This document shows positions 1 to 44,391 of a stretch of 44,391 nucleotides of DNA, piece after piece. Position 1 is the stretch's first letter; each line of letters begins with the position of its first letter. This DNA comes from Polyangiaceae bacterium (lineage in GTDB: Bacteria; Myxococcota_A; Polyangia; Polyangiales; Polyangiaceae), in NCBI GenBank assembly GCA_025453595.1, contig JALOQB010000008.1, forward strand, positions 1 through 44,391, given 5' to 3'. The notes under the pieces are model-generated. The model had not been told where the DNA came from, searched no databases, and was given only the letters and a program-made list of their open reading frames with translations. The position numbers were made by a program, and so were the translations under genes.

Positions 1-365
1 AGCAGGCGCAGCTTCTTGATGCTCGGCTCCTGCGAGGGCTGGTGGCGGTGCGGATCGTCGAAGCGCCGCTGTCCGGTGACCATCAGCGGCGGGATGCGGT
101 ACACGTCCTGGACACCGGGGACCTGCCGGAGCGAGCGCTCGATGTCGTCCGATCTGGTGACATCCAGCGAATAGAAGGCCACCCGCAGCGGGTGCGACAG
201 CTGCGGCCTGGCCTCGAAGGCCTTGCGCACGTCATCATCGTTGATCTCCTTCGCGGCCTCGATGTCGAAGCCCGCCGAGCGCCCGGGCTGGAAGGTGGAG
301 ACCCCGCAGCCGGTCGAGAACAGGAGAACGCAGGAAAGGGCCAGGGTTCGCTGTACCGTCGTCAC
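1..365 (-). CDS. Putative lipoprotein, C-terminus cut by window edge
   Basis: The reading frame is open from a GTG at 363-365 to the left edge, so about 121 N-terminal residues are visible. The start has a GAGG Shine-Dalgarno-like stretch just upstream on the minus strand. Residues 1-19 form a hydrophobic signal peptide ending in a lipobox-like STGC, so the product is probably an envelope lipoprotein. The mature part is hydrophilic and includes the stretch LRVAFYSLDV. I recognise no domain family. The gene lies downstream of the anti-sigma-like gene on the same strand, 83 bp away. Function unknown. Confidence 0.6.
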   Translation of the reverse strand, partial: MTTVQRTLALSCVLLFSTGCGVSTFQPGRSAGFDIEAAKEINDDDVRKAFEARPQLSHPLRVAFYSLDVTRSDDIERSLRQVPGVQDVYRIPPLMVTGQRRFDDPHRHQPSQEPSIKKLRL

Positions 366-448
366 GCCCCCTCAACGGGCCACCCAGCCCCGACCTTACA
401 AGGGCGCGAGCGCCGGCACCTCTCGCGCAAGGGGGCGCCCCGCTCCCG

Positions 449-1267
449 TCAGGGCCCGGCGAGGGGCTGGAGGCGCGCGGCGTGGGGGCTTTTTGGGTAA
501 GCCGTCAGGAAGGCCCGGGCCCGGGTCGAGGCGGCGTCGCGCTGCCCGGAGCGCGCCAGCGCCTCGATGGTGAGGGCCTCGCTCTCCTGGTAGAGCACCC
601 CCCGCATCGCCTGCGCCTGCCCCAGCCACCGGAGGGCTCCGGAGAAATCGCCCCGCCCCAGCGCGTCGCGCCCCTCGCGGACCAGCCGGGCCTCCTCGCG
701 CAGGCGCTCGATGCGCTCCTGCTCGGCCGGGGCGACGCTGGCCACGGGCTCTGGCAGCGCGCTCGCGGCCGGGGCGCTCGCCGAGGCCACCGCCGGAGCC
801 TCGCGGTTCGTGGCCACCGCCAGCGCCGCGGGGGCCAGCGCCGCGCGCCCGGCGGTACGAGGAGATGGCTCCGGTACATCGAGGCGCGCGGGCTCTGGGG
901 CGACCGAGGCCACGGGCCCCGGCGCGGGCAGCGCCGCCACGCTGCGCGCCGCCGGGGCGCTCGGAGCCGGCGGCGCGGTCAGCAGCGACGAGCCGCCCAG
1001 CAGGGCCACCGTGGCCAGCGCCCCGAGGAGCGCGGGCTTGACAAAGACCGCCACGGATCCGGCGGCGGAGGCGCCCGCCAGCGGCGCGGCAGGCGGCGCA
1101 GGCGGGGCCGGTGGACCCGCGGGGGGCAGGGCGAGCTGGGGCGCGAGGGCAGCCCACACCTGCGCGGGGGCCTCCGGGGGCGGCTCGACGGGGCGAGCCG
1201 AGGCCAGGAGCTTCCGGGCCAGCGGATCGGCCTGGGGGTCGGACAGGAGGCGACGGGGAGGGTTCAT
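449..1267 (-). CDS. Membrane partner of ECF sigma factor (putative anti-sigma) with TPR-like C-terminus
   Basis: A 272-residue protein whose ATG overlaps the TGA of the upstream ECF sigma gene by four bases (ATGA), implying translational coupling. It has a short cytoplasmic N-terminus starting MNPPRRL, one transmembrane segment at about residues 77-97, a long Ala/Pro-rich linker and a C-terminal helical region (about 185-272) resembling TPR or YbgF-like repeats and containing GRGDFSGALRWL. No zinc-binding HxxxCxxC anti-sigma motif is visible. By position and topology it probably holds the sigma factor at the membrane, which is inference. A clear paralogue with the same layout lies at 10237-11049. 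Longer upstream starts were rejected because they would run through the sigma gene. Confidence 0.8.
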   Translation of the reverse strand: MNPPRRLLSDPQADPLARKLLASARPVEPPPEAPAQVWAALAPQLALPPAGPPAPPAPPAAPLAGASAAGSVAVFVKPALLGALATVALLGGSSLLTAPPAPSAPAARSVAALPAPGPVASVAPEPARLDVPEPSPRTAGRAALAPAALAVATNREAPAVASASAPAASALPEPVASVAPAEQERIERLREEARLVREGRDALGRGDFSGALRWLGQAQAMRGVLYQESEALTIEALARSGQRDAASTRARAFLTAYPKSPHAARLQPLAGP

Positions 1268-1800
1268 GGAGAGGCTCCGGGGGACATCGCAAAACGTTCG
1301 CGCGCCTGCAGACGGCTCACCGCCCGCTGGAAGGACTCCCGGGCCAGCCGGAGCCGGGAGTAGACGGTGCCGAGGGGCAGCTGGAGCAGCTCGGCGATCT
1401 CTTCCCCGGCGAGCCCCTCCAGCTCGAACAGGGAGAAGACGGCGCGCTGCTCGAAATCGAGGCCATCGAGGATGCGCTCGAGGAGCACCGCGGCCTCGCG
1501 GCGCTCGGCCTCCTCGGCCACGTCGCTGGCCCCTTCGGCGCGCTCGATCCACCCCTCGTTGTCCTCGAAGACCTCGCGCCGGTGGTGGGCGCGGCGGCCG
1601 CGATCACGGGCGACGCGGAGGCAGATCCCGAAGAGCCAGGTGGTCATGCGGGAGCGCCCCTCGAACTCGTCGAGCTTCCGGTAGGCCACGAGGAACACCT
1701 CCTGGGCGGCGTCGGCGGCGTCGACCTCGCGCACCCCGAGGCGACGGAGCGACTTCCACACGAAGGGGAAGTGTTCCTCGTAGAGCCGTTGAAAATCCAT
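1264..1800 (-). CDS. RNA polymerase sigma factor, ECF subfamily (copy 1)
   Basis: About 178 residues with sigma-70 region 2 (FVWKSLRRLGV, then the DAAQEVFLVAY and RSRMTTWLFGI helices) and region 4 (the -35-reading helix-turn-helix, with LAGEEIAELLQLPLGTVYSR). It should direct RNA polymerase to an envelope- or stress-responsive promoter set. The ATG at 1800 was chosen because the paralogue at 11046-11564 begins at the matching point (MTLEAIYRQHASFVWK). An in-frame GTG at 1833 is the alternative. A 10-base element (CGCCATCACA on the plus strand, 1838-1847) is repeated upstream of the paralogue and may be an autoregulatory site. The gene lies 53 bp downstream of acs, so some read-through from that operon is possible. 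Confidence 0.92.
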   Translation of the reverse strand: MDFQRLYEEHFPFVWKSLRRLGVREVDAADAAQEVFLVAYRKLDEFEGRSRMTTWLFGICLRVARDRGRRAHHRREVFEDNEGWIERAEGASDVAEEAERREAAVLLERILDGLDFEQRAVFSLFELEGLAGEEIAELLQLPLGTVYSRLRLARESFQRAVSRLQARERFAMSPGASP

Positions 1801-1837
1801 GACCAGAGCCCGCGGGTGAGTGGGCCGGGTCACCCCC

Positions 1838-1847
1838 CGCCATCACA
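1838..1847 (-). promoter_or_regulatory. 10-bp element shared upstream of both ECF sigma genes (copy 1)
   Basis: The minus-strand sequence TGTGATGGCG is identical to the one at 11618-11627 and lies 38-47 bases upstream of the chosen ATG. In both places a G-run follows. Conservation upstream of two paralogous sigma genes suggests an ECF promoter or operator element, but a duplication remnant cannot be excluded. Confidence 0.4.
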
Positions 1848-1853
1848 AAAAAT

Positions 1854-3839
<1,986 letters not shown>

Positions 3840-3857
3840 GGAGGCCTCCTGGGTGGG

Positions 3858-5264
3858 TAACCAGTGGCCGTAGCCTACCCGCAGTCCCAGGCCGACCATG
3901 GTGATATTTCGCGCGTCAGAGTAGACGCGCTGCGGCGGCTCCCCGACCCGCAGGTTGCTGATGCCATCGACCGTGACCGCCAGCATGCCGCCGACCAGGG
4001 CCCGCCCGAAGCTGAGCTCGACGCCGGCCTCGACGAGCAGGTACGCGTTGAGGGCCGAGCCCGTGCCGAGGAGCCGGCCGTTGCTGACCGGGCTCCTCAG
4101 GTCGAGCCGGTGATGAGCCCCCCCGACGCCGGTGACCGCGACAAACCGGAAGCGCTCCCCCGGCGTCATGAAGCGCGCGTGGACCCCGAAGCGACGCCCC
4201 CAGAACTCGTAGGTCGCCCCGTCCGCCGGCGCCCGCGGGCACTCGCCGGGGGCGGAGGGCGGCGTGTAACACCCGGGCCCGATGTTGTGCTTGCCGAACT
4301 CGCCCGAGGCCTCCAGGCCGAAGGTGTTGGTGAAGCGGTAACCGAGGCGCAGACCAAAGTACGAGCCGTCGCGGCCGTCGTTGCTGGGAAGGCGAAACCC
4401 GTCCGGGTCCGGGGTGATGACGTAGCTGGTGGCGGTGAGCAGGCCGAAGACGCCGCGGCGCTGGGGGGCGACCGGCGGCGGCGTGTACGGGAAGGGCGTC
4501 TTGTCGTTCGGATCGGTCGTGGGCGGCCCCAGCGCCGCACGGACCACCCGGCGCTCGCCCCGGGCCAGGGTCACCTCGAGCGTCGTGGTGGTGAAGCCGG
4601 TCCGGTAGACCTGGATCACGTGGTGCTCCCCCGCCTCCAGCTCCCCGGTCCAGGCCCCGAAGCTACGGGGCACGCCGTCGATGGCGATCGCCGCCTCCGC
4701 GTCCTCGGCCACCACCGTCAGCTCGGCCACGTTGGCCTCCAGCCGGATCTCGACGGACCTCGGCCCCCCCGCGAAGCTCATCACCTGCTCGAACCCCCGG
4801 TGCCTCGGCGCCTCCGCCTCCACCCGGTGCTCCCCCACGTTCAGCCTCACCTCCCGCTCCCCTCCCCCGGGGATCACCCGGTCATCCACCCGAACCGTGG
4901 CATCCGGAGGTTCTATACGAATGCGGACCACCGCCACCATCGGCTGCATCTCGGCGATGGCCTCGCGGGCGGCGCGCTCGTCCTCGGGTTCGACCGCCCC
5001 CTGGTGGGCCTTGAGCATCTTCTCCAGCGTCGCGATCGCCTCCGCGTAGCGGAACAGGGCGCGCTGGCAGAGGGCGATGTTCTGCAGGGACGAGGGCGTG
5101 GGGCGGAGCCGGTAAGCCTCCTCGAACTCGGCGAGGGCGCCGGCGAAGTTCTTGGCCTGGAACAGCTTGAGCCCCTGCCCGAAATGCTCTTCCGGGGTCT
5201 GCCCGGCCGCGGCCGACGACAGCAGCAGCAGGCAGAGCAGGAGCCTCGACCCGCCTCGCGTCAA
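3858..5264 (-). CDS. TPR/PEGA outer-membrane beta-barrel protein ending at a TTA codon
   Basis: The start is a TTG at 5262-5264. It overlaps the upstream kinase stop as TTGA and has an AAGGA ribosome site 6 nt upstream. The 468-residue protein has a signal peptide (hydrophobic [10 protein letters not shown], cleavage near AAAG), a TPR-like region (about 25-110), one or two PEGA-type beta domains (about 115-250) and a predicted beta-barrel (about 275-468). The last strand ends [13 protein letters not shown], the aromatic-terminal signature typical of BAM substrates. The next codon is TTA (3858-3860), then six codons containing the acs ribosome site. Under the standard code the protein would be fused to Acs (product of 1854-5264). 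That would place a cytosolic enzyme behind an outer-membrane barrel, which is implausible. Confidence 0.75.
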
Positions 5265-6766
5265 AGCTTGTCCTTGAGGCGAAGGCCCGACCCGGACGCC
5301 GCCGGAGACGCGGAGAGCGGGGGGCGCGGGGGCAGCGTGCGGCCGGCGCTGGGGGGCGGGCGGGGCGGCTCCGGGGCTTCGAGAGGTGAGGCGGAGGCGG
5401 AGGCCCCCGGCAACGGATCGAGGGCGAGATGAAGCACGCGGCGCCCGTCGAGCCGGACGCGGCGCACCAGCGGCGCATGCCCCTCGGCCTCGGCCCTCAG
5501 CTCGACCTCGGACAGCGCAGGTCCGCGGATCGGCTGCCCCTCCAGCGGGCGCCCGTCGACCAGGACCCGGGCATGGGCGGGCAGCACCTCGACCCCCATG
5601 GTGACCTCCGGCGGCGGTCGGACCGCCGGGGGCGGCGGCGCAGGGCGCGCGTGGAGCGCGATCCAGGTGCCAGCAAAGGCAAACAGCGCGGCGGCGATGC
5701 CGGGCCACAGCAGCGCCGGGCGCCGCGCGGGCCCCGCCACCGGGACCGAGGGCAGGGGCTCCCGGGGGGTCCAGGTGGGGTTGTCATCGCGAGGCTGCAC
5801 CGGCTCGGCGAGGACCGTCGCCGCCAGGGCCTCGCTGCGCTGGGACAGCAGACCGGGGGCGGCCTGCTGGAGCGCCGCAAGGAAGGCCTGCGCCGAGGGG
5901 AAGCGGGCGGCGGGCTCGCGGGTGAGGGCGACCTTGACCACCTCCGCGAGGGGGGCCGGAACCTCCGGAGTGAAGAGGCGTACGTCCGGCGCATCGCGGC
6001 TGCAGATCGCGACGATCACGGCCTCGTAGCTGGCCAGGGCAGCCCAGGGCGAGCGACCGACCAGGCACTCGAACAGGATCACCCCCACGGAGAACAGATC
6101 GCTGCGCCCGTCGAGCCCCGGGAGCGCCTGGGCCTGCTCCGGGCTCATGTAGTAGGGCGTACCGAGCACCGTGCCTTCCCGGGTGATGGTCGAGGGCCCC
6201 GCCTCGGTGCTGCGGGCGATCTTCGAGATGCCAAAATCGAGGATCTTCACCAGCGGGGCGCCGTCATCTTGACGCACCAGGAAGACGTTATCGGGCTTGA
6301 GATCCCGGTGCACCACCCCCGCCTCGTGCGCCCGCCCCAGCCCCCGGAGGATCTGCGCCGTGATCTGCACCGCCTCCGCCACCGACAGCCGCTGCCCGCG
6401 CCGCAGCCGCGCCCCCAGGCTCTCGCCCTGGAGCAGCTCCATCACCAGGTAAGGCTGGCCTTCCTCGGTGGCGCCGGTGTCAAACACATGGATGATGTGG
6501 GCGCTCTCGACCGCGCTCGCGGCCTCGGCCTCGCGCTGGAAACGCAGGCAAGCCTCGGCGCTCTCCCCCCAGTTCTGGATGAACTTGAGGGCCACGCGCT
6601 TGCCGATGGCCACGTTCTGGCCCTCGTAGATCGCGCCCATCCCCCCCTGCCCCAGGCGACGCAGCACGCGCCACCGGTTGCCCACGACGCGCCCGACAAG
6701 CGGATCGTCCCCTGGCCGAGGGGTCTCCTCGGGGGGGGCAGCGCTCGGGGAGGGCACGTCGCTCAT
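5261..6766 (-). CDS. Membrane Ser/Thr protein kinase with PEGA-like extracytoplasmic domain
   Basis: A 501-residue protein. The Hanks-type kinase domain (about 25-285) has [30 protein letters not shown] and [10 protein letters not shown], so it should be active. A Pro-rich linker, one transmembrane segment (about 345-368) and a PEGA-like beta domain ([19 protein letters not shown]) follow. The C-terminus is Pro/Ser rich. The gene opens a tight minus-strand run with the PEGA/TPR outer-membrane protein (4-base overlap), suggesting that envelope sensing is coupled to phosphorylation. The ATG at 6766 is chosen, and an adjacent GTG at 6769 is equally possible. Confidence 0.93.
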
Positions 6767-6833
6767 CACGGCAGAGGGAGTTTACACACGCCGGAAAGCT
6801 CGGGTACCGCTCCGAGCAAGGAGACGCACAATT

Positions 6834-6849
6834 CGGGGGCAACCCCCCG
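6834..6849 (-). terminator. GC-rich hairpin after rpsT
   Basis: The plus-strand sequence CGGGGGcaacCCCCCG forms a perfect 6-bp stem with a 4-nt loop, beginning 9 bases beyond the rpsT stop. No real U-tract follows (AATTG on the minus strand), so it is only a candidate terminator or 3'-end-stabilising hairpin. Confidence 0.45.
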
Positions 6850-6857
6850 GGAGCGTC

Positions 6858-7133
6858 TCAGGCCTTCGCGGCGAGCGCAGCCTTGTGGGCCGCACGAGCC
6901 AGACGCGCCTTCTTGCGGGAGGCCGTCCGGGGGTGGATCACGCCCTTGGAGGCGGCGCGATCGAGGGACGACACCGCCTCGACCACCTTGGCCTTGCCCT
7001 CGGGGCTCGCCAGGGTCTCGGCGCTGCGGGCGGCCTTGACCTTGGTGCGCACGGCGGCCTTGATCGAGCGGTTGCGGGTGGTGCGCGCGATGCGCTGACG
7101 GTTGCGCTTATCTGCAGATGCGTGATTCGCCAT
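6858..7133 (-). CDS. rpsT: 30S ribosomal protein S20
   Basis: A 91-residue, strongly basic protein with the S20 pattern: it begins MANHASADKRNRQ, is rich in Lys, Arg and Ala throughout, and has the characteristic GVIHPRTASRKKARLA near the C-terminus. S20 binds 16S rRNA early in 30S assembly. Length and ends match the family. It is the second gene of a short unit behind a small basic protein at 7145-7315 and is followed by a GC-rich hairpin. Confidence 0.97.
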   Translation of the reverse strand: MANHASADKRNRQRIARTTRNRSIKAAVRTKVKAARSAETLASPEGKAKVVEAVSSLDRAASKGVIHPRTASRKKARLARAAHKAALAAKA

Positions 7134-7144
7134 GATGCTTTACC

Positions 7145-7315
7145 TAAGCCGGCCTTCACTTCGGGCTTGGAGTCGGCTGCCTTGGGGTCATACCCCTCGG
7201 GGTGGATCGGGAACGCCGGGGTGCCCGACGCACGGCGCTCGCGCTTGTTGCGCTTGCCCGAGGTGGTCGCCTTGCGCCGGCGGATACGGCTGGTCTGTTG
7301 GGTCGAAGAAACCAT
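7145..7315 (-). CDS. Small basic protein (56 aa) ending at a TTA codon
   Basis: ATG at 7315. The 56 codons have GC-rich third positions and encode a very basic peptide containing TSRIRRRKATTSGKRNKRER, then an acidic/Pro tail ending SKPEVKAG. The next codon is TTA (7145-7147), where the coding character stops abruptly (GGT AAA GCA TCA). rpsT starts 11 bases further on. Under the standard code the frame continues 68 more codons to 6938, mostly overlapping rpsT out of frame. The richness in Arg and Lys and the position suggest an RNA- or ribosome-associated protein, but I do not recognise the family with certainty. Confidence 0.65.
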
Positions 7316-7384
7316 TGGGAAGCCTCGCGAAAGAGCCAGGACGGCGTGCGGGGGCGCGGAAAGTGGCGCAACCCCACCCCATTG

Positions 7385-8560
7385 TCAAGGGCTCACCGAG
7401 AAGGAGGTCGAGAAACTGTCGGCCATGAACGGCGCCACCCGCGCCTTCCGCACCGCCGCCTGCACGCAGGCCTCGGCCCCCCCCGTCGCCCCGCCGCTCA
7501 CCGACACCGACCTCACGCTCCCGTCCGACTGGAACACCACGCTGATCCTCGTCGGCTTGTCCGTGTCTGCGATGCACGCCTTCACCGCCCCCCGCACCGC
7601 CCCCAGCGCCCCCAGCACCGCCGCGTTCGAGGGCTTCTCCTGCTTCGCCGCCGGGTTCCCGCCCCCTCCCGCCACCGGCTGCTCCACCGGTTGATCCGTC
7701 GCCCCCACTCGCTTCTTCATCTCCTCCTGCAGATCCCCCACGGACCCCATCGGCCTCGGCGCCGCTGACGCCACCGGCTCCGGCGCGGGCGCCGCCGACA
7801 CCACCGGCGCCGCCGACGCCACCGCCCCCTCTTTCCCGTGGTCCGCGCCGTGGTGCACCGCCAGCCCCGAGGCCCGTGGCGCCGCCCTGTGCGACCCGTC
7901 CGGCGCCGCCAGCGCGTTGATGTCCACCACCCCCGGCTCTGGACCCGACGCCACCGGCGCCGCCTTCACCTCCGGCGCGGACACCGCCGCCTTCACCTCC
8001 GGCATGCTCGTCTTCGAGGGCTCTGCGGACACCACCGTCGCCCCCTGGAGCGGTGTCGCGCTCGTCTCTGGCCTCCGGGTCAATACCACCCCCAGCCCGA
8101 TCGCCGCGATCAACCCCACCCCCACCAGGATCGGCGTCACCGAGCGATTCTCGTTGGCTGGTGCCTCCGTCGCCGCAGGCGGGGACTCGGAGGGTGTCGC
8201 CGCTGCAGGGGCTTCAAAAGGAGGAGGGGTCTTGGATGACCCTGCCCGCAAGGTGGCCGGGGGGACCGAGACCGAAGCCGGAGAAGCGGTCGAGCTCGGG
8301 GGAGCCTCGATGGCAGGAGGGACCGAAGGCCGGAGCGAGGGGGGCGCCGAGACCCGCCCTTCCGGCGGGACCGAGGGGCGCGCGCCCAGGGAACCTGGCG
8401 GCAGCGAGCCCGGGGGCGGAGGCAGGGAAGACGGGCGGTTGGAGAGCGCCCCGAGCAGTTCGGCAGCGGAGTCCGAGGAGGTCGCCCCGGACCGGGCCTC
8501 CTTGGCCCGCGCGGCGATGTCACGGAGAGACCGGGGCTTGTTGCCCTCTTCGTTGGACAT
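7385..8560 (-). CDS. Single-pass membrane protein with TonB/AgmX-like C-terminal domain
   Basis: A 391-residue protein with a cytoplasmic Ser/Pro-rich N-terminus (about 1-140), one transmembrane helix (about 142-161, ILVGVGLIAAIGLGVV), a long Ala/Pro/Val-rich periplasmic stretch and a compact C-terminal domain (about 310-391). That domain contains VKACI, RISVVFQSDGSV and CVQAAVRKARVAPF. The pattern of two Cys and a conserved beta strand resembles the TonB- or AgmX/PglI-type C-terminal domain found in myxobacterial gliding and energy-coupling proteins. The exact role is unknown. Two 8-bp palindromes 21 bp apart lie just upstream. Confidence 0.8.
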   Translation of the reverse strand: MSNEEGNKPRSLRDIAARAKEARSGATSSDSAAELLGALSNRPSSLPPPPGSLPPGSLGARPSVPPEGRVSAPPSLRPSVPPAIEAPPSSTASPASVSVPPATLRAGSSKTPPPFEAPAAATPSESPPAATEAPANENRSVTPILVGVGLIAAIGLGVVLTRRPETSATPLQGATVVSAEPSKTSMPEVKAAVSAPEVKAAPVASGPEPGVVDINALAAPDGSHRAAPRASGLAVHHGADHGKEGAVASAAPVVSAAPAPEPVASAAPRPMGSVGDLQEEMKKRVGATDQPVEQPVAGGGGNPAAKQEKPSNAAVLGALGAVRGAVKACIADTDKPTRISVVFQSDGSVRSVSVSGGATGGAEACVQAAVRKARVAPFMADSFSTSFSVSP

Positions 8561-8580
8561 GAGTGCATTTTTGGCACGAC

Positions 8581-8609
8581 CTGCGCAGAGCGTCGAGATT
8601 CCTGCGCAG
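8581..8609. promoter_or_regulatory. Tandem CTGCGCAG palindromes, 21 bp apart
   Basis: Two identical 8-bp palindromes (8581-8588 and 8602-8609), each flanked by C, lie between the serpin stop and the TonB/AgmX-like gene start on the minus strand. The 21-bp centre spacing equals two helical turns, which suits cooperative binding of a dimeric regulator on one DNA face. They sit 21-49 bases upstream of the ATG at 8560, overlapping the likely promoter. No regulator is identified. Confidence 0.4.
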
Positions 8610-8626
8610 GGGGCCGGCGCTGAGGT

Positions 8627-10093
8627 TCAGCCCTTGGAAGGATCGAGGATGCGACCCAGGAACAGGAACACCCCGGTCTCGTTGTCCCGGATCGCCAGCA
8701 AGAAGGAGCGATTGACGGCGAACACGGTGGGAGTGGGCGGCTGGCCATCCCCCGCCAGCACCACGGCGGTCGCCGCGGCGGCCTCGACCCCCACCTCGTC
8801 GACGCCCACCATCGCCTTGTGGAGCACGTCCGAGACCCGCATCTGAGAATCCTTGGACATCGCCGAGAAATCGGCGCCCCCTTCGAACGGCGCCTTCATG
8901 CCCAGGGCCTGCAGCTGGTTGCGCAGCGAGAGGGACTCGGTCGTGAACCGGAACTTCGGGTAGGTGAGGTCCAGCACCGCGTCCTGCGCGGCCCCCTGGA
9001 GCGCCTCCAGCTCCTCCCCCAGCTTGCCCTCCAGCTCCTCGAATTTCCCCTCCTTGGGCAGCACCGTCACCAGCGAAAGGCGGCCCCCGAACAGCGGCAC
9101 CGCGGCCGCCTGCGCCACCGCGTCTTCCGCGTAGGTGCCGCGGGTCAGCTGGGCCATCATCGGCACCGACACCGGCGCGCCGCCCACGACCCCGAAGCTT
9201 CCGTCCTTCGTATCCTTGGGGTCAAACGGCTTGTCCCAGGGGAAGGTGAAGTTCACGGCGTTGACCAGCACCATGCGGGTCATCTCGTCCACCGTCCCGG
9301 GCGCCAGCAGATCGAGGATACGCTGCTGGGTCTTCTCGGCGACCCAGCCGTTGATCGCGAGGCGCTCCTGTTCGGCCTTGTTCTTGTAGTCGGCCAGGTA
9401 CACACCGGCCCCGTAATTCTGGGCCAGCACATCCAGGAAGGGTTTCTCCCAGGTCAACGTGCGCTCGCCCCAGATCGAATTGACCACCGTGAGGGCGACA
9501 TCCGGCACGTTGTTCGCGCCTGACTGGGCGGCGAACGCCTTCGCTTGCTCCGGTCGCTGCGCCAGCTCCAGCGAGAGCCGGTTGAGGGCCGGGTGCAGCT
9601 TCTCCTGCGGGAGCGTGAAGCGCAGCGCCTTGGCCAGCTCGCTCTGGGTGGCCCCCTTGGCCCCCGCCGAGGTCATCCCCAGCGCCATCGAGATGCTGAG
9701 CGGCGAGAACCAGAGGTTCTTTGCGGCCTGCTTCGGGTCCGCCCGGAGCTGCCCGTAGAGGTCCACCGCGAACTGGTTGTTCCCCTGCGCCACCGCGTTT
9801 CGATCCGCCTCGCTCGCCTGCTCCGCCGGGAACCGCGGTAGCTCCGAGACCGCCAGCTCCAGCCCCGGACCGGTGCCGCCGGTGCCGGCCGCCCCAGCGG
9901 TGCCCGCGGTGCCTGCGGTCCCTCCGGAGCCTGCGTCGCCGCCGGCCCCAGCGCCGGGTTGCCCCGCGGCCCCGCTCACCCCCGAGCCCCCCGAGCCCGC
10001 GGAGGGGTTGGCCCCCACGTTCGAGGACTCCTCCTCGCAAGCTGCCGTCACCAGAGCGCAGAGCGCCAGCCCAAGAAACAAGTTCGTTCGCAT
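8627..10093 (-). CDS. Lipoprotein serpin (serine protease inhibitor family)
   Basis: A 488-residue protein. The signal peptide has the lipobox VTAAC (Cys19), followed by a Gly/Ser/Ala/Thr-rich tether to about residue 75. The rest is a complete serpin fold: NLWFSPLSISMALGMTSAGA, the breach region MVLVNAVNFTFPWDKPF, an inhibitory-type hinge (DEVGVEAAAATAVV) and a C-terminal FLFLGRILDPS. Small residues in the hinge favour a functional suicide inhibitor. The scissile bond by hinge counting falls near LAGD, so the target protease is unclear. Surface anchoring suggests defence against exogenous or self-secreted proteases during predation. Confidence 0.93.
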   Translation of the reverse strand: MRTNLFLGLALCALVTAACEEESSNVGANPSAGSGGSGVSGAAGQPGAGAGGDAGSGGTAGTAGTAGAAGTGGTGPGLELAVSELPRFPAEQASEADRNAVAQGNNQFAVDLYGQLRADPKQAAKNLWFSPLSISMALGMTSAGAKGATQSELAKALRFTLPQEKLHPALNRLSLELAQRPEQAKAFAAQSGANNVPDVALTVVNSIWGERTLTWEKPFLDVLAQNYGAGVYLADYKNKAEQERLAINGWVAEKTQQRILDLLAPGTVDEMTRMVLVNAVNFTFPWDKPFDPKDTKDGSFGVVGGAPVSVPMMAQLTRGTYAEDAVAQAAAVPLFGGRLSLVTVLPKEGKFEELEGKLGEELEALQGAAQDAVLDLTYPKFRFTTESLSLRNQLQALGMKAPFEGGADFSAMSKDSQMRVSDVLHKAMVGVDEVGVEAAAATAVVLAGDGQPPTPTVFAVNRSFLLAIRDNETGVFLFLGRILDPSKG

Positions 10094-10236
10094 GATGTTT
10101 CTCTCCCGTACGGCTTCCTCGCCTCGCTGCTGCGGGCCATGTTCACCGTCTCTCCGGTGGGAGGAGGCAGCCTCTCGCTGCCATCAAAAAAAGTCACCCC
10201 GGCGTCGATTTTTTTCTGCCCCGTGTTCGCCCCGAA
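10094..10236. promoter_or_regulatory. Intergenic region with hairpin and A7/T7 tracts upstream of the serpin
   Basis: This gap holds a perfect hairpin GGCAGCctctcGCTGCC (10166-10182) and two homopolymer runs, A7 at 10186-10192 and T7 at 10209-10215, separated by 16 bases. The A/T tracts are exceptional for this GC-rich sequence. They could form a weak terminator for the upstream sigma/partner pair and lie in the likely serpin promoter. No ORF is convincing here. Confidence 0.35.
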
Positions 10237-11049
10237 TCAACGGGTGAACGGTTCAAGGTTCGCCGCATGGGGGCTCCCCGGGAACGCCCGCCGGAACGCC
10301 TCGGCCCGGGCCCGCGCCTCGGCTCGCTGGCCGGTCCTCCACAGCGCCTCGATCAGCAGGGCCTCTCGCTCCTGGTGCAGCTCCCCTCGACCACCGAGCT
10401 GCACCCGGATCTGCTCCAGCCGACGCAGCGCCTCCGCGCCGTTCCCCGCCCGCAGCGCCTCCCGCGAGGCCCTCGTCATCTCGGCCTCCTGGCGCAACAG
10501 ACGGAGCCGCTCTTGCCGGACCGCCTCCGCCGGGCTCACCGCCGCCTCGCCCCCGGTGGATCCAGCCGGCGCTGCGACCTCCTCCCGGGCCTCCTCGGGC
10601 TCCGCGGCCCCGGGCTCCTCTGCCCTCGCCTTCTCTCGCCGGGGAACGGGCGCCACCCGCGCCGACGCGGACACCGGCGGCGCCACGACCTGGTCTCGCC
10701 CCTGCGGCGCCTCCTCTGGTACCACCGGGAGCGCCGACGCCACCACGACCGGCGCCGACCTCACCGGAGGCGCCGGCTGGCTCTCCCGCTTGCCCAGCGA
10801 ATTTCCACCGATCCACGCGCCCACCCAGAGCGCACCGATCCCCGCCACGAGGGCCACCTTGGTGGCCAGCCCGCCCGCGCCCGCGCCTGCCGGTGGCCCC
10901 TCACCCCCTGCGGGCCCCACCTGGGGTTGAAGCTGCGCCCACAGGCGGGCCTGGCGCTCCGGATCCAGCTCGATCCCGGCGCCCGCGCGGAGCAGCTCGC
11001 GAGCGGCGCCGGGCCCCTCGGACTCGATCAAACGTCGGGGAGGGGTCAT
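10237..11049 (-). CDS. Membrane partner of ECF sigma factor (copy 2)
   Basis: A 270-residue paralogue of the 449-1267 product, with the same order of parts. It starts MTPPRRLIESEG, has a transmembrane helix at about residues 61-85 (KVALVAGIGALWVGAWIGG), a Pro/Ala/Val linker and a C-terminal helical region containing GNGAEALRRLEQIR and a terminal RRAFPGSPHAANLEPF. The copy 1 terminus (TAYPKSPHAARLQPL) is clearly related. The ATG overlaps the sigma stop as ATGA. The shared C-terminal helical module suggests sensing or protein binding in the periplasm, with sigma release as the output; that is inferred from arrangement only. Confidence 0.8.
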   Translation of the reverse strand: MTPPRRLIESEGPGAARELLRAGAGIELDPERQARLWAQLQPQVGPAGGEGPPAGAGAGGLATKVALVAGIGALWVGAWIGGNSLGKRESQPAPPVRSAPVVVASALPVVPEEAPQGRDQVVAPPVSASARVAPVPRREKARAEEPGAAEPEEAREEVAAPAGSTGGEAAVSPAEAVRQERLRLLRQEAEMTRASREALRAGNGAEALRRLEQIRVQLGGRGELHQEREALLIEALWRTGQRAEARARAEAFRRAFPGSPHAANLEPFTR

Positions 11050-11564
11050 GGCAGGGTCTCCGGTCGGGTGGGGTTGAGGCTGGCCACCGCGCTCTGGAAC
11101 ACGCCCCGGGCCAGCCTCAGCCGGGAGTAGACCGTCCCCAGCGGGATCTGCAGCGTCTCCGCGATCTCCTCGCCGCTCATCGCCTGCAGCTCGAACAGCA
11201 CGAACACCTCCCGCTGCTCCGCGCTCATCCGGTTCAGGATCTCCTGCAGCGCCCGCAGCTGCTGGCCCTGCTCCACCGCGCGACTCGCGTCACCTCTCCG
11301 ATCCTCTTCCCGCTCGATCGCCTCCTCATCGCTCACCTCCCGGCGCCGGTACGCCCGGTTACGCCGGTCCCGGGCCGTGCTCCGGCAGATCGTGAAGAGC
11401 CAGGTGGTCATCGAGCTGCGCCCCTCGAACCCGGGGAGCGCGCGGTGGACCGTGAGAAAAACTTCCTGCATCGCGTCCTCCGCCTCGGTCTCGTCGAGGC
11501 CCAGCTGCCGGAGCGTCTTCCAGACAAAGCTGGCATGCTGTCGGTAGATCGCTTCCAGCGTCAT
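11046..11564 (-). CDS. RNA polymerase sigma factor, ECF subfamily (copy 2)
   Basis: A 172-residue protein with sigma region 2 (HASFVWKTLRQLGLDETEAE, AMQEVFLTVHRAL, SSMTTWLFTICRSTARDR) and region 4 (RMSAEQREVFVLFELQAM, then GEEIAETLQIPLGTVYSRL). It is a close relative of copy 1 at 1264-1800, with the same IPLGTVYSRLRLAR/LPLGTVYSRLRLAR core. It is coupled by a four-base overlap to its membrane partner and carries the shared TGTGATGGCG element upstream. It probably controls its own operon. Confidence 0.93.
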   Translation of the reverse strand: MTLEAIYRQHASFVWKTLRQLGLDETEAEDAMQEVFLTVHRALPGFEGRSSMTTWLFTICRSTARDRRNRAYRRREVSDEEAIEREEDRRGDASRAVEQGQQLRALQEILNRMSAEQREVFVLFELQAMSGEEIAETLQIPLGTVYSRLRLARGVFQSAVASLNPTRPETLP

Positions 11565-11617
11565 GCGGTTCCGGGGCCTGCAAGGCGGCCCCCTCGTTGG
11601 AGGAGTGTCCCCCCTCG

Positions 11618-11627
11618 CGCCATCACA
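11618..11627 (-). promoter_or_regulatory. 10-bp element shared upstream of both ECF sigma genes (copy 2)
   Basis: TGTGATGGCG on the minus strand, 54-63 bases upstream of the ATG at 11564 and identical to 1838-1847. A G-run follows it in both copies. Confidence 0.4.
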
Positions 11628-11648
11628 CCCCCGGTCGATTTCACGGTG

Positions 11649-12137
11649 TCAAGAATGACCCCTGCGCCGGAGTCGACGCGAGGCCTCCTTGTAAGCCCCT
11701 AGAATCATTCGCAATTCTTCGGCCTGACCGCCCTGATCGGGGTGCGCCTCCAGCACCCGGCGACGGTAGGCGGCCTTGAGCTCCTCGGGGGAAACACCGC
11801 GCTCGACCCCCAGGATGGACCAGACCGAGGGAGGCACCGGCTCGGAGGACCTGCGGACCTCCCGGGGTTCGCGGCTGGCCAGCGTGGGCCAGGGGTCTTC
11901 CCCGCGGAGGATGCGGTTCCAGGCCCGGGCCCAGAGCGGATCCAGGAGCACCAGGGGCCTGCCGGCGGCCTGCTCGGCGGCGCGCCGTGCGTCGTCGAAG
12001 GAAGGGGCTCCCCCGCCGGAGGCATCGGGCTTCCGGAAGGGTACGTGGCAGGGCGCCTCCGTCCACCAGGCAGCCCAGAAGAACCGGTGCCTCGGCGTCT
12101 TCTGGATCGAACACCCGGGAGCGACAAGCTGCGCCAT
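11649..12137 (-). CDS. J-domain (DnaJ-like) protein
   Basis: A 162-residue protein with a C-terminal J domain (about 105-160): VWSILGVERGVSPEELKAAY, then RRRVLEAHPDQGG with the HPD tripeptide needed to stimulate an Hsp70 ATPase, and LGAYKEASRRL. The N-terminal 100 residues contain several Trp and two or three Cys but no family I recognise. It is a single-domain co-chaperone-like protein, not a full DnaJ (no G/F or Cys-rich domains). An Hsp70-like protein is encoded at 29139-30971, but a link is only speculative. Confidence 0.85.
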   Translation of the reverse strand: MAQLVAPGCSIQKTPRHRFFWAAWWTEAPCHVPFRKPDASGGGAPSFDDARRAAEQAAGRPLVLLDPLWARAWNRILRGEDPWPTLASREPREVRRSSEPVPPSVWSILGVERGVSPEELKAAYRRRVLEAHPDQGGQAEELRMILGAYKEASRRLRRRGHS

Positions 12138-12206
12138 GCGCCGACCTTAGCAAGCTCGCCGGCGCACTTGCAGCACCAGGCGCGTGGCCACCGCGGCAGC
12201 GCGGCC

Positions 12207-13157
12207 TCAGGGGCGCAGCGCCAGCCCCAGCTGCAGGGCCGCACCGACGCGGGGCAAGGCCGGGGAGAGCCCCACGTCCTCGACCTGGAAACGCTGCGCG
12301 CGGAGCGCCACGAGGGCGTCCAGCCGGAGCCACGCCTCGAGCGGCCCCCCGACCCCGCGGGAAGCCTCCAGCCCTGCCCCGGGCGCCCACCAGGCCGGGC
12401 GTGCGCTGCGATTTTGCAGGAACCCCTCGCCCGCCGCCTGGAAGAACCCGCCCGCCATCAGCCCGCAGGCCCCCAGGGAGGTCTGGGCGACCATCCCCTG
12501 CCAGCAAGCCCGGGCCAGGCCCCCCTGGAGGCGCACGTCGACCTGCCCCGGGGGCAGCGAGACCGAGGCGGAGGAGAGGGCAAACGCGCCGAGCCCCAGG
12601 GAGAGGGCGCCGCGGTGCCAGGAGGCGCCGGCGGTCAGGAACCCATGCTCCCCCGGGAGCCACCCGATCGCGAGGCCGCCGCCCGCCCAGGGACGCCACC
12701 AGGACGGAGGCGCCGCGGAGGGCGTTGCCGGAGCCGGCGGAGGCGCCGGCGCGAGGGGAGGCACGGGCCCGGGGGTCGGCTCGCGCTCCTGCTCTTCCAG
12801 GAGCATCGCCAGCATCAGGGCCAGGGCCTCGGCGAGGCCCGAGCAGTCGAGGTCGTCGTCGCGCAGGGAACGCACCCCCTGGCGACCCCCGGTGACGCGC
12901 AGCACCGCCGCCAGGCCCGAGGGCTCGGCGAAGATCTCGATGTCGAGGCCGAGGGGCGGCCCCTCGTGGCGGAGCGGGCGACCGAGGATGGCCTCGACGC
13001 GCGCCTCCAGGGCGACGGCATCCGGGCAGGCGGCGGCCCCGGAGCCGCGGGCGACGGAGATCCGGGGACGGGCCGCGAGCTCCGGCGCCGCGAGCGCCAG
13101 CGCCGCGGCGAGCAAGGTCGCGAAACGGCGGGGTGATTTCAGGCCTCGCGAGGACAC
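12207..13157 (-). CDS. Putative envelope protein with C-terminal beta-barrel-like region
   Basis: From the GTG at 13157 the product is about 316 residues. It has a signal peptide (hydrophobic FATLLAAALALAAPELAA), an N-terminal domain (VALEARVEAILGRP, LGLDIEIFAEPSGLAAVLRV), a Pro/Ala linker, and a C-terminal half of alternating Gly/aromatic strands (WAGGGLAIGWLPGEHGFLT, AGASWHRGALSLGLGAFAL) that looks like a small outer-membrane barrel. This domain order recurs in myxobacterial hypothetical proteins. The start is uncertain, since no good ribosome site is visible. It is divergent from the PhoX-like gene, with a 122-bp shared promoter region. Function unknown. Confidence 0.65.
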   Translation of the reverse strand: MSSRGLKSPRRFATLLAAALALAAPELAARPRISVARGSGAAACPDAVALEARVEAILGRPLRHEGPPLGLDIEIFAEPSGLAAVLRVTGGRQGVRSLRDDDLDCSGLAEALALMLAMLLEEQEREPTPGPVPPLAPAPPPAPATPSAAPPSWWRPWAGGGLAIGWLPGEHGFLTAGASWHRGALSLGLGAFALSSASVSLPPGQVDVRLQGGLARACWQGMVAQTSLGACGLMAGGFFQAAGEGFLQNRSARPAWWAPGAGLEASRGVGGPLEAWLRLDALVALRAQRFQVEDVGLSPALPRVGAALQLGLALRP

Positions 13158-13279
13158 CGCGGGAGTAGGTACCGCAAGGGTTCCCGGGGCTCCAGGGGCA
13201 AGCGCCCGGGCCCGGTCCGGGGGCACCTCACGGCGCAGTTCGGCGGGGAAGATCCGGAGGCTGGTGCTAGATTCAGGCG

Positions 13280-14497
13280 GTGACAAACATCGCAAGACGC
13301 ACGGTGCTGCGCGGCGGGCTCGCGGGCCTGGTCGCGCTCATGGCCCCTCCCCTGGCCGCGGGTTGCTCCAGCGAGGAAGAGGCGGATACGACCCCGACGC
13401 CCTCCCCGATCAAGAGGCCCACCGCCTCCAACCTGGCGGCCATCGGGGCCCTCGGCGCGGCGGACGCCAGCGGCCTCCGGCTGCCTCCCGGCTTCACCGG
13501 CCGCATCGTGGCCCGCACCGACCAGAAGCCCGTCGCCGGCTCCGACTACGTGTGGCACACCTTCCCGGACGGCGGGGCCACCTTCGAGACCGCCGATGGC
13601 GGCTGGGTCTACGTGTCCAACTCCGAGCTGCCCCTCGTCGGCGGCGTCGGGGCCCTCCGCTTTGACCGCGACGGCAACCTGGTCGATGCCTACCGCATCC
13701 TCGACAAGACCAGCGCCAACTGCGCCGGCGGGCCCACCCCCTGGAACACCTGGCTCTCCTGCGAGGAGGTCGCCCGGGGCCGCGTCTTCGAGTGCGACCC
13801 GCTCGGCAAGACCGACGCGATCGTCCGCCCGGCCCTCGGCGTCTTCAAGCACGAGGCCGCCGCCGTCGACCCCGTCCAGAAGCACCTTTACCTCACCGAG
13901 GACGAGGAAGACGGATGCTTCTACCGCTTCGTCCCCGCCCAGCTCACCCCCGACGGCAACCCGGACCTCACCGCCGGCGTCCTCCAGGTCGCCCAGGTCG
14001 CCGGAGACAAGAAGGTCACCTGGATCGACCTCCCGGACCCGGAATTCAAGGGACAGACCCCCACCCGCGCCCAGATCGCCGCCGCCACCCGCTTCGACGG
14101 CGGCGAGGGCATCGTCTTCCACCAGGGCATCGTCTACTTCTCCACCAAGGGAGACAACCGAGTATGGGCTTACCATACAGGCGACGCCCGCATGGAAGTT
14201 CTCTACGACGCGGCGACCGCGGCGAACCCGATCCTGACGGGGGTGGACAACCTCACGGTCACCTGCTGCGGCGACGTGCTGGTGGCGGAGGACGGCGGGG
14301 ACATGCAGGTGGTGGCGATCCTGGCGGACGGGAGTCTGAAGCCGCTGGTGCAGGTGGAGGGGCACCAGGGCTCGGAGGTGACCGGGATCGCCTTTGATCC
14401 CTCGGGGATGCGGCTGTACTTCAGCTCGCAGCGCGGGGAAAACGGCAAGAGCCCGGGGGTGACCTACGAGATCACCGGGCCGTTTCACCTGGGCTGA
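13280..14497 (+). CDS. PhoX-family (DUF839) phosphatase-like Tat lipoprotein
   Basis: 405 residues from GTG 13280. The N-terminus has a twin-arginine motif (ARRTVLRGG), a hydrophobic stretch and a lipobox-like LAAGC, indicating Tat export as a lipoprotein. The body is a beta-propeller of the PhoX/DUF839 type: TPWNTWLSCEEVARGRVFE, FKHEAAAVDP, HLYLTEDEEDGCFYRFVP and GGEGIVFHQGIVYFSTKGD match the metal-binding acidic and Cys positions of that family. Known members are Fe/Ca-dependent alkaline phosphatases. This one is shorter than classic PhoX (about 600 aa), so substrate and activity are not certain. Confidence 0.85.
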   Translation: MTNIARRTVLRGGLAGLVALMAPPLAAGCSSEEEADTTPTPSPIKRPTASNLAAIGALGAADASGLRLPPGFTGRIVARTDQKPVAGSDYVWHTFPDGGATFETADGGWVYVSNSELPLVGGVGALRFDRDGNLVDAYRILDKTSANCAGGPTPWNTWLSCEEVARGRVFECDPLGKTDAIVRPALGVFKHEAAAVDPVQKHLYLTEDEEDGCFYRFVPAQLTPDGNPDLTAGVLQVAQVAGDKKVTWIDLPDPEFKGQTPTRAQIAAATRFDGGEGIVFHQGIVYFSTKGDNRVWAYHTGDARMEVLYDAATAANPILTGVDNLTVTCCGDVLVAEDGGDMQVVAILADGSLKPLVQVEGHQGSEVTGIAFDPSGMRLYFSSQRGENGKSPGVTYEITGPFHLG

Positions 14498-14826
14498 GCT
14501 TCCCGGACCGGGAGGGCGACCCTGGGTCGCGGGCTTCGTGGTGCGGCAGGTGAGGGGCGAGGGGAAGGAGGGGCCGCAGGCCGTGGCAGGTAAGTCTCTG
14601 TGAGAACGAGCGCAGGTAGACCTCCAGGTTCTCCTGGATACGAGCCAGGACGGTGCCGCGAAGAACGCCTTCGATCTGCGGGTTTCAACGTCGCCAGGGG
14701 CCGAAGGGCAGGGCGAAGAGGGGGTTTCTTGCACCCACAAGCAGACTCTTTTTGAAACACCCCTTTGACCTACAATGCGAATTTATGAACCGTCTTACCG
14801 GGACGCACGCCAACAATTCAGGCGCG
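14498..14826 (+). other. Intergenic region: hairpin after PhoX-like gene and promoter-like sequence
   Basis: No convincing gene. The 5' part holds inverted repeats (TCCCGGaCCGGGA near 14510 and GCGACC/GGTCGC at 14516-14530) that could terminate the PhoX-like transcript. The 3' part is unusually A/T-rich and ends with a -10-like TACAAT at 14771-14776. This would place a transcription start near 14783, consistent with the regulator beginning at ATG 14827. A 91-codon minus-strand frame here lacks coding character. Confidence 0.4.
14516..14530 (+). terminator. Hairpin downstream of PhoX-like gene
   Basis: GCGACC-ctg-GGTCGC, a perfect 6-bp stem with a 3-nt loop beginning 19 bases after the TGA. 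No U-run follows, so intrinsic termination is only possible. Confidence 0.35.
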
Positions 14827-16158
14827 ATGCAGGCGCGAACGCTGGTGGTGAGCGACGACCTGTTGCTGGGGTCAACCCTGGTGAGGGGCCTGCGCCGGAG
14901 CGGCCAGGATGCGGAGAGTTGCGATCCAGGGGAGGCGCGAGGGAGGTACCAGAGCCAGTGGTTCGATGTGGTGCTGCTGGACGTGAAGGATCTGGCGCTT
15001 GCACTGGTTTTTCTGGGGGAATTGAGGGTCATGGCGGAGGCGCCAGCGGTGCTGGTGGTCGTGAGCCAGGTGGGCCCTCACGGGATCGTGGAGCTGATGA
15101 GGAAGGGAGCCCACGACGTGCTGGTGAGGCCCCTGGATCTCTCGGAGGTGCAGGCGCGGGTGGAGCGCATCGTGGAGACAGGGACGATGAAGCGGCGGCT
15201 CGCCGCGCTGACGAGGGAGAAGAAGGCGCCGTCGCTGGTAGCCGAGTCGCCAGCGATGAAGGAAGTGCTGCGCCTCGTGGAGCGGGTAGCCCGGACACCG
15301 CGCTCGTCGGTGCTTCTCCTGGGAGAGAGCGGGGTCGGGAAAGAAAAGGTTGCGGAGGCCATCCATCTGCAAAGCCAGCGGAGGGCCCAGCCCTTCGTGC
15401 AGGTGAACATGGCGGCGCTGCCGGACACGATGGTGGAGGCGGAGCTGTTCGGGCACGCGAGGGGAGCGTTCACGGGGGCAGCGAAGCCGAGGGCGGGGCT
15501 GCTGGCGAGCGCGGAGGGGGGGACGCTGCTGATGGACGAGCTGGCGGAGCTGAGGATCGAGCTGCAGCCGAAGCTGCTGCGGGTGCTGGAGGAGCGCCGC
15601 TATTTCCCGGTGGGGTCGGACCAGGAACGGCGGATCGACGTACGGTTGCTCGCCGCGACCAACCGGAACCCGGAGGAAGCCATCCAGAAAGGGTGGCTAC
15701 GAGAGGACCTCTACTACCGGCTCAGCACGGTGACCATCGAGATCCCGCCGCTGCGAGAGCGCACGGAGGACATCCTGCCGCTGGCGCGTCGCTTTCTCGA
15801 GTCGTACGCGCTGGAGTTCGGCCGCGGCCAGCTGCAGCTGAGCGAGGAGGCTTGCGAGCGGCTGCTGGAGCACAGGTGGCGCGGCAACGTGCGGGAGCTC
15901 CGCAACGTGATGGAGCGGGTCGCGATGCTGGCGGAAGAGGGGGAGATCCAGGCGGAGGAGCTCGGGCTCTCCAGGTCGGAACAGAAGAGCAGGCCGCAGC
16001 TCCGGGAGGTGAGGCTCCAGGAGGCCATGGACGAGACGGAACGGGCGCGCCTCGCCCTGGCCCTCCAGGAGGCGAGCGGCGATGTGGTGAGGGCGGCTCG
16101 TCTGCTCGGGATCTCCCGCTCCACGCTGTATTCCAAGCGCAAGCGCTTCGGTCTTTGA
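14827..16158 (+). CDS. Sigma-54-dependent response regulator (NtrC family)
   Basis: 443 residues from ATG 14827; an in-frame ATG at 14785 is the alternative. The receiver domain (about 1-120) begins TLVVSDDLLLGS and has a phosphoacceptor-like Asp in DVVLLDVKDL. The usual Lys is Arg (VLVRPLDL), an atypical receiver feature. The AAA+ domain (about 140-370) has a Walker A GESGVGKEK, the sigma-54-contacting loop GAFTGA, Walker B GGTLLMDE and an arginine-rich sensor region. The C-terminal Fis-type helix-turn-helix is GDVVRAARLLGISRSTLYSK. It lies directly upstream of a sigma-54 promoter match and palindromes serving the bilin operon, which it probably activates. No histidine kinase is adjacent. 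Confidence 0.95.
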   Translation: MQARTLVVSDDLLLGSTLVRGLRRSGQDAESCDPGEARGRYQSQWFDVVLLDVKDLALALVFLGELRVMAEAPAVLVVVSQVGPHGIVELMRKGAHDVLVRPLDLSEVQARVERIVETGTMKRRLAALTREKKAPSLVAESPAMKEVLRLVERVARTPRSSVLLLGESGVGKEKVAEAIHLQSQRRAQPFVQVNMAALPDTMVEAELFGHARGAFTGAAKPRAGLLASAEGGTLLMDELAELRIELQPKLLRVLEERRYFPVGSDQERRIDVRLLAATNRNPEEAIQKGWLREDLYYRLSTVTIEIPPLRERTEDILPLARRFLESYALEFGRGQLQLSEEACERLLEHRWRGNVRELRNVMERVAMLAEEGEIQAEELGLSRSEQKSRPQLREVRLQEAMDETERARLALALQEASGDVVRAARLLGISRSTLYSKRKRFGL

Positions 16159-16202
16159 CCCACCTTCCCTCGCCCGAGAGCGGCCTGGAATGGATCAGAG
16201 GC

Positions 16203-16222
16203 TTTTGATACCCTCATCAAAA
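16203..16222. repeat. A/T-rich inverted repeat TTTTGAT/ATCAAAA
   Basis: A perfect 7-bp inverted repeat with a 6-bp spacer, 45 bases after the regulator stop and inside an A/T-rich island. It could be the regulator gene's 3' hairpin or a protein-binding site. No T-run follows it. Confidence 0.35.
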
Positions 16223-16312
16223 CGAGACACCATCTTTCAGCACTCCCTGAAGGCGATTTCTTTCTATCCATTGCAAATATTAGATTTTTTCCGAGATCAA
16301 CGGGTCAACCGA

Positions 16313-16328
16313 GTCCAGATTTCTGGAC
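16313..16328. promoter_or_regulatory. Perfect palindrome GTCCAGA-TT-TCTGGAC (candidate activator site)
   Basis: 7-bp arms with a 2-bp spacer, centred about 82 bp upstream of the -24 element at 16402. That is a usual distance for an upstream activating sequence bound by an NtrC-family dimer. A further half-site-like GTCCATCCAG follows at about 16331. The cognate regulator is most likely the adjacent product of 14827-16158. Confidence 0.5.
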
Positions 16329-16380
16329 GAGTCCATCCAGCCTGTAGGACAAAAAGAGACAGCCCAGGGATGGTGCCGCG

Positions 16381-16396
16381 AGATCCTGCAGGATCT
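16381..16396. promoter_or_regulatory. 16-bp perfect palindrome AGATCCTGCAGGATCT
   Basis: A gapless 16-bp palindrome ending 4 bp upstream of the sigma-54 promoter match. Its position is too close for a typical enhancer, so a repressor or a second regulator is possible. Confidence 0.45.
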
Positions 16397-16400
16397 GCGG

Positions 16401-16416
16401 TGGCATGGTGGTTGCT
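16401..16416 (+). promoter_or_regulatory. Sigma-54 (-24/-12) promoter for the bilin operon
   Basis: TGGCATGGTGGTTGCT matches the consensus TGGCAYRNNNNTTGCW exactly, with correct GG-GC spacing. The context, just downstream of an NtrC-type activator, supports it. One caveat: transcription would start near 16427, immediately after the AAGGAG ribosome site (16421-16426) of the first gene, giving a very short leader. Confidence 0.6.
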
Positions 16417-16433
16417 GAAGAAGGAGCGTGGCC

Positions 16434-17216
16434 ATGAGCGCTCCTGCGCAACCTCTCACGAAGCAGAACCTCGACGGCTGGGGGGATCGGATCACGACCC
16501 TCGAGAATGCGTTGAAGCGCCAGGGTCACCAGCGGCTGCTGGGGCCGATGGCGACCCTGAGGGACTTTTACGAGTGGCTACGGTCCAGGGAGCCGACGCC
16601 GGAGGCGATGCAGGCGCTGGGGCAGGCGCTGCTGGAGGTGAGGGCCTGCGTGGTGGTTCCGGGGAAGGAGCCGGACGGCCGGGTGTTCGAGCGGTTGAGG
16701 GAGCTCAGCCGACCGGAAGAGGACGAGGCGGCGAGGGCGATGCTGGACAGCTTGGTGGACGCCGGGGAGGCGGAGCTGGAGGCGCTGGTGGCGTCGGTGC
16801 AGCCGGAGAAGCAGGGGAAGCCGCAGGACGATCTGGGGACGCTGAGGGAGCCCCTGACGACGGCCCGAGGGCAGGCGCCGCCGGGGGGGCGTGTGCTGAT
16901 GAAGGGGGAGCTGCAGCCCGGACTGCTCACGGATCTGCTGCAGCTGTTCGCCCAGAACACGGAGACGGGTTGCCTGATGATCGAGGGGCCCGGGCACAGG
17001 GCATCGATCTACTTCCGGGATGGGAGCATCATCGATGCGGAGTGCAAGGGCGACGTGGGGGAGCGAGGGTTCTTCCGCGCGATGATGTGCAAGGAGGGGC
17101 GCTTCGCGTACCAGCGAGGCGTGGCGGCGCCGGAGGAGCGGATCTTCCGGAACGCCCAGCATCTCATCATGGACACGCTCCGGCTCATCGACGAGAGCAG
17201 CGAGGAGCGGCCATGA
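16434..17216 (+). CDS. PATAN (DUF4388) domain protein, first gene of bilin operon
   Basis: 260 residues from ATG 16434, which has AAGGAG 7 nt upstream; an upstream GTG at 16428 is too close to that site. The N-terminal half (about 1-150) is helical and unrecognised. The C-terminal part (about 155-258) is a PATAN/DUF4388 domain: MKGELQPGLLTDLLQLFAQN, GCLMIEG, ASIYFRDGSIIDAECKGDVG, FFRAMMCKEGRFAY. PATAN domains occur in signalling proteins of motile and social bacteria, often beside two-component systems and MglA-like GTPases. It overlaps the next gene by 4 bases. Confidence 0.85.
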   Translation: MSAPAQPLTKQNLDGWGDRITTLENALKRQGHQRLLGPMATLRDFYEWLRSREPTPEAMQALGQALLEVRACVVVPGKEPDGRVFERLRELSRPEEDEAARAMLDSLVDAGEAELEALVASVQPEKQGKPQDDLGTLREPLTTARGQAPPGGRVLMKGELQPGLLTDLLQLFAQNTETGCLMIEGPGHRASIYFRDGSIIDAECKGDVGERGFFRAMMCKEGRFAYQRGVAAPEERIFRNAQHLIMDTLRLIDESSEERP

Positions 17217-17566
17217 CGCTGTCGATGCAGGAGATGCAGCGGCGCATCCAGGAGCGCGACCCGTACCTCTGCATGGCCTACGTCACGGTGGAGGAAGCAG
17301 AGGGCAAGCGGGAAGGGATCGCGAGGACCGTGGATCTCTCTCCCCGGGGCGTCGGTCTGGTGGTCACGCAGGATCTGCCGGTGGAAGCCGGGGTCCGCGT
17401 GGAGCTGCTGACCGCGGGGAACCTATGGCTCCTGGCCCACGGGGTCATCCGCCATCTGTCCCGGACCCCAGAAGGATTGTTCCGCATCGGAGTGGAATTC
17501 ACGGCGCCCCCGGTGCTCGTCGACCGCGCGCCGTCACCGCAGGGAGAAGAGGAAGCGCATGGCTTA
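17213..17566 (+). CDS. PilZ-domain protein ending at a TTA codon
   Basis: ATG 17213 overlaps the preceding stop (ATGA). The 117-residue product is a single PilZ-like domain: REGIARTVDLSPRGVGLVV, the strand VRVELLTAGNLWLLAHGVI, and FRIGVEFTAPP, followed by a short acidic tail ending EEEAHG. The canonical RxxxR motif is not obvious, so c-di-GMP binding is uncertain. The next codon is TTA (17564-17566), which overlaps the GTPase start (17559) by 8 bases. Under the standard code the frame runs 68 more codons to 17770, through the phosphate-binding loop of the GTPase gene. A 212-base overlap would be unique in this operon. Confidence 0.78.
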
Positions 17567-20500
17567 CCTGAACGTCAAGGAGCGCATGCTCGAGGCCAAG
17601 ATCGTCTACTACGGCGCTGGTCTCAGCGGGAAGACGACCAACCTGGAGCTGATCAAGCAGCGGACGCAGGAGGGGCGCTGCGGGGACATGATGTCCCTCA
17701 ACACCGCCGGCGATCGAACCCTGTTCTTCGACTGGTTGCCCTTCAACATGGGCAAGGTCAACGGCTGTGACGTCAAGGTGCAGCTCTACACGGTGCCCGG
17801 CCAGGGGCGCTACGCGGAGACCCGGCGACGGGTTCTTGCTGGCGCGGATGGCATCGTGCTGGTCCTCGACTCCCAGAGCGGAGCGCTGGACAAGAACCGG
17901 GAAATCCTGGCCGACCTGCGGGAGCACATGCGCCTCAACCGGCTCCCGGAGGACCGGGTGCCGATCGTCTTTCAGCTGAACAAGCGGGACTTGCCCTCCG
18001 CCATGGCCCCCGCGGAGCTCCTCGAGGCGCTGGGCCTCACGGAGAAACCCTACATCGAGGCCGTCGCCAGCGTCGGCAAGGGTGTCTTCGAGACCCTGCA
18101 GGAGATCACCCGCCTTGTCCTCGCCTCGGTGCGTGATCAGGCCCGCAGCCCGGGCGCGACCGTCATCCAGAGCGGGACCAACAGCAACCTCGACGGCCAC
18201 ACGCTCTACTCCCAGCTCACCGCCGGCAGCGCGCCGCTGCCGGGGACAGAGACGCCAGAGGACGGGCGCCCTCGCTCCGGGGCCTTCGCCACCGAGCCCA
18301 GCTCCGAGCCCCGGGCCCTCGCCGCCAACGACACCCCCGCGCTGCCTCCTACCATCATCCCGCCGCCGGCGGCGCTCCTCGGAACCTTGCAGCAACCCCA
18401 GTCCACGCCGGTCGCACGCCAGGGCGGGCCTGCGGCGCCCTCTCCGGCGCCGCGCCAGGCCCTGACGCCCGCCCGCGACAGCGACCCCGCGCAGCCCCCC
18501 CGCGTGGCCTCCGCGGCCCCCCCTCGCCTCGCCGTCGCGCCAGCCCCGGCCCCCGAGTCGCGCCCTGTCAGCCCCCCCGAGCCGCTGCCATCCGCCCCTC
18601 TCAACGAGGTCATCGGCGTCCTGCGTACCCTCGGTCGCCGCGTCGACGCCCTCGAACCTTCCCTGCTCCAGAAGGTCACGGCCCTCCTGGCGGACCAGCG
18701 GCGCAACGCCGCCCAGTCCAGCGACGAGGTGGCCCAGCGTGTCGCCCAGCTGTCGACCCGCGTCGACGAGCTCCAGCAGTCCCTTTCCCTCCGCCTCGAC
18801 GAGCGCGGCGCCGTCCTCCAGCAAGCGCTCCAGGGGGCCGCCAGCGAGCAGGCCGAGGCCGCTCGTCTCGCGGAACGTCGCGTGGACGACCTCCTCGGCG
18901 CGCTCCGACAGCAAGCCGAGGCCCTCCGTGTACGCCTCGACGAGCACGAGCAACGGATCCAGGCCGACCAGTCCACCCTGCTCCAGGGCCTCCAGCAGCG
19001 CGTCGAGGCTCACGCGCAGTCGTCGAGCGACACCCTCCGGGCCCAGCACCTGGCCCTTGACGAGCAGTCCAGGGCTTTCCAGGAGTCCGTGGGGGCAGAG
19101 CTGGCAAAGCTCCAGACAGCGCTGGAGCGTGTGGTCCGGGAGGTGGAGGGTACCCCCCCCTTGACGGAGCTGGGGGAGCAAATCGCCGCGCGGACCGTCG
19201 AGCAGATCTCGGAGCGGTTCGGAGAGCGGACCGAGGCCCTCCAGAGCGCGCTCCACGCGCGCGTTGGACCGCTCGAGGAGGCGGTGCGGGCCGGGGCCGA
19301 GGGGATGGCCAGCCTGAGGGCGCAGGCACACGGGCTCCAGGGGGAGCTCGCGGGCATCAAGGAGCAGCTCGGGGGCGAGCTCGCCCGGCTCGGAGGTCAG
19401 CTGCTCGTCCGGGCGGAAAGCCAGGGGAACGAGCTGCATCAGGCCCTGCAAGCGCAAGGAAAGAAGCAGGAGCAGCGGGAGGAGGAGGCGCTACGCCAGC
19501 GAGAGGCACAAGAGGAGCGGATCCGGAAGGAGCTGGCGGCGGCGAGGCAAGAGCAGGCGGCGCAAGTCCGGGGGCTGGAGAGCCGCCTCGAAGGGCTGGA
19601 GAAGCGCCTGGAGGCCGCCGGGGAGCGAAGCAAGGTGGAGCAGGCCGCCCTGGTAAAGCAGGTGGCAGAGCTTGTGGAGCGTCAGCTGGCGGGCCAGATC
19701 GAGGGGCTCTGGGGCCGCCTCGAAGGGCGCCTCAAGGCGGGGGAGGATCGGCAACAAGAGGAGCAAGGAAAGCGCATCGAGCAGCTCGTGGGGAGCGGGA
19801 ACGCAAGGAGCCAGGAGGCCCTGGATTCGGTGCGGCGCGAGGTGTCTGCCGCATGGATGGTGCTCGACGGTCGGCTCGGGAACATGGAGCGCATGGTCCA
19901 GACGTCGGAGGCGACGCTGCAGATGCTGGAGGAGAAGCAACCCCGGCTGGAGCAGTTCCTGCGGACGACGGACCAGGCCGTCGGGGACACGCTGCGGGTG
20001 CTGCGAGCGGCGGATCAGCGACTCCAGGAGTCGACGGACGCGTCCGCTCGCCTCACCGAGGTGAGCACGGAGCTGGCGCGCGCGCTGGGCGAGGAGAAGA
20101 CCCGGACCGAGGGGGCCATCGAGCGCATCGAAGCGCTCCGGGATCCGATGTCCGCGGCCACCCAGGCGCTCCTCGGCGGCGCCAGGGACATCGAGGCCAT
20201 CAAGGCCGCCACCGGCGCCATGCACGGTACGGTCAGCTCCATCGGCACGGCGCTGGGCACGATGAACAGCGCCGCGGGGGTGATGCGGGGGAGCGAGAAG
20301 ACGATGGCGGTGGCGGCGGTGGCCATGGGAGAGGCGGCCCGGGCGATGGGCGAAGGGGTGCGCGCGATCGACGGCCGCATCGGGGAGCAGGAGAAGTGGC
20401 TCCGTGCGCTGAAAGAGCAGCTCTTGCTGGTCGAGAAGAACACCCAGCAGGCGATCGGCAAGCTGGGCGCCCTGGAGCAAGCAACCCAGGGGCTGCAGGG

Positions 20501-21269
20501 GCAGAGCCGCGCGACCAGCGAGGCGCTCGTGTCCCTGCAGGATGGTAGCAAGGCGCTGCTCGCCGCGAACCACACCCACCTCGATGCGACGCGCGGGGTG
20601 GTGAACAGCGCCCGGGAGGCGCTCGGCCAGCGGCTGGGGGACCTGGGCGGAACCCTCGGGGCGCTGGCGGAGGAGCTGCGCAGGACGCTCAAGGACACGA
20701 TCCAGACGCTGATCGTGGAGATCGCCGCGGTGAAGGGGGTCATGGATGGGCGGATCGTCGACCTGATCAAGCAAGGGGAGCTGCGGAACCAGGCGCTCCG
20801 GGAGCAGCTGGAGAGGCGGCTCCAGGCGCTGGACACGAAGGTGGTCGCGGCCAGCGAGCTCCAGCAGCTCCTCGCCGGGACGAAGGACAGCATCCTGACC
20901 GAGTGCAACGCCACCACCAGCGCGGCCCGGGATGCGCTGCAAACCGTGCAAAAAGAGACGCAGAACGCGACGCTGATGCTCCTGCGGGAGGTGCGCCAGG
21001 GCCAGGGCGGCCTGGAGCAGCGGCTCCACCGGGTCGAGCAAGGGGTGACCGAGGCTCACGGGGCCATGGGTCAGCGCATCCAGGGGGTGGCCGAGGCCCA
21101 CGGGGCTCTCGACCGGAAGCTCAGCGCGACCCTCGTGAGCCTGCAAGAACAGCTGTCCCAGCAGCAGCAAGGCAACGGCGCTCAGCTGCGGCAGGTGGAC
21201 GAGCAGCTCCGGCAGCTCGTGGAGCTGCTGCGACAGGCCGCGGAGAAGAAGGGCTGGTGGCGGGCCTGA
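17559..21269 (+). CDS. MglA-like small GTPase fused to a very long coiled coil
   Basis: 1236 residues; ATG with a GAGGA ribosome site. Residues 1-195 are an MglA/SofG-type Ras-like GTPase: P-loop YYGAGLSGKTTN, DWLPF in switch I, TVPGQGRYAETRRRVLAGAD in switch II, VLVLDSQ and NKRDLP for guanine specificity. Residues about 195-340 are Pro/Ala/Ser-rich. From about 345 to the end are near-continuous heptads (ELQQSLSLRLDERG, ARQEQAAQVRGLESRLEGL). It ends in VELLRQAAEKKGWWRA. The coiled coil may act as a filament or scaffold. MglA-type GTPases set cell polarity in myxobacteria; a potential LC7-type partner is encoded two genes downstream. Confidence 0.93.
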   Translation: MAYLNVKERMLEAKIVYYGAGLSGKTTNLELIKQRTQEGRCGDMMSLNTAGDRTLFFDWLPFNMGKVNGCDVKVQLYTVPGQGRYAETRRRVLAGADGIVLVLDSQSGALDKNREILADLREHMRLNRLPEDRVPIVFQLNKRDLPSAMAPAELLEALGLTEKPYIEAVASVGKGVFETLQEITRLVLASVRDQARSPGATVIQSGTNSNLDGHTLYSQLTAGSAPLPGTETPEDGRPRSGAFATEPSSEPRALAANDTPALPPTIIPPPAALLGTLQQPQSTPVARQGGPAAPSPAPRQALTPARDSDPAQPPRVASAAPPRLAVAPAPAPESRPVSPPEPLPSAPLNEVIGVLRTLGRRVDALEPSLLQKVTALLADQRRNAAQSSDEVAQRVAQLSTRVDELQQSLSLRLDERGAVLQQALQGAASEQAEAARLAERRVDDLLGALRQQAEALRVRLDEHEQRIQADQSTLLQGLQQRVEAHAQSSSDTLRAQHLALDEQSRAFQESVGAELAKLQTALERVVREVEGTPPLTELGEQIAARTVEQISERFGERTEALQSALHARVGPLEEAVRAGAEGMASLRAQAHGLQGELAGIKEQLGGELARLGGQLLVRAESQGNELHQALQAQGKKQEQREEEALRQREAQEERIRKELAAARQEQAAQVRGLESRLEGLEKRLEAAGERSKVEQAALVKQVAELVERQLAGQIEGLWGRLEGRLKAGEDRQQEEQGKRIEQLVGSGNARSQEALDSVRREVSAAWMVLDGRLGNMERMVQTSEATLQMLEEKQPRLEQFLRTTDQAVGDTLRVLRAADQRLQESTDASARLTEVSTELARALGEEKTRTEGAIERIEALRDPMSAATQALLGGARDIEAIKAATGAMHGTVSSIGTALGTMNSAAGVMRGSEKTMAVAAVAMGEAARAMGEGVRAIDGRIGEQEKWLRALKEQLLLVEKNTQQAIGKLGALEQATQGLQGQSRATSEALVSLQDGSKALLAANHTHLDATRGVVNSAREALGQRLGDLGGTLGALAEELRRTLKDTIQTLIVEIAAVKGVMDGRIVDLIKQGELRNQALREQLERRLQALDTKVVAASELQQLLAGTKDSILTECNATTSAARDALQTVQKETQNATLMLLREVRQGQGGLEQRLHRVEQGVTEAHGAMGQRIQGVAEAHGALDRKLSATLVSLQEQLSQQQQGNGAQLRQVDEQLRQLVELLRQAAEKKGWWRA

Positions 21270-21270
21270 C

Positions 21271-21849
21271 ATGGCGACCTCCACGCTTCGACAGGAATCC
21301 GCGATCGAGCTCGGCGAGCGCCAGCTGACGGTGGTGAGCGAGATCCTCCTGGAGCCGGAGGTGATGGTGATGACACAGGTCTATTCGGGAGAAAAACTGC
21401 TGAGAAAGACCCACACGGTCCTGCCGCCCGCGGCCATACGGGATTACGAGCGGCGAGGCACCACGGCGCTCACCAGCAGCCTCTACGCGTTCCACCTGCG
21501 CTTCGTCCGGAAGCTGCTGTCCGCCACGCCAGAGAACCGTCCGCATCGGCCCCTGCCGGCGGGCGTCCTCGCGGTGACCCGCATCGATCCGGAAGGCAAG
21601 CTGCGGCAGACCGCCGGGGAAGATCACATCCCACCCTCGTGGCTCCACAACACGCCCACGGTGGCGGCGGCCTCCCGGGAGATGGGGCGACGGCTGGGGC
21701 TGGGTAGGCTGGAGCTGGCCCTGGTGGAGTCAGAGCACGTGGCGCTCTTGTTGCTGCCGTCCGGCGACCAGGACGTGGCCGCGTTCCTGGAGAGCGGCTC
21801 CGAGGAGCTGATCGCCCGCGCCGTGGCCCACCTCAGGGAGGGGTCGTGA
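21271..21849 (+). CDS. Unrecognised protein of the bilin operon (192 aa)
   Basis: Starts one base after the GTPase stop. A soluble mixed alpha/beta protein with EILLEPEVMVMTQVYSGEKL near the N-terminus and a C-terminal part LGRLELALVESEHVALLLLP that resembles the beta core of a roadblock-like fold, though not enough to assign. No signal peptide or membrane segment. It lies between the GTPase and the LC7-like protein, so a role in the GTPase complex is a fair guess. Confidence 0.75.
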   Translation: MATSTLRQESAIELGERQLTVVSEILLEPEVMVMTQVYSGEKLLRKTHTVLPPAAIRDYERRGTTALTSSLYAFHLRFVRKLLSATPENRPHRPLPAGVLAVTRIDPEGKLRQTAGEDHIPPSWLHNTPTVAAASREMGRRLGLGRLELALVESEHVALLLLPSGDQDVAAFLESGSEELIARAVAHLREGS

Positions 21850-22619
21850 GGGAGACGCTCCGCGCTTTCCAGCAGATCGCCCGGATCGACGGCGTCGAAG
21901 GGGCGGCCCTGGTGGGCGTGCAAAACCACGTGCTCTCGGAGCGCCTGGACGGCGAGGCCGATGCCCTCGAGAACGCGGTCGCCTCCCTGCGGCTCCTCTT
22001 CCGGGCGACGGAGCCTGCAGTGCGCTCCCTGGACCTGCGATTTCAGGGGGGTCGGCTGCTGGTGATCCCCGTGGGAGGTTCGCTGCTCGTGCTGCGAGCG
22101 AGCCTGTCCACCGATCTGGGGGTGGTGCTCGAGAGGAGCGACGCGCAGGCATCGGTGCTGGGGCGCTTTGGCCAGGAGAATACGGAAGTACCGGAGGCAG
22201 CCGGCTCCCTCCTCCCCCTCGCCCCCTTGCCCGAGGAGCTCCCGGCTCCGGAAGGTACGGCGCTGGCGGGGGCGGCCCTCCAGGGGCTGGCCCGGGTGAT
22301 CGAGGCAGCCCGGAAGGTGCTCGGAGGGCCGGTGCTCAGGAATTACCTCCGGAGAACCCAGCAGGAGCTGGCGGCCCGCTGGCCATGGTTGGCGACCCTC
22401 CAGGTGGATCTGAACGCCGCGGTGAGCGGCGTCGTCGAGGGTCAGCCAGAAGCCGGCCTCGCCCTCGGTTGCTGGGCGCAGAGGGTGCTGGCTCGAGCGT
22501 CCACGGTGGTGCCGGAGCTGGGCAAGCTCGACGTGGACAGCATCACGGAGGATCTGCGGGAGCCCCTGCGACGATCCGGTTTTTACGAGGGGCTACGCAC
22601 GCAAGGAGAGCTGCGATGA
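21846..22619 (+). CDS. Roadblock/LC7-like protein, putative MglB-type GTPase partner
   Basis: 257 residues from GTG 21846, overlapping the previous stop as GTGA. The N-terminal 95 residues have roadblock/LC7 features: LRAFQQIARIDGVEGAALVG, a variable loop, ASLRLLFRATEP, then LDLRFQGGRLLVIPVGGSLL. LC7 proteins such as MglB regulate MglA GTPases, fitting the GTPase two genes upstream. The C-terminal half (about 125-257) is helical with LAGAALQGLARVIEAARKVL and no known domain. It overlaps the next gene by 4 bases. Confidence 0.72.
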   Translation: MRETLRAFQQIARIDGVEGAALVGVQNHVLSERLDGEADALENAVASLRLLFRATEPAVRSLDLRFQGGRLLVIPVGGSLLVLRASLSTDLGVVLERSDAQASVLGRFGQENTEVPEAAGSLLPLAPLPEELPAPEGTALAGAALQGLARVIEAARKVLGGPVLRNYLRRTQQELAARWPWLATLQVDLNAAVSGVVEGQPEAGLALGCWAQRVLARASTVVPELGKLDVDSITEDLREPLRRSGFYEGLRTQGELR

Positions 22620-23071
22620 ACACGGAAGATCCGAGCGATATCCTGGGGATGCTCGACAGCATCGAGGAGGCCATCCAGGCGACCCAGTGGGTCTCGACGC
22701 CTGCCCCCTCGGGGGCCGTGGCTCCCCCGGCACCGGCCGACCTGCAGGCGCTGGCGACGCCCGCCCTCCCCTCCATCCTGCAGGTGCCAGGGCAGGATTT
22801 CGGGCTGGAGATGCCCCCGGGTCACGAGGCCATCACGGCGCCGCCAACCCCGGAGGAAGCCCCCGCCACGCCCCCGAGCATCCCCCCCCAGCCCATGCCG
22901 CCCCACCTCGCAGCCCCTGTGGCCTCGACGGTGCCCCGGAGCGCGACCGCGGTCGTCCTGCCGATCGAGCTACGCAAGTACCCGGACCCGCCCCCTCGAC
23001 GCCTCGGTGTCCCCACCGTGCACGGGACCACCGCCAAGGTCCTGAACCGCTTCCGCTGGAGTGGAACATGA
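22616..23071 (+). CDS. Pro-rich protein of the bilin operon (151 aa)
   Basis: It begins with a short helical, acidic segment (SDILGMLDSIEEAIQATQW), continues with about 85 residues rich in Pro, Ala and Thr, and ends in a conserved-looking basic tail (VLPIELRKYPDPPPRR, AKVLNRFRWSGT). The layout suggests a flexible adaptor or linker with binding motifs at both ends. Its aromatic/basic C-terminus recalls the terminus of the 24202-24552 product (NNIFSSFKWEAP). It overlaps the ferredoxin gene by 4 bases. Function unknown. Confidence 0.75.
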   Translation: MNTEDPSDILGMLDSIEEAIQATQWVSTPAPSGAVAPPAPADLQALATPALPSILQVPGQDFGLEMPPGHEAITAPPTPEEAPATPPSIPPQPMPPHLAAPVASTVPRSATAVVLPIELRKYPDPPPRRLGVPTVHGTTAKVLNRFRWSGT

Positions 23072-23547
23072 AGACCATCGCCCTCGCACACACCAACAAA
23101 CCTGTCGTCATCAAGACCAACGAGAACATCCTCCGGGCCCTCCTCGTCGAGCAGATCCCGGTCGTTATGGCGTGCGGCGGCAAGGGCCTCTGCGCCACCT
23201 GCCACGTCCACGTGGAGCGGGGAGCGGACGGCCTCTCCCCCCGCAACAAGAAGGAGGAGCGCACGCTGGGCCTCCTCGCCGAGGCAGACGCCACGTCGCG
23301 CCTCGCCTGCCAGGCCCACGTGCTCAAGGATGGCGTGGTGGTGCGCCTCCCCAAGGGCCTCTACATCGAGCGCTCCAGCGACCTCAAGGACCTCATCGGA
23401 CGGCGCGCGGAGGCCCGCCTCCTTCACCCCGTGGACGGCCGCGTCATGGTCGAGGAAGGCAAGATCATCACCCGGAGCATCGTCGAGAAGCTGCAGCAAG
23501 TGGACATCGATCTTCAACGGATCCTCGCCCAGACCAGGCAGGCCTGA
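23068..23547 (+). CDS. 2Fe-2S ferredoxin with C-terminal extension
   Basis: 159 residues. The plant/adrenodoxin-type 2Fe-2S motif is complete: Cys36, Cys42 and Cys45 in MACGGKGLCATCHVHV and Cys81 in SRLACQAHV. Residues about 100-159 form an extension (YIERSSDLKDLIGRRAEARL, then a helical tail with IVEKLQQVDIDLQRIL) absent from simple ferredoxins; similar tails occur in adenylate-cyclase-associated and related 2Fe-2S proteins. In this operon it is the likely electron donor for the heme oxygenase and the bilin reductase, both of which use ferredoxin-type electrons. Confidence 0.93.
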   Translation: MKTIALAHTNKPVVIKTNENILRALLVEQIPVVMACGGKGLCATCHVHVERGADGLSPRNKKEERTLGLLAEADATSRLACQAHVLKDGVVVRLPKGLYIERSSDLKDLIGRRAEARLLHPVDGRVMVEEGKIITRSIVEKLQQVDIDLQRILAQTRQA

Positions 23548-23560
23548 AAAGGAGCGCGAG

Positions 23561-24202
23561 ATGTCGGTCATTATCGGCCCCCAACCCGTCAAACACAACA
23601 TCTACAACCTGGAGGATTTCTACCAGTTCGACCCGGAGCGCGGGACCATCCAGACCCGCAACGCGCAGCGCGCGGTGATGGTGTCCGAGGACTTCATCGC
23701 CGGCCTCATCGCCGGCCTCGATGAGGAGGTGGGCGATGCCGCCGCCGTGGTCCTCTACAAGTGCGGTTACCAGTGGGGCGTCGCCGATATGAAGAAGTTC
23801 GAGGCGACCTTCGCCCGCGAGTTCGGCCAGGACATGCAGGCAACCCACATCAACATGGTCATGGAGACCTGGTGGTGGCCGCTCCAGACGATGGGCTGGG
23901 GCAGCTGGGAGGTCGACCTGTCGAAGGGGGATCAGGGCATCGTCGTGGTCAACCTCTACGACTCGGCCATCGCCAAGACCCTGGGGGAGGTGGGCAAGCC
24001 GGTCTGCTACCTCTATGCAGGCATGTTCGCCGGCGTGATGAGCCACCTGGCGCGTCGCCCCCTCTCCGGCATCGAGATCCAGTGCTACGCGATGGGCGCG
24101 ACCTACTGTCGCTTCGTCGTGGGCGCCGAGTCCCGCATCAACGCGGTCGAATTCTGGCTGGAGGAGGGGGCGTCGGCCAGCGACGTCCTCGCGAAGCTCT
24201 GA
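23561..24202 (+). CDS. V4R-domain protein 1 (4-vinyl reductase / BchJ-like)
   Basis: 213 residues, ATG with GGAGCG upstream. The C-terminal two-thirds form a V4R domain: YKCGYQWGVADMKKFE, then the signature GIEIQCYAMGATYCRFVVG with two Cys. V4R domains bind small hydrophobic or tetrapyrrole-like ligands; BchJ, in bacteriochlorophyll pathways, is the eponym. Here a role in carrying or sensing heme, biliverdin or a reduced bilin is inferred. The N-terminus (KHNIYNLEDFYQFDPERGTI) matches that of the paralogue at 25034, showing duplication inside the operon. Confidence 0.88.
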   Translation: MSVIIGPQPVKHNIYNLEDFYQFDPERGTIQTRNAQRAVMVSEDFIAGLIAGLDEEVGDAAAVVLYKCGYQWGVADMKKFEATFAREFGQDMQATHINMVMETWWWPLQTMGWGSWEVDLSKGDQGIVVVNLYDSAIAKTLGEVGKPVCYLYAGMFAGVMSHLARRPLSGIEIQCYAMGATYCRFVVGAESRINAVEFWLEEGASASDVLAKL

Positions 24203-24552
24203 TGCGAAGCGCATCCCTCAAGGCCTCCGGAGGCCTCTACATCCCCACGATCCGTCGTCGAGGCGCCCCCCCCAGCAAGGCCCCGGGGCCCCCCGCCCTC
24301 CAGCTCCCTCAGGATCTGGCCCGGCACCGGGCTTCAGACTTCTTCCGGACGATCCCCTGGACCCAGGAGCCCGCTCCCACCGCCACCGCCACCGCCGCCC
24401 CCCGCACCCTCGTCCTCGACAGCCACGCCAGCGCCAGGAAGGTCTTCGCCCTCATCTCCTGGGACGGCCCCGCGGCCGCCGCCCCGCCCCCGAAAGAATC
24501 GACCCTCAGCGTCAACAACATCTTCTCCTCATTCAAGTGGGAGGCACCGTGA
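24202..24552 (+). CDS. Unrecognised Ala/Pro-rich protein between V4R and globin genes (116 aa)
   Basis: ATG 24202 overlaps the V4R stop by one base (TGATG). It is basic at the N-terminus (SLKASGGLYIPTIRRRGAPP), rich in Pro, Ala and Thr in the middle, and ends with a motif-like tail containing LSVNNIFSSFKWEAP. Low complexity and terminal motifs suggest a linker or adaptor. Codon usage and the 4-base overlap with the next gene support a real gene. No family recognised. Confidence 0.7.
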   Translation: MRSASLKASGGLYIPTIRRRGAPPSKAPGPPALQLPQDLARHRASDFFRTIPWTQEPAPTATATAAPRTLVLDSHASARKVFALISWDGPAAAAPPPKESTLSVNNIFSSFKWEAP

Positions 24553-25037
24553 ACAAGCAGCTCAAGACCATGTTGTTCAAGGCCGAAGGCCGCTACTTCG
24601 ACGAGGCCGAGGCCGCCTTCCTCATGGGCTACGCCGAGGCCACCCTCGCCCGCCTCGACACCGCCCAGGCCATCGAGCGCGCCGAACCCGTGATCCTCGA
24701 CGATGTCGTGGCGGCCGTGATGACCGCGCACCCCGAGATCCAGCGAATCCACGGCGACGGCGGCGCCCCCCGCGTCCGCCGTGATCAGGCCATGACCCTC
24801 CGCTATGCGACCCTCGCCATGATCCAGCAAGACCCGGATTTCATCCACGACAAGTTCGCCGTCTGGCTCCGCGTCATCCTCGGCGCCCTCTGCGCCCTCG
24901 AGCATGTCACCTGCGGCTACCGCGCCCTCATCGATGCCTGCCGTCGCCACCTCCTCCCCGACGACGCCGCCGCCGTCATCCCTTACATCCAGATCGTCCT
25001 CGATCAGTTCGAGCAGCCAGGAGCCAGGTCATCATGA
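24549..25037 (+). CDS. Phycobiliprotein-like globin (BBAG) 1
   Basis: 162 residues from GTG 24549 (GTGA overlap, GGGAGG ribosome site). It has the phycobilisome-protein fold signature: KAEGRYFDEAEAAFLMGYAE at the N-terminus, aligned with NADAEARYLSPGEL of allophycocyanin, then RRDQAMTLRYATLAMIQQD at the chromophore helix and CGYRALIDACRRHLLPDDAA at the C-terminus. The position of the bilin-linking Cys (C84 in phycobiliproteins) holds Arg or Val, so covalent attachment there is not expected. It belongs with the bilin biosynthesis-associated globins (BBAGs) of non-photosynthetic bacteria, which occur beside heme oxygenase and bilin reductase genes. Confidence 0.85.
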   Translation: MNKQLKTMLFKAEGRYFDEAEAAFLMGYAEATLARLDTAQAIERAEPVILDDVVAAVMTAHPEIQRIHGDGGAPRVRRDQAMTLRYATLAMIQQDPDFIHDKFAVWLRVILGALCALEHVTCGYRALIDACRRHLLPDDAAAVIPYIQIVLDQFEQPGARSS

Positions 25038-25708
25038 TGCGCCCCGACGAAGTGCAGCCCAGGGCCCGCAATTTCTACAACGAGGAGGATTACTTCTCCC
25101 TCAACGTCCGCAACGGCATCCTCCGCTCCCCGACCGGCACCCGCATGCTCGCCCTCCCCGAGGAGATGATCCAGGGGTTTCACGCCGGCCTCGAGGACGA
25201 GACAGGCGCCGCCGCCCCCGTGATCCTCTACCAGTGCGGCCGCTGGTGGGGGCGCCAGTGGGCACGCCGCCACGGCGCCGAGATCCGCCAGTTCTACGCC
25301 ACCGACGCCGGCGAGCTCCCCCTCGCTTTCTACCTCCAGGTGCTCCGCCGCGTCTGGGCGCTCTGCGGGTGGGGCAGCATCGAGATCTCCTTTGACCTCC
25401 GGAACGAAGGCTTCATCGAGTGCTCCCTGCAGCACGGCTTCTACAGCGAGATCGTCGGCAACATCGGCCGTACCACCGACGACCTCGTGGCCGGCGTCCT
25501 ATCCGCCATCCTCTCCGATATCTCCGGACGCGACCTCGAATGCATCGAGATCGCCTGCCGCAGCAAGGGCGACCTTCGCTGCCACTTCCTCGCCGGGATC
25601 AAGCCCCGCGTCAGCGTCGTCCGGGAGTGGGTCAAGCAAGGGCGCAGCCGCGCCCACATCATCGAGGCAATCGCCCAGGGCGACATCCGCTTACGGGAGG
25701 CACCATGA
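25034..25708 (+). CDS. V4R-domain protein 2
   Basis: 224 residues, paralogous to the 23561-24202 product. It has NFYNEEDYFSLNVRNGILRS at the N-terminus, ILYQCGRWWGRQWARRHG, and the V4R signature LECIEIACRSKGDLRCHFLAG with both Cys. It overlaps the upstream globin by 4 bases. The sixth in-frame TTA of the window lies at 25691-25693: read as a stop, the protein ends GDIR, and read as Leu, it ends five codons later at a TGA overlapping the next ATG (ATGA). This is the one TTA case that is neutral, because the ATGA overlap is normal for this operon. Confidence 0.87.
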   Translation: MMRPDEVQPRARNFYNEEDYFSLNVRNGILRSPTGTRMLALPEEMIQGFHAGLEDETGAAAPVILYQCGRWWGRQWARRHGAEIRQFYATDAGELPLAFYLQVLRRVWALCGWGSIEISFDLRNEGFIECSLQHGFYSEIVGNIGRTTDDLVAGVLSAILSDISGRDLECIEIACRSKGDLRCHFLAGIKPRVSVVREWVKQGRSRAHIIEAIAQGDIRLREAP

Positions 25709-26172
25709 ACTCGCAGCTACGAAAGATGATCGTCAACGCCGAGGGCCGCTACCTCACGGAGCCCGAGGCCGCACGCATCCGTGACTTTGCCCTCGGGCTC
25801 AGCGCACGCATCGAGGCCGCGCGCCGCCTCGAAGCCGCCGAGGACCTCATCGTCCAAACCGCCCTCGCCGCCTTCTCCGCCCAGCACCGGGAGCACCTGC
25901 AGAAAACCCCCGATGCCGCCCAGAAGACCGCCCGTGACTTCCGCCTCACCCTCCGCTACGTCGCCGCCGCTCATGTCCGGCGTGACCCGGAATTCTTCCA
26001 GAAAAATTACGCATCCTGGACAGGCGAGCTCCTGCGTACCCTGGCCGACCCCGCCGTCATCTCCTCCGGGAACGAGCACCTACGCGCCGCCCTCGATGCC
26101 ACTCTCGACCCCGCCGATGCGCGCGAATTCCTCCCCTACCTCGACCAGTTCCTCGCGGAGCTCCGCCGATGA
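25705..26172 (+). CDS. Phycobiliprotein-like globin (BBAG) 2
   Basis: 155 residues, ATG with GGGAGG 5 nt upstream. The N-terminus (VNAEGRYLTEPEAARIRDFA) closely follows allophycocyanin subunits. The chromophore helix is TARDFRLTLRYVAAAHVRRD, and the C-terminal helix ends ADAREFLPYLDQFLAELRR. The protein contains no Cys at all, so any bilin must be bound non-covalently. It pairs with BBAG 1, suggesting an alpha/beta-like heterodimer as in phycobiliproteins (inference). It overlaps the heme oxygenase gene by 4 bases. Confidence 0.85.
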   Translation: MNSQLRKMIVNAEGRYLTEPEAARIRDFALGLSARIEAARRLEAAEDLIVQTALAAFSAQHREHLQKTPDAAQKTARDFRLTLRYVAAAHVRRDPEFFQKNYASWTGELLRTLADPAVISSGNEHLRAALDATLDPADAREFLPYLDQFLAELRR

Positions 26173-26804
26173 ATGCACTCGCCGCACTCCGGGCTGGAAC
26201 CGCCGACGACCACCGCCGCGTCGAGCAGCTCCCCTTCTCCCTCGCCATGCTCCACGGCCACATCCTGCTCCCTCATTACGCCGGTTGGCTCTCGTATCTA
26301 TACGATTTCCATACATTCTACGAGCGGCGCCTCGACGCCTCGACAGACCCCTCCCTCACCCTGGCCAACCGCCTCCTCTCCCCCCACGCCCCCCTCCTCC
26401 GCGCCGACCTGGCGGAGCTCCAGCGCCTCCATGGCCCCCTCGCCCTGCCCCAGGTCAACCCCTGCCTGCTGACCCCGGGGCTACCCCCGGCCCACCACGA
26501 GGGCCCTTTCCTCCTCGGCGTCATCTACACCATGGAAGGCTCCGCCCTCGGGTCGCAGGTGCTCCGCCCTCGGATCCGCGACGCCCTCGCCCTCCCGGAC
26601 GAAGCCCTCCGCTACTACACCGGCCGCGGCCACGATACGCGGCGTCACTTCGGCCAGATCGCCGCCTTCCTCGACGGACAGCTGCGGGATCCGACAACCA
26701 TCGACGGCGCCGTCCGCGGCGCCCGCTGGGCCTTCTCGACCCTCGGTCACATGATGGAGGAGCTATGGCAGAAGACAGCGCCCCGGCTGGCCAGGGTCTC
26801 CTGA
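26169..26804 (+). CDS. Heme oxygenase (biliverdin-producing, BphO-like)
   Basis: 211 residues. The proximal helix LRAGTADDHRRVEQLPFS carries the heme-ligand His15. The distal helix region GVIYTMEGSALGSQVL has the Gly-rich kink of the family. A C-terminal FSTLGHMMEELW is typical of bacterial BphO/HO proteins. It would open heme to biliverdin, iron and CO using electrons from the operon's ferredoxin. Its 3' end overlaps the bilin reductase gene by 40 bases, which implies tight co-translation. Confidence 0.93.
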   Translation: MNALAALRAGTADDHRRVEQLPFSLAMLHGHILLPHYAGWLSYLYDFHTFYERRLDASTDPSLTLANRLLSPHAPLLRADLAELQRLHGPLALPQVNPCLLTPGLPPAHHEGPFLLGVIYTMEGSALGSQVLRPRIRDALALPDEALRYYTGRGHDTRRHFGQIAAFLDGQLRDPTTIDGAVRGARWAFSTLGHMMEELWQKTAPRLARVS

Positions 26805-27505
26805 ATTCACCCGACGAACGCCCTGTCCGAGGGCCCCTCCTCGACCTCTCCACCGCCCTCGTGTCCTTGCTACGCGGCGCCCCCTGGCTCCATACCGCCA
26901 GCGAGAGCTCCGTGGAAGGTCGCCTCGGCGCCGAGCACCTCCAGCTTCGCACCATGGCCTTCCAGGGCGGCCCGCTCCGCTGGGGGCGCCACGTCGAGCT
27001 CCAGGGCGATCAGGGCACCCTCGCCCTCAACACCTGCTTCTTCCCCGAGCGCACCAGCACCCTGCCCCTCCTGAGCTGCGAGATCCTCGTTCTCCGCGAC
27101 CGCCTCCACCTCATCGCCCTGGACGCGCTCCCCTGCAGCTCCGCCCACGAGAGCTCATGCCGTACCCTCCTGCTCCGCAGCCGACACCTCCTGCAGATCC
27201 CCGAGCAGCCTCACGCCATCCCTCCCTGGGCCCAGGCCATCTCCAGCCCCTGGGCGATCTTCCTCCGCCGCCCTTCCACGCTCCCCTCGGCGGACCGCCT
27301 CGTCTCGGGGGTCCAGCAGGCAACCGAGTCGTTCCTGGAGCTGGCCACACGCCCCGTCGGACACGGCACCCCGGACCCTGCCCCGCAGCGCATGTTCCTC
27401 GCGGCGATGAGCGAGAATGACCCCGCCGTGGCTTACCTCGGGCGCGCGTTCGGGGCCACCTGGGCCCGCAAGTACTGCGAGGAGACCCTGTTCCCCCCAT
27501 GCTAG
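26765..27505 (+). CDS. Ferredoxin-dependent bilin reductase (PcyA/HY2 family, pre-PcyA-like)
   Basis: 246 residues from ATG 26765, typical FDBR length. Family hallmarks: SSVEGRLGAEHLQLRTMAF, RWGRHVELQG with the His equivalent to the catalytic PcyA His, CFFPERTSTLPLL, IALDALP, and a C-terminal LGRAFGATWARKYCEETLF matching the PcyA ending. It should reduce biliverdin to a phytobilin with ferredoxin electrons. By my alignment from memory, the usual active-site Asp in the LPxxxxD segment reads as Glu (LPLLSCEIL). The exact product, phycocyanobilin or another bilin, cannot be told. It ends in TAG and overlaps the kinase gene by 7 bases. Confidence 0.85.
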   Translation: MAEDSAPAGQGLLNSPDERPVRGPLLDLSTALVSLLRGAPWLHTASESSVEGRLGAEHLQLRTMAFQGGPLRWGRHVELQGDQGTLALNTCFFPERTSTLPLLSCEILVLRDRLHLIALDALPCSSAHESSCRTLLLRSRHLLQIPEQPHAIPPWAQAISSPWAIFLRRPSTLPSADRLVSGVQQATESFLELATRPVGHGTPDPAPQRMFLAAMSENDPAVAYLGRAFGATWARKYCEETLFPPC

Positions 27506-29088
27506 GCGACCCGTCTCTCTTGCGAGGAGCGGTCCCGGGTGAGCACCTCGCCGAGCGCTACCTGGTCGAGCGCGTCATCGGCCAGGGGGCCTACGGCCGG
27601 GTGTTCCTCGCGCGAGACCTCGTCTCCCAGACACCCGTCGCGCTCAAAGAATTCATCAGGAACCAGGGCCGCTCTGACAGCTTTGTCCGCGAGGTCGGGA
27701 TCCTCTTCGAGATGGCCCACCCGGCGATCATCCGGTGCCATACCCTCCTGGTCCTGGGGCCCTTTCGTTACATCGTCTTCGAGTTCCTCGATGGCGGCTC
27801 CCTCCGCGAGCTGCTCGACGGACAGGCCGACCTGCGGCTCCTCCTCGCCTTGCTGCTCGAGGCAGCCTCCGGCGTCGCCTACGCCCATCGCAAGGGCATC
27901 GTCCACCGGGACCTCAAGCCCGAGAACATCCTCCTCCAGCGCGCCCAGGACGGCCTCCACGCCAAGGTCTCCGACTTCGGGATCTCCGTCCTAGGCACCT
28001 CCCGCGGGAGCAACCCCGTGGGCTCCCCGGCCTACATGGCCCCGGAACAATTCCAGGAGCAGCACGACGAGCGCGTCGACATCTACGCTCTCGGCATCTT
28101 GCTCTACGAGATCCTCTGCGGCCGGCGCCCCTTCGAAGGGAGCCCCGCCTTCCTCATGTCCTGCCACATTCACTCCGAGATCGAGCTCCCGGAGTGGCTC
28201 CCAAGACCCCTGGCCCGCGTCATCCGGAAGGCCACCTCCAAGCGCCCCGAGCGGCGCTTCGCCTCCGTCGATGGCTTCTGCCTCGCCCTCGAGTCTGCCC
28301 TCGACCCGGCCACCTGGGATATCCTCCAGAACCGCTGGAGTCATGTATCTTCTCAGGTCCACGCCCTCGCCGTCAGCGACCAGGAAATCCTCGTCCTCCA
28401 GGACAACGAATGCCTGCGCCTCTCCCACCAGGGTCGCCTGGTTCGCCGCATCCAGGGGGTCGACGGAGCCCTGTGCAGCGGCCGCTACAGGGCCCTCGTC
28501 TCCGCGGATCGGGTCCAGCTCGAGGGCCCCTCTCTCCGTCGATCCCTCCGGGGCGTCTCTGGCCCCGTGGCCCTCTCCCACGAGGGCGCCCTCGCCTTCC
28601 TCGCCAGCGGCCGCCCCGTGTGCATCGATCGCTCCGACCATCGACGGCTCCTCCCTCCCCTCGGTGACCCCCTCTGCCTCGGCTTCGTTGGCCCCGAACA
28701 GTGCCTCGCCGTTGCCTACCTCAGCCCCTCCGGCCCCTTCCTCGACATCAACGGTCAGCGCCTCCAGCTCCCCGAACCCATCATCGCCTTCCACGGGAAC
28801 CCGGAGCGCGAGGAGCTCGTGGCCCGCAGCGCCGTCCACCCGGAGCGGCTCTTCCTCTTGCACAACAACCAGCTCTGGACCCGCCACCTCGCCGCCGGCA
28901 CGCTCTCCTGCGACGGAGACCACTTCTATGGCGTCACCAGCGAGGGTCAGCTCGCCTCCCTCAACCTACCCAAGGATCGCGTCGCCATCACCCGCTGGAC
29001 CTCCCCCCTCGCCGCGATCGGTGCAGGCGCCCACCGCCTCGCCTGGGTGGATCGCGCCGGTACCCTCGGCATCGAGGAGAACCTGTTA
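27499..29088 (+). CDS. Ser/Thr protein kinase with C-terminal repeat domain, ending at a TTA codon
   Basis: 529 residues to the TTA at 29086-29088. The kinase domain (about 18-275) has GQGAYGRVFLARD, VALKEF, HRDLKPEN, DFGISVLG and GSPAYMAPEQ, all catalytic residues present. The C-terminal part (about 300-529) is made of short beta-rich repeats (LVVLQDNECLRLSHQGRLV-like units) suggesting a beta-propeller-type sensor. No transmembrane helix. As the last gene of the bilin operon it may read out the bilin/globin state. Under the standard code the frame runs 154 codons further to 29550, antisense through the Hsp70 gene, with non-coding composition. Confidence 0.85.
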
Positions 29089-29112
29089 GACCCGTCCCCA
29101 AGGATGGCTCCC

Positions 29113-29132
29113 CCGACCAGCCCAGGGGTCGG
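29113..29132. terminator. Hairpin between convergent kinase and Hsp70 genes
   Basis: CCGACC-agcccagg-GGTCGG, a 6-bp perfect stem in the 50-bp gap between two convergent genes, so it could serve both. No T-tract on either side. Confidence 0.35.
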
Positions 29133-29138
29133 ACGATG

Positions 29139-30971
29139 TCAACCCTCGCCGCGCACGTTGAACTCGATCTTCCAGCGCTCGTCTGGCGCCGCAGGCCGCA
29201 GCGCGACGGCCTCCAGCAGCAGGGTGCCGACCTCGGTGACCGAGGCCCGCAGATTCACCGGGACGACATCGCCCGCGCGGCGCCCCTCGGTGGGCAGCGT
29301 GACCTCGATGGGCGGCAGCTCCTCGAGGTGGTCCGGCGCGTCGTCGAGGGCAAACCCCACCGGATCCTCGCGCCGCACCGACGAGCTGAAGAACCGGAAC
29401 CGCACCGGCTCCCCTACGATCAGGCCAAGCTCCTGGGCGGGTAGCTCGGCGGCGGACCCTTCCTCCATGCCAAACGGGGCGACGCAGAGCCCGGAGACCG
29501 GGGGCTCCAGGCCCGGCACCGCCGGGGCCGCGCTCTCGATGCCCACGTAGTACGAGCGCGCCGTGCCGCCACGGATCCGGACCCCACGGCCACGGCGCGC
29601 AACACCGTAGACCGCCGCCCCCCGGGCGACCCCGAGGTCCAGGTCGGCCCCTTCGAGCACCCGCGGCTCCGGCGCCCCCGCCTCCCGGGACCAGCCTCGC
29701 AGCACCTCCAGCAGGCGCTCCCGCAGCGGATCCCCCTTCATCACCCCCCCGTTGAACAGCACCACCGTGGGCTGCAGCGCCCCGCCCCCGGCGAACCCCT
29801 GGAGCCCCGCCGTCGCACCCCCCTGGCGCCCGAGAAACGCCGCCAGATGCCGGGTGATCGCCGCGTCCGTCGCGTACGGCAGCCCCAGCGTGGTGAGCGC
29901 CGCACGGGCTCGCTGCACCGGCCTCGCGCTCGCCTCCACCCTCGGGAAAAACCCTTCCACCAGGATCTTCTCCAGCTCCTCCCGGGGGAGCGATGTGCGT
30001 ATTGACCCCCCCAGGAGCTTGCTCCCACGACCCGGGATGACGACCGAGGCCTCGGCGAGCCCGGGGGAGGCGAAGAGCTGCTCCTTGGCGGCGCGGCTGG
30101 CGTGGATGAGGGCGCTGGTCTGCCAGGCGTCGAGATCCTTGCCCTCGGCCTTGAGGCGCTGGCGGATCGCGTAGGCGAGGGCCAGGTCCATGTTGTCTCC
30201 GCCGAGGAGGATGTGATCCCCGACGGCGACCCGCTCGAGACCGAGGGAGCCCCCCTGGTCCACGGCGGCGATGGCCGAGAAGTCACAGGTTCCGCCGCCG
30301 ACGTCGACGACCAGCAGCAGGTCACCGGGGCGCAGCAGCTTGCGCCAGCCGTTCCCGGTGCGCTGGAGCCAGGCGTAGAGGGCCGCCTGCGGCTCTTCCA
30401 GCAGGGTGATCTGCTCGAGCCCCGCGGCGTAGGCCGCCTCGACGGTGAGCTCGCGGGCCACGGCGTCAAAGGAGGCCGGCACCGTCAGCACGATCTCTTG
30501 CCGGTGCAGCGCGAGGGCCTCGTCGCCCCGGGCGAAGGTGTGGTTCCAGGCCTCGGCCAGGTGCTCGAGGTAACGAAAGGAGGCCTCGACCGGGGACACC
30601 CGCTCGACCTCGGCGGACCCCGGCGGAAGCACCGCGGCGCGCCGGTCGATGCCAGGGTGGCAGAGCCAGCTCTTGGCGCTGGACACCAGGCGCCCTGGCG
30701 CCTCGGCCCCGCGTGCGCGAGCGAGGTGACCGACCACGTGAGCCCGCCGCTCATCCCAGGGCAGCGCCTGCGCACCCTCGCTCTCGTGCGGCAGGTACAG
30801 AAACGACGGGAGCAGCTCGCGGGGCTCGACGGTGCCCCGGGCCACGAGCTGGGGCGCCGCGAAGACCTGGGGCGGGGCCCCCGAGACCTCGTCGCTCGCC
30901 AGGTCAAGGTAGGCGAGGGCCGTGTGCGTGGTGCCCAGATCGATGCCGACGACGTAGCGGGGGTTTGCCAA
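29139..30971 (-). CDS. Hsp70/DnaK-family protein (atypical)
   Basis: 610 residues. The nucleotide-binding domain is clear: VVGIDLGTTHTALAYLD (phosphate 1), EIVLTVPASFDAVARELTVE, ITLLEEPQAALYAWL, LLVVDVGGGTCDFSAIAA (phosphate 2) and a PTVVLFNGGVMKGDPLRERL adenosine-type loop. The C-terminal region (about 490-610) differs from DnaK and lacks the EEVD or lid typical of that protein, placing it with HscC/YegD-like Hsp70 relatives. Its client is unknown. It stands alone, convergent with the bilin operon and divergent from the amidase. Confidence 0.9.
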   Translation of the reverse strand: MANPRYVVGIDLGTTHTALAYLDLASDEVSGAPPQVFAAPQLVARGTVEPRELLPSFLYLPHESEGAQALPWDERRAHVVGHLARARGAEAPGRLVSSAKSWLCHPGIDRRAAVLPPGSAEVERVSPVEASFRYLEHLAEAWNHTFARGDEALALHRQEIVLTVPASFDAVARELTVEAAYAAGLEQITLLEEPQAALYAWLQRTGNGWRKLLRPGDLLLVVDVGGGTCDFSAIAAVDQGGSLGLERVAVGDHILLGGDNMDLALAYAIRQRLKAEGKDLDAWQTSALIHASRAAKEQLFASPGLAEASVVIPGRGSKLLGGSIRTSLPREELEKILVEGFFPRVEASARPVQRARAALTTLGLPYATDAAITRHLAAFLGRQGGATAGLQGFAGGGALQPTVVLFNGGVMKGDPLRERLLEVLRGWSREAGAPEPRVLEGADLDLGVARGAAVYGVARRGRGVRIRGGTARSYYVGIESAAPAVPGLEPPVSGLCVAPFGMEEGSAAELPAQELGLIVGEPVRFRFFSSSVRREDPVGFALDDAPDHLEELPPIEVTLPTEGRRAGDVVPVNLRASVTEVGTLLLEAVALRPAAPDERWKIEFNVRGEG

Positions 30972-31067
30972 GGGGACGACCTCGGCGGCACCTTAGCAGC
31001 AGCCCACAGGCCACGAAAGCGCCAGCCCCCGCTTGCGTCGCCGCCCGGACCCTGGCCCCATGCACCC

Positions 31068-32438
31068 ATGGTTCTCGAAGACGTGGTGCAGCGCTCGGCG
31101 CTCGCCCAATCGCAGCTCCTCCGGGGTCGCGCGGTCTCCGTCGAGGAGCTGACCCGGGCTTACCTCGACCGCATCGAGCGGCTCGACCCCAGGTTGAGCG
31201 CCTTCACCGAGCTGGCCACCGGGCCCTCCCTGGCCGCCGCCAGGGCCATGGACCAGGGCCGCGGGCCTCGCCGCGGAGGCCTGCTCTGGGGGCTGCCCAC
31301 CGCCATGAAAGACCTGCACATGGTCCGGGGCATGTCCCTGCGGCTGGGCTCCCGCGCCTTCCGCTACCTCCGCTCCCCCGTCGATGACGCCACCTCCGCC
31401 GCCCTCCGCCGCGCCGGACTGCTCCTCACCGGCAAGCTCTCCACCTCCGAGCTGGCCATCCTCCCCTTCGTCGAGACCGACATCCACCCCCCCACCCGCA
31501 ACCCCTGGGACCTCTCCCGCTACTCCGGCGGCTCCTCCGGCGGCTCCGGCGCCGCCCTCGCCGCCGGCCTCCTCCCCATCGCCGTCGCCAGCGACGGTGG
31601 AGGTTCCATACGCATCCCGGCCGCCTTCTGCGGCCTCGTCGGACACAAGCCCACCCGCGGCCTGGTCCCCAACCCCCACGCCCCCTTCGAGCCCCTGGAG
31701 CTCGCCGTCATCGGCCCCCACGCCCGCTCCGTCGACGACGCCGCCGCCCTCATCGACCTCCTCCGGGGCACCGAGGGCCACCCCACCAGCCTCCTCGAAG
31801 CCGTCCAGCGCCCCCCTCCTCCCCTCCGGATCCGCTTCACCACCGACAACCCCGTCACCCCCACCGCCCCCGCCCAGCGCGCCGCCGTCCTGCAGGCCGC
31901 TCGCCTCCTCGAGCGCCTCGGCCACCACGTCGAGCAAGGCCCCCCCACCGAGGGCTCCATCGACGACTTCTTGCCCATGTTCTACTTCATCGCGCGCCAC
32001 ATGTTCGTCCCCTTCGAGGGCGCCCTCCAGGAGACCACGCGCTGGCTCCGTCGCCGCGGCGAGCAGGTCTCCTTCGACGACGCCATGCGGCACCGCGAGC
32101 TCTTCCGCGAGCGCGTCGACCGCTGGTTCCACGGCGCCGACCTCTGGCTCACCCCCACCGTCGCCCTCGATCCTCCCCCTGTGGGTGTATGGAACAACCA
32201 TACGGCCGAGGGGCGCATGTACGCCTCGGCCCCCCTGGGCGCCTTCACCGCCCCCTTCAACGCCAGCGGCAACCCCGCCACCACGATCCCTCTGGCCCAG
32301 GGCGAGGGGCCCCCGCCCGGCGTGCAGCTCGTGGCCCCCCGCAACCAGGACGCCCGGGCCCTCGCCACCGCGCGCCAGCTCCTCGAAGCCCTGGGGACAC
32401 CCCTGGTCCCACTCGCTCCCCTCGCCCTCCGGGTGTAA
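31068..32438 (+). CDS. Amidase signature family protein
   Basis: 456 residues. The Ser-cisSer-Lys triad is visible: Lys in [10 protein letters not shown], the Gly/Ser-rich loop [17 protein letters not shown], and [20 protein letters not shown] with the nucleophile Ser region. The fold covers GatA-like amidotransferases and other amide hydrolases; the lack of gatB or gatC neighbours argues for a general amidase. The substrate is not readable from sequence. It ends in TAA (32436-32438), the only TAA terminator I see in this window. The cytochrome-like lipoprotein follows after 10 bases. Confidence 0.92.
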
Positions 32439-32448
32439 CTTCGCCCGG

Positions 32449-32931
32449 ATGACCCGCGCGCTCCTCCTTGCCCTGTCGCTCACCTCCCTCCTGGCCGCCT
32501 GCGGCGAGGACGTCGCCACCGTCGACGCCTCCGAGTGCGCGTCCACAAAAAAATGGGTCGGCGACAACAGCGGCGCCCCCATCATGCACCCCGGCGGCGA
32601 CTGCATCGGCTGCCACCGCAGCGAGGACGACGGCCCCAGCTTCAAGATCGCCGGCACCGTCTACGGCGCCCCCAACCAGGCCACCGATTGCTTCGGCGTC
32701 CAGGGCGCCACCGTCGAGATCACCGACGCCAGCGGCAAGGTCCTCAACCTCCTCGCCAACGAAGCAGGGAACTTCTATACAACCGAGAGCGTCGCCATGC
32801 CCTACAAGGCCCGCGTCCTCTTCAACGGCAAGGAGCGCGTCATGAACACGCCCCAGTCCTCCGGCGCCTGCAACACCTGCCACTCCCAGGGCGGCTCCAG
32901 CGGCGCCCCGGGGCGTATCCTCATGCCCTGA
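32449..32931 (+). CDS. Lipoprotein with two CXXCH heme-binding motifs
   Basis: 160 residues. The signal peptide has the lipobox LLAAC. The mature domain contains GGDCIGCHRSEDD near residue 50 and GACNTCHSQGG near 145, each a CXXCH c-type heme motif. Between them lies a beta-rich region (VYGAPNQATDCFGVQGATVE) resembling a carboxypeptidase-regulatory-like fold. It is probably a small surface diheme cytochrome, although covalent heme needs Ccm maturation and the motifs could be structural. It is 10 bases downstream of the amidase. Confidence 0.82.
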   Translation: MTRALLLALSLTSLLAACGEDVATVDASECASTKKWVGDNSGAPIMHPGGDCIGCHRSEDDGPSFKIAGTVYGAPNQATDCFGVQGATVEITDASGKVLNLLANEAGNFYTTESVAMPYKARVLFNGKERVMNTPQSSGACNTCHSQGGSSGAPGRILMP

Positions 32932-32974
32932 GCCTCCGCCGACGCCCGCGCCGGGTTGTGATATCCTCGCGCCG

Positions 32975-34555
32975 ATGCGCTCTTCTCTTTTTCCCTTTTT
33001 CTTCCTCTTCTCCACCTCCCTCGGGGCCTGCGCCATCGACGCCGAGGGGTCCCTCAGCGACGCCGAGCTGGCCGGAGGCTCCCCGTCTCCAGGCGTCGGA
33101 GGGCAGGCCGGCGGAGGGGGGAGCATCCCCGTTCAAGGCGGATTCGCGGGGGCTGACGCAGGCACCGGTGGGGCCGGGCCAGCAGAGTCCGGAGGTTCCG
33201 GACAGGCAGCCGCCGGCGGGACAGACAGCGCGGGCGGCGGAGGCGACGCCGGGGGCGCGGGCGAATCGGGCTCCGCCGGTGACGCAGGCGCCGCTGGTAA
33301 CGCTGGCAACGCTGGTAACGCCGGGGCAGGTCCAGGGGGCGCCGCGGGCAGCCCCGCGGGCGGCGCCGGGGGCGTGGGGGCCGGGGCCGCCGGAGCCCCC
33401 GCAGGGAACGCAGGCGCAGGGGGTGACGCCGGGGCCAGCGGGGCCGGACTGGCAGGAAGCAGCGGCGCGGGCGCAGGCGGAACGGGCGGCGCAGGGGCTG
33501 GCGGCGCCGCAGGGGCGGGCGGCGCAGGGGCGGGTGGCGCTGGGGCGGGTGGCGCAGGCGCCGGTGGCGCCGCCGGAGCGCCAGAATGCGGCAATGACAA
33601 GAAGGAGGAAGGAGAGGACTGCGACGGGACAGACCTCGCCGGGCAGACCTGCGCCTTGCTCAAGCCGGGCGCCATCGGCCCCCTCGGTTGCACCAAAGCC
33701 TGTTCCTTCGACGCGACCGGCTGCACCCTCTGCGGCAACGGCAAGGTGGACAACAACGAGGAGTGCGATACCAGCAGCGACGAACCTGTCTCCTGTCCAG
33801 ACGGGAAGACCGGCACCGCGACCTGCGACAGCAGCTGCAAGCGCGATACCTCCCAGTGCAAGGACCCGACCTGCAACGACGTCGCCAAGAACGGCACCGA
33901 GACGGACGTCGACTGCGGCGGAATCTGCGCCGCAGCCTGCCAGCTGACCAGGGGCTGCAACACCAGCAACGACTGCGCCACCGCGACCTGCACCGGCACG
34001 ACCTGCCAGAACCCCAAGAACTGCGTCCAGCAGGGTGATTGCAGCAGTGGCCAGGATTGCGTGGCAGATTACTGCATCAACAACGGTCAGGACTGGCACC
34101 AGGTCCCCTCTGCTGGGCCTGATTGCCCCACCGGCTGGACCAAGATCGGCTCGTATGGCTGCTTTCGCAGGGAAAGCGGGGCAAAATCCTGGTTCGAGGC
34201 CTTCCAGCAGTGCCGCATCCTGGGGGGTAACCTCGCTCGTCTCGACACGGTCCAAGAGCTCAACGACGTTGGCTTTGACCCCGACGGCGGGGGGTTCATC
34301 AAGGAGCAATCTTCCACCAGCCAGCTCTGGGTGGGGCTCGCCTGCGTGAACGACAACAACTGCAGCAACAAAGGGTCGTGGAAATGGCTGGGAGGGGTCA
34401 ACGTTCTGGACGAATGGGGGATGGTCCAGGGCATAGCACCGCCAGCATTTGATGCCCCCTGTGGGTTCATCCGACGTCGTGGAGACAGCAAGATCGGATA
34501 TGGCGCGACGAAGTGCAACCAGACGCGCGCCTTCCTCTGCGAACGCCCGCTGTGA
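32975..34555 (+). CDS. Lipoprotein with Gly/Ala repeat stalk, Cys-rich repeats and C-type lectin domain
   Basis: 526 residues. The signal peptide has the lipobox SLGAC. Residues about 35-205 are a low-complexity Gly/Ala stalk (for example GAGGTGGAGAGGAAGAGG). Residues about 205-380 carry Cys-rich repeats (CGNGKVDNNEECD, CNDVAKNGTETDVDCGG) of the DUF4215-like type. The C-terminal about 130 residues form a C-type-lectin-like domain: CPTGWTKIGSYGCFRR, ILGGNLARLDTVQELND, WVGL, WKWLGG, CGFIRRR and AFLCERPL. It is probably a displayed glycan- or protein-binding adhesin. Such domains are uncommon in bacteria. Confidence 0.85.
   Translation: MRSSLFPFFFLFSTSLGACAIDAEGSLSDAELAGGSPSPGVGGQAGGGGSIPVQGGFAGADAGTGGAGPAESGGSGQAAAGGTDSAGGGGDAGGAGESGSAGDAGAAGNAGNAGNAGAGPGGAAGSPAGGAGGVGAGAAGAPAGNAGAGGDAGASGAGLAGSSGAGAGGTGGAGAGGAAGAGGAGAGGAGAGGAGAGGAAGAPECGNDKKEEGEDCDGTDLAGQTCALLKPGAIGPLGCTKACSFDATGCTLCGNGKVDNNEECDTSSDEPVSCPDGKTGTATCDSSCKRDTSQCKDPTCNDVAKNGTETDVDCGGICAAACQLTRGCNTSNDCATATCTGTTCQNPKNCVQQGDCSSGQDCVADYCINNGQDWHQVPSAGPDCPTGWTKIGSYGCFRRESGAKSWFEAFQQCRILGGNLARLDTVQELNDVGFDPDGGGFIKEQSSTSQLWVGLACVNDNNCSNKGSWKWLGGVNVLDEWGMVQGIAPPAFDAPCGFIRRRGDSKIGYGATKCNQTRAFLCERPL
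33160..33590 (+). repeat. GC-rich minisatellite-like region encoding the Gly/Ala stalk
   Basis: Within the lectin lipoprotein gene, imperfect 9- to 24-base units with the theme GGCGCAGGGGCGGGT and GCTGGTAACGCTGGCAAC recur in frame. Such runs are prone to slippage, so stalk length may vary between strains and the assembly here deserves caution. Confidence 0.7.
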
Positions 34556-34581
34556 CGGCTCGATGGGGCGCCGGGCGCGGT

Positions 34582-36108
34582 TCACAGGTGCGCGGCGCGG
34601 TAGCGGACCAGGGCCTGACGGTGCAGCAGGTTGACCTCGACCGGTAGCCGCGCCTCATCCGGGGCCAGGTCAAAGAAGGAACGCAGCGTCGGACCATCGA
34701 GGTACGAGAGGCCCGGGGGGAGCCCGGCCGCGGAAGGTACCACCAGCGGCTCCCGCGCGAAGAGCGCGTAGCCCCAGGACCCCATCGTGGGCAGCTGGGC
34801 ACGGTACGGCAGCGCCTGCAAACCCGCGGCCTCCAGCGTCCCGATGACGCACCAGAAGGCCTCACGCTGCGCCAGCGGCGAGGCGTTGGCCACCACCGCA
34901 CCGACCCCACCAGGCGCCAGATTTTGCTCGATCTGCTGGTAAAAATGGCGCGTGTACCACTTGGACCGGCGGGGCCCTTCCGGATCGAGGAGATCGAGCA
35001 AGATGACGTCAAAGACCCCCGCTTGAGGCAGCCACAGCGAGGGATCCGCACGCACCACCTTCACCTTCGGCGACGCAAAGGCCCCGCCGTTCTCCCGGAG
35101 CAACACCGGCTGCGTGCGCGCCAGCTCCAGCAGCCCCCACTCGGGCTCGATCACCTGGACCTGCTCCACGTCCGGATAACGCAGCACCTCCCGCAGCGTC
35201 GCCCCGTCTCCCCCGCCCACCACCAGCACACGCCGGCGCCGCTTCGCCCCGAGCAACGCCGGGTGCGCCGCCGCCTCCCGGCGCCGACCTGCGTCGATGG
35301 TCGATAGCCTCAGCAACCCGTCCACATGCAGCTGGAACGCCCCCCGCCCCGAGGTCATCACCACCCGGCTCACCGCGCTGTTATGCACCAGGATCGCTGG
35401 ATCCGACGAGAGCCCGACCTCCCGCAGCGGGGTGAGGGGCTCGGCCAGCCCCTGCGCCGCCGTCAGCCCAAAGCAACCTGCCATCGCCCACCGCCGGGCC
35501 TGCCGCGCCCGGGGGTCCAGGCGCGGCCCCAGGCTCAGGCCCAGGTGCGCCACCAGGCCGCAGCCCAGCGCGAGCAGGAGCAGCATCCGGAGGGGGCCCA
35601 GCCGATCGGCCGTCAGCAGGTAGAGAACGACCATACCCAGGACGAGGGCCAGGGCGTCAACGCGCAGCAGATCGAGGAGCGCGGAGCGGTCGAAGGCGAG
35701 GGACGCCACGAGGCGCCCCTGGGCGACGGCGTAGGAGCCGAGCAGGGCGCCAAGGGCGAGGGCGAGCAGGTAGACCCAGGGGGCGAACCAGGAGAGGGAA
35801 GAGAACGCAGGGAACGAGCCGAGGAGGGCGAAGGCGACGGCCAGGGCGAAGGCGAGAAGCAGCAGCGGGGCGCGCCAGGGCGGAGCGTGGCGGGCGCGGA
35901 GCTGGAGGGCCGCGGCCACCAGGACCGAGGCGACATGGAGGGCGAAGGCCCAGCGCCCCGAGGCAGCGGCATCGAGGAGCAGGTAAGCAGCGCCTCGCTT
36001 GAAGAGGGCGAGGTGCCAGAGGGCAAAGGGGAGCAGGCAGGAGAGGGCGACAAAGATCGCCTTGCGCCTGTCCCCTGGCCCCCCCGAGGGGAGCAAGGGA
36101 GGGCTCAC
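34582..36108 (-). CDS. Membrane-anchored spermidine-synthase-like protein
   Basis: 508 residues from GTG 36108 (GTGA overlap with the upstream gene). About seven transmembrane helices occupy residues 15-215 (ALSCLLPFALWHLALF, LLLLAFALAVAFALLGS). The C-terminal half is an aminopropyltransferase-type Rossmann domain: VLVVGGGDGATLREVLRYP, QVIEPEWGLLELAR, FDVILLDLLDP, then KWYTRHFYQQIEQNL. Family members transfer aminopropyl groups from decarboxylated SAM, but membrane versions have uncertain activity. It occurs with DUF4178 and DUF350 genes in many bacteria, a conserved envelope-related set. Confidence 0.88.
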   Translation of the reverse strand: MSPPLLPSGGPGDRRKAIFVALSCLLPFALWHLALFKRGAAYLLLDAAASGRWAFALHVASVLVAAALQLRARHAPPWRAPLLLLAFALAVAFALLGSFPAFSSLSWFAPWVYLLALALGALLGSYAVAQGRLVASLAFDRSALLDLLRVDALALVLGMVVLYLLTADRLGPLRMLLLLALGCGLVAHLGLSLGPRLDPRARQARRWAMAGCFGLTAAQGLAEPLTPLREVGLSSDPAILVHNSAVSRVVMTSGRGAFQLHVDGLLRLSTIDAGRRREAAAHPALLGAKRRRRVLVVGGGDGATLREVLRYPDVEQVQVIEPEWGLLELARTQPVLLRENGGAFASPKVKVVRADPSLWLPQAGVFDVILLDLLDPEGPRRSKWYTRHFYQQIEQNLAPGGVGAVVANASPLAQREAFWCVIGTLEAAGLQALPYRAQLPTMGSWGYALFAREPLVVPSAAGLPPGLSYLDGPTLRSFFDLAPDEARLPVEVNLLHRQALVRYRAAHL

Positions 36109-37571
36109 TTTCCGCCGCGAGAACCGCCGCCGCTGACCCAGATCCCGCCGCCGCTGCCGCCACCGCCGCAGCCACCGCAGCTATCGCAGGCGATGAACAG
36201 CAGCACCAGCACCACCAGGATGATGATGATGATGACGACGGTGGAGGTGTCCCCTTCGCTGGTGGTCGCGCCGGCCGACGGGTTGGAGAGCTGGGCGCCG
36301 GCACCATCGACCGGCAGGTTGAAGGCCTGCGCGATCTGGGGCCAGGGCACCGGCGTGCCAAAGGACCACGCGACCTCGTCGCCGGCCCGCTCCCGCGAGA
36401 GCACAGCGCCGTTGGGGCCGATGAAATCCATCGCATCGACGGTCTCGCCCTTGCGCACCTTCCAGTAAAACTCGCCCAGCACGAAGGAGACCGAGGCCTG
36501 GTTGCGGTTGCGCAGCGAGAAGACCTGCCCCTGCCAGGTCGCCCGCTGGGGCAACGCCGAGAGGTCGATCTCGGCGGCGTTGAGCGGGGTGATCCACATC
36601 CAGGCAGCTTCGTCCTTGACCAGCCAGCGGAAGCCAAGCCCCTGGCCGTAGAGCAGGTACTCTTGCCAGGTGAAGTGCTCGCCCTCGATGGTGGCCGAGC
36701 GCTCGACGTAGCCGCAGACCACGTAGTCTTGCCCCTGCACGTTGCCCCGCGTCCCCAGGGGGATATCGGGGCGCATGCGCGCGGCGTCTTGCATCTCGAT
36801 GACGCGCTTGGCCGCGATCTCGCTGACGGCGCCGCAGTAGGGGCAGCCCAGGCGCTCGGACTTGTTCGGAGCGAGCGCCGGCACGGTACCGCCGCAGTTG
36901 GGGCAGGTCAGCGCCTCGGTGTTGATCTCGGTGACCGGGCGCTCGCCCATGGGCTTGATCTGCAGCGCCGACTCGGGGAGCTGCTTGCCCACGAAGAGCT
37001 GGGGAGGGCCCGAGCGATCGCCGTAGTCGATGGTGGCAAAACCACCGTTCGGGCCCACCAGATCGACGTAATAACGCTCTTGCCCCTGGTTGACCGCGAA
37101 GGGCAGCTCGCCCTCCCCCGACACGATCGTCCCCCGCTTGACCTCGACCACCCGGAAGGTCATCCCCGGCGCCAGCGGGATGTCTTGCTCGACCCCCAGC
37201 TGATCCCAGAACGGCAGCGGCGCCGGGTTCGGCACCTCGGCGGTCAGGTACCAGTTGCCCTGCGCGCTGGCCAGCCAGCCCCACTGGCCGTTGTTGAAGG
37301 CAATGTACCACTCATCCCAGGGGCCTTCGCCGTGGTCGAGCTGCACTCGACCGAGCACCGTCATCGCGCTCCCCTCGACGCTGCCCATGTCGCCGACGGC
37401 AACCGGAGACGGCGTCAAGGCCAGATCCGCGACTCGACCCATGTTCCGGAAGTCGCGGTCGGTGCGCACGACCACGTGACGGCAGTACTTGCAGACCTGC
37501 GAGATCGACGCGCCGACCCCGAAGGACATCGGCGCTCCGCATTGAGGACAGGAACCCTGGGCGATGCTCAT
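36105..37571 (-). CDS. DUF4178 protein with zinc ribbons and C-terminal membrane anchor
   Basis: 488 residues. Two zinc-ribbon CxxC pairs: CPQCGAPM with CKYCRH near the N-terminus, and CPNCGG with CPYCGA near residue 230. Two DUF4178-like beta domains follow each ribbon (WDEWYIAFNNGQWGWLAS and WQEYLLYGQGLGFRWLV). Near the C-terminus is one transmembrane helix (VVIIIIILVVLVLLFIA), then a Cys/Gly-rich tail. DUF4178 proteins accompany DUF350 and spermidine-synthase-like genes, and sometimes PspA, in predicted membrane-stress systems. Exact function unknown. Confidence 0.87.
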   Translation of the reverse strand: MSIAQGSCPQCGAPMSFGVGASISQVCKYCRHVVVRTDRDFRNMGRVADLALTPSPVAVGDMGSVEGSAMTVLGRVQLDHGEGPWDEWYIAFNNGQWGWLASAQGNWYLTAEVPNPAPLPFWDQLGVEQDIPLAPGMTFRVVEVKRGTIVSGEGELPFAVNQGQERYYVDLVGPNGGFATIDYGDRSGPPQLFVGKQLPESALQIKPMGERPVTEINTEALTCPNCGGTVPALAPNKSERLGCPYCGAVSEIAAKRVIEMQDAARMRPDIPLGTRGNVQGQDYVVCGYVERSATIEGEHFTWQEYLLYGQGLGFRWLVKDEAAWMWITPLNAAEIDLSALPQRATWQGQVFSLRNRNQASVSFVLGEFYWKVRKGETVDAMDFIGPNGAVLSRERAGDEVAWSFGTPVPWPQIAQAFNLPVDGAGAQLSNPSAGATTSEGDTSTVVIIIIILVVLVLLFIACDSCGGCGGGGSGGGIWVSGGGSRGGK

Positions 37572-37578
37572 GGGAGAG

Positions 37579-37794
37579 CTACCCCTTGATGGCGGCCGAG
37601 ATGATCAACGACAGACCGATGATGACCGAGCCGATCATGATACCCAGCGCGGTGTTCTGATCTTCCTCGATCTCTTTCCGCAGCGAGAACGGCAGGACCG
37701 CCTTGATGATCATGAAGCTGATCCCGAAGAGGACCATGCCAATGAACGAGAACACCACGCTGGAAATGATCTGCTTGACGAGATCGCCAGGCAT
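37579..37794 (-). CDS. DUF350 family small membrane protein
   Basis: 71 residues with two transmembrane helices (SVVFSFIGMVLFGISFMIIK and GIMIGSVIIGLSLIIS) and a conserved charged loop PFSLRKEIEEDQN between them, the DUF350 pattern (UPF0719-like). ATG 37794 has GAAGG 6 nt upstream and the gene ends in TAG. It opens a three-gene unit with DUF4178 and the spermidine-synthase-like protein. Confidence 0.85.
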   Translation of the reverse strand: MPGDLVKQIISSVVFSFIGMVLFGISFMIIKAVLPFSLRKEIEEDQNTALGIMIGSVIIGLSLIISAAIKG

Positions 37795-38059
37795 CGCTTC
37801 GCCTTCCTCCCTGGGGGTCAGGGTGCCGTGCCACGCGGGTCACCTCGACCCGCCCAGCCTCCCTCACGCGTATCCCATGTCCCACCCGACAGCAACGCCC
37901 GCCAGAATCGGTGAAGTTTTCCACGGTGCCTCGAAGCTTGTCCTGACGCCCTGCGACACGCAAAAGAAACCGCGCGTTGTGCCTTGGCGACCCTGCCCCT
38001 CATGGTAGCTTCAGAGCCCTTCCCCTCTACCCCCCTGAAACCGACAGGTGATCCCCTCG
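37795..38059. other. Divergent intergenic region (DUF350 and PAD promoters)
   Basis: 265 bp between divergent genes, locally A/T-richer around 37905-37925 and 37965-37980. No ORF is convincing and no clear -10/-35 or sigma-54 pair is readable. It must contain promoters for both units. Confidence 0.4.
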
Positions 38060-40075
38060 ATGCACAAGAGAAACCTATGGGCCATCCTGGCCTTCCTTAC
38101 TTCGACCGGGGGGCTCCTCCTCCCCGGCTGCGGCGGCGACTCCGAGCAGGAAAACACCCCTGCCACAGGGCAAGGCGGCACCGGCGGCGGTGGCGCCGGA
38201 GTATCCGGAAGTTCCGGACAGGCGGGCTCCGGCGGCGACTCCGCGGGCACCTCGGGCTCCGCGGGTTCTGCGGGCGCCGCGGCCGGCACCGCCGGGGCTG
38301 CAGGGGGCGAGGCGGGGGCTGCGGGCGAGGCGGGCGCCGGGGGGGCCCCCCTCAAGCCGGTGGTCGACCTGCGCGCCGACAACAACCGCGACGGCGTCGT
38401 CAAGCTCGATGACCCTGCCGACGACAAGGACGAAGATACCTGGGACAAGACCCACGGCGCCATCTTCCTCGCCAACCTCGACGACGACCTGAAGAAGTGC
38501 CCCAAGAGCGGCAGCGACATCAACCTCGCCGCCTGCCACGACGCCGCCGACGAGGAGATCAACGGCCCCGAAGACCTGCTCGACCTGGCGCGCCTCAAGA
38601 CCGCCCCCTGGGCCGACGCCCCCGACGACGCGGTGGGCCGCCTCGCGGTCGACGAGAAGGCCGCCCCCAAGGTTCGTCTCTTCAAGAACGACGGCGCCGG
38701 CACCTTCACGGTCTTCCGGCCCGCCACCGACACCCTCTCCGCCGCCGAGCTCCGCACCGGCGTCGAGTTCGCCATCGAGGCCACCGACATCGTCCGTGAT
38801 CGCGACGTCTGGGACGGGTTCACCGAGCTCACCTACTCGGTCGAGCTGGGCGGCAAGCCCGTCGAGGGGGCCTCCCCCGACAAGGTGCGCCTGCGCGTGG
38901 CCCCCGTGCTCACCCACCACCACCTCCAGCCCGCCGAGACCATCTACGTCTCCAAGATCACCAGCGACCCGGGCTCCGAGGCCATGCGGACCGACCTCAA
39001 GGACTCGGTCTCCAAGGCCAGCGTCCCCGATGGCGTCACCGAGCTATCCAACATCAACATCGCCGGCGACCAGTGGACCCAGGACCTCTTCGAGACCGGG
39101 TACATGACCCTCCCTGTCGAGGGCAAGAACCACATCGTCCGCGTCGTCTACCGCTCCGCCAATATCAGGGATGGCGCCCTCCGCCCCGGCGGCAAGGTCG
39201 TCTTCAATCGCCTCCGCGGCCCCGACTTCGCGGCCATCCAGGAGTTCGACATGAAGCACCCGGGCTCCATGGACTCCCTCGACTCCTTCGGCAACACCGA
39301 GACCATCCCCCCCTACAGCTTCAACGGCAAGGATTACCCCCTCGGTCGCCTCTTCCGCGGCAGCGTCCCCGACTTCTACCCGGACAAGAAGCACTCCAAG
39401 ATGCTCGAGGACCAGCAGGTCCAGCCCCACGTCTACGTCGATACCTCCTGGCTCCTCGTCGGCCACGTCGACGAGACCATCAGCTTCGTCAAGGCCAGCA
39501 CCCCCCGCGGCTGGATGGTCGTCCTCAACGACCCCGGCCTCGCCAAGAAGATGCTCGAAGAGCAGGTCGCCAAGGGCAACGGCGACGTCACCATGTTCGT
39601 CGGCAAGGAGTGGATCAACTTCGGCGGCTCCGGCTACCTCCCCGCCGAGATCAGCATCAGCGATCTCCTCGCCGACAAGGACATCATGGCCGAGAGCGCC
39701 GCCACCGCCGCCGAGATCGATAACCAGCTCGCCATCCTCAAGAAAGAGACCGGCATCACCGAGGACGAGATCATCCGCCTCCCCTACCTCCACGAGAACG
39801 TCCAGGGGTACTCCCTCGCCTACCAGGTCGGCACCGTCAACGGCGTCTACCTCTCCGACACCCACTTCGGCTCCCCCAAGCCTCACGGCCCCGTCATCGA
39901 CGGCAAGGATATCTTCGAGGTCCAGATGTCCGAGGCCTTCGCCAAGGTCGGTATCACCGTCCACTACATCGAGAACTGGGATCTCTACCACCGCCTCTCC
40001 GGCGAGGTCCACTGCGGCACCAACGCGATTCGTAAGGTCTCCCCCGACGAGAAGTGGTGGGAGAGCGGTTACTGA
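38060..40075 (+). CDS. Lipoprotein peptidylarginine deiminase (PAD)
   Basis: 671 residues from ATG 38060. The signal peptide has the lipobox LLPGC, and a Gly/Ser/Ala tether runs to about residue 95. The catalytic domain matches vertebrate PADs: WTQDLFETGYM (catalytic Asp), GSMDSLDSFGNTE, YPLGRLFRGS, SWLLVGHVDETISFV (catalytic His and Asp) and EVHCGTNAIRK with the nucleophile Cys652. It would deiminate peptidyl-arginine to citrulline, usually Ca-dependent. Being a lipoprotein, it likely acts at the outer membrane or cell surface on envelope or host/prey proteins. It is the first gene of a pair with the HEAT-like protein. Confidence 0.94.
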   Translation: MHKRNLWAILAFLTSTGGLLLPGCGGDSEQENTPATGQGGTGGGGAGVSGSSGQAGSGGDSAGTSGSAGSAGAAAGTAGAAGGEAGAAGEAGAGGAPLKPVVDLRADNNRDGVVKLDDPADDKDEDTWDKTHGAIFLANLDDDLKKCPKSGSDINLAACHDAADEEINGPEDLLDLARLKTAPWADAPDDAVGRLAVDEKAAPKVRLFKNDGAGTFTVFRPATDTLSAAELRTGVEFAIEATDIVRDRDVWDGFTELTYSVELGGKPVEGASPDKVRLRVAPVLTHHHLQPAETIYVSKITSDPGSEAMRTDLKDSVSKASVPDGVTELSNINIAGDQWTQDLFETGYMTLPVEGKNHIVRVVYRSANIRDGALRPGGKVVFNRLRGPDFAAIQEFDMKHPGSMDSLDSFGNTETIPPYSFNGKDYPLGRLFRGSVPDFYPDKKHSKMLEDQQVQPHVYVDTSWLLVGHVDETISFVKASTPRGWMVVLNDPGLAKKMLEEQVAKGNGDVTMFVGKEWINFGGSGYLPAEISISDLLADKDIMAESAATAAEIDNQLAILKKETGITEDEIIRLPYLHENVQGYSLAYQVGTVNGVYLSDTHFGSPKPHGPVIDGKDIFEVQMSEAFAKVGITVHYIENWDLYHRLSGEVHCGTNAIRKVSPDEKWWESGY

Positions 40076-40092
40076 ACCCCCAGGAGCACACC

Positions 40093-41037
40093 ATGCGCAA
40101 ATACCTCTTCTCTTCTCTCCTCCTCGCCCCGGCGCTCCTCGGCCTCTCCCCTCGTGACGCCCTCGCCAACGGCGCCGTCGTCCACGCGGCCCAGCTCTCC
40201 GACGCCGCCCGCGCTTCCCTCTCCCAGGAGGTCGCCAAGGCTCGCAAGGCCTCCCCCGATGCCTTCCTCGCCCTCGATCGCATCGCCCAGCGCCTCCCCG
40301 AGATGGACGCCGCCAAGCGCGGCCGCTTCGCCCCCATCACACCCCAGCTCAAGCGCCTCGGCTCCAGGGCCCTCTTGCCCATGCTCGAGCGCGCCGCTCT
40401 CCAGTCCCCCCCTCGCGGCTCCCTCTCCGACTCCGCCTGGAAGGCCTGGCGCCTCGCCCTCATCGAGGCCTCCAGCATGCACCGCGACCCCCGCGCTCTC
40501 CCCGTTTACCTCGCCGTCCTCCAGGGACAGGACGACGACTTTGACGTCCTTCGCGTCACCGCCGAGGCCATCGGTCGTGTCGGCGACGACGCTGCCCTCC
40601 AGCAGCTCATCGACGCAGCCCGCAAGGCCGGCCCCCGCCAGCGCGGCCTCCTCGCGGGCCTCGGCATCGCCCAGCGCCTCGCCGCCACCCAGGCCCTCGC
40701 CGACGCAGCGCGCGGCAAGCTCGGTCAGCTTGATGACTCCACCCTCCACCTGGTGGCCAAGGCCCTCGGCGACGCCGGCTCCGCCTGGACCTGGAAGCTC
40801 GCCAAGGAGCACAAGGACGAAGAAGCTGCCGTTCGTTCCCTCGCCGCCAGCGCCCTCGTCGATCTGTTCGTGGCCAGCGAAGGTCGCCCTCGTCAGGGGG
40901 CCACCGCCGGCCTGTTGATGGTCGACGACGCCTCTACCCCCCAGCTCATCGCCCAGGCGCGCAAGGGGGCAACCCCTGCCCTCGCCGCAGCCCTCGACGA
41001 GCTGGCCGAGCGCGTCGCCAGGAACCCCCTGCGCTTA
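40093..41037 (+). CDS. Secreted HEAT-repeat-like protein ending at a TTA codon
   Basis: 314 residues to the TTA at 41035-41037. ATG 40093 has AGGAG 7 nt upstream. The signal peptide ends near DALANG. The mature part is wholly helical with HEAT-like pairs (VYLAVLQGQDDDFDVLRVTA, EAIGRVGDDAALQQLIDAAR, LVAKALGDAGSAWTWKLAKE). It ends LAERVARNPLR, then TTA, after which codons become AGG/AGA/TCA-rich. Under the standard code the frame runs 147 codons more to 41478, antisense through the next two genes. It lies 17 bases after PAD, so it may form a partner or accessory protein of the deiminase. Confidence 0.78.
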
Positions 41038-41044
41038 GAGCGCA
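41030..41044 (+). terminator. Inverted repeat centred on the TTA codon of the HEAT-like gene
   Basis: TGCGCT-TAG-AGCGCA: a perfect 6-bp stem whose loop overlaps the TTA at 41035-41037. It may be a short 3'-end hairpin of the PAD/HEAT transcript. No U-tract. Confidence 0.3.
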
Positions 41045-41133
41045 TCGCCGGGGGGCGGTGCATCTGCAGCCACGCCGCGAACACCAGGGGGAGATTCAGC
41101 GGTACGGAGTGGCGCTCTTGCCGCTGGTCACCC

Positions 41134-41418
41134 TCACAGGATCGGGCGGGGGGTCGCGCCGGAGGGGCTGTCCCCGTGCGTCGGGGCCTTCTCGGTAGGC
41201 TTGGCGCGCTTGTACCAGCCCGCCTCCTGGAGGATGTCGCGGGGGCGAGCGCCGGTGGGCGCCGGGCTGTCGCCCCAGATGCCGTAGGGCAGCCGCGATT
41301 CGGGAAGGCTACCGGCGGATTTGAGGTCTTTCAGGGGGCCCTCGACGGCCCCATCCGAGCAGGCCGCCAGCAGAGCAGCACCACCGACCACGAGGAAGGC
41401 ACGGAACGAGCGAGACAT
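41134..41418 (-). CDS. Small lipoprotein (94 aa)
   Basis: ATG 41418; an in-frame ATG at 41439 is an alternative. Signal peptide RAFLVVGGAALLAACS with a lipobox at Cys20. The mature chain of 75 residues is hydrophilic and Pro-rich (LPYGIWGDSPAPTGARPRD). It lies 5 bases downstream of the EEP gene and is probably co-transcribed. No family known. Confidence 0.7.
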   Translation of the reverse strand: MSRSFRAFLVVGGAALLAACSDGAVEGPLKDLKSAGSLPESRLPYGIWGDSPAPTGARPRDILQEAGWYKRAKPTEKAPTHGDSPSGATPRPIL

Positions 41419-41423
41419 GGGAC

Positions 41424-42404
41424 TCACGGTATAGTGCACCTTGGCTCGATCGAGAAGTGCCCAAGCAGCGGAGAATGATCCGAAAGCCCACGGAAGGGGC
41501 TGGCCGGGTCATCAAAGGGCACCGACCCCCGCAGATCCAGCCACCGGACCCCGGGCCCGGAGAACAGGTGATCCAGGTGCATGCGGAGCTGGAGAAACCC
41601 GGCGGTCGCGAAGGCCTTGAGCGCCGGGACCCCGCCGACCTGGGCCAGCAAGGGGTCATGCAGCGCCCCCCGGAACGCCTCGTACACCGGGGACCCCGGC
41701 AGCGCATTGAAATCGCCGGCCACCAGGAAGCGCTCGCTGGATCGCTTGGCGTCGATGAACTCACGGAGATTCTTCGCCTCCTCCAGCTGGTTCAGCCCGT
41801 GCCCCATGCGCTCCGGACGACGCCAGAAATCAGGGTCAAGGAACGAGGGCAAGCTGAGGTGCGTGTTGAAGATATCCAGCACCTCCCCCCCGAGATCGAT
41901 GGCCAGGTGGGCGCAGATCCGCGTCTGCTTCAGCCACGGCTTCTTGCCGGCAGGGGGCGCGGCGTGGGCCCGGTTGGGGCGCAGCGCTCGGTGCGTGATG
42001 TCATGGGGCTCGGCGCCGTTGTGGTGGAGCACACGCAGCGGATGACGCACCAGGATCGCGAGCCCCGTGGTGTACAGGCTGACCGCAGGTCCCAGCGAAT
42101 AATTGTGCGCCGGGAAATAGTACCCCTCGTACCGATCATGGCGGCCCAGCCCCCGGAGGTCCTGATGCAGCGCCGCCAGCAACCGATCGATCTGCGTGTC
42201 TTCCGGCCGCTGGCGCGCGTGGAGCACCGTCGAACGGAGCGAGGCCGTCTCGACCTCCTGGAGCAGGATCAGATCAAGCGCCGGGTCCTGCCGGGCGATG
42301 GCCCGCGCTATCCCCCGGAGCGACGCGGCGGTGCTGGCGACCCCCCGGGTGGCATGGCCAAAGTATCGCACGTTGTAGGTCATGATCCGGAGCTGGGTCT
42401 GCAC
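41424..42404 (-). CDS. Endonuclease/exonuclease/phosphatase (EEP) family protein
   Basis: 326 residues from GTG 42404, with AGGAGG 4 nt upstream. Metal/phosphoesterase motifs: IMTYNVRYFG, LDLILLQEVET, FNTHLSLPSF, VAGDFNALPGSP, LDHLFSGPG and LSDHSPLLGHF, the full EEP set. No signal peptide is evident. Substrates in this fold range from DNA to phospholipids and nucleotides, so the specificity is open. Its operon partner is a small lipoprotein. Confidence 0.92.
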   Translation of the reverse strand: MQTQLRIMTYNVRYFGHATRGVASTAASLRGIARAIARQDPALDLILLQEVETASLRSTVLHARQRPEDTQIDRLLAALHQDLRGLGRHDRYEGYYFPAHNYSLGPAVSLYTTGLAILVRHPLRVLHHNGAEPHDITHRALRPNRAHAAPPAGKKPWLKQTRICAHLAIDLGGEVLDIFNTHLSLPSFLDPDFWRRPERMGHGLNQLEEAKNLREFIDAKRSSERFLVAGDFNALPGSPVYEAFRGALHDPLLAQVGGVPALKAFATAGFLQLRMHLDHLFSGPGVRWLDLRGSVPFDDPASPFRGLSDHSPLLGHFSIEPRCTIP

Positions 42405-42495
42405 GGTGCCTCCTGCGGCCCAGGATAAAAGAAGGAGCCGCCGGGCGCATTCAAGAGAAGGCAGCGGGCGGAGGCTTCGTTACAATCAGGCGACG
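42405..42495. promoter_or_regulatory. Divergent promoter region between EEP and PHP-domain genes
   Basis: A 91-bp gap with a -10-like TACAAT at 42481-42486 on the plus strand, just upstream of ATG 42496, which would imply a very short leader. No convincing -35 box is seen at 16-18 bp. Confidence 0.25.
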
Positions 42496-44391
42496 ATGCT
42501 ACGACGCCTTCGACTCCTTCCCTGGGCCGTGCTGCTTATCCTGGTGGGGTTGCATTGCTCCGATGAAGACACGGGCCAGCAACAGCAGCCCACCCAGAGC
42601 TGCCTCCCCAACTGCTTCGAGCCCGGCAGCCCCGACGGCCACCCGGACCCGCTGGGGGCGGCGGCGGCGAAGCAGGCACGCGCCGGCCGCATCAAGGACG
42701 CCAGCCAGATCGTCGTGGGAGAAGACCCGCGACAGCTCCCCGAGGTGGGGGACTTCCTGCTGGCAAACGACAAGATCGCCGTCTACATCGAGGACAAGGA
42801 TTTCTCCGACGGGTACGCCCGCTTCGGGGGCGAGATCCTCGGCATCGACCGGGTGGGGGCCGACGGTCGACCGATGGGGCTCTCGAAGTACGGCGAGACG
42901 CTCCTGGGCATCTCGAAGGAGATGATCGAGCCCGAGTCGGTCACCGTCCTCAAGGACGGCAGCGACGGCAAGGAGGCGGTGGTGCGGGTGATGGGGCGCC
43001 TCAAATCCATCCCCTTCCTGGGCAGCCTCGGCGCCCTGTTCCCCCGCAGCTACGGCGCCCTGGCGCTCCATGATTACATCCTCGAACCGGGCTCGGAACG
43101 CCTGAAGATCCGCCTCGGGATCCGCAACGAGACCGAGGACGACTACAACCTCCGCTTCGACGAGATGCACGGCTTCTTCCACGCCAGCAAATCCAAGCTC
43201 GTCACCGCCGAGTTCGGCTACGCCGAGCCCAAGGGCCAGGTCGCCTGGGCCGGCTTCGAGAGCGGCGACTGGAGCTTCGCCTGGCGCCTCCCAGGTCGCA
43301 CCATGGAGTACGCCGTCGGCATCAGCGGCTTCCAGTACTTCCTCGGCGGCGGCAAGCTGGTCCCCGCCGGCCAGGAGGCCTTCTTCGACTACGTCGAGAT
43401 CATCGCCGGCGGGCCCCACCTCGACGGCCTCCGCGAGGCCATGCGCCGCGCCGACGGCGAGGCCGCCTGGCGCGAGGTCAAGGGCACCGTCACCGAGCAG
43501 GGCGGCGGCCCCGTCCCCGGCGCCTTCGTCCACCTCCTCGGCGACGACGGCGCCTACCTCAGCCGCACCGTCACCGACGCCCAGGGCAACTACGTCATCC
43601 ATGCCCCCCCCGACGGCACCGGCAAGCTCGCCGTCTCCAAGACCGGCTACCCCCTCCAGCCCCCGGTCCCCGCCGCCGGCGCCTCCGCCCTCACCCTCCC
43701 TCGCGCCGCCACCCTCGTCGTCAAGGCCGTCGACGACCCCAGCGGGACCCCCCTCCCGGTCCGCGTCCAGGTCCTCCCCGACGGCGCTGCCCCCGAAGAG
43801 CCCCCCGCCGCCTGGGGCGACGAGCGCCCCGCCAACAGCCGCTCCCACGTCGACTTCGCCATGGACGGCGTGTCCCGCCTCCAGGTACCCCCCGGCAAGC
43901 ACCGCGTCATCGTCAGCCGCGGCTACGAATGGGAATTGCTTGATCAAGTCGTCAACGTTGATGCAGGTCAAGAGGTCACCGTCGACGCCAAGCTGCGGCG
44001 CAGCGTCGACAGCACCGGGGTGATGTGCGCCGACTTCCACATCCACTCGTTCCTGTCGGCGGATTCCAGCGATCCCATCGAGTACAAGGTCAAGGGCGCG
44101 CTGGCCGATGGCCTCGATATCCCCGTGTCCAGCGAGCACGAGTGGGTCGTCGATTTCCAGCCGGTGATCGAGCGGCTCGGGCTGACCCAGTGGGCCTTCG
44201 GCATGCCCTCGGAAGAGCTCACCACCTTCACCTGGGGCCACTTCGGCGTGATCCCGCTGCGCCCCCGCCCGGACCGGGTCAACATGGGCGCCATCGACTG
44301 GATCGGCGAGGAGCCCCCGGCCTTCTTCGAGAAGGTCCACGCCGGCGACGACAAGCCGCTGCTCATCATCAACCACCCCAGCGGCGGCGGC
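42496..44391 (+). CDS. Putative PHP-type phosphoesterase lipoprotein, C-terminus cut by window edge
   Basis: 632 residues visible and still open at the right edge. The signal peptide (LPWAVLLILVGLHC) has a lipobox-like Cys with an unusual preceding His. The central part is beta-rich with a carboxypeptidase-regulatory-like domain near 330-380 (TEQGGGPVPGAFVHLLGDDG, TDAQGNYVIHAPP). From about 510 a PHP-type metal site begins: CADFHIHSFLSADSSDP with paired His, then DGLDIPVSSEHEW. This domain order occurs in secreted metal-dependent phosphoesterase-like proteins. Activity unproven. Confidence 0.8.
   Translation, partial: MLRRLRLLPWAVLLILVGLHCSDEDTGQQQQPTQSCLPNCFEPGSPDGHPDPLGAAAAKQARAGRIKDASQIVVGEDPRQLPEVGDFLLANDKIAVYIEDKDFSDGYARFGGEILGIDRVGADGRPMGLSKYGETLLGISKEMIEPESVTVLKDGSDGKEAVVRVMGRLKSIPFLGSLGALFPRSYGALALHDYILEPGSERLKIRLGIRNETEDDYNLRFDEMHGFFHASKSKLVTAEFGYAEPKGQVAWAGFESGDWSFAWRLPGRTMEYAVGISGFQYFLGGGKLVPAGQEAFFDYVEIIAGGPHLDGLREAMRRADGEAAWREVKGTVTEQGGGPVPGAFVHLLGDDGAYLSRTVTDAQGNYVIHAPPDGTGKLAVSKTGYPLQPPVPAAGASALTLPRAATLVVKAVDDPSGTPLPVRVQVLPDGAAPEEPPAAWGDERPANSRSHVDFAMDGVSRLQVPPGKHRVIVSRGYEWELLDQVVNVDAGQEVTVDAKLRRSVDSTGVMCADFHIHSFLSADSSDPIEYKVKGALADGLDIPVSSEHEWVVDFQPVIERLGLTQWAFGMPSEELTTFTWGHFGVIPLRPRPDRVNMGAIDWIGEEPPAFFEKVHAGDDKPLLIINHPSGGG

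What the first reader, a model, noticed from the sequence alone, without database searches (positions are those of the whole stretch)
3858..41037. All in-frame TTA codons in the window sit at gene ends: UUA may be a stop codon in this organism
Scanning the window gene by gene, I find six in-frame TTA codons (3858, 7145, 17564, 25691, 29086, 41035) and none in gene interiors. Five fall exactly where the protein should end by domain completeness, next-gene ribosome site or loss of coding character; the frame then continues into unrelated, overlapping or antisense sequence. The sixth is five sense codons before a TGA. TTG and CTA are used normally as Leu inside genes. Other ends are about 33 TGA, 2 TAG and 1 TAA. 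I know of no bacterial precedent; NCBI code 23 (Thraustochytrium mitochondria) uses TTA as stop. The alternative is that rare TTA codons arise by TAA-to-TTA stop loss or base-call error, but five independent cases in 44 kb would be surprising.
Basis: partly seen in the sequence, partly recalled or inferred. Interest (0 to 1): 0.93.

Follow-up and report, generated by a model that had tools for sequence, protein, structure and literature searches.

The report
UUA stop codon in bacteria
In a small lineage of uncultured bacteria the codon UUA, which means leucine in almost all cells, appears to be used as a fourth stop signal, a change of the genetic code so far described, as far as could be searched, only from mitochondria and plastids.

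Summary
The finding holds up. The window lies in a 7.65 Mb draft genome of about 70% GC. In 0.9 Mb sampled from it, coding stays in frame after TTA in 2 of 55 cases (in both, a further gene seems to follow in frame), against 144 of 214 for CTA, 19 of 462 for TGA, and 8 of 15 for TTA in other family members. A same-genus genome (0 of 9) and a sister-genus genome (1 of 20) behave alike. At rpmG the TTA sits exactly where 29 of 29 aligned relatives have TAA, TAG or TGA; read-through would cross tRNA-Trp into secE. Orthologue ends were tested at three of the six window sites and fit. tRNA-Leu(UAA) was not found in any of the three drafts, though each has the other four leucine tRNAs. Their RF2s share codon-domain changes, including Gly for an aspartate kept in 103 of 104 other RF2s read. 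Best reading: UUA is a fourth stop codon read by an altered RF2. Against: one interior TTA in metH of the sister genus; incomplete drafts; no protein data. UUA stops are known from organelles; my searches found none in bacteria.

The parts
3858..3860 (-). TTA terminator of a TPR-containing protein gene (about 5264-3858; start uncertain; PEGA-like by eye)
   Evidence: Orthologue in same-genus G018 (74% identical) also has TTA at the same codon (its next table-11 stop is TGA at +6); G023 and G013 have TGA 3 codons later; in G036 no stop was reached in the stretch read. 20 other genomes align to residue 447 of 447, the last before TTA; 4 of them were read.
1854..3839 (-). acetyl-CoA synthetase gene that starts 18 bases after the TTA in the same frame; without a UUA stop the two genes would be fused
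   Evidence: Pfam ACAS_N 658-711, AMP-binding 721-1109, AMP-binding_C 1170-1248 of the 1284-codon open frame; TTA is residue 617.
7145..7147 (-). TTA terminator of a 56-codon open frame (7315-7145); a gene that reads by eye as ribosomal protein S20 (about 7133-6858) starts 11 bases further on
   Evidence: coding score +9.3 before, -28.5 after in the same frame. No family match for the frame; orthologues not tested.
17564..17566 (+). TTA terminator of a PilZ-domain gene (frame 16190-17566), overlapping the start of a small-GTPase-like gene at 17559
   Evidence: PilZ 350-439, TTA at residue 459; Arf/Ras-type matches in 17559-21269. Upstream coding score weak, +1 frame strong directly after. Orthologues not tested.
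25691..25693 (+). TTA terminator of a V4R-domain gene (25034-25693), 4 sense codons before a TGA
   Evidence: The one close relative found, G053 (52% identical), has TGA at exactly this codon; V4R 151-188.
29086..29088 (+). TTA terminator of a Ser/Thr protein kinase gene (27499-29088); frame otherwise runs on 153 codons
   Evidence: Pkinase 22-254; coding score +9.4 before, -11.7 after. Orthologue ends not tested.
41035..41037 (+). TTA terminator of a HEAT-repeat-like gene (about 40093-41037); frame otherwise runs on 146 codons
   Evidence: 10 loci cut of 29 genomes with a match. G018 orthologue has TGA at exactly this codon; of the 8 further relatives 7 stop within 3 codons and 1 (aligned only to residue 304) 11 codons after its aligned end.

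Best explanation
In this lineage (the window's genus and a sister genus) UUA has been reassigned from leucine to translation stop. Most likely TTA became very rare in a GC-rich ancestor, tRNA-Leu(UAA) was lost, and release factor 2 changed in its codon-reading domain so that it accepts U as the second base and terminates at UUA besides UGA. RF1 stayed normal and reads UAG and UAA. Shown by sequence: TTA behaves as a stop across the sampled genome, the cognate tRNA was not found, and RF2 has lineage-specific changes. Inferred: that RF2 and not another factor reads UUA, which residues do it, and the order of events.
For: 1) Code-blind continuity test: coding goes on in the same frame after TTA in 2/55 sites in the own genome (897,027 bases, 61 stretches), 0/9 in same-genus G018 (261,335 bases), 1/20 in sister-genus G038 (545,637 bases); after CTA 144/214, 250/391, 45/60; after TGA 19/462, 1/91, 20/310. 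In each of the three the four codons of lowest continuity (among codons with at least 8 sites) are TAA, TAG, TGA and TTA. In 96 loci of other family members TTA continues in 8/15 (two of the 8 are adjacent codons of one gene) and CTA in 45/74. 2) L33: TTA at codon 51 where 29 of 29 other loci read have TAG, TGA or TAA; read-through would cross the tRNA-Trp gene and enter SecE. EF-G: TIGR00484 matched to position 690 of 691, ending at residue 757 where TTA is codon 760; most best matches align to residue 702 or 703 of 703. 3) 30 of the 64 TTA-containing frames were scanned: 25 of 30 had a family match; no match shown goes more than 3 residues past TTA; in 5 a different domain follows in frame. 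4) Orthologues at three window sites. 5) Leu tRNAs: CAA, CAG, UAG, GAG in each of the three genomes, no UAA; the exact Leu(UAA) pattern hits 34 of 60 family genomes and none of the three, though the 13 Leu tRNAs listed carry the pattern's D-arm; 4 of 4 hit loci tested are tRNA-Leu(UAA). 6) RF2: Gly at a position that is Asp in 103 of 104 others, Phe where 103 of 104 have Leu, Gln where 96 of 104 have Thr and none Gln, and an insertion, shared by the three.
Against: metH of G038 has one interior TTA, at residue 612 inside the Pterin_bind domain, with coding continuing; it could be a base error, or the reassignment may be incomplete in that genus. All three genomes are draft bins (81-84% complete), so the tRNA could be in a gap; the same search showed no tRNA-Ser or tRNA-Tyr of the long type in G038, and one Ser and the Tyr missing in G018, so these sets are visibly incomplete. 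23 of the 57 other family genomes also lack an exact pattern hit. A degenerate tRNA array on contig C300 of the own bin holds a tRNA with anticodon UUA (expected to read UAA). SPF to SPY and RRH to RRQ are common elsewhere (31 and 37 of 104 RF2s) and cannot be the cause by themselves. No protein data exist.
Confidence: 0.9

Rival explanations
1. UUA is an unassigned codon: no tRNA reads it and no release factor recognises it; ribosomes stall at it and a rescue system (tmRNA, ArfA/ArfB type) frees them, so genes merely appear to end there.
For: The absence of tRNA-Leu(UAA) alone would give this; it needs no change in RF2.
Against: 55 of 594 gene-end-like sites in the own-genome sample are TTA (55 TTA, 20 TAA, 57 TAG, 462 TGA), among them the ends of EF-G and L33, which cells need in large amounts; the TTA of the 3858 gene is kept in another species; RF2 has changed in the same lineage.
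Confidence: 0.06
2. UUA is still leucine; the six cases are stop losses, base errors or gene-model mistakes.
For: One interior TTA in metH of G038. TTA is rare in GC-rich relatives, so few sites were available in the window.
Against: Many contigs and three separately binned genomes show the same pattern. In G018 (60.5% GC in the first sample) about 208 TTA codons were expected from TTG, CTA and CTG use and 10 were counted in the training ORFs; none of the 9 sites tested there continues. Other family members carry TTA inside prfA (G040) and prfB (G004).
Confidence: 0.02
3. UUA is a stop, but read by RF1 or by an additional release-factor-like protein and not by RF2.
For: In pedinophyte mitochondria UUA and UUG stops go with an altered mtRF1a (PMC12574857, abstract and passages read). 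The own genome has a further weak RF2-like match at C87 (30% identity, residues 3-154).
Against: RF1 of G000 and G018 keeps the PAT and HTST motifs of its relatives (RF1 of G038 was not read); the C87 match covers only the N-terminal part; the lineage-specific changes found are in RF2.
Confidence: 0.1

Closest known systems
NCBI genetic code 23 (Thraustochytrium mitochondrial code)
   Different: A mitochondrial genome with few genes; here bacterial draft genomes of about 5-8 Mb.
UUA/UCA stops in peDinoflagellate plastids, and UUA in Labyrinthulea mitochondria, with altered pRF2/mtRF2a (PMC12574857, abstract and passages read)
   Same: Leu-to-stop UUA, loss of the cognate tRNA (plastids), normal-looking RF1 (plastids), changed RF2 codon-binding region.
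   Different: There the conserved Ser204 of RF2 is replaced and the plastids also use UCA; here the SPF serine is kept and other residues changed (Asp to Gly, Thr to Gln, Leu to Phe, an insertion). The authors call theirs the first known sense-to-stop case outside mitochondria.
UCA/UCG stops in Sphaeropleales mitochondria with altered mtRF1a (PMC6821328, passages read)
   Same: Sense-to-stop reassignment tied to release-factor mutations.
   Different: Other codons, other release factor, organelle.
Bacterial codes with UGA as Gly or Trp, and the Codetta screen (PMC8629427, passages read)
   Same: Genetic code change in bacteria.
   Different: Stop-to-sense; [quoted passage not shown]

Membership tests
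Sense-to-stop reassignment of UUA | UUA occurs at gene ends and not inside genes | tested here: met
   2/55, 0/9, 1/20 continuing. Exceptions: window 3858 is followed by acetyl-CoA synthetase in frame; L066 16798 lies past the end of a FabH-like match, the following gene read by eye only; G038 metH is a true interior TTA.
Sense-to-stop reassignment of UUA | UUA falls at the stop position of orthologues | tested here: met
   L33: 29 of 29 loci read, out of 30 cut from 55 genomes with a match, G038 not among them; window 41035 and 25691. Sites 7145, 17564, 29086 not tested.
Sense-to-stop reassignment of UUA | No cognate tRNA (anticodon UAA) | tested here: inconclusive
   None found in three genomes, but all three are incomplete drafts with other tRNAs missing too.
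Sense-to-stop reassignment of UUA | Release factor with altered codon-reading domain | tested here: met
   RF2 changes shared by the three genomes and absent from the 104 others aligned. Of the family, RF2 of 26 other genomes was read.
Sense-to-stop reassignment of UUA | Proteins shown to end at UUA; factor shown to release at UUA | not testable with these tools
   Needs proteomics and in vitro release assays.
Labyrinthulea / peDinoflagellate RF2 type (Ser204 replaced) | Replacement of the conserved RF2 serine | tested here: not met
   The SPF serine is S in the three genomes and in 104 of 104 others. That Ser204 of the paper is this serine is my inference from position.

The most novel reading that the evidence does not exclude
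Bacteria of at least two related genera run a genetic code with four stop codons, UUA included: the first sense-to-stop reassignment in a cellular genome, reached by near-disappearance of TTA under high GC, loss of tRNA-Leu(UAA) and re-specification of RF2 at its second-base reading site. That CTA and TTG, but not TTA, are frequent in the 60% GC species suggests that the new meaning is held in place.
Probability: 0.85. Interest if true: 0.97.

Novelty: new variant of a known kind. Interest (0 to 1): 0.95.

Why it matters
Bacterial code changes listed in the paper I read are stop-to-sense (UGA to Gly or Trp, PMC8629427, passages); sense-to-sense changes in bacteria are recalled. A codon turned into a stop has been described for organelles only, as far as the listings of my searches of the held library show (no preprints held; only 12 of 63 papers were listed). 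If true, a large bacterial genome has given up a sense codon for termination, nature offers an RF2 with a new specificity to study second-base reading, and standard annotation of this lineage runs genes together (for example L33, tRNA-Trp and SecE in one frame). It also points to a blind spot in published code screens, which do not model new stop codons.

Tried and rejected
Base errors or stop loss: rejected, same pattern in three bins and at many sites. The first codon model (longest ORFs) was contaminated by antisense frames in the GC-richest genomes (GTA and CTT inflated in G033 and G038); replaced by a GC3-filtered model and then by a test that also demands 40 open codons upstream. For the own genome the versions gave 0/35, 0/33 and 2/65 (two thresholds), 2/64 (threshold 4), 1/46 (threshold 8) and 2/55.

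SPF to SPY and RRHTSF to RRQTAF as the cause: looked convincing first, then rejected as sole cause because both occur widely in other RF2s.

The C300 tRNA with anticodon UUA as a hidden tRNA-Leu(UAA): shifting its anticodon loop by one base breaks the stem (by hand), and at 73 bases it lacks the long variable arm of a leucine tRNA; not accepted, listed as contrary evidence.

Exact-pattern search as proof of tRNA loss: not accepted alone, since 23 of the 57 other family genomes also lack a hit, among them G004, whose prfB carries two adjacent TTA codons followed by the conserved tail.

A first regular-expression search for L33 ends found only 6 of 30 loci and was replaced by tblastn.

Papers on RF2 residues: no held paper on the aspartate was found; its role in E. 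coli RF2 specificity (Asp143, with Glu167 and Arg213) is recalled, not looked up. Rfam on the window: no match at gathering score.
Full report
What was claimed. A reader without tools saw that all in-frame TTA codons of a 44 kb window sit at gene ends and proposed that UUA is a stop codon. I treated the observation and the idea as separate.

The observation. The six codons are present; 3858 and 7145 are on the minus strand. The window is contig C495 of a 7.65 Mb draft bin in 570 contigs, 81% complete, with GC 65-75% along the window. Beyond the TTA the frames run on 667 codons (3858), 68 (7145), 67 (17564), 4 (25691), 153 (29086) and 146 (41035). At 3858 the run-on is the acetyl-CoA synthetase gene.

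Genome test. I built a codon model that gives no weight to TTA or to the three stops and asked, for every codon with 40 open, coding-like codons before it, whether the 40 codons after it are still coding in the same frame. In 61 stretches (897,027 bases, window included) of the own genome this holds for TTA in 2 of 55, TAA 0 of 20, TAG 7 of 57, TGA 19 of 462, but for CTA in 144 of 214, TTG 616 of 874, ATA 39 of 56. The two TTA exceptions are window 3858, where acetyl-CoA synthetase follows in frame, and L066 16798, which lies past a FabH-like match (93-420, TTA at 436) and has an ATG after one further codon; that a separate small gene follows there is read by eye, not searched. Same-genus G018: TTA 0 of 9, CTA 250 of 391. 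Sister-genus G038: TTA 1 of 20, CTA 45 of 60. Other family members, 96 loci (310,085 bases): TTA 8 of 15 (two adjacent codons of one gene among the 8), CTA 45 of 74, TGA 6 of 172, TAA 5 of 26; G033 alone TTA 1 of 2, too few to judge. In each of the three genomes the four codons of lowest continuity are the three stops and TTA. The 64 TTA sites (2 continuing) include several a few codons after a true stop (seen), which is why one search is the figure to use.

Codon use. In G018 TTG is 13.1, CTA 9.3 and TTA 0.18 per thousand codons; from TTG x CTA / CTG about 208 TTA codons were expected in 56,717 and 10 were counted in the training ORFs. In the own genome 17 were expected and 58 counted, in G038 10 and 20: there the counts exceed the expectation, because training ORFs were cut at the three usual stops only and so run on past TTA ends; by the continuity test these sites are ends, apart from the cases named.

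Ends by homology. 30 of the 64 TTA-containing frames, mostly those with the longest upstream part, were scanned with NCBIfam or Pfam; 25 had a match. Only the best stretch of each family is shown, so a crossing by a lesser stretch is not excluded. Three matches reach the TTA or go 1 to 3 residues past it (L33 by TIGR01023, to the TTA itself; L098:4321 by 1; L082 by 3); no other match shown crosses it. Several end just before it: EF-G 690/691 at residue 757 (TTA is codon 760), L33 50/50, DUF7873 242/244, aldo/keto reductase 289/291, esterase 251/251. In five frames a different domain follows (SecE, CocE/NonD hydrolase, Mur ligase, exo/endonuclease/phosphatase, methyltransferase). L33 is the clearest: 55 of 60 family genomes had a match, 30 loci were cut, and in the aligned loci the codon after residue 50 is TTA in the own genome and TAG, TGA or TAA in the 29 others, G018 (TAG) included; G038 is not among them. 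The tRNA-Trp gene begins 10 bases after the TTA (L029 17785). In the window: at 41035, G018 has TGA at the same codon; of 8 further relatives 7 stop within 3 codons, the eighth 11 codons after an alignment that ends at residue 304. At 25691, the one close relative G053 has TGA at the same codon. At 3858, G018 also has TTA at the same codon, G023 and G013 have TGA three codons on, and G036 showed no stop in the stretch read. For 7145, 17564 and 29086 no orthologous end was tested.

tRNAs. The Rfam hits of leucine-tRNA length (80 bases or more) in the own genome were read with ARAGORN: Leu anticodons CAA, CAG, GAG, UAG, no UAA, while four Ser and the Tyr tRNA are found. In G018 7 of 7 and in G038 4 of 4 such hits were read: each genome has the same four Leu anticodons and no UAA. 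But of the other long tRNAs G018 shows three of four Ser and no Tyr, and G038 no Ser and no Tyr, so these sets are incomplete. The exact Leu(UAA) pattern hits 34 of 60 family genomes and none of the three; 4 of 4 hit loci tested are tRNA-Leu(UAA), and the 13 Leu tRNAs of the three genomes that I listed carry the pattern's D-arm half. If bin gaps were independent, all three would miss the gene by chance about once in 200 (inference from 81, 84, 84% completeness).

Release factors. RF1 of G000 and G018 keeps the PAT...HTST motif. RF2 of G018 is 91% and of G038 75% identical to the own one; all other family genomes are at 65% or less. RF2 loci were cut for 30 of the 59 family genomes with a match; one (G042) could not be extracted. 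Against 104 other RF2s (26 of the family and 78 of 79 named records, mostly Alphaproteobacteria by title) the three share Gly where 103 have Asp (one X), Phe for Leu four residues before the SPF serine (103 L, 1 I), Gln for Thr (96 of 104 Thr, none Gln), and an insertion: two columns are gaps in all 104 others, and three residues are extra in the sequences printed. Further shared letters are His 12, Ser 115, Phe 125 and Val 200, less telling because those columns vary. By the alignment the Asp is residue 143 of E. coli RF2, the Thr 139, the Leu 201 and SPF 205-207. That Asp143 governs codon specificity in E. coli RF2, and that it lies by the serine that reads the second base, is recalled and was not found in a held paper. 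SPY instead of SPF (31 of 104) and Gln instead of His (37 of 104) are common and not diagnostic.

Mechanism. UUA differs from UAA and UGA only at the second base. Loss of tRNA-Leu(UAA) removes the competitor; a changed second-base site in RF2 would let it accept U. High GC makes TTA scarce (expected 0.09 per thousand in G000 and G038), which fits the codon-capture model. Shown: TTA acts as a stop in sequence; RF2 changed in the same genomes; the tRNA was not found. Inferred: RF2 does the reading, and which residue matters.

Results against. metH of G038 carries one interior TTA in a conserved domain. All three genomes are drafts. A tRNA with anticodon UUA lies in a degenerate tRNA array on contig C300 of the bin. 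No protein evidence exists. G018 differs by about 10% in GC from its genus mate, so foreign contigs in that bin cannot be excluded; they would add, not remove, sense TTA codons.

What is known. UUA stops occur in organelles: PMC12574857 (abstract and passages read) describes UUA and UCA in peDinoflagellate plastids with an altered pRF2, calls this the first known sense-to-stop case outside mitochondria, and cites labyrinthulean mitochondria with a replaced RF2 serine; PMC6821328 (passages read) describes UCA/UCG with mtRF1a. PMC8629427 (passages read) lists bacterial changes known before it as UGA to Gly or Trp and says that its screen cannot detect new stop codons. Six library searches (listings; one search showed 12 of 63) listed no bacterial UUA stop; preprints and most subscription journals are not held. 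So the kind is known; the variant (a bacterial genome, other RF2 changes) appears new.

Noticed in passing
L236:5624-9433:- (G038), residue 612: Cobalamin-dependent methionine synthase gene with a single interior TTA in the Pterin_bind domain, the only clear interior TTA that the test showed in the three genomes' samples.
   Followed up: partly
L023 (own genome, contig C300) 14096-18119: Array of 32 ARAGORN tRNA genes, one with anticodon UUA (would read UAA) and one without a clear anticodon; no leucine tRNA in it.
   Followed up: partly
L019, L021, L022, L020 (contigs C72, C465, C14, C183): Extra leucine tRNAs (CAG, CAA, GAG), several in tandem, besides the ordinary set; possibly from mobile tRNA arrays.
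   Followed up: no
G018 against G000: Two species placed in one genus differ by about 10% in GC (60.5% and 70%) while RF2 is 91% identical.
   Followed up: no
window 25034-25693 and 23582-24193: Two V4R-like genes near each other; the second matches the first at 29% identity.
   Followed up: no
G000 contig C87:42058-42513: Weak RF2-like match to the N-terminal part only (30% identity, residues 3-154).
   Followed up: no
window 27499-29088 and sampled contigs of the own genome: Many Ser/Thr protein kinase genes: about 18 distinct matches to the window's kinase lie in the own genome's sampled stretches, by my count, whose list was cut at 60 lines.
   Followed up: no
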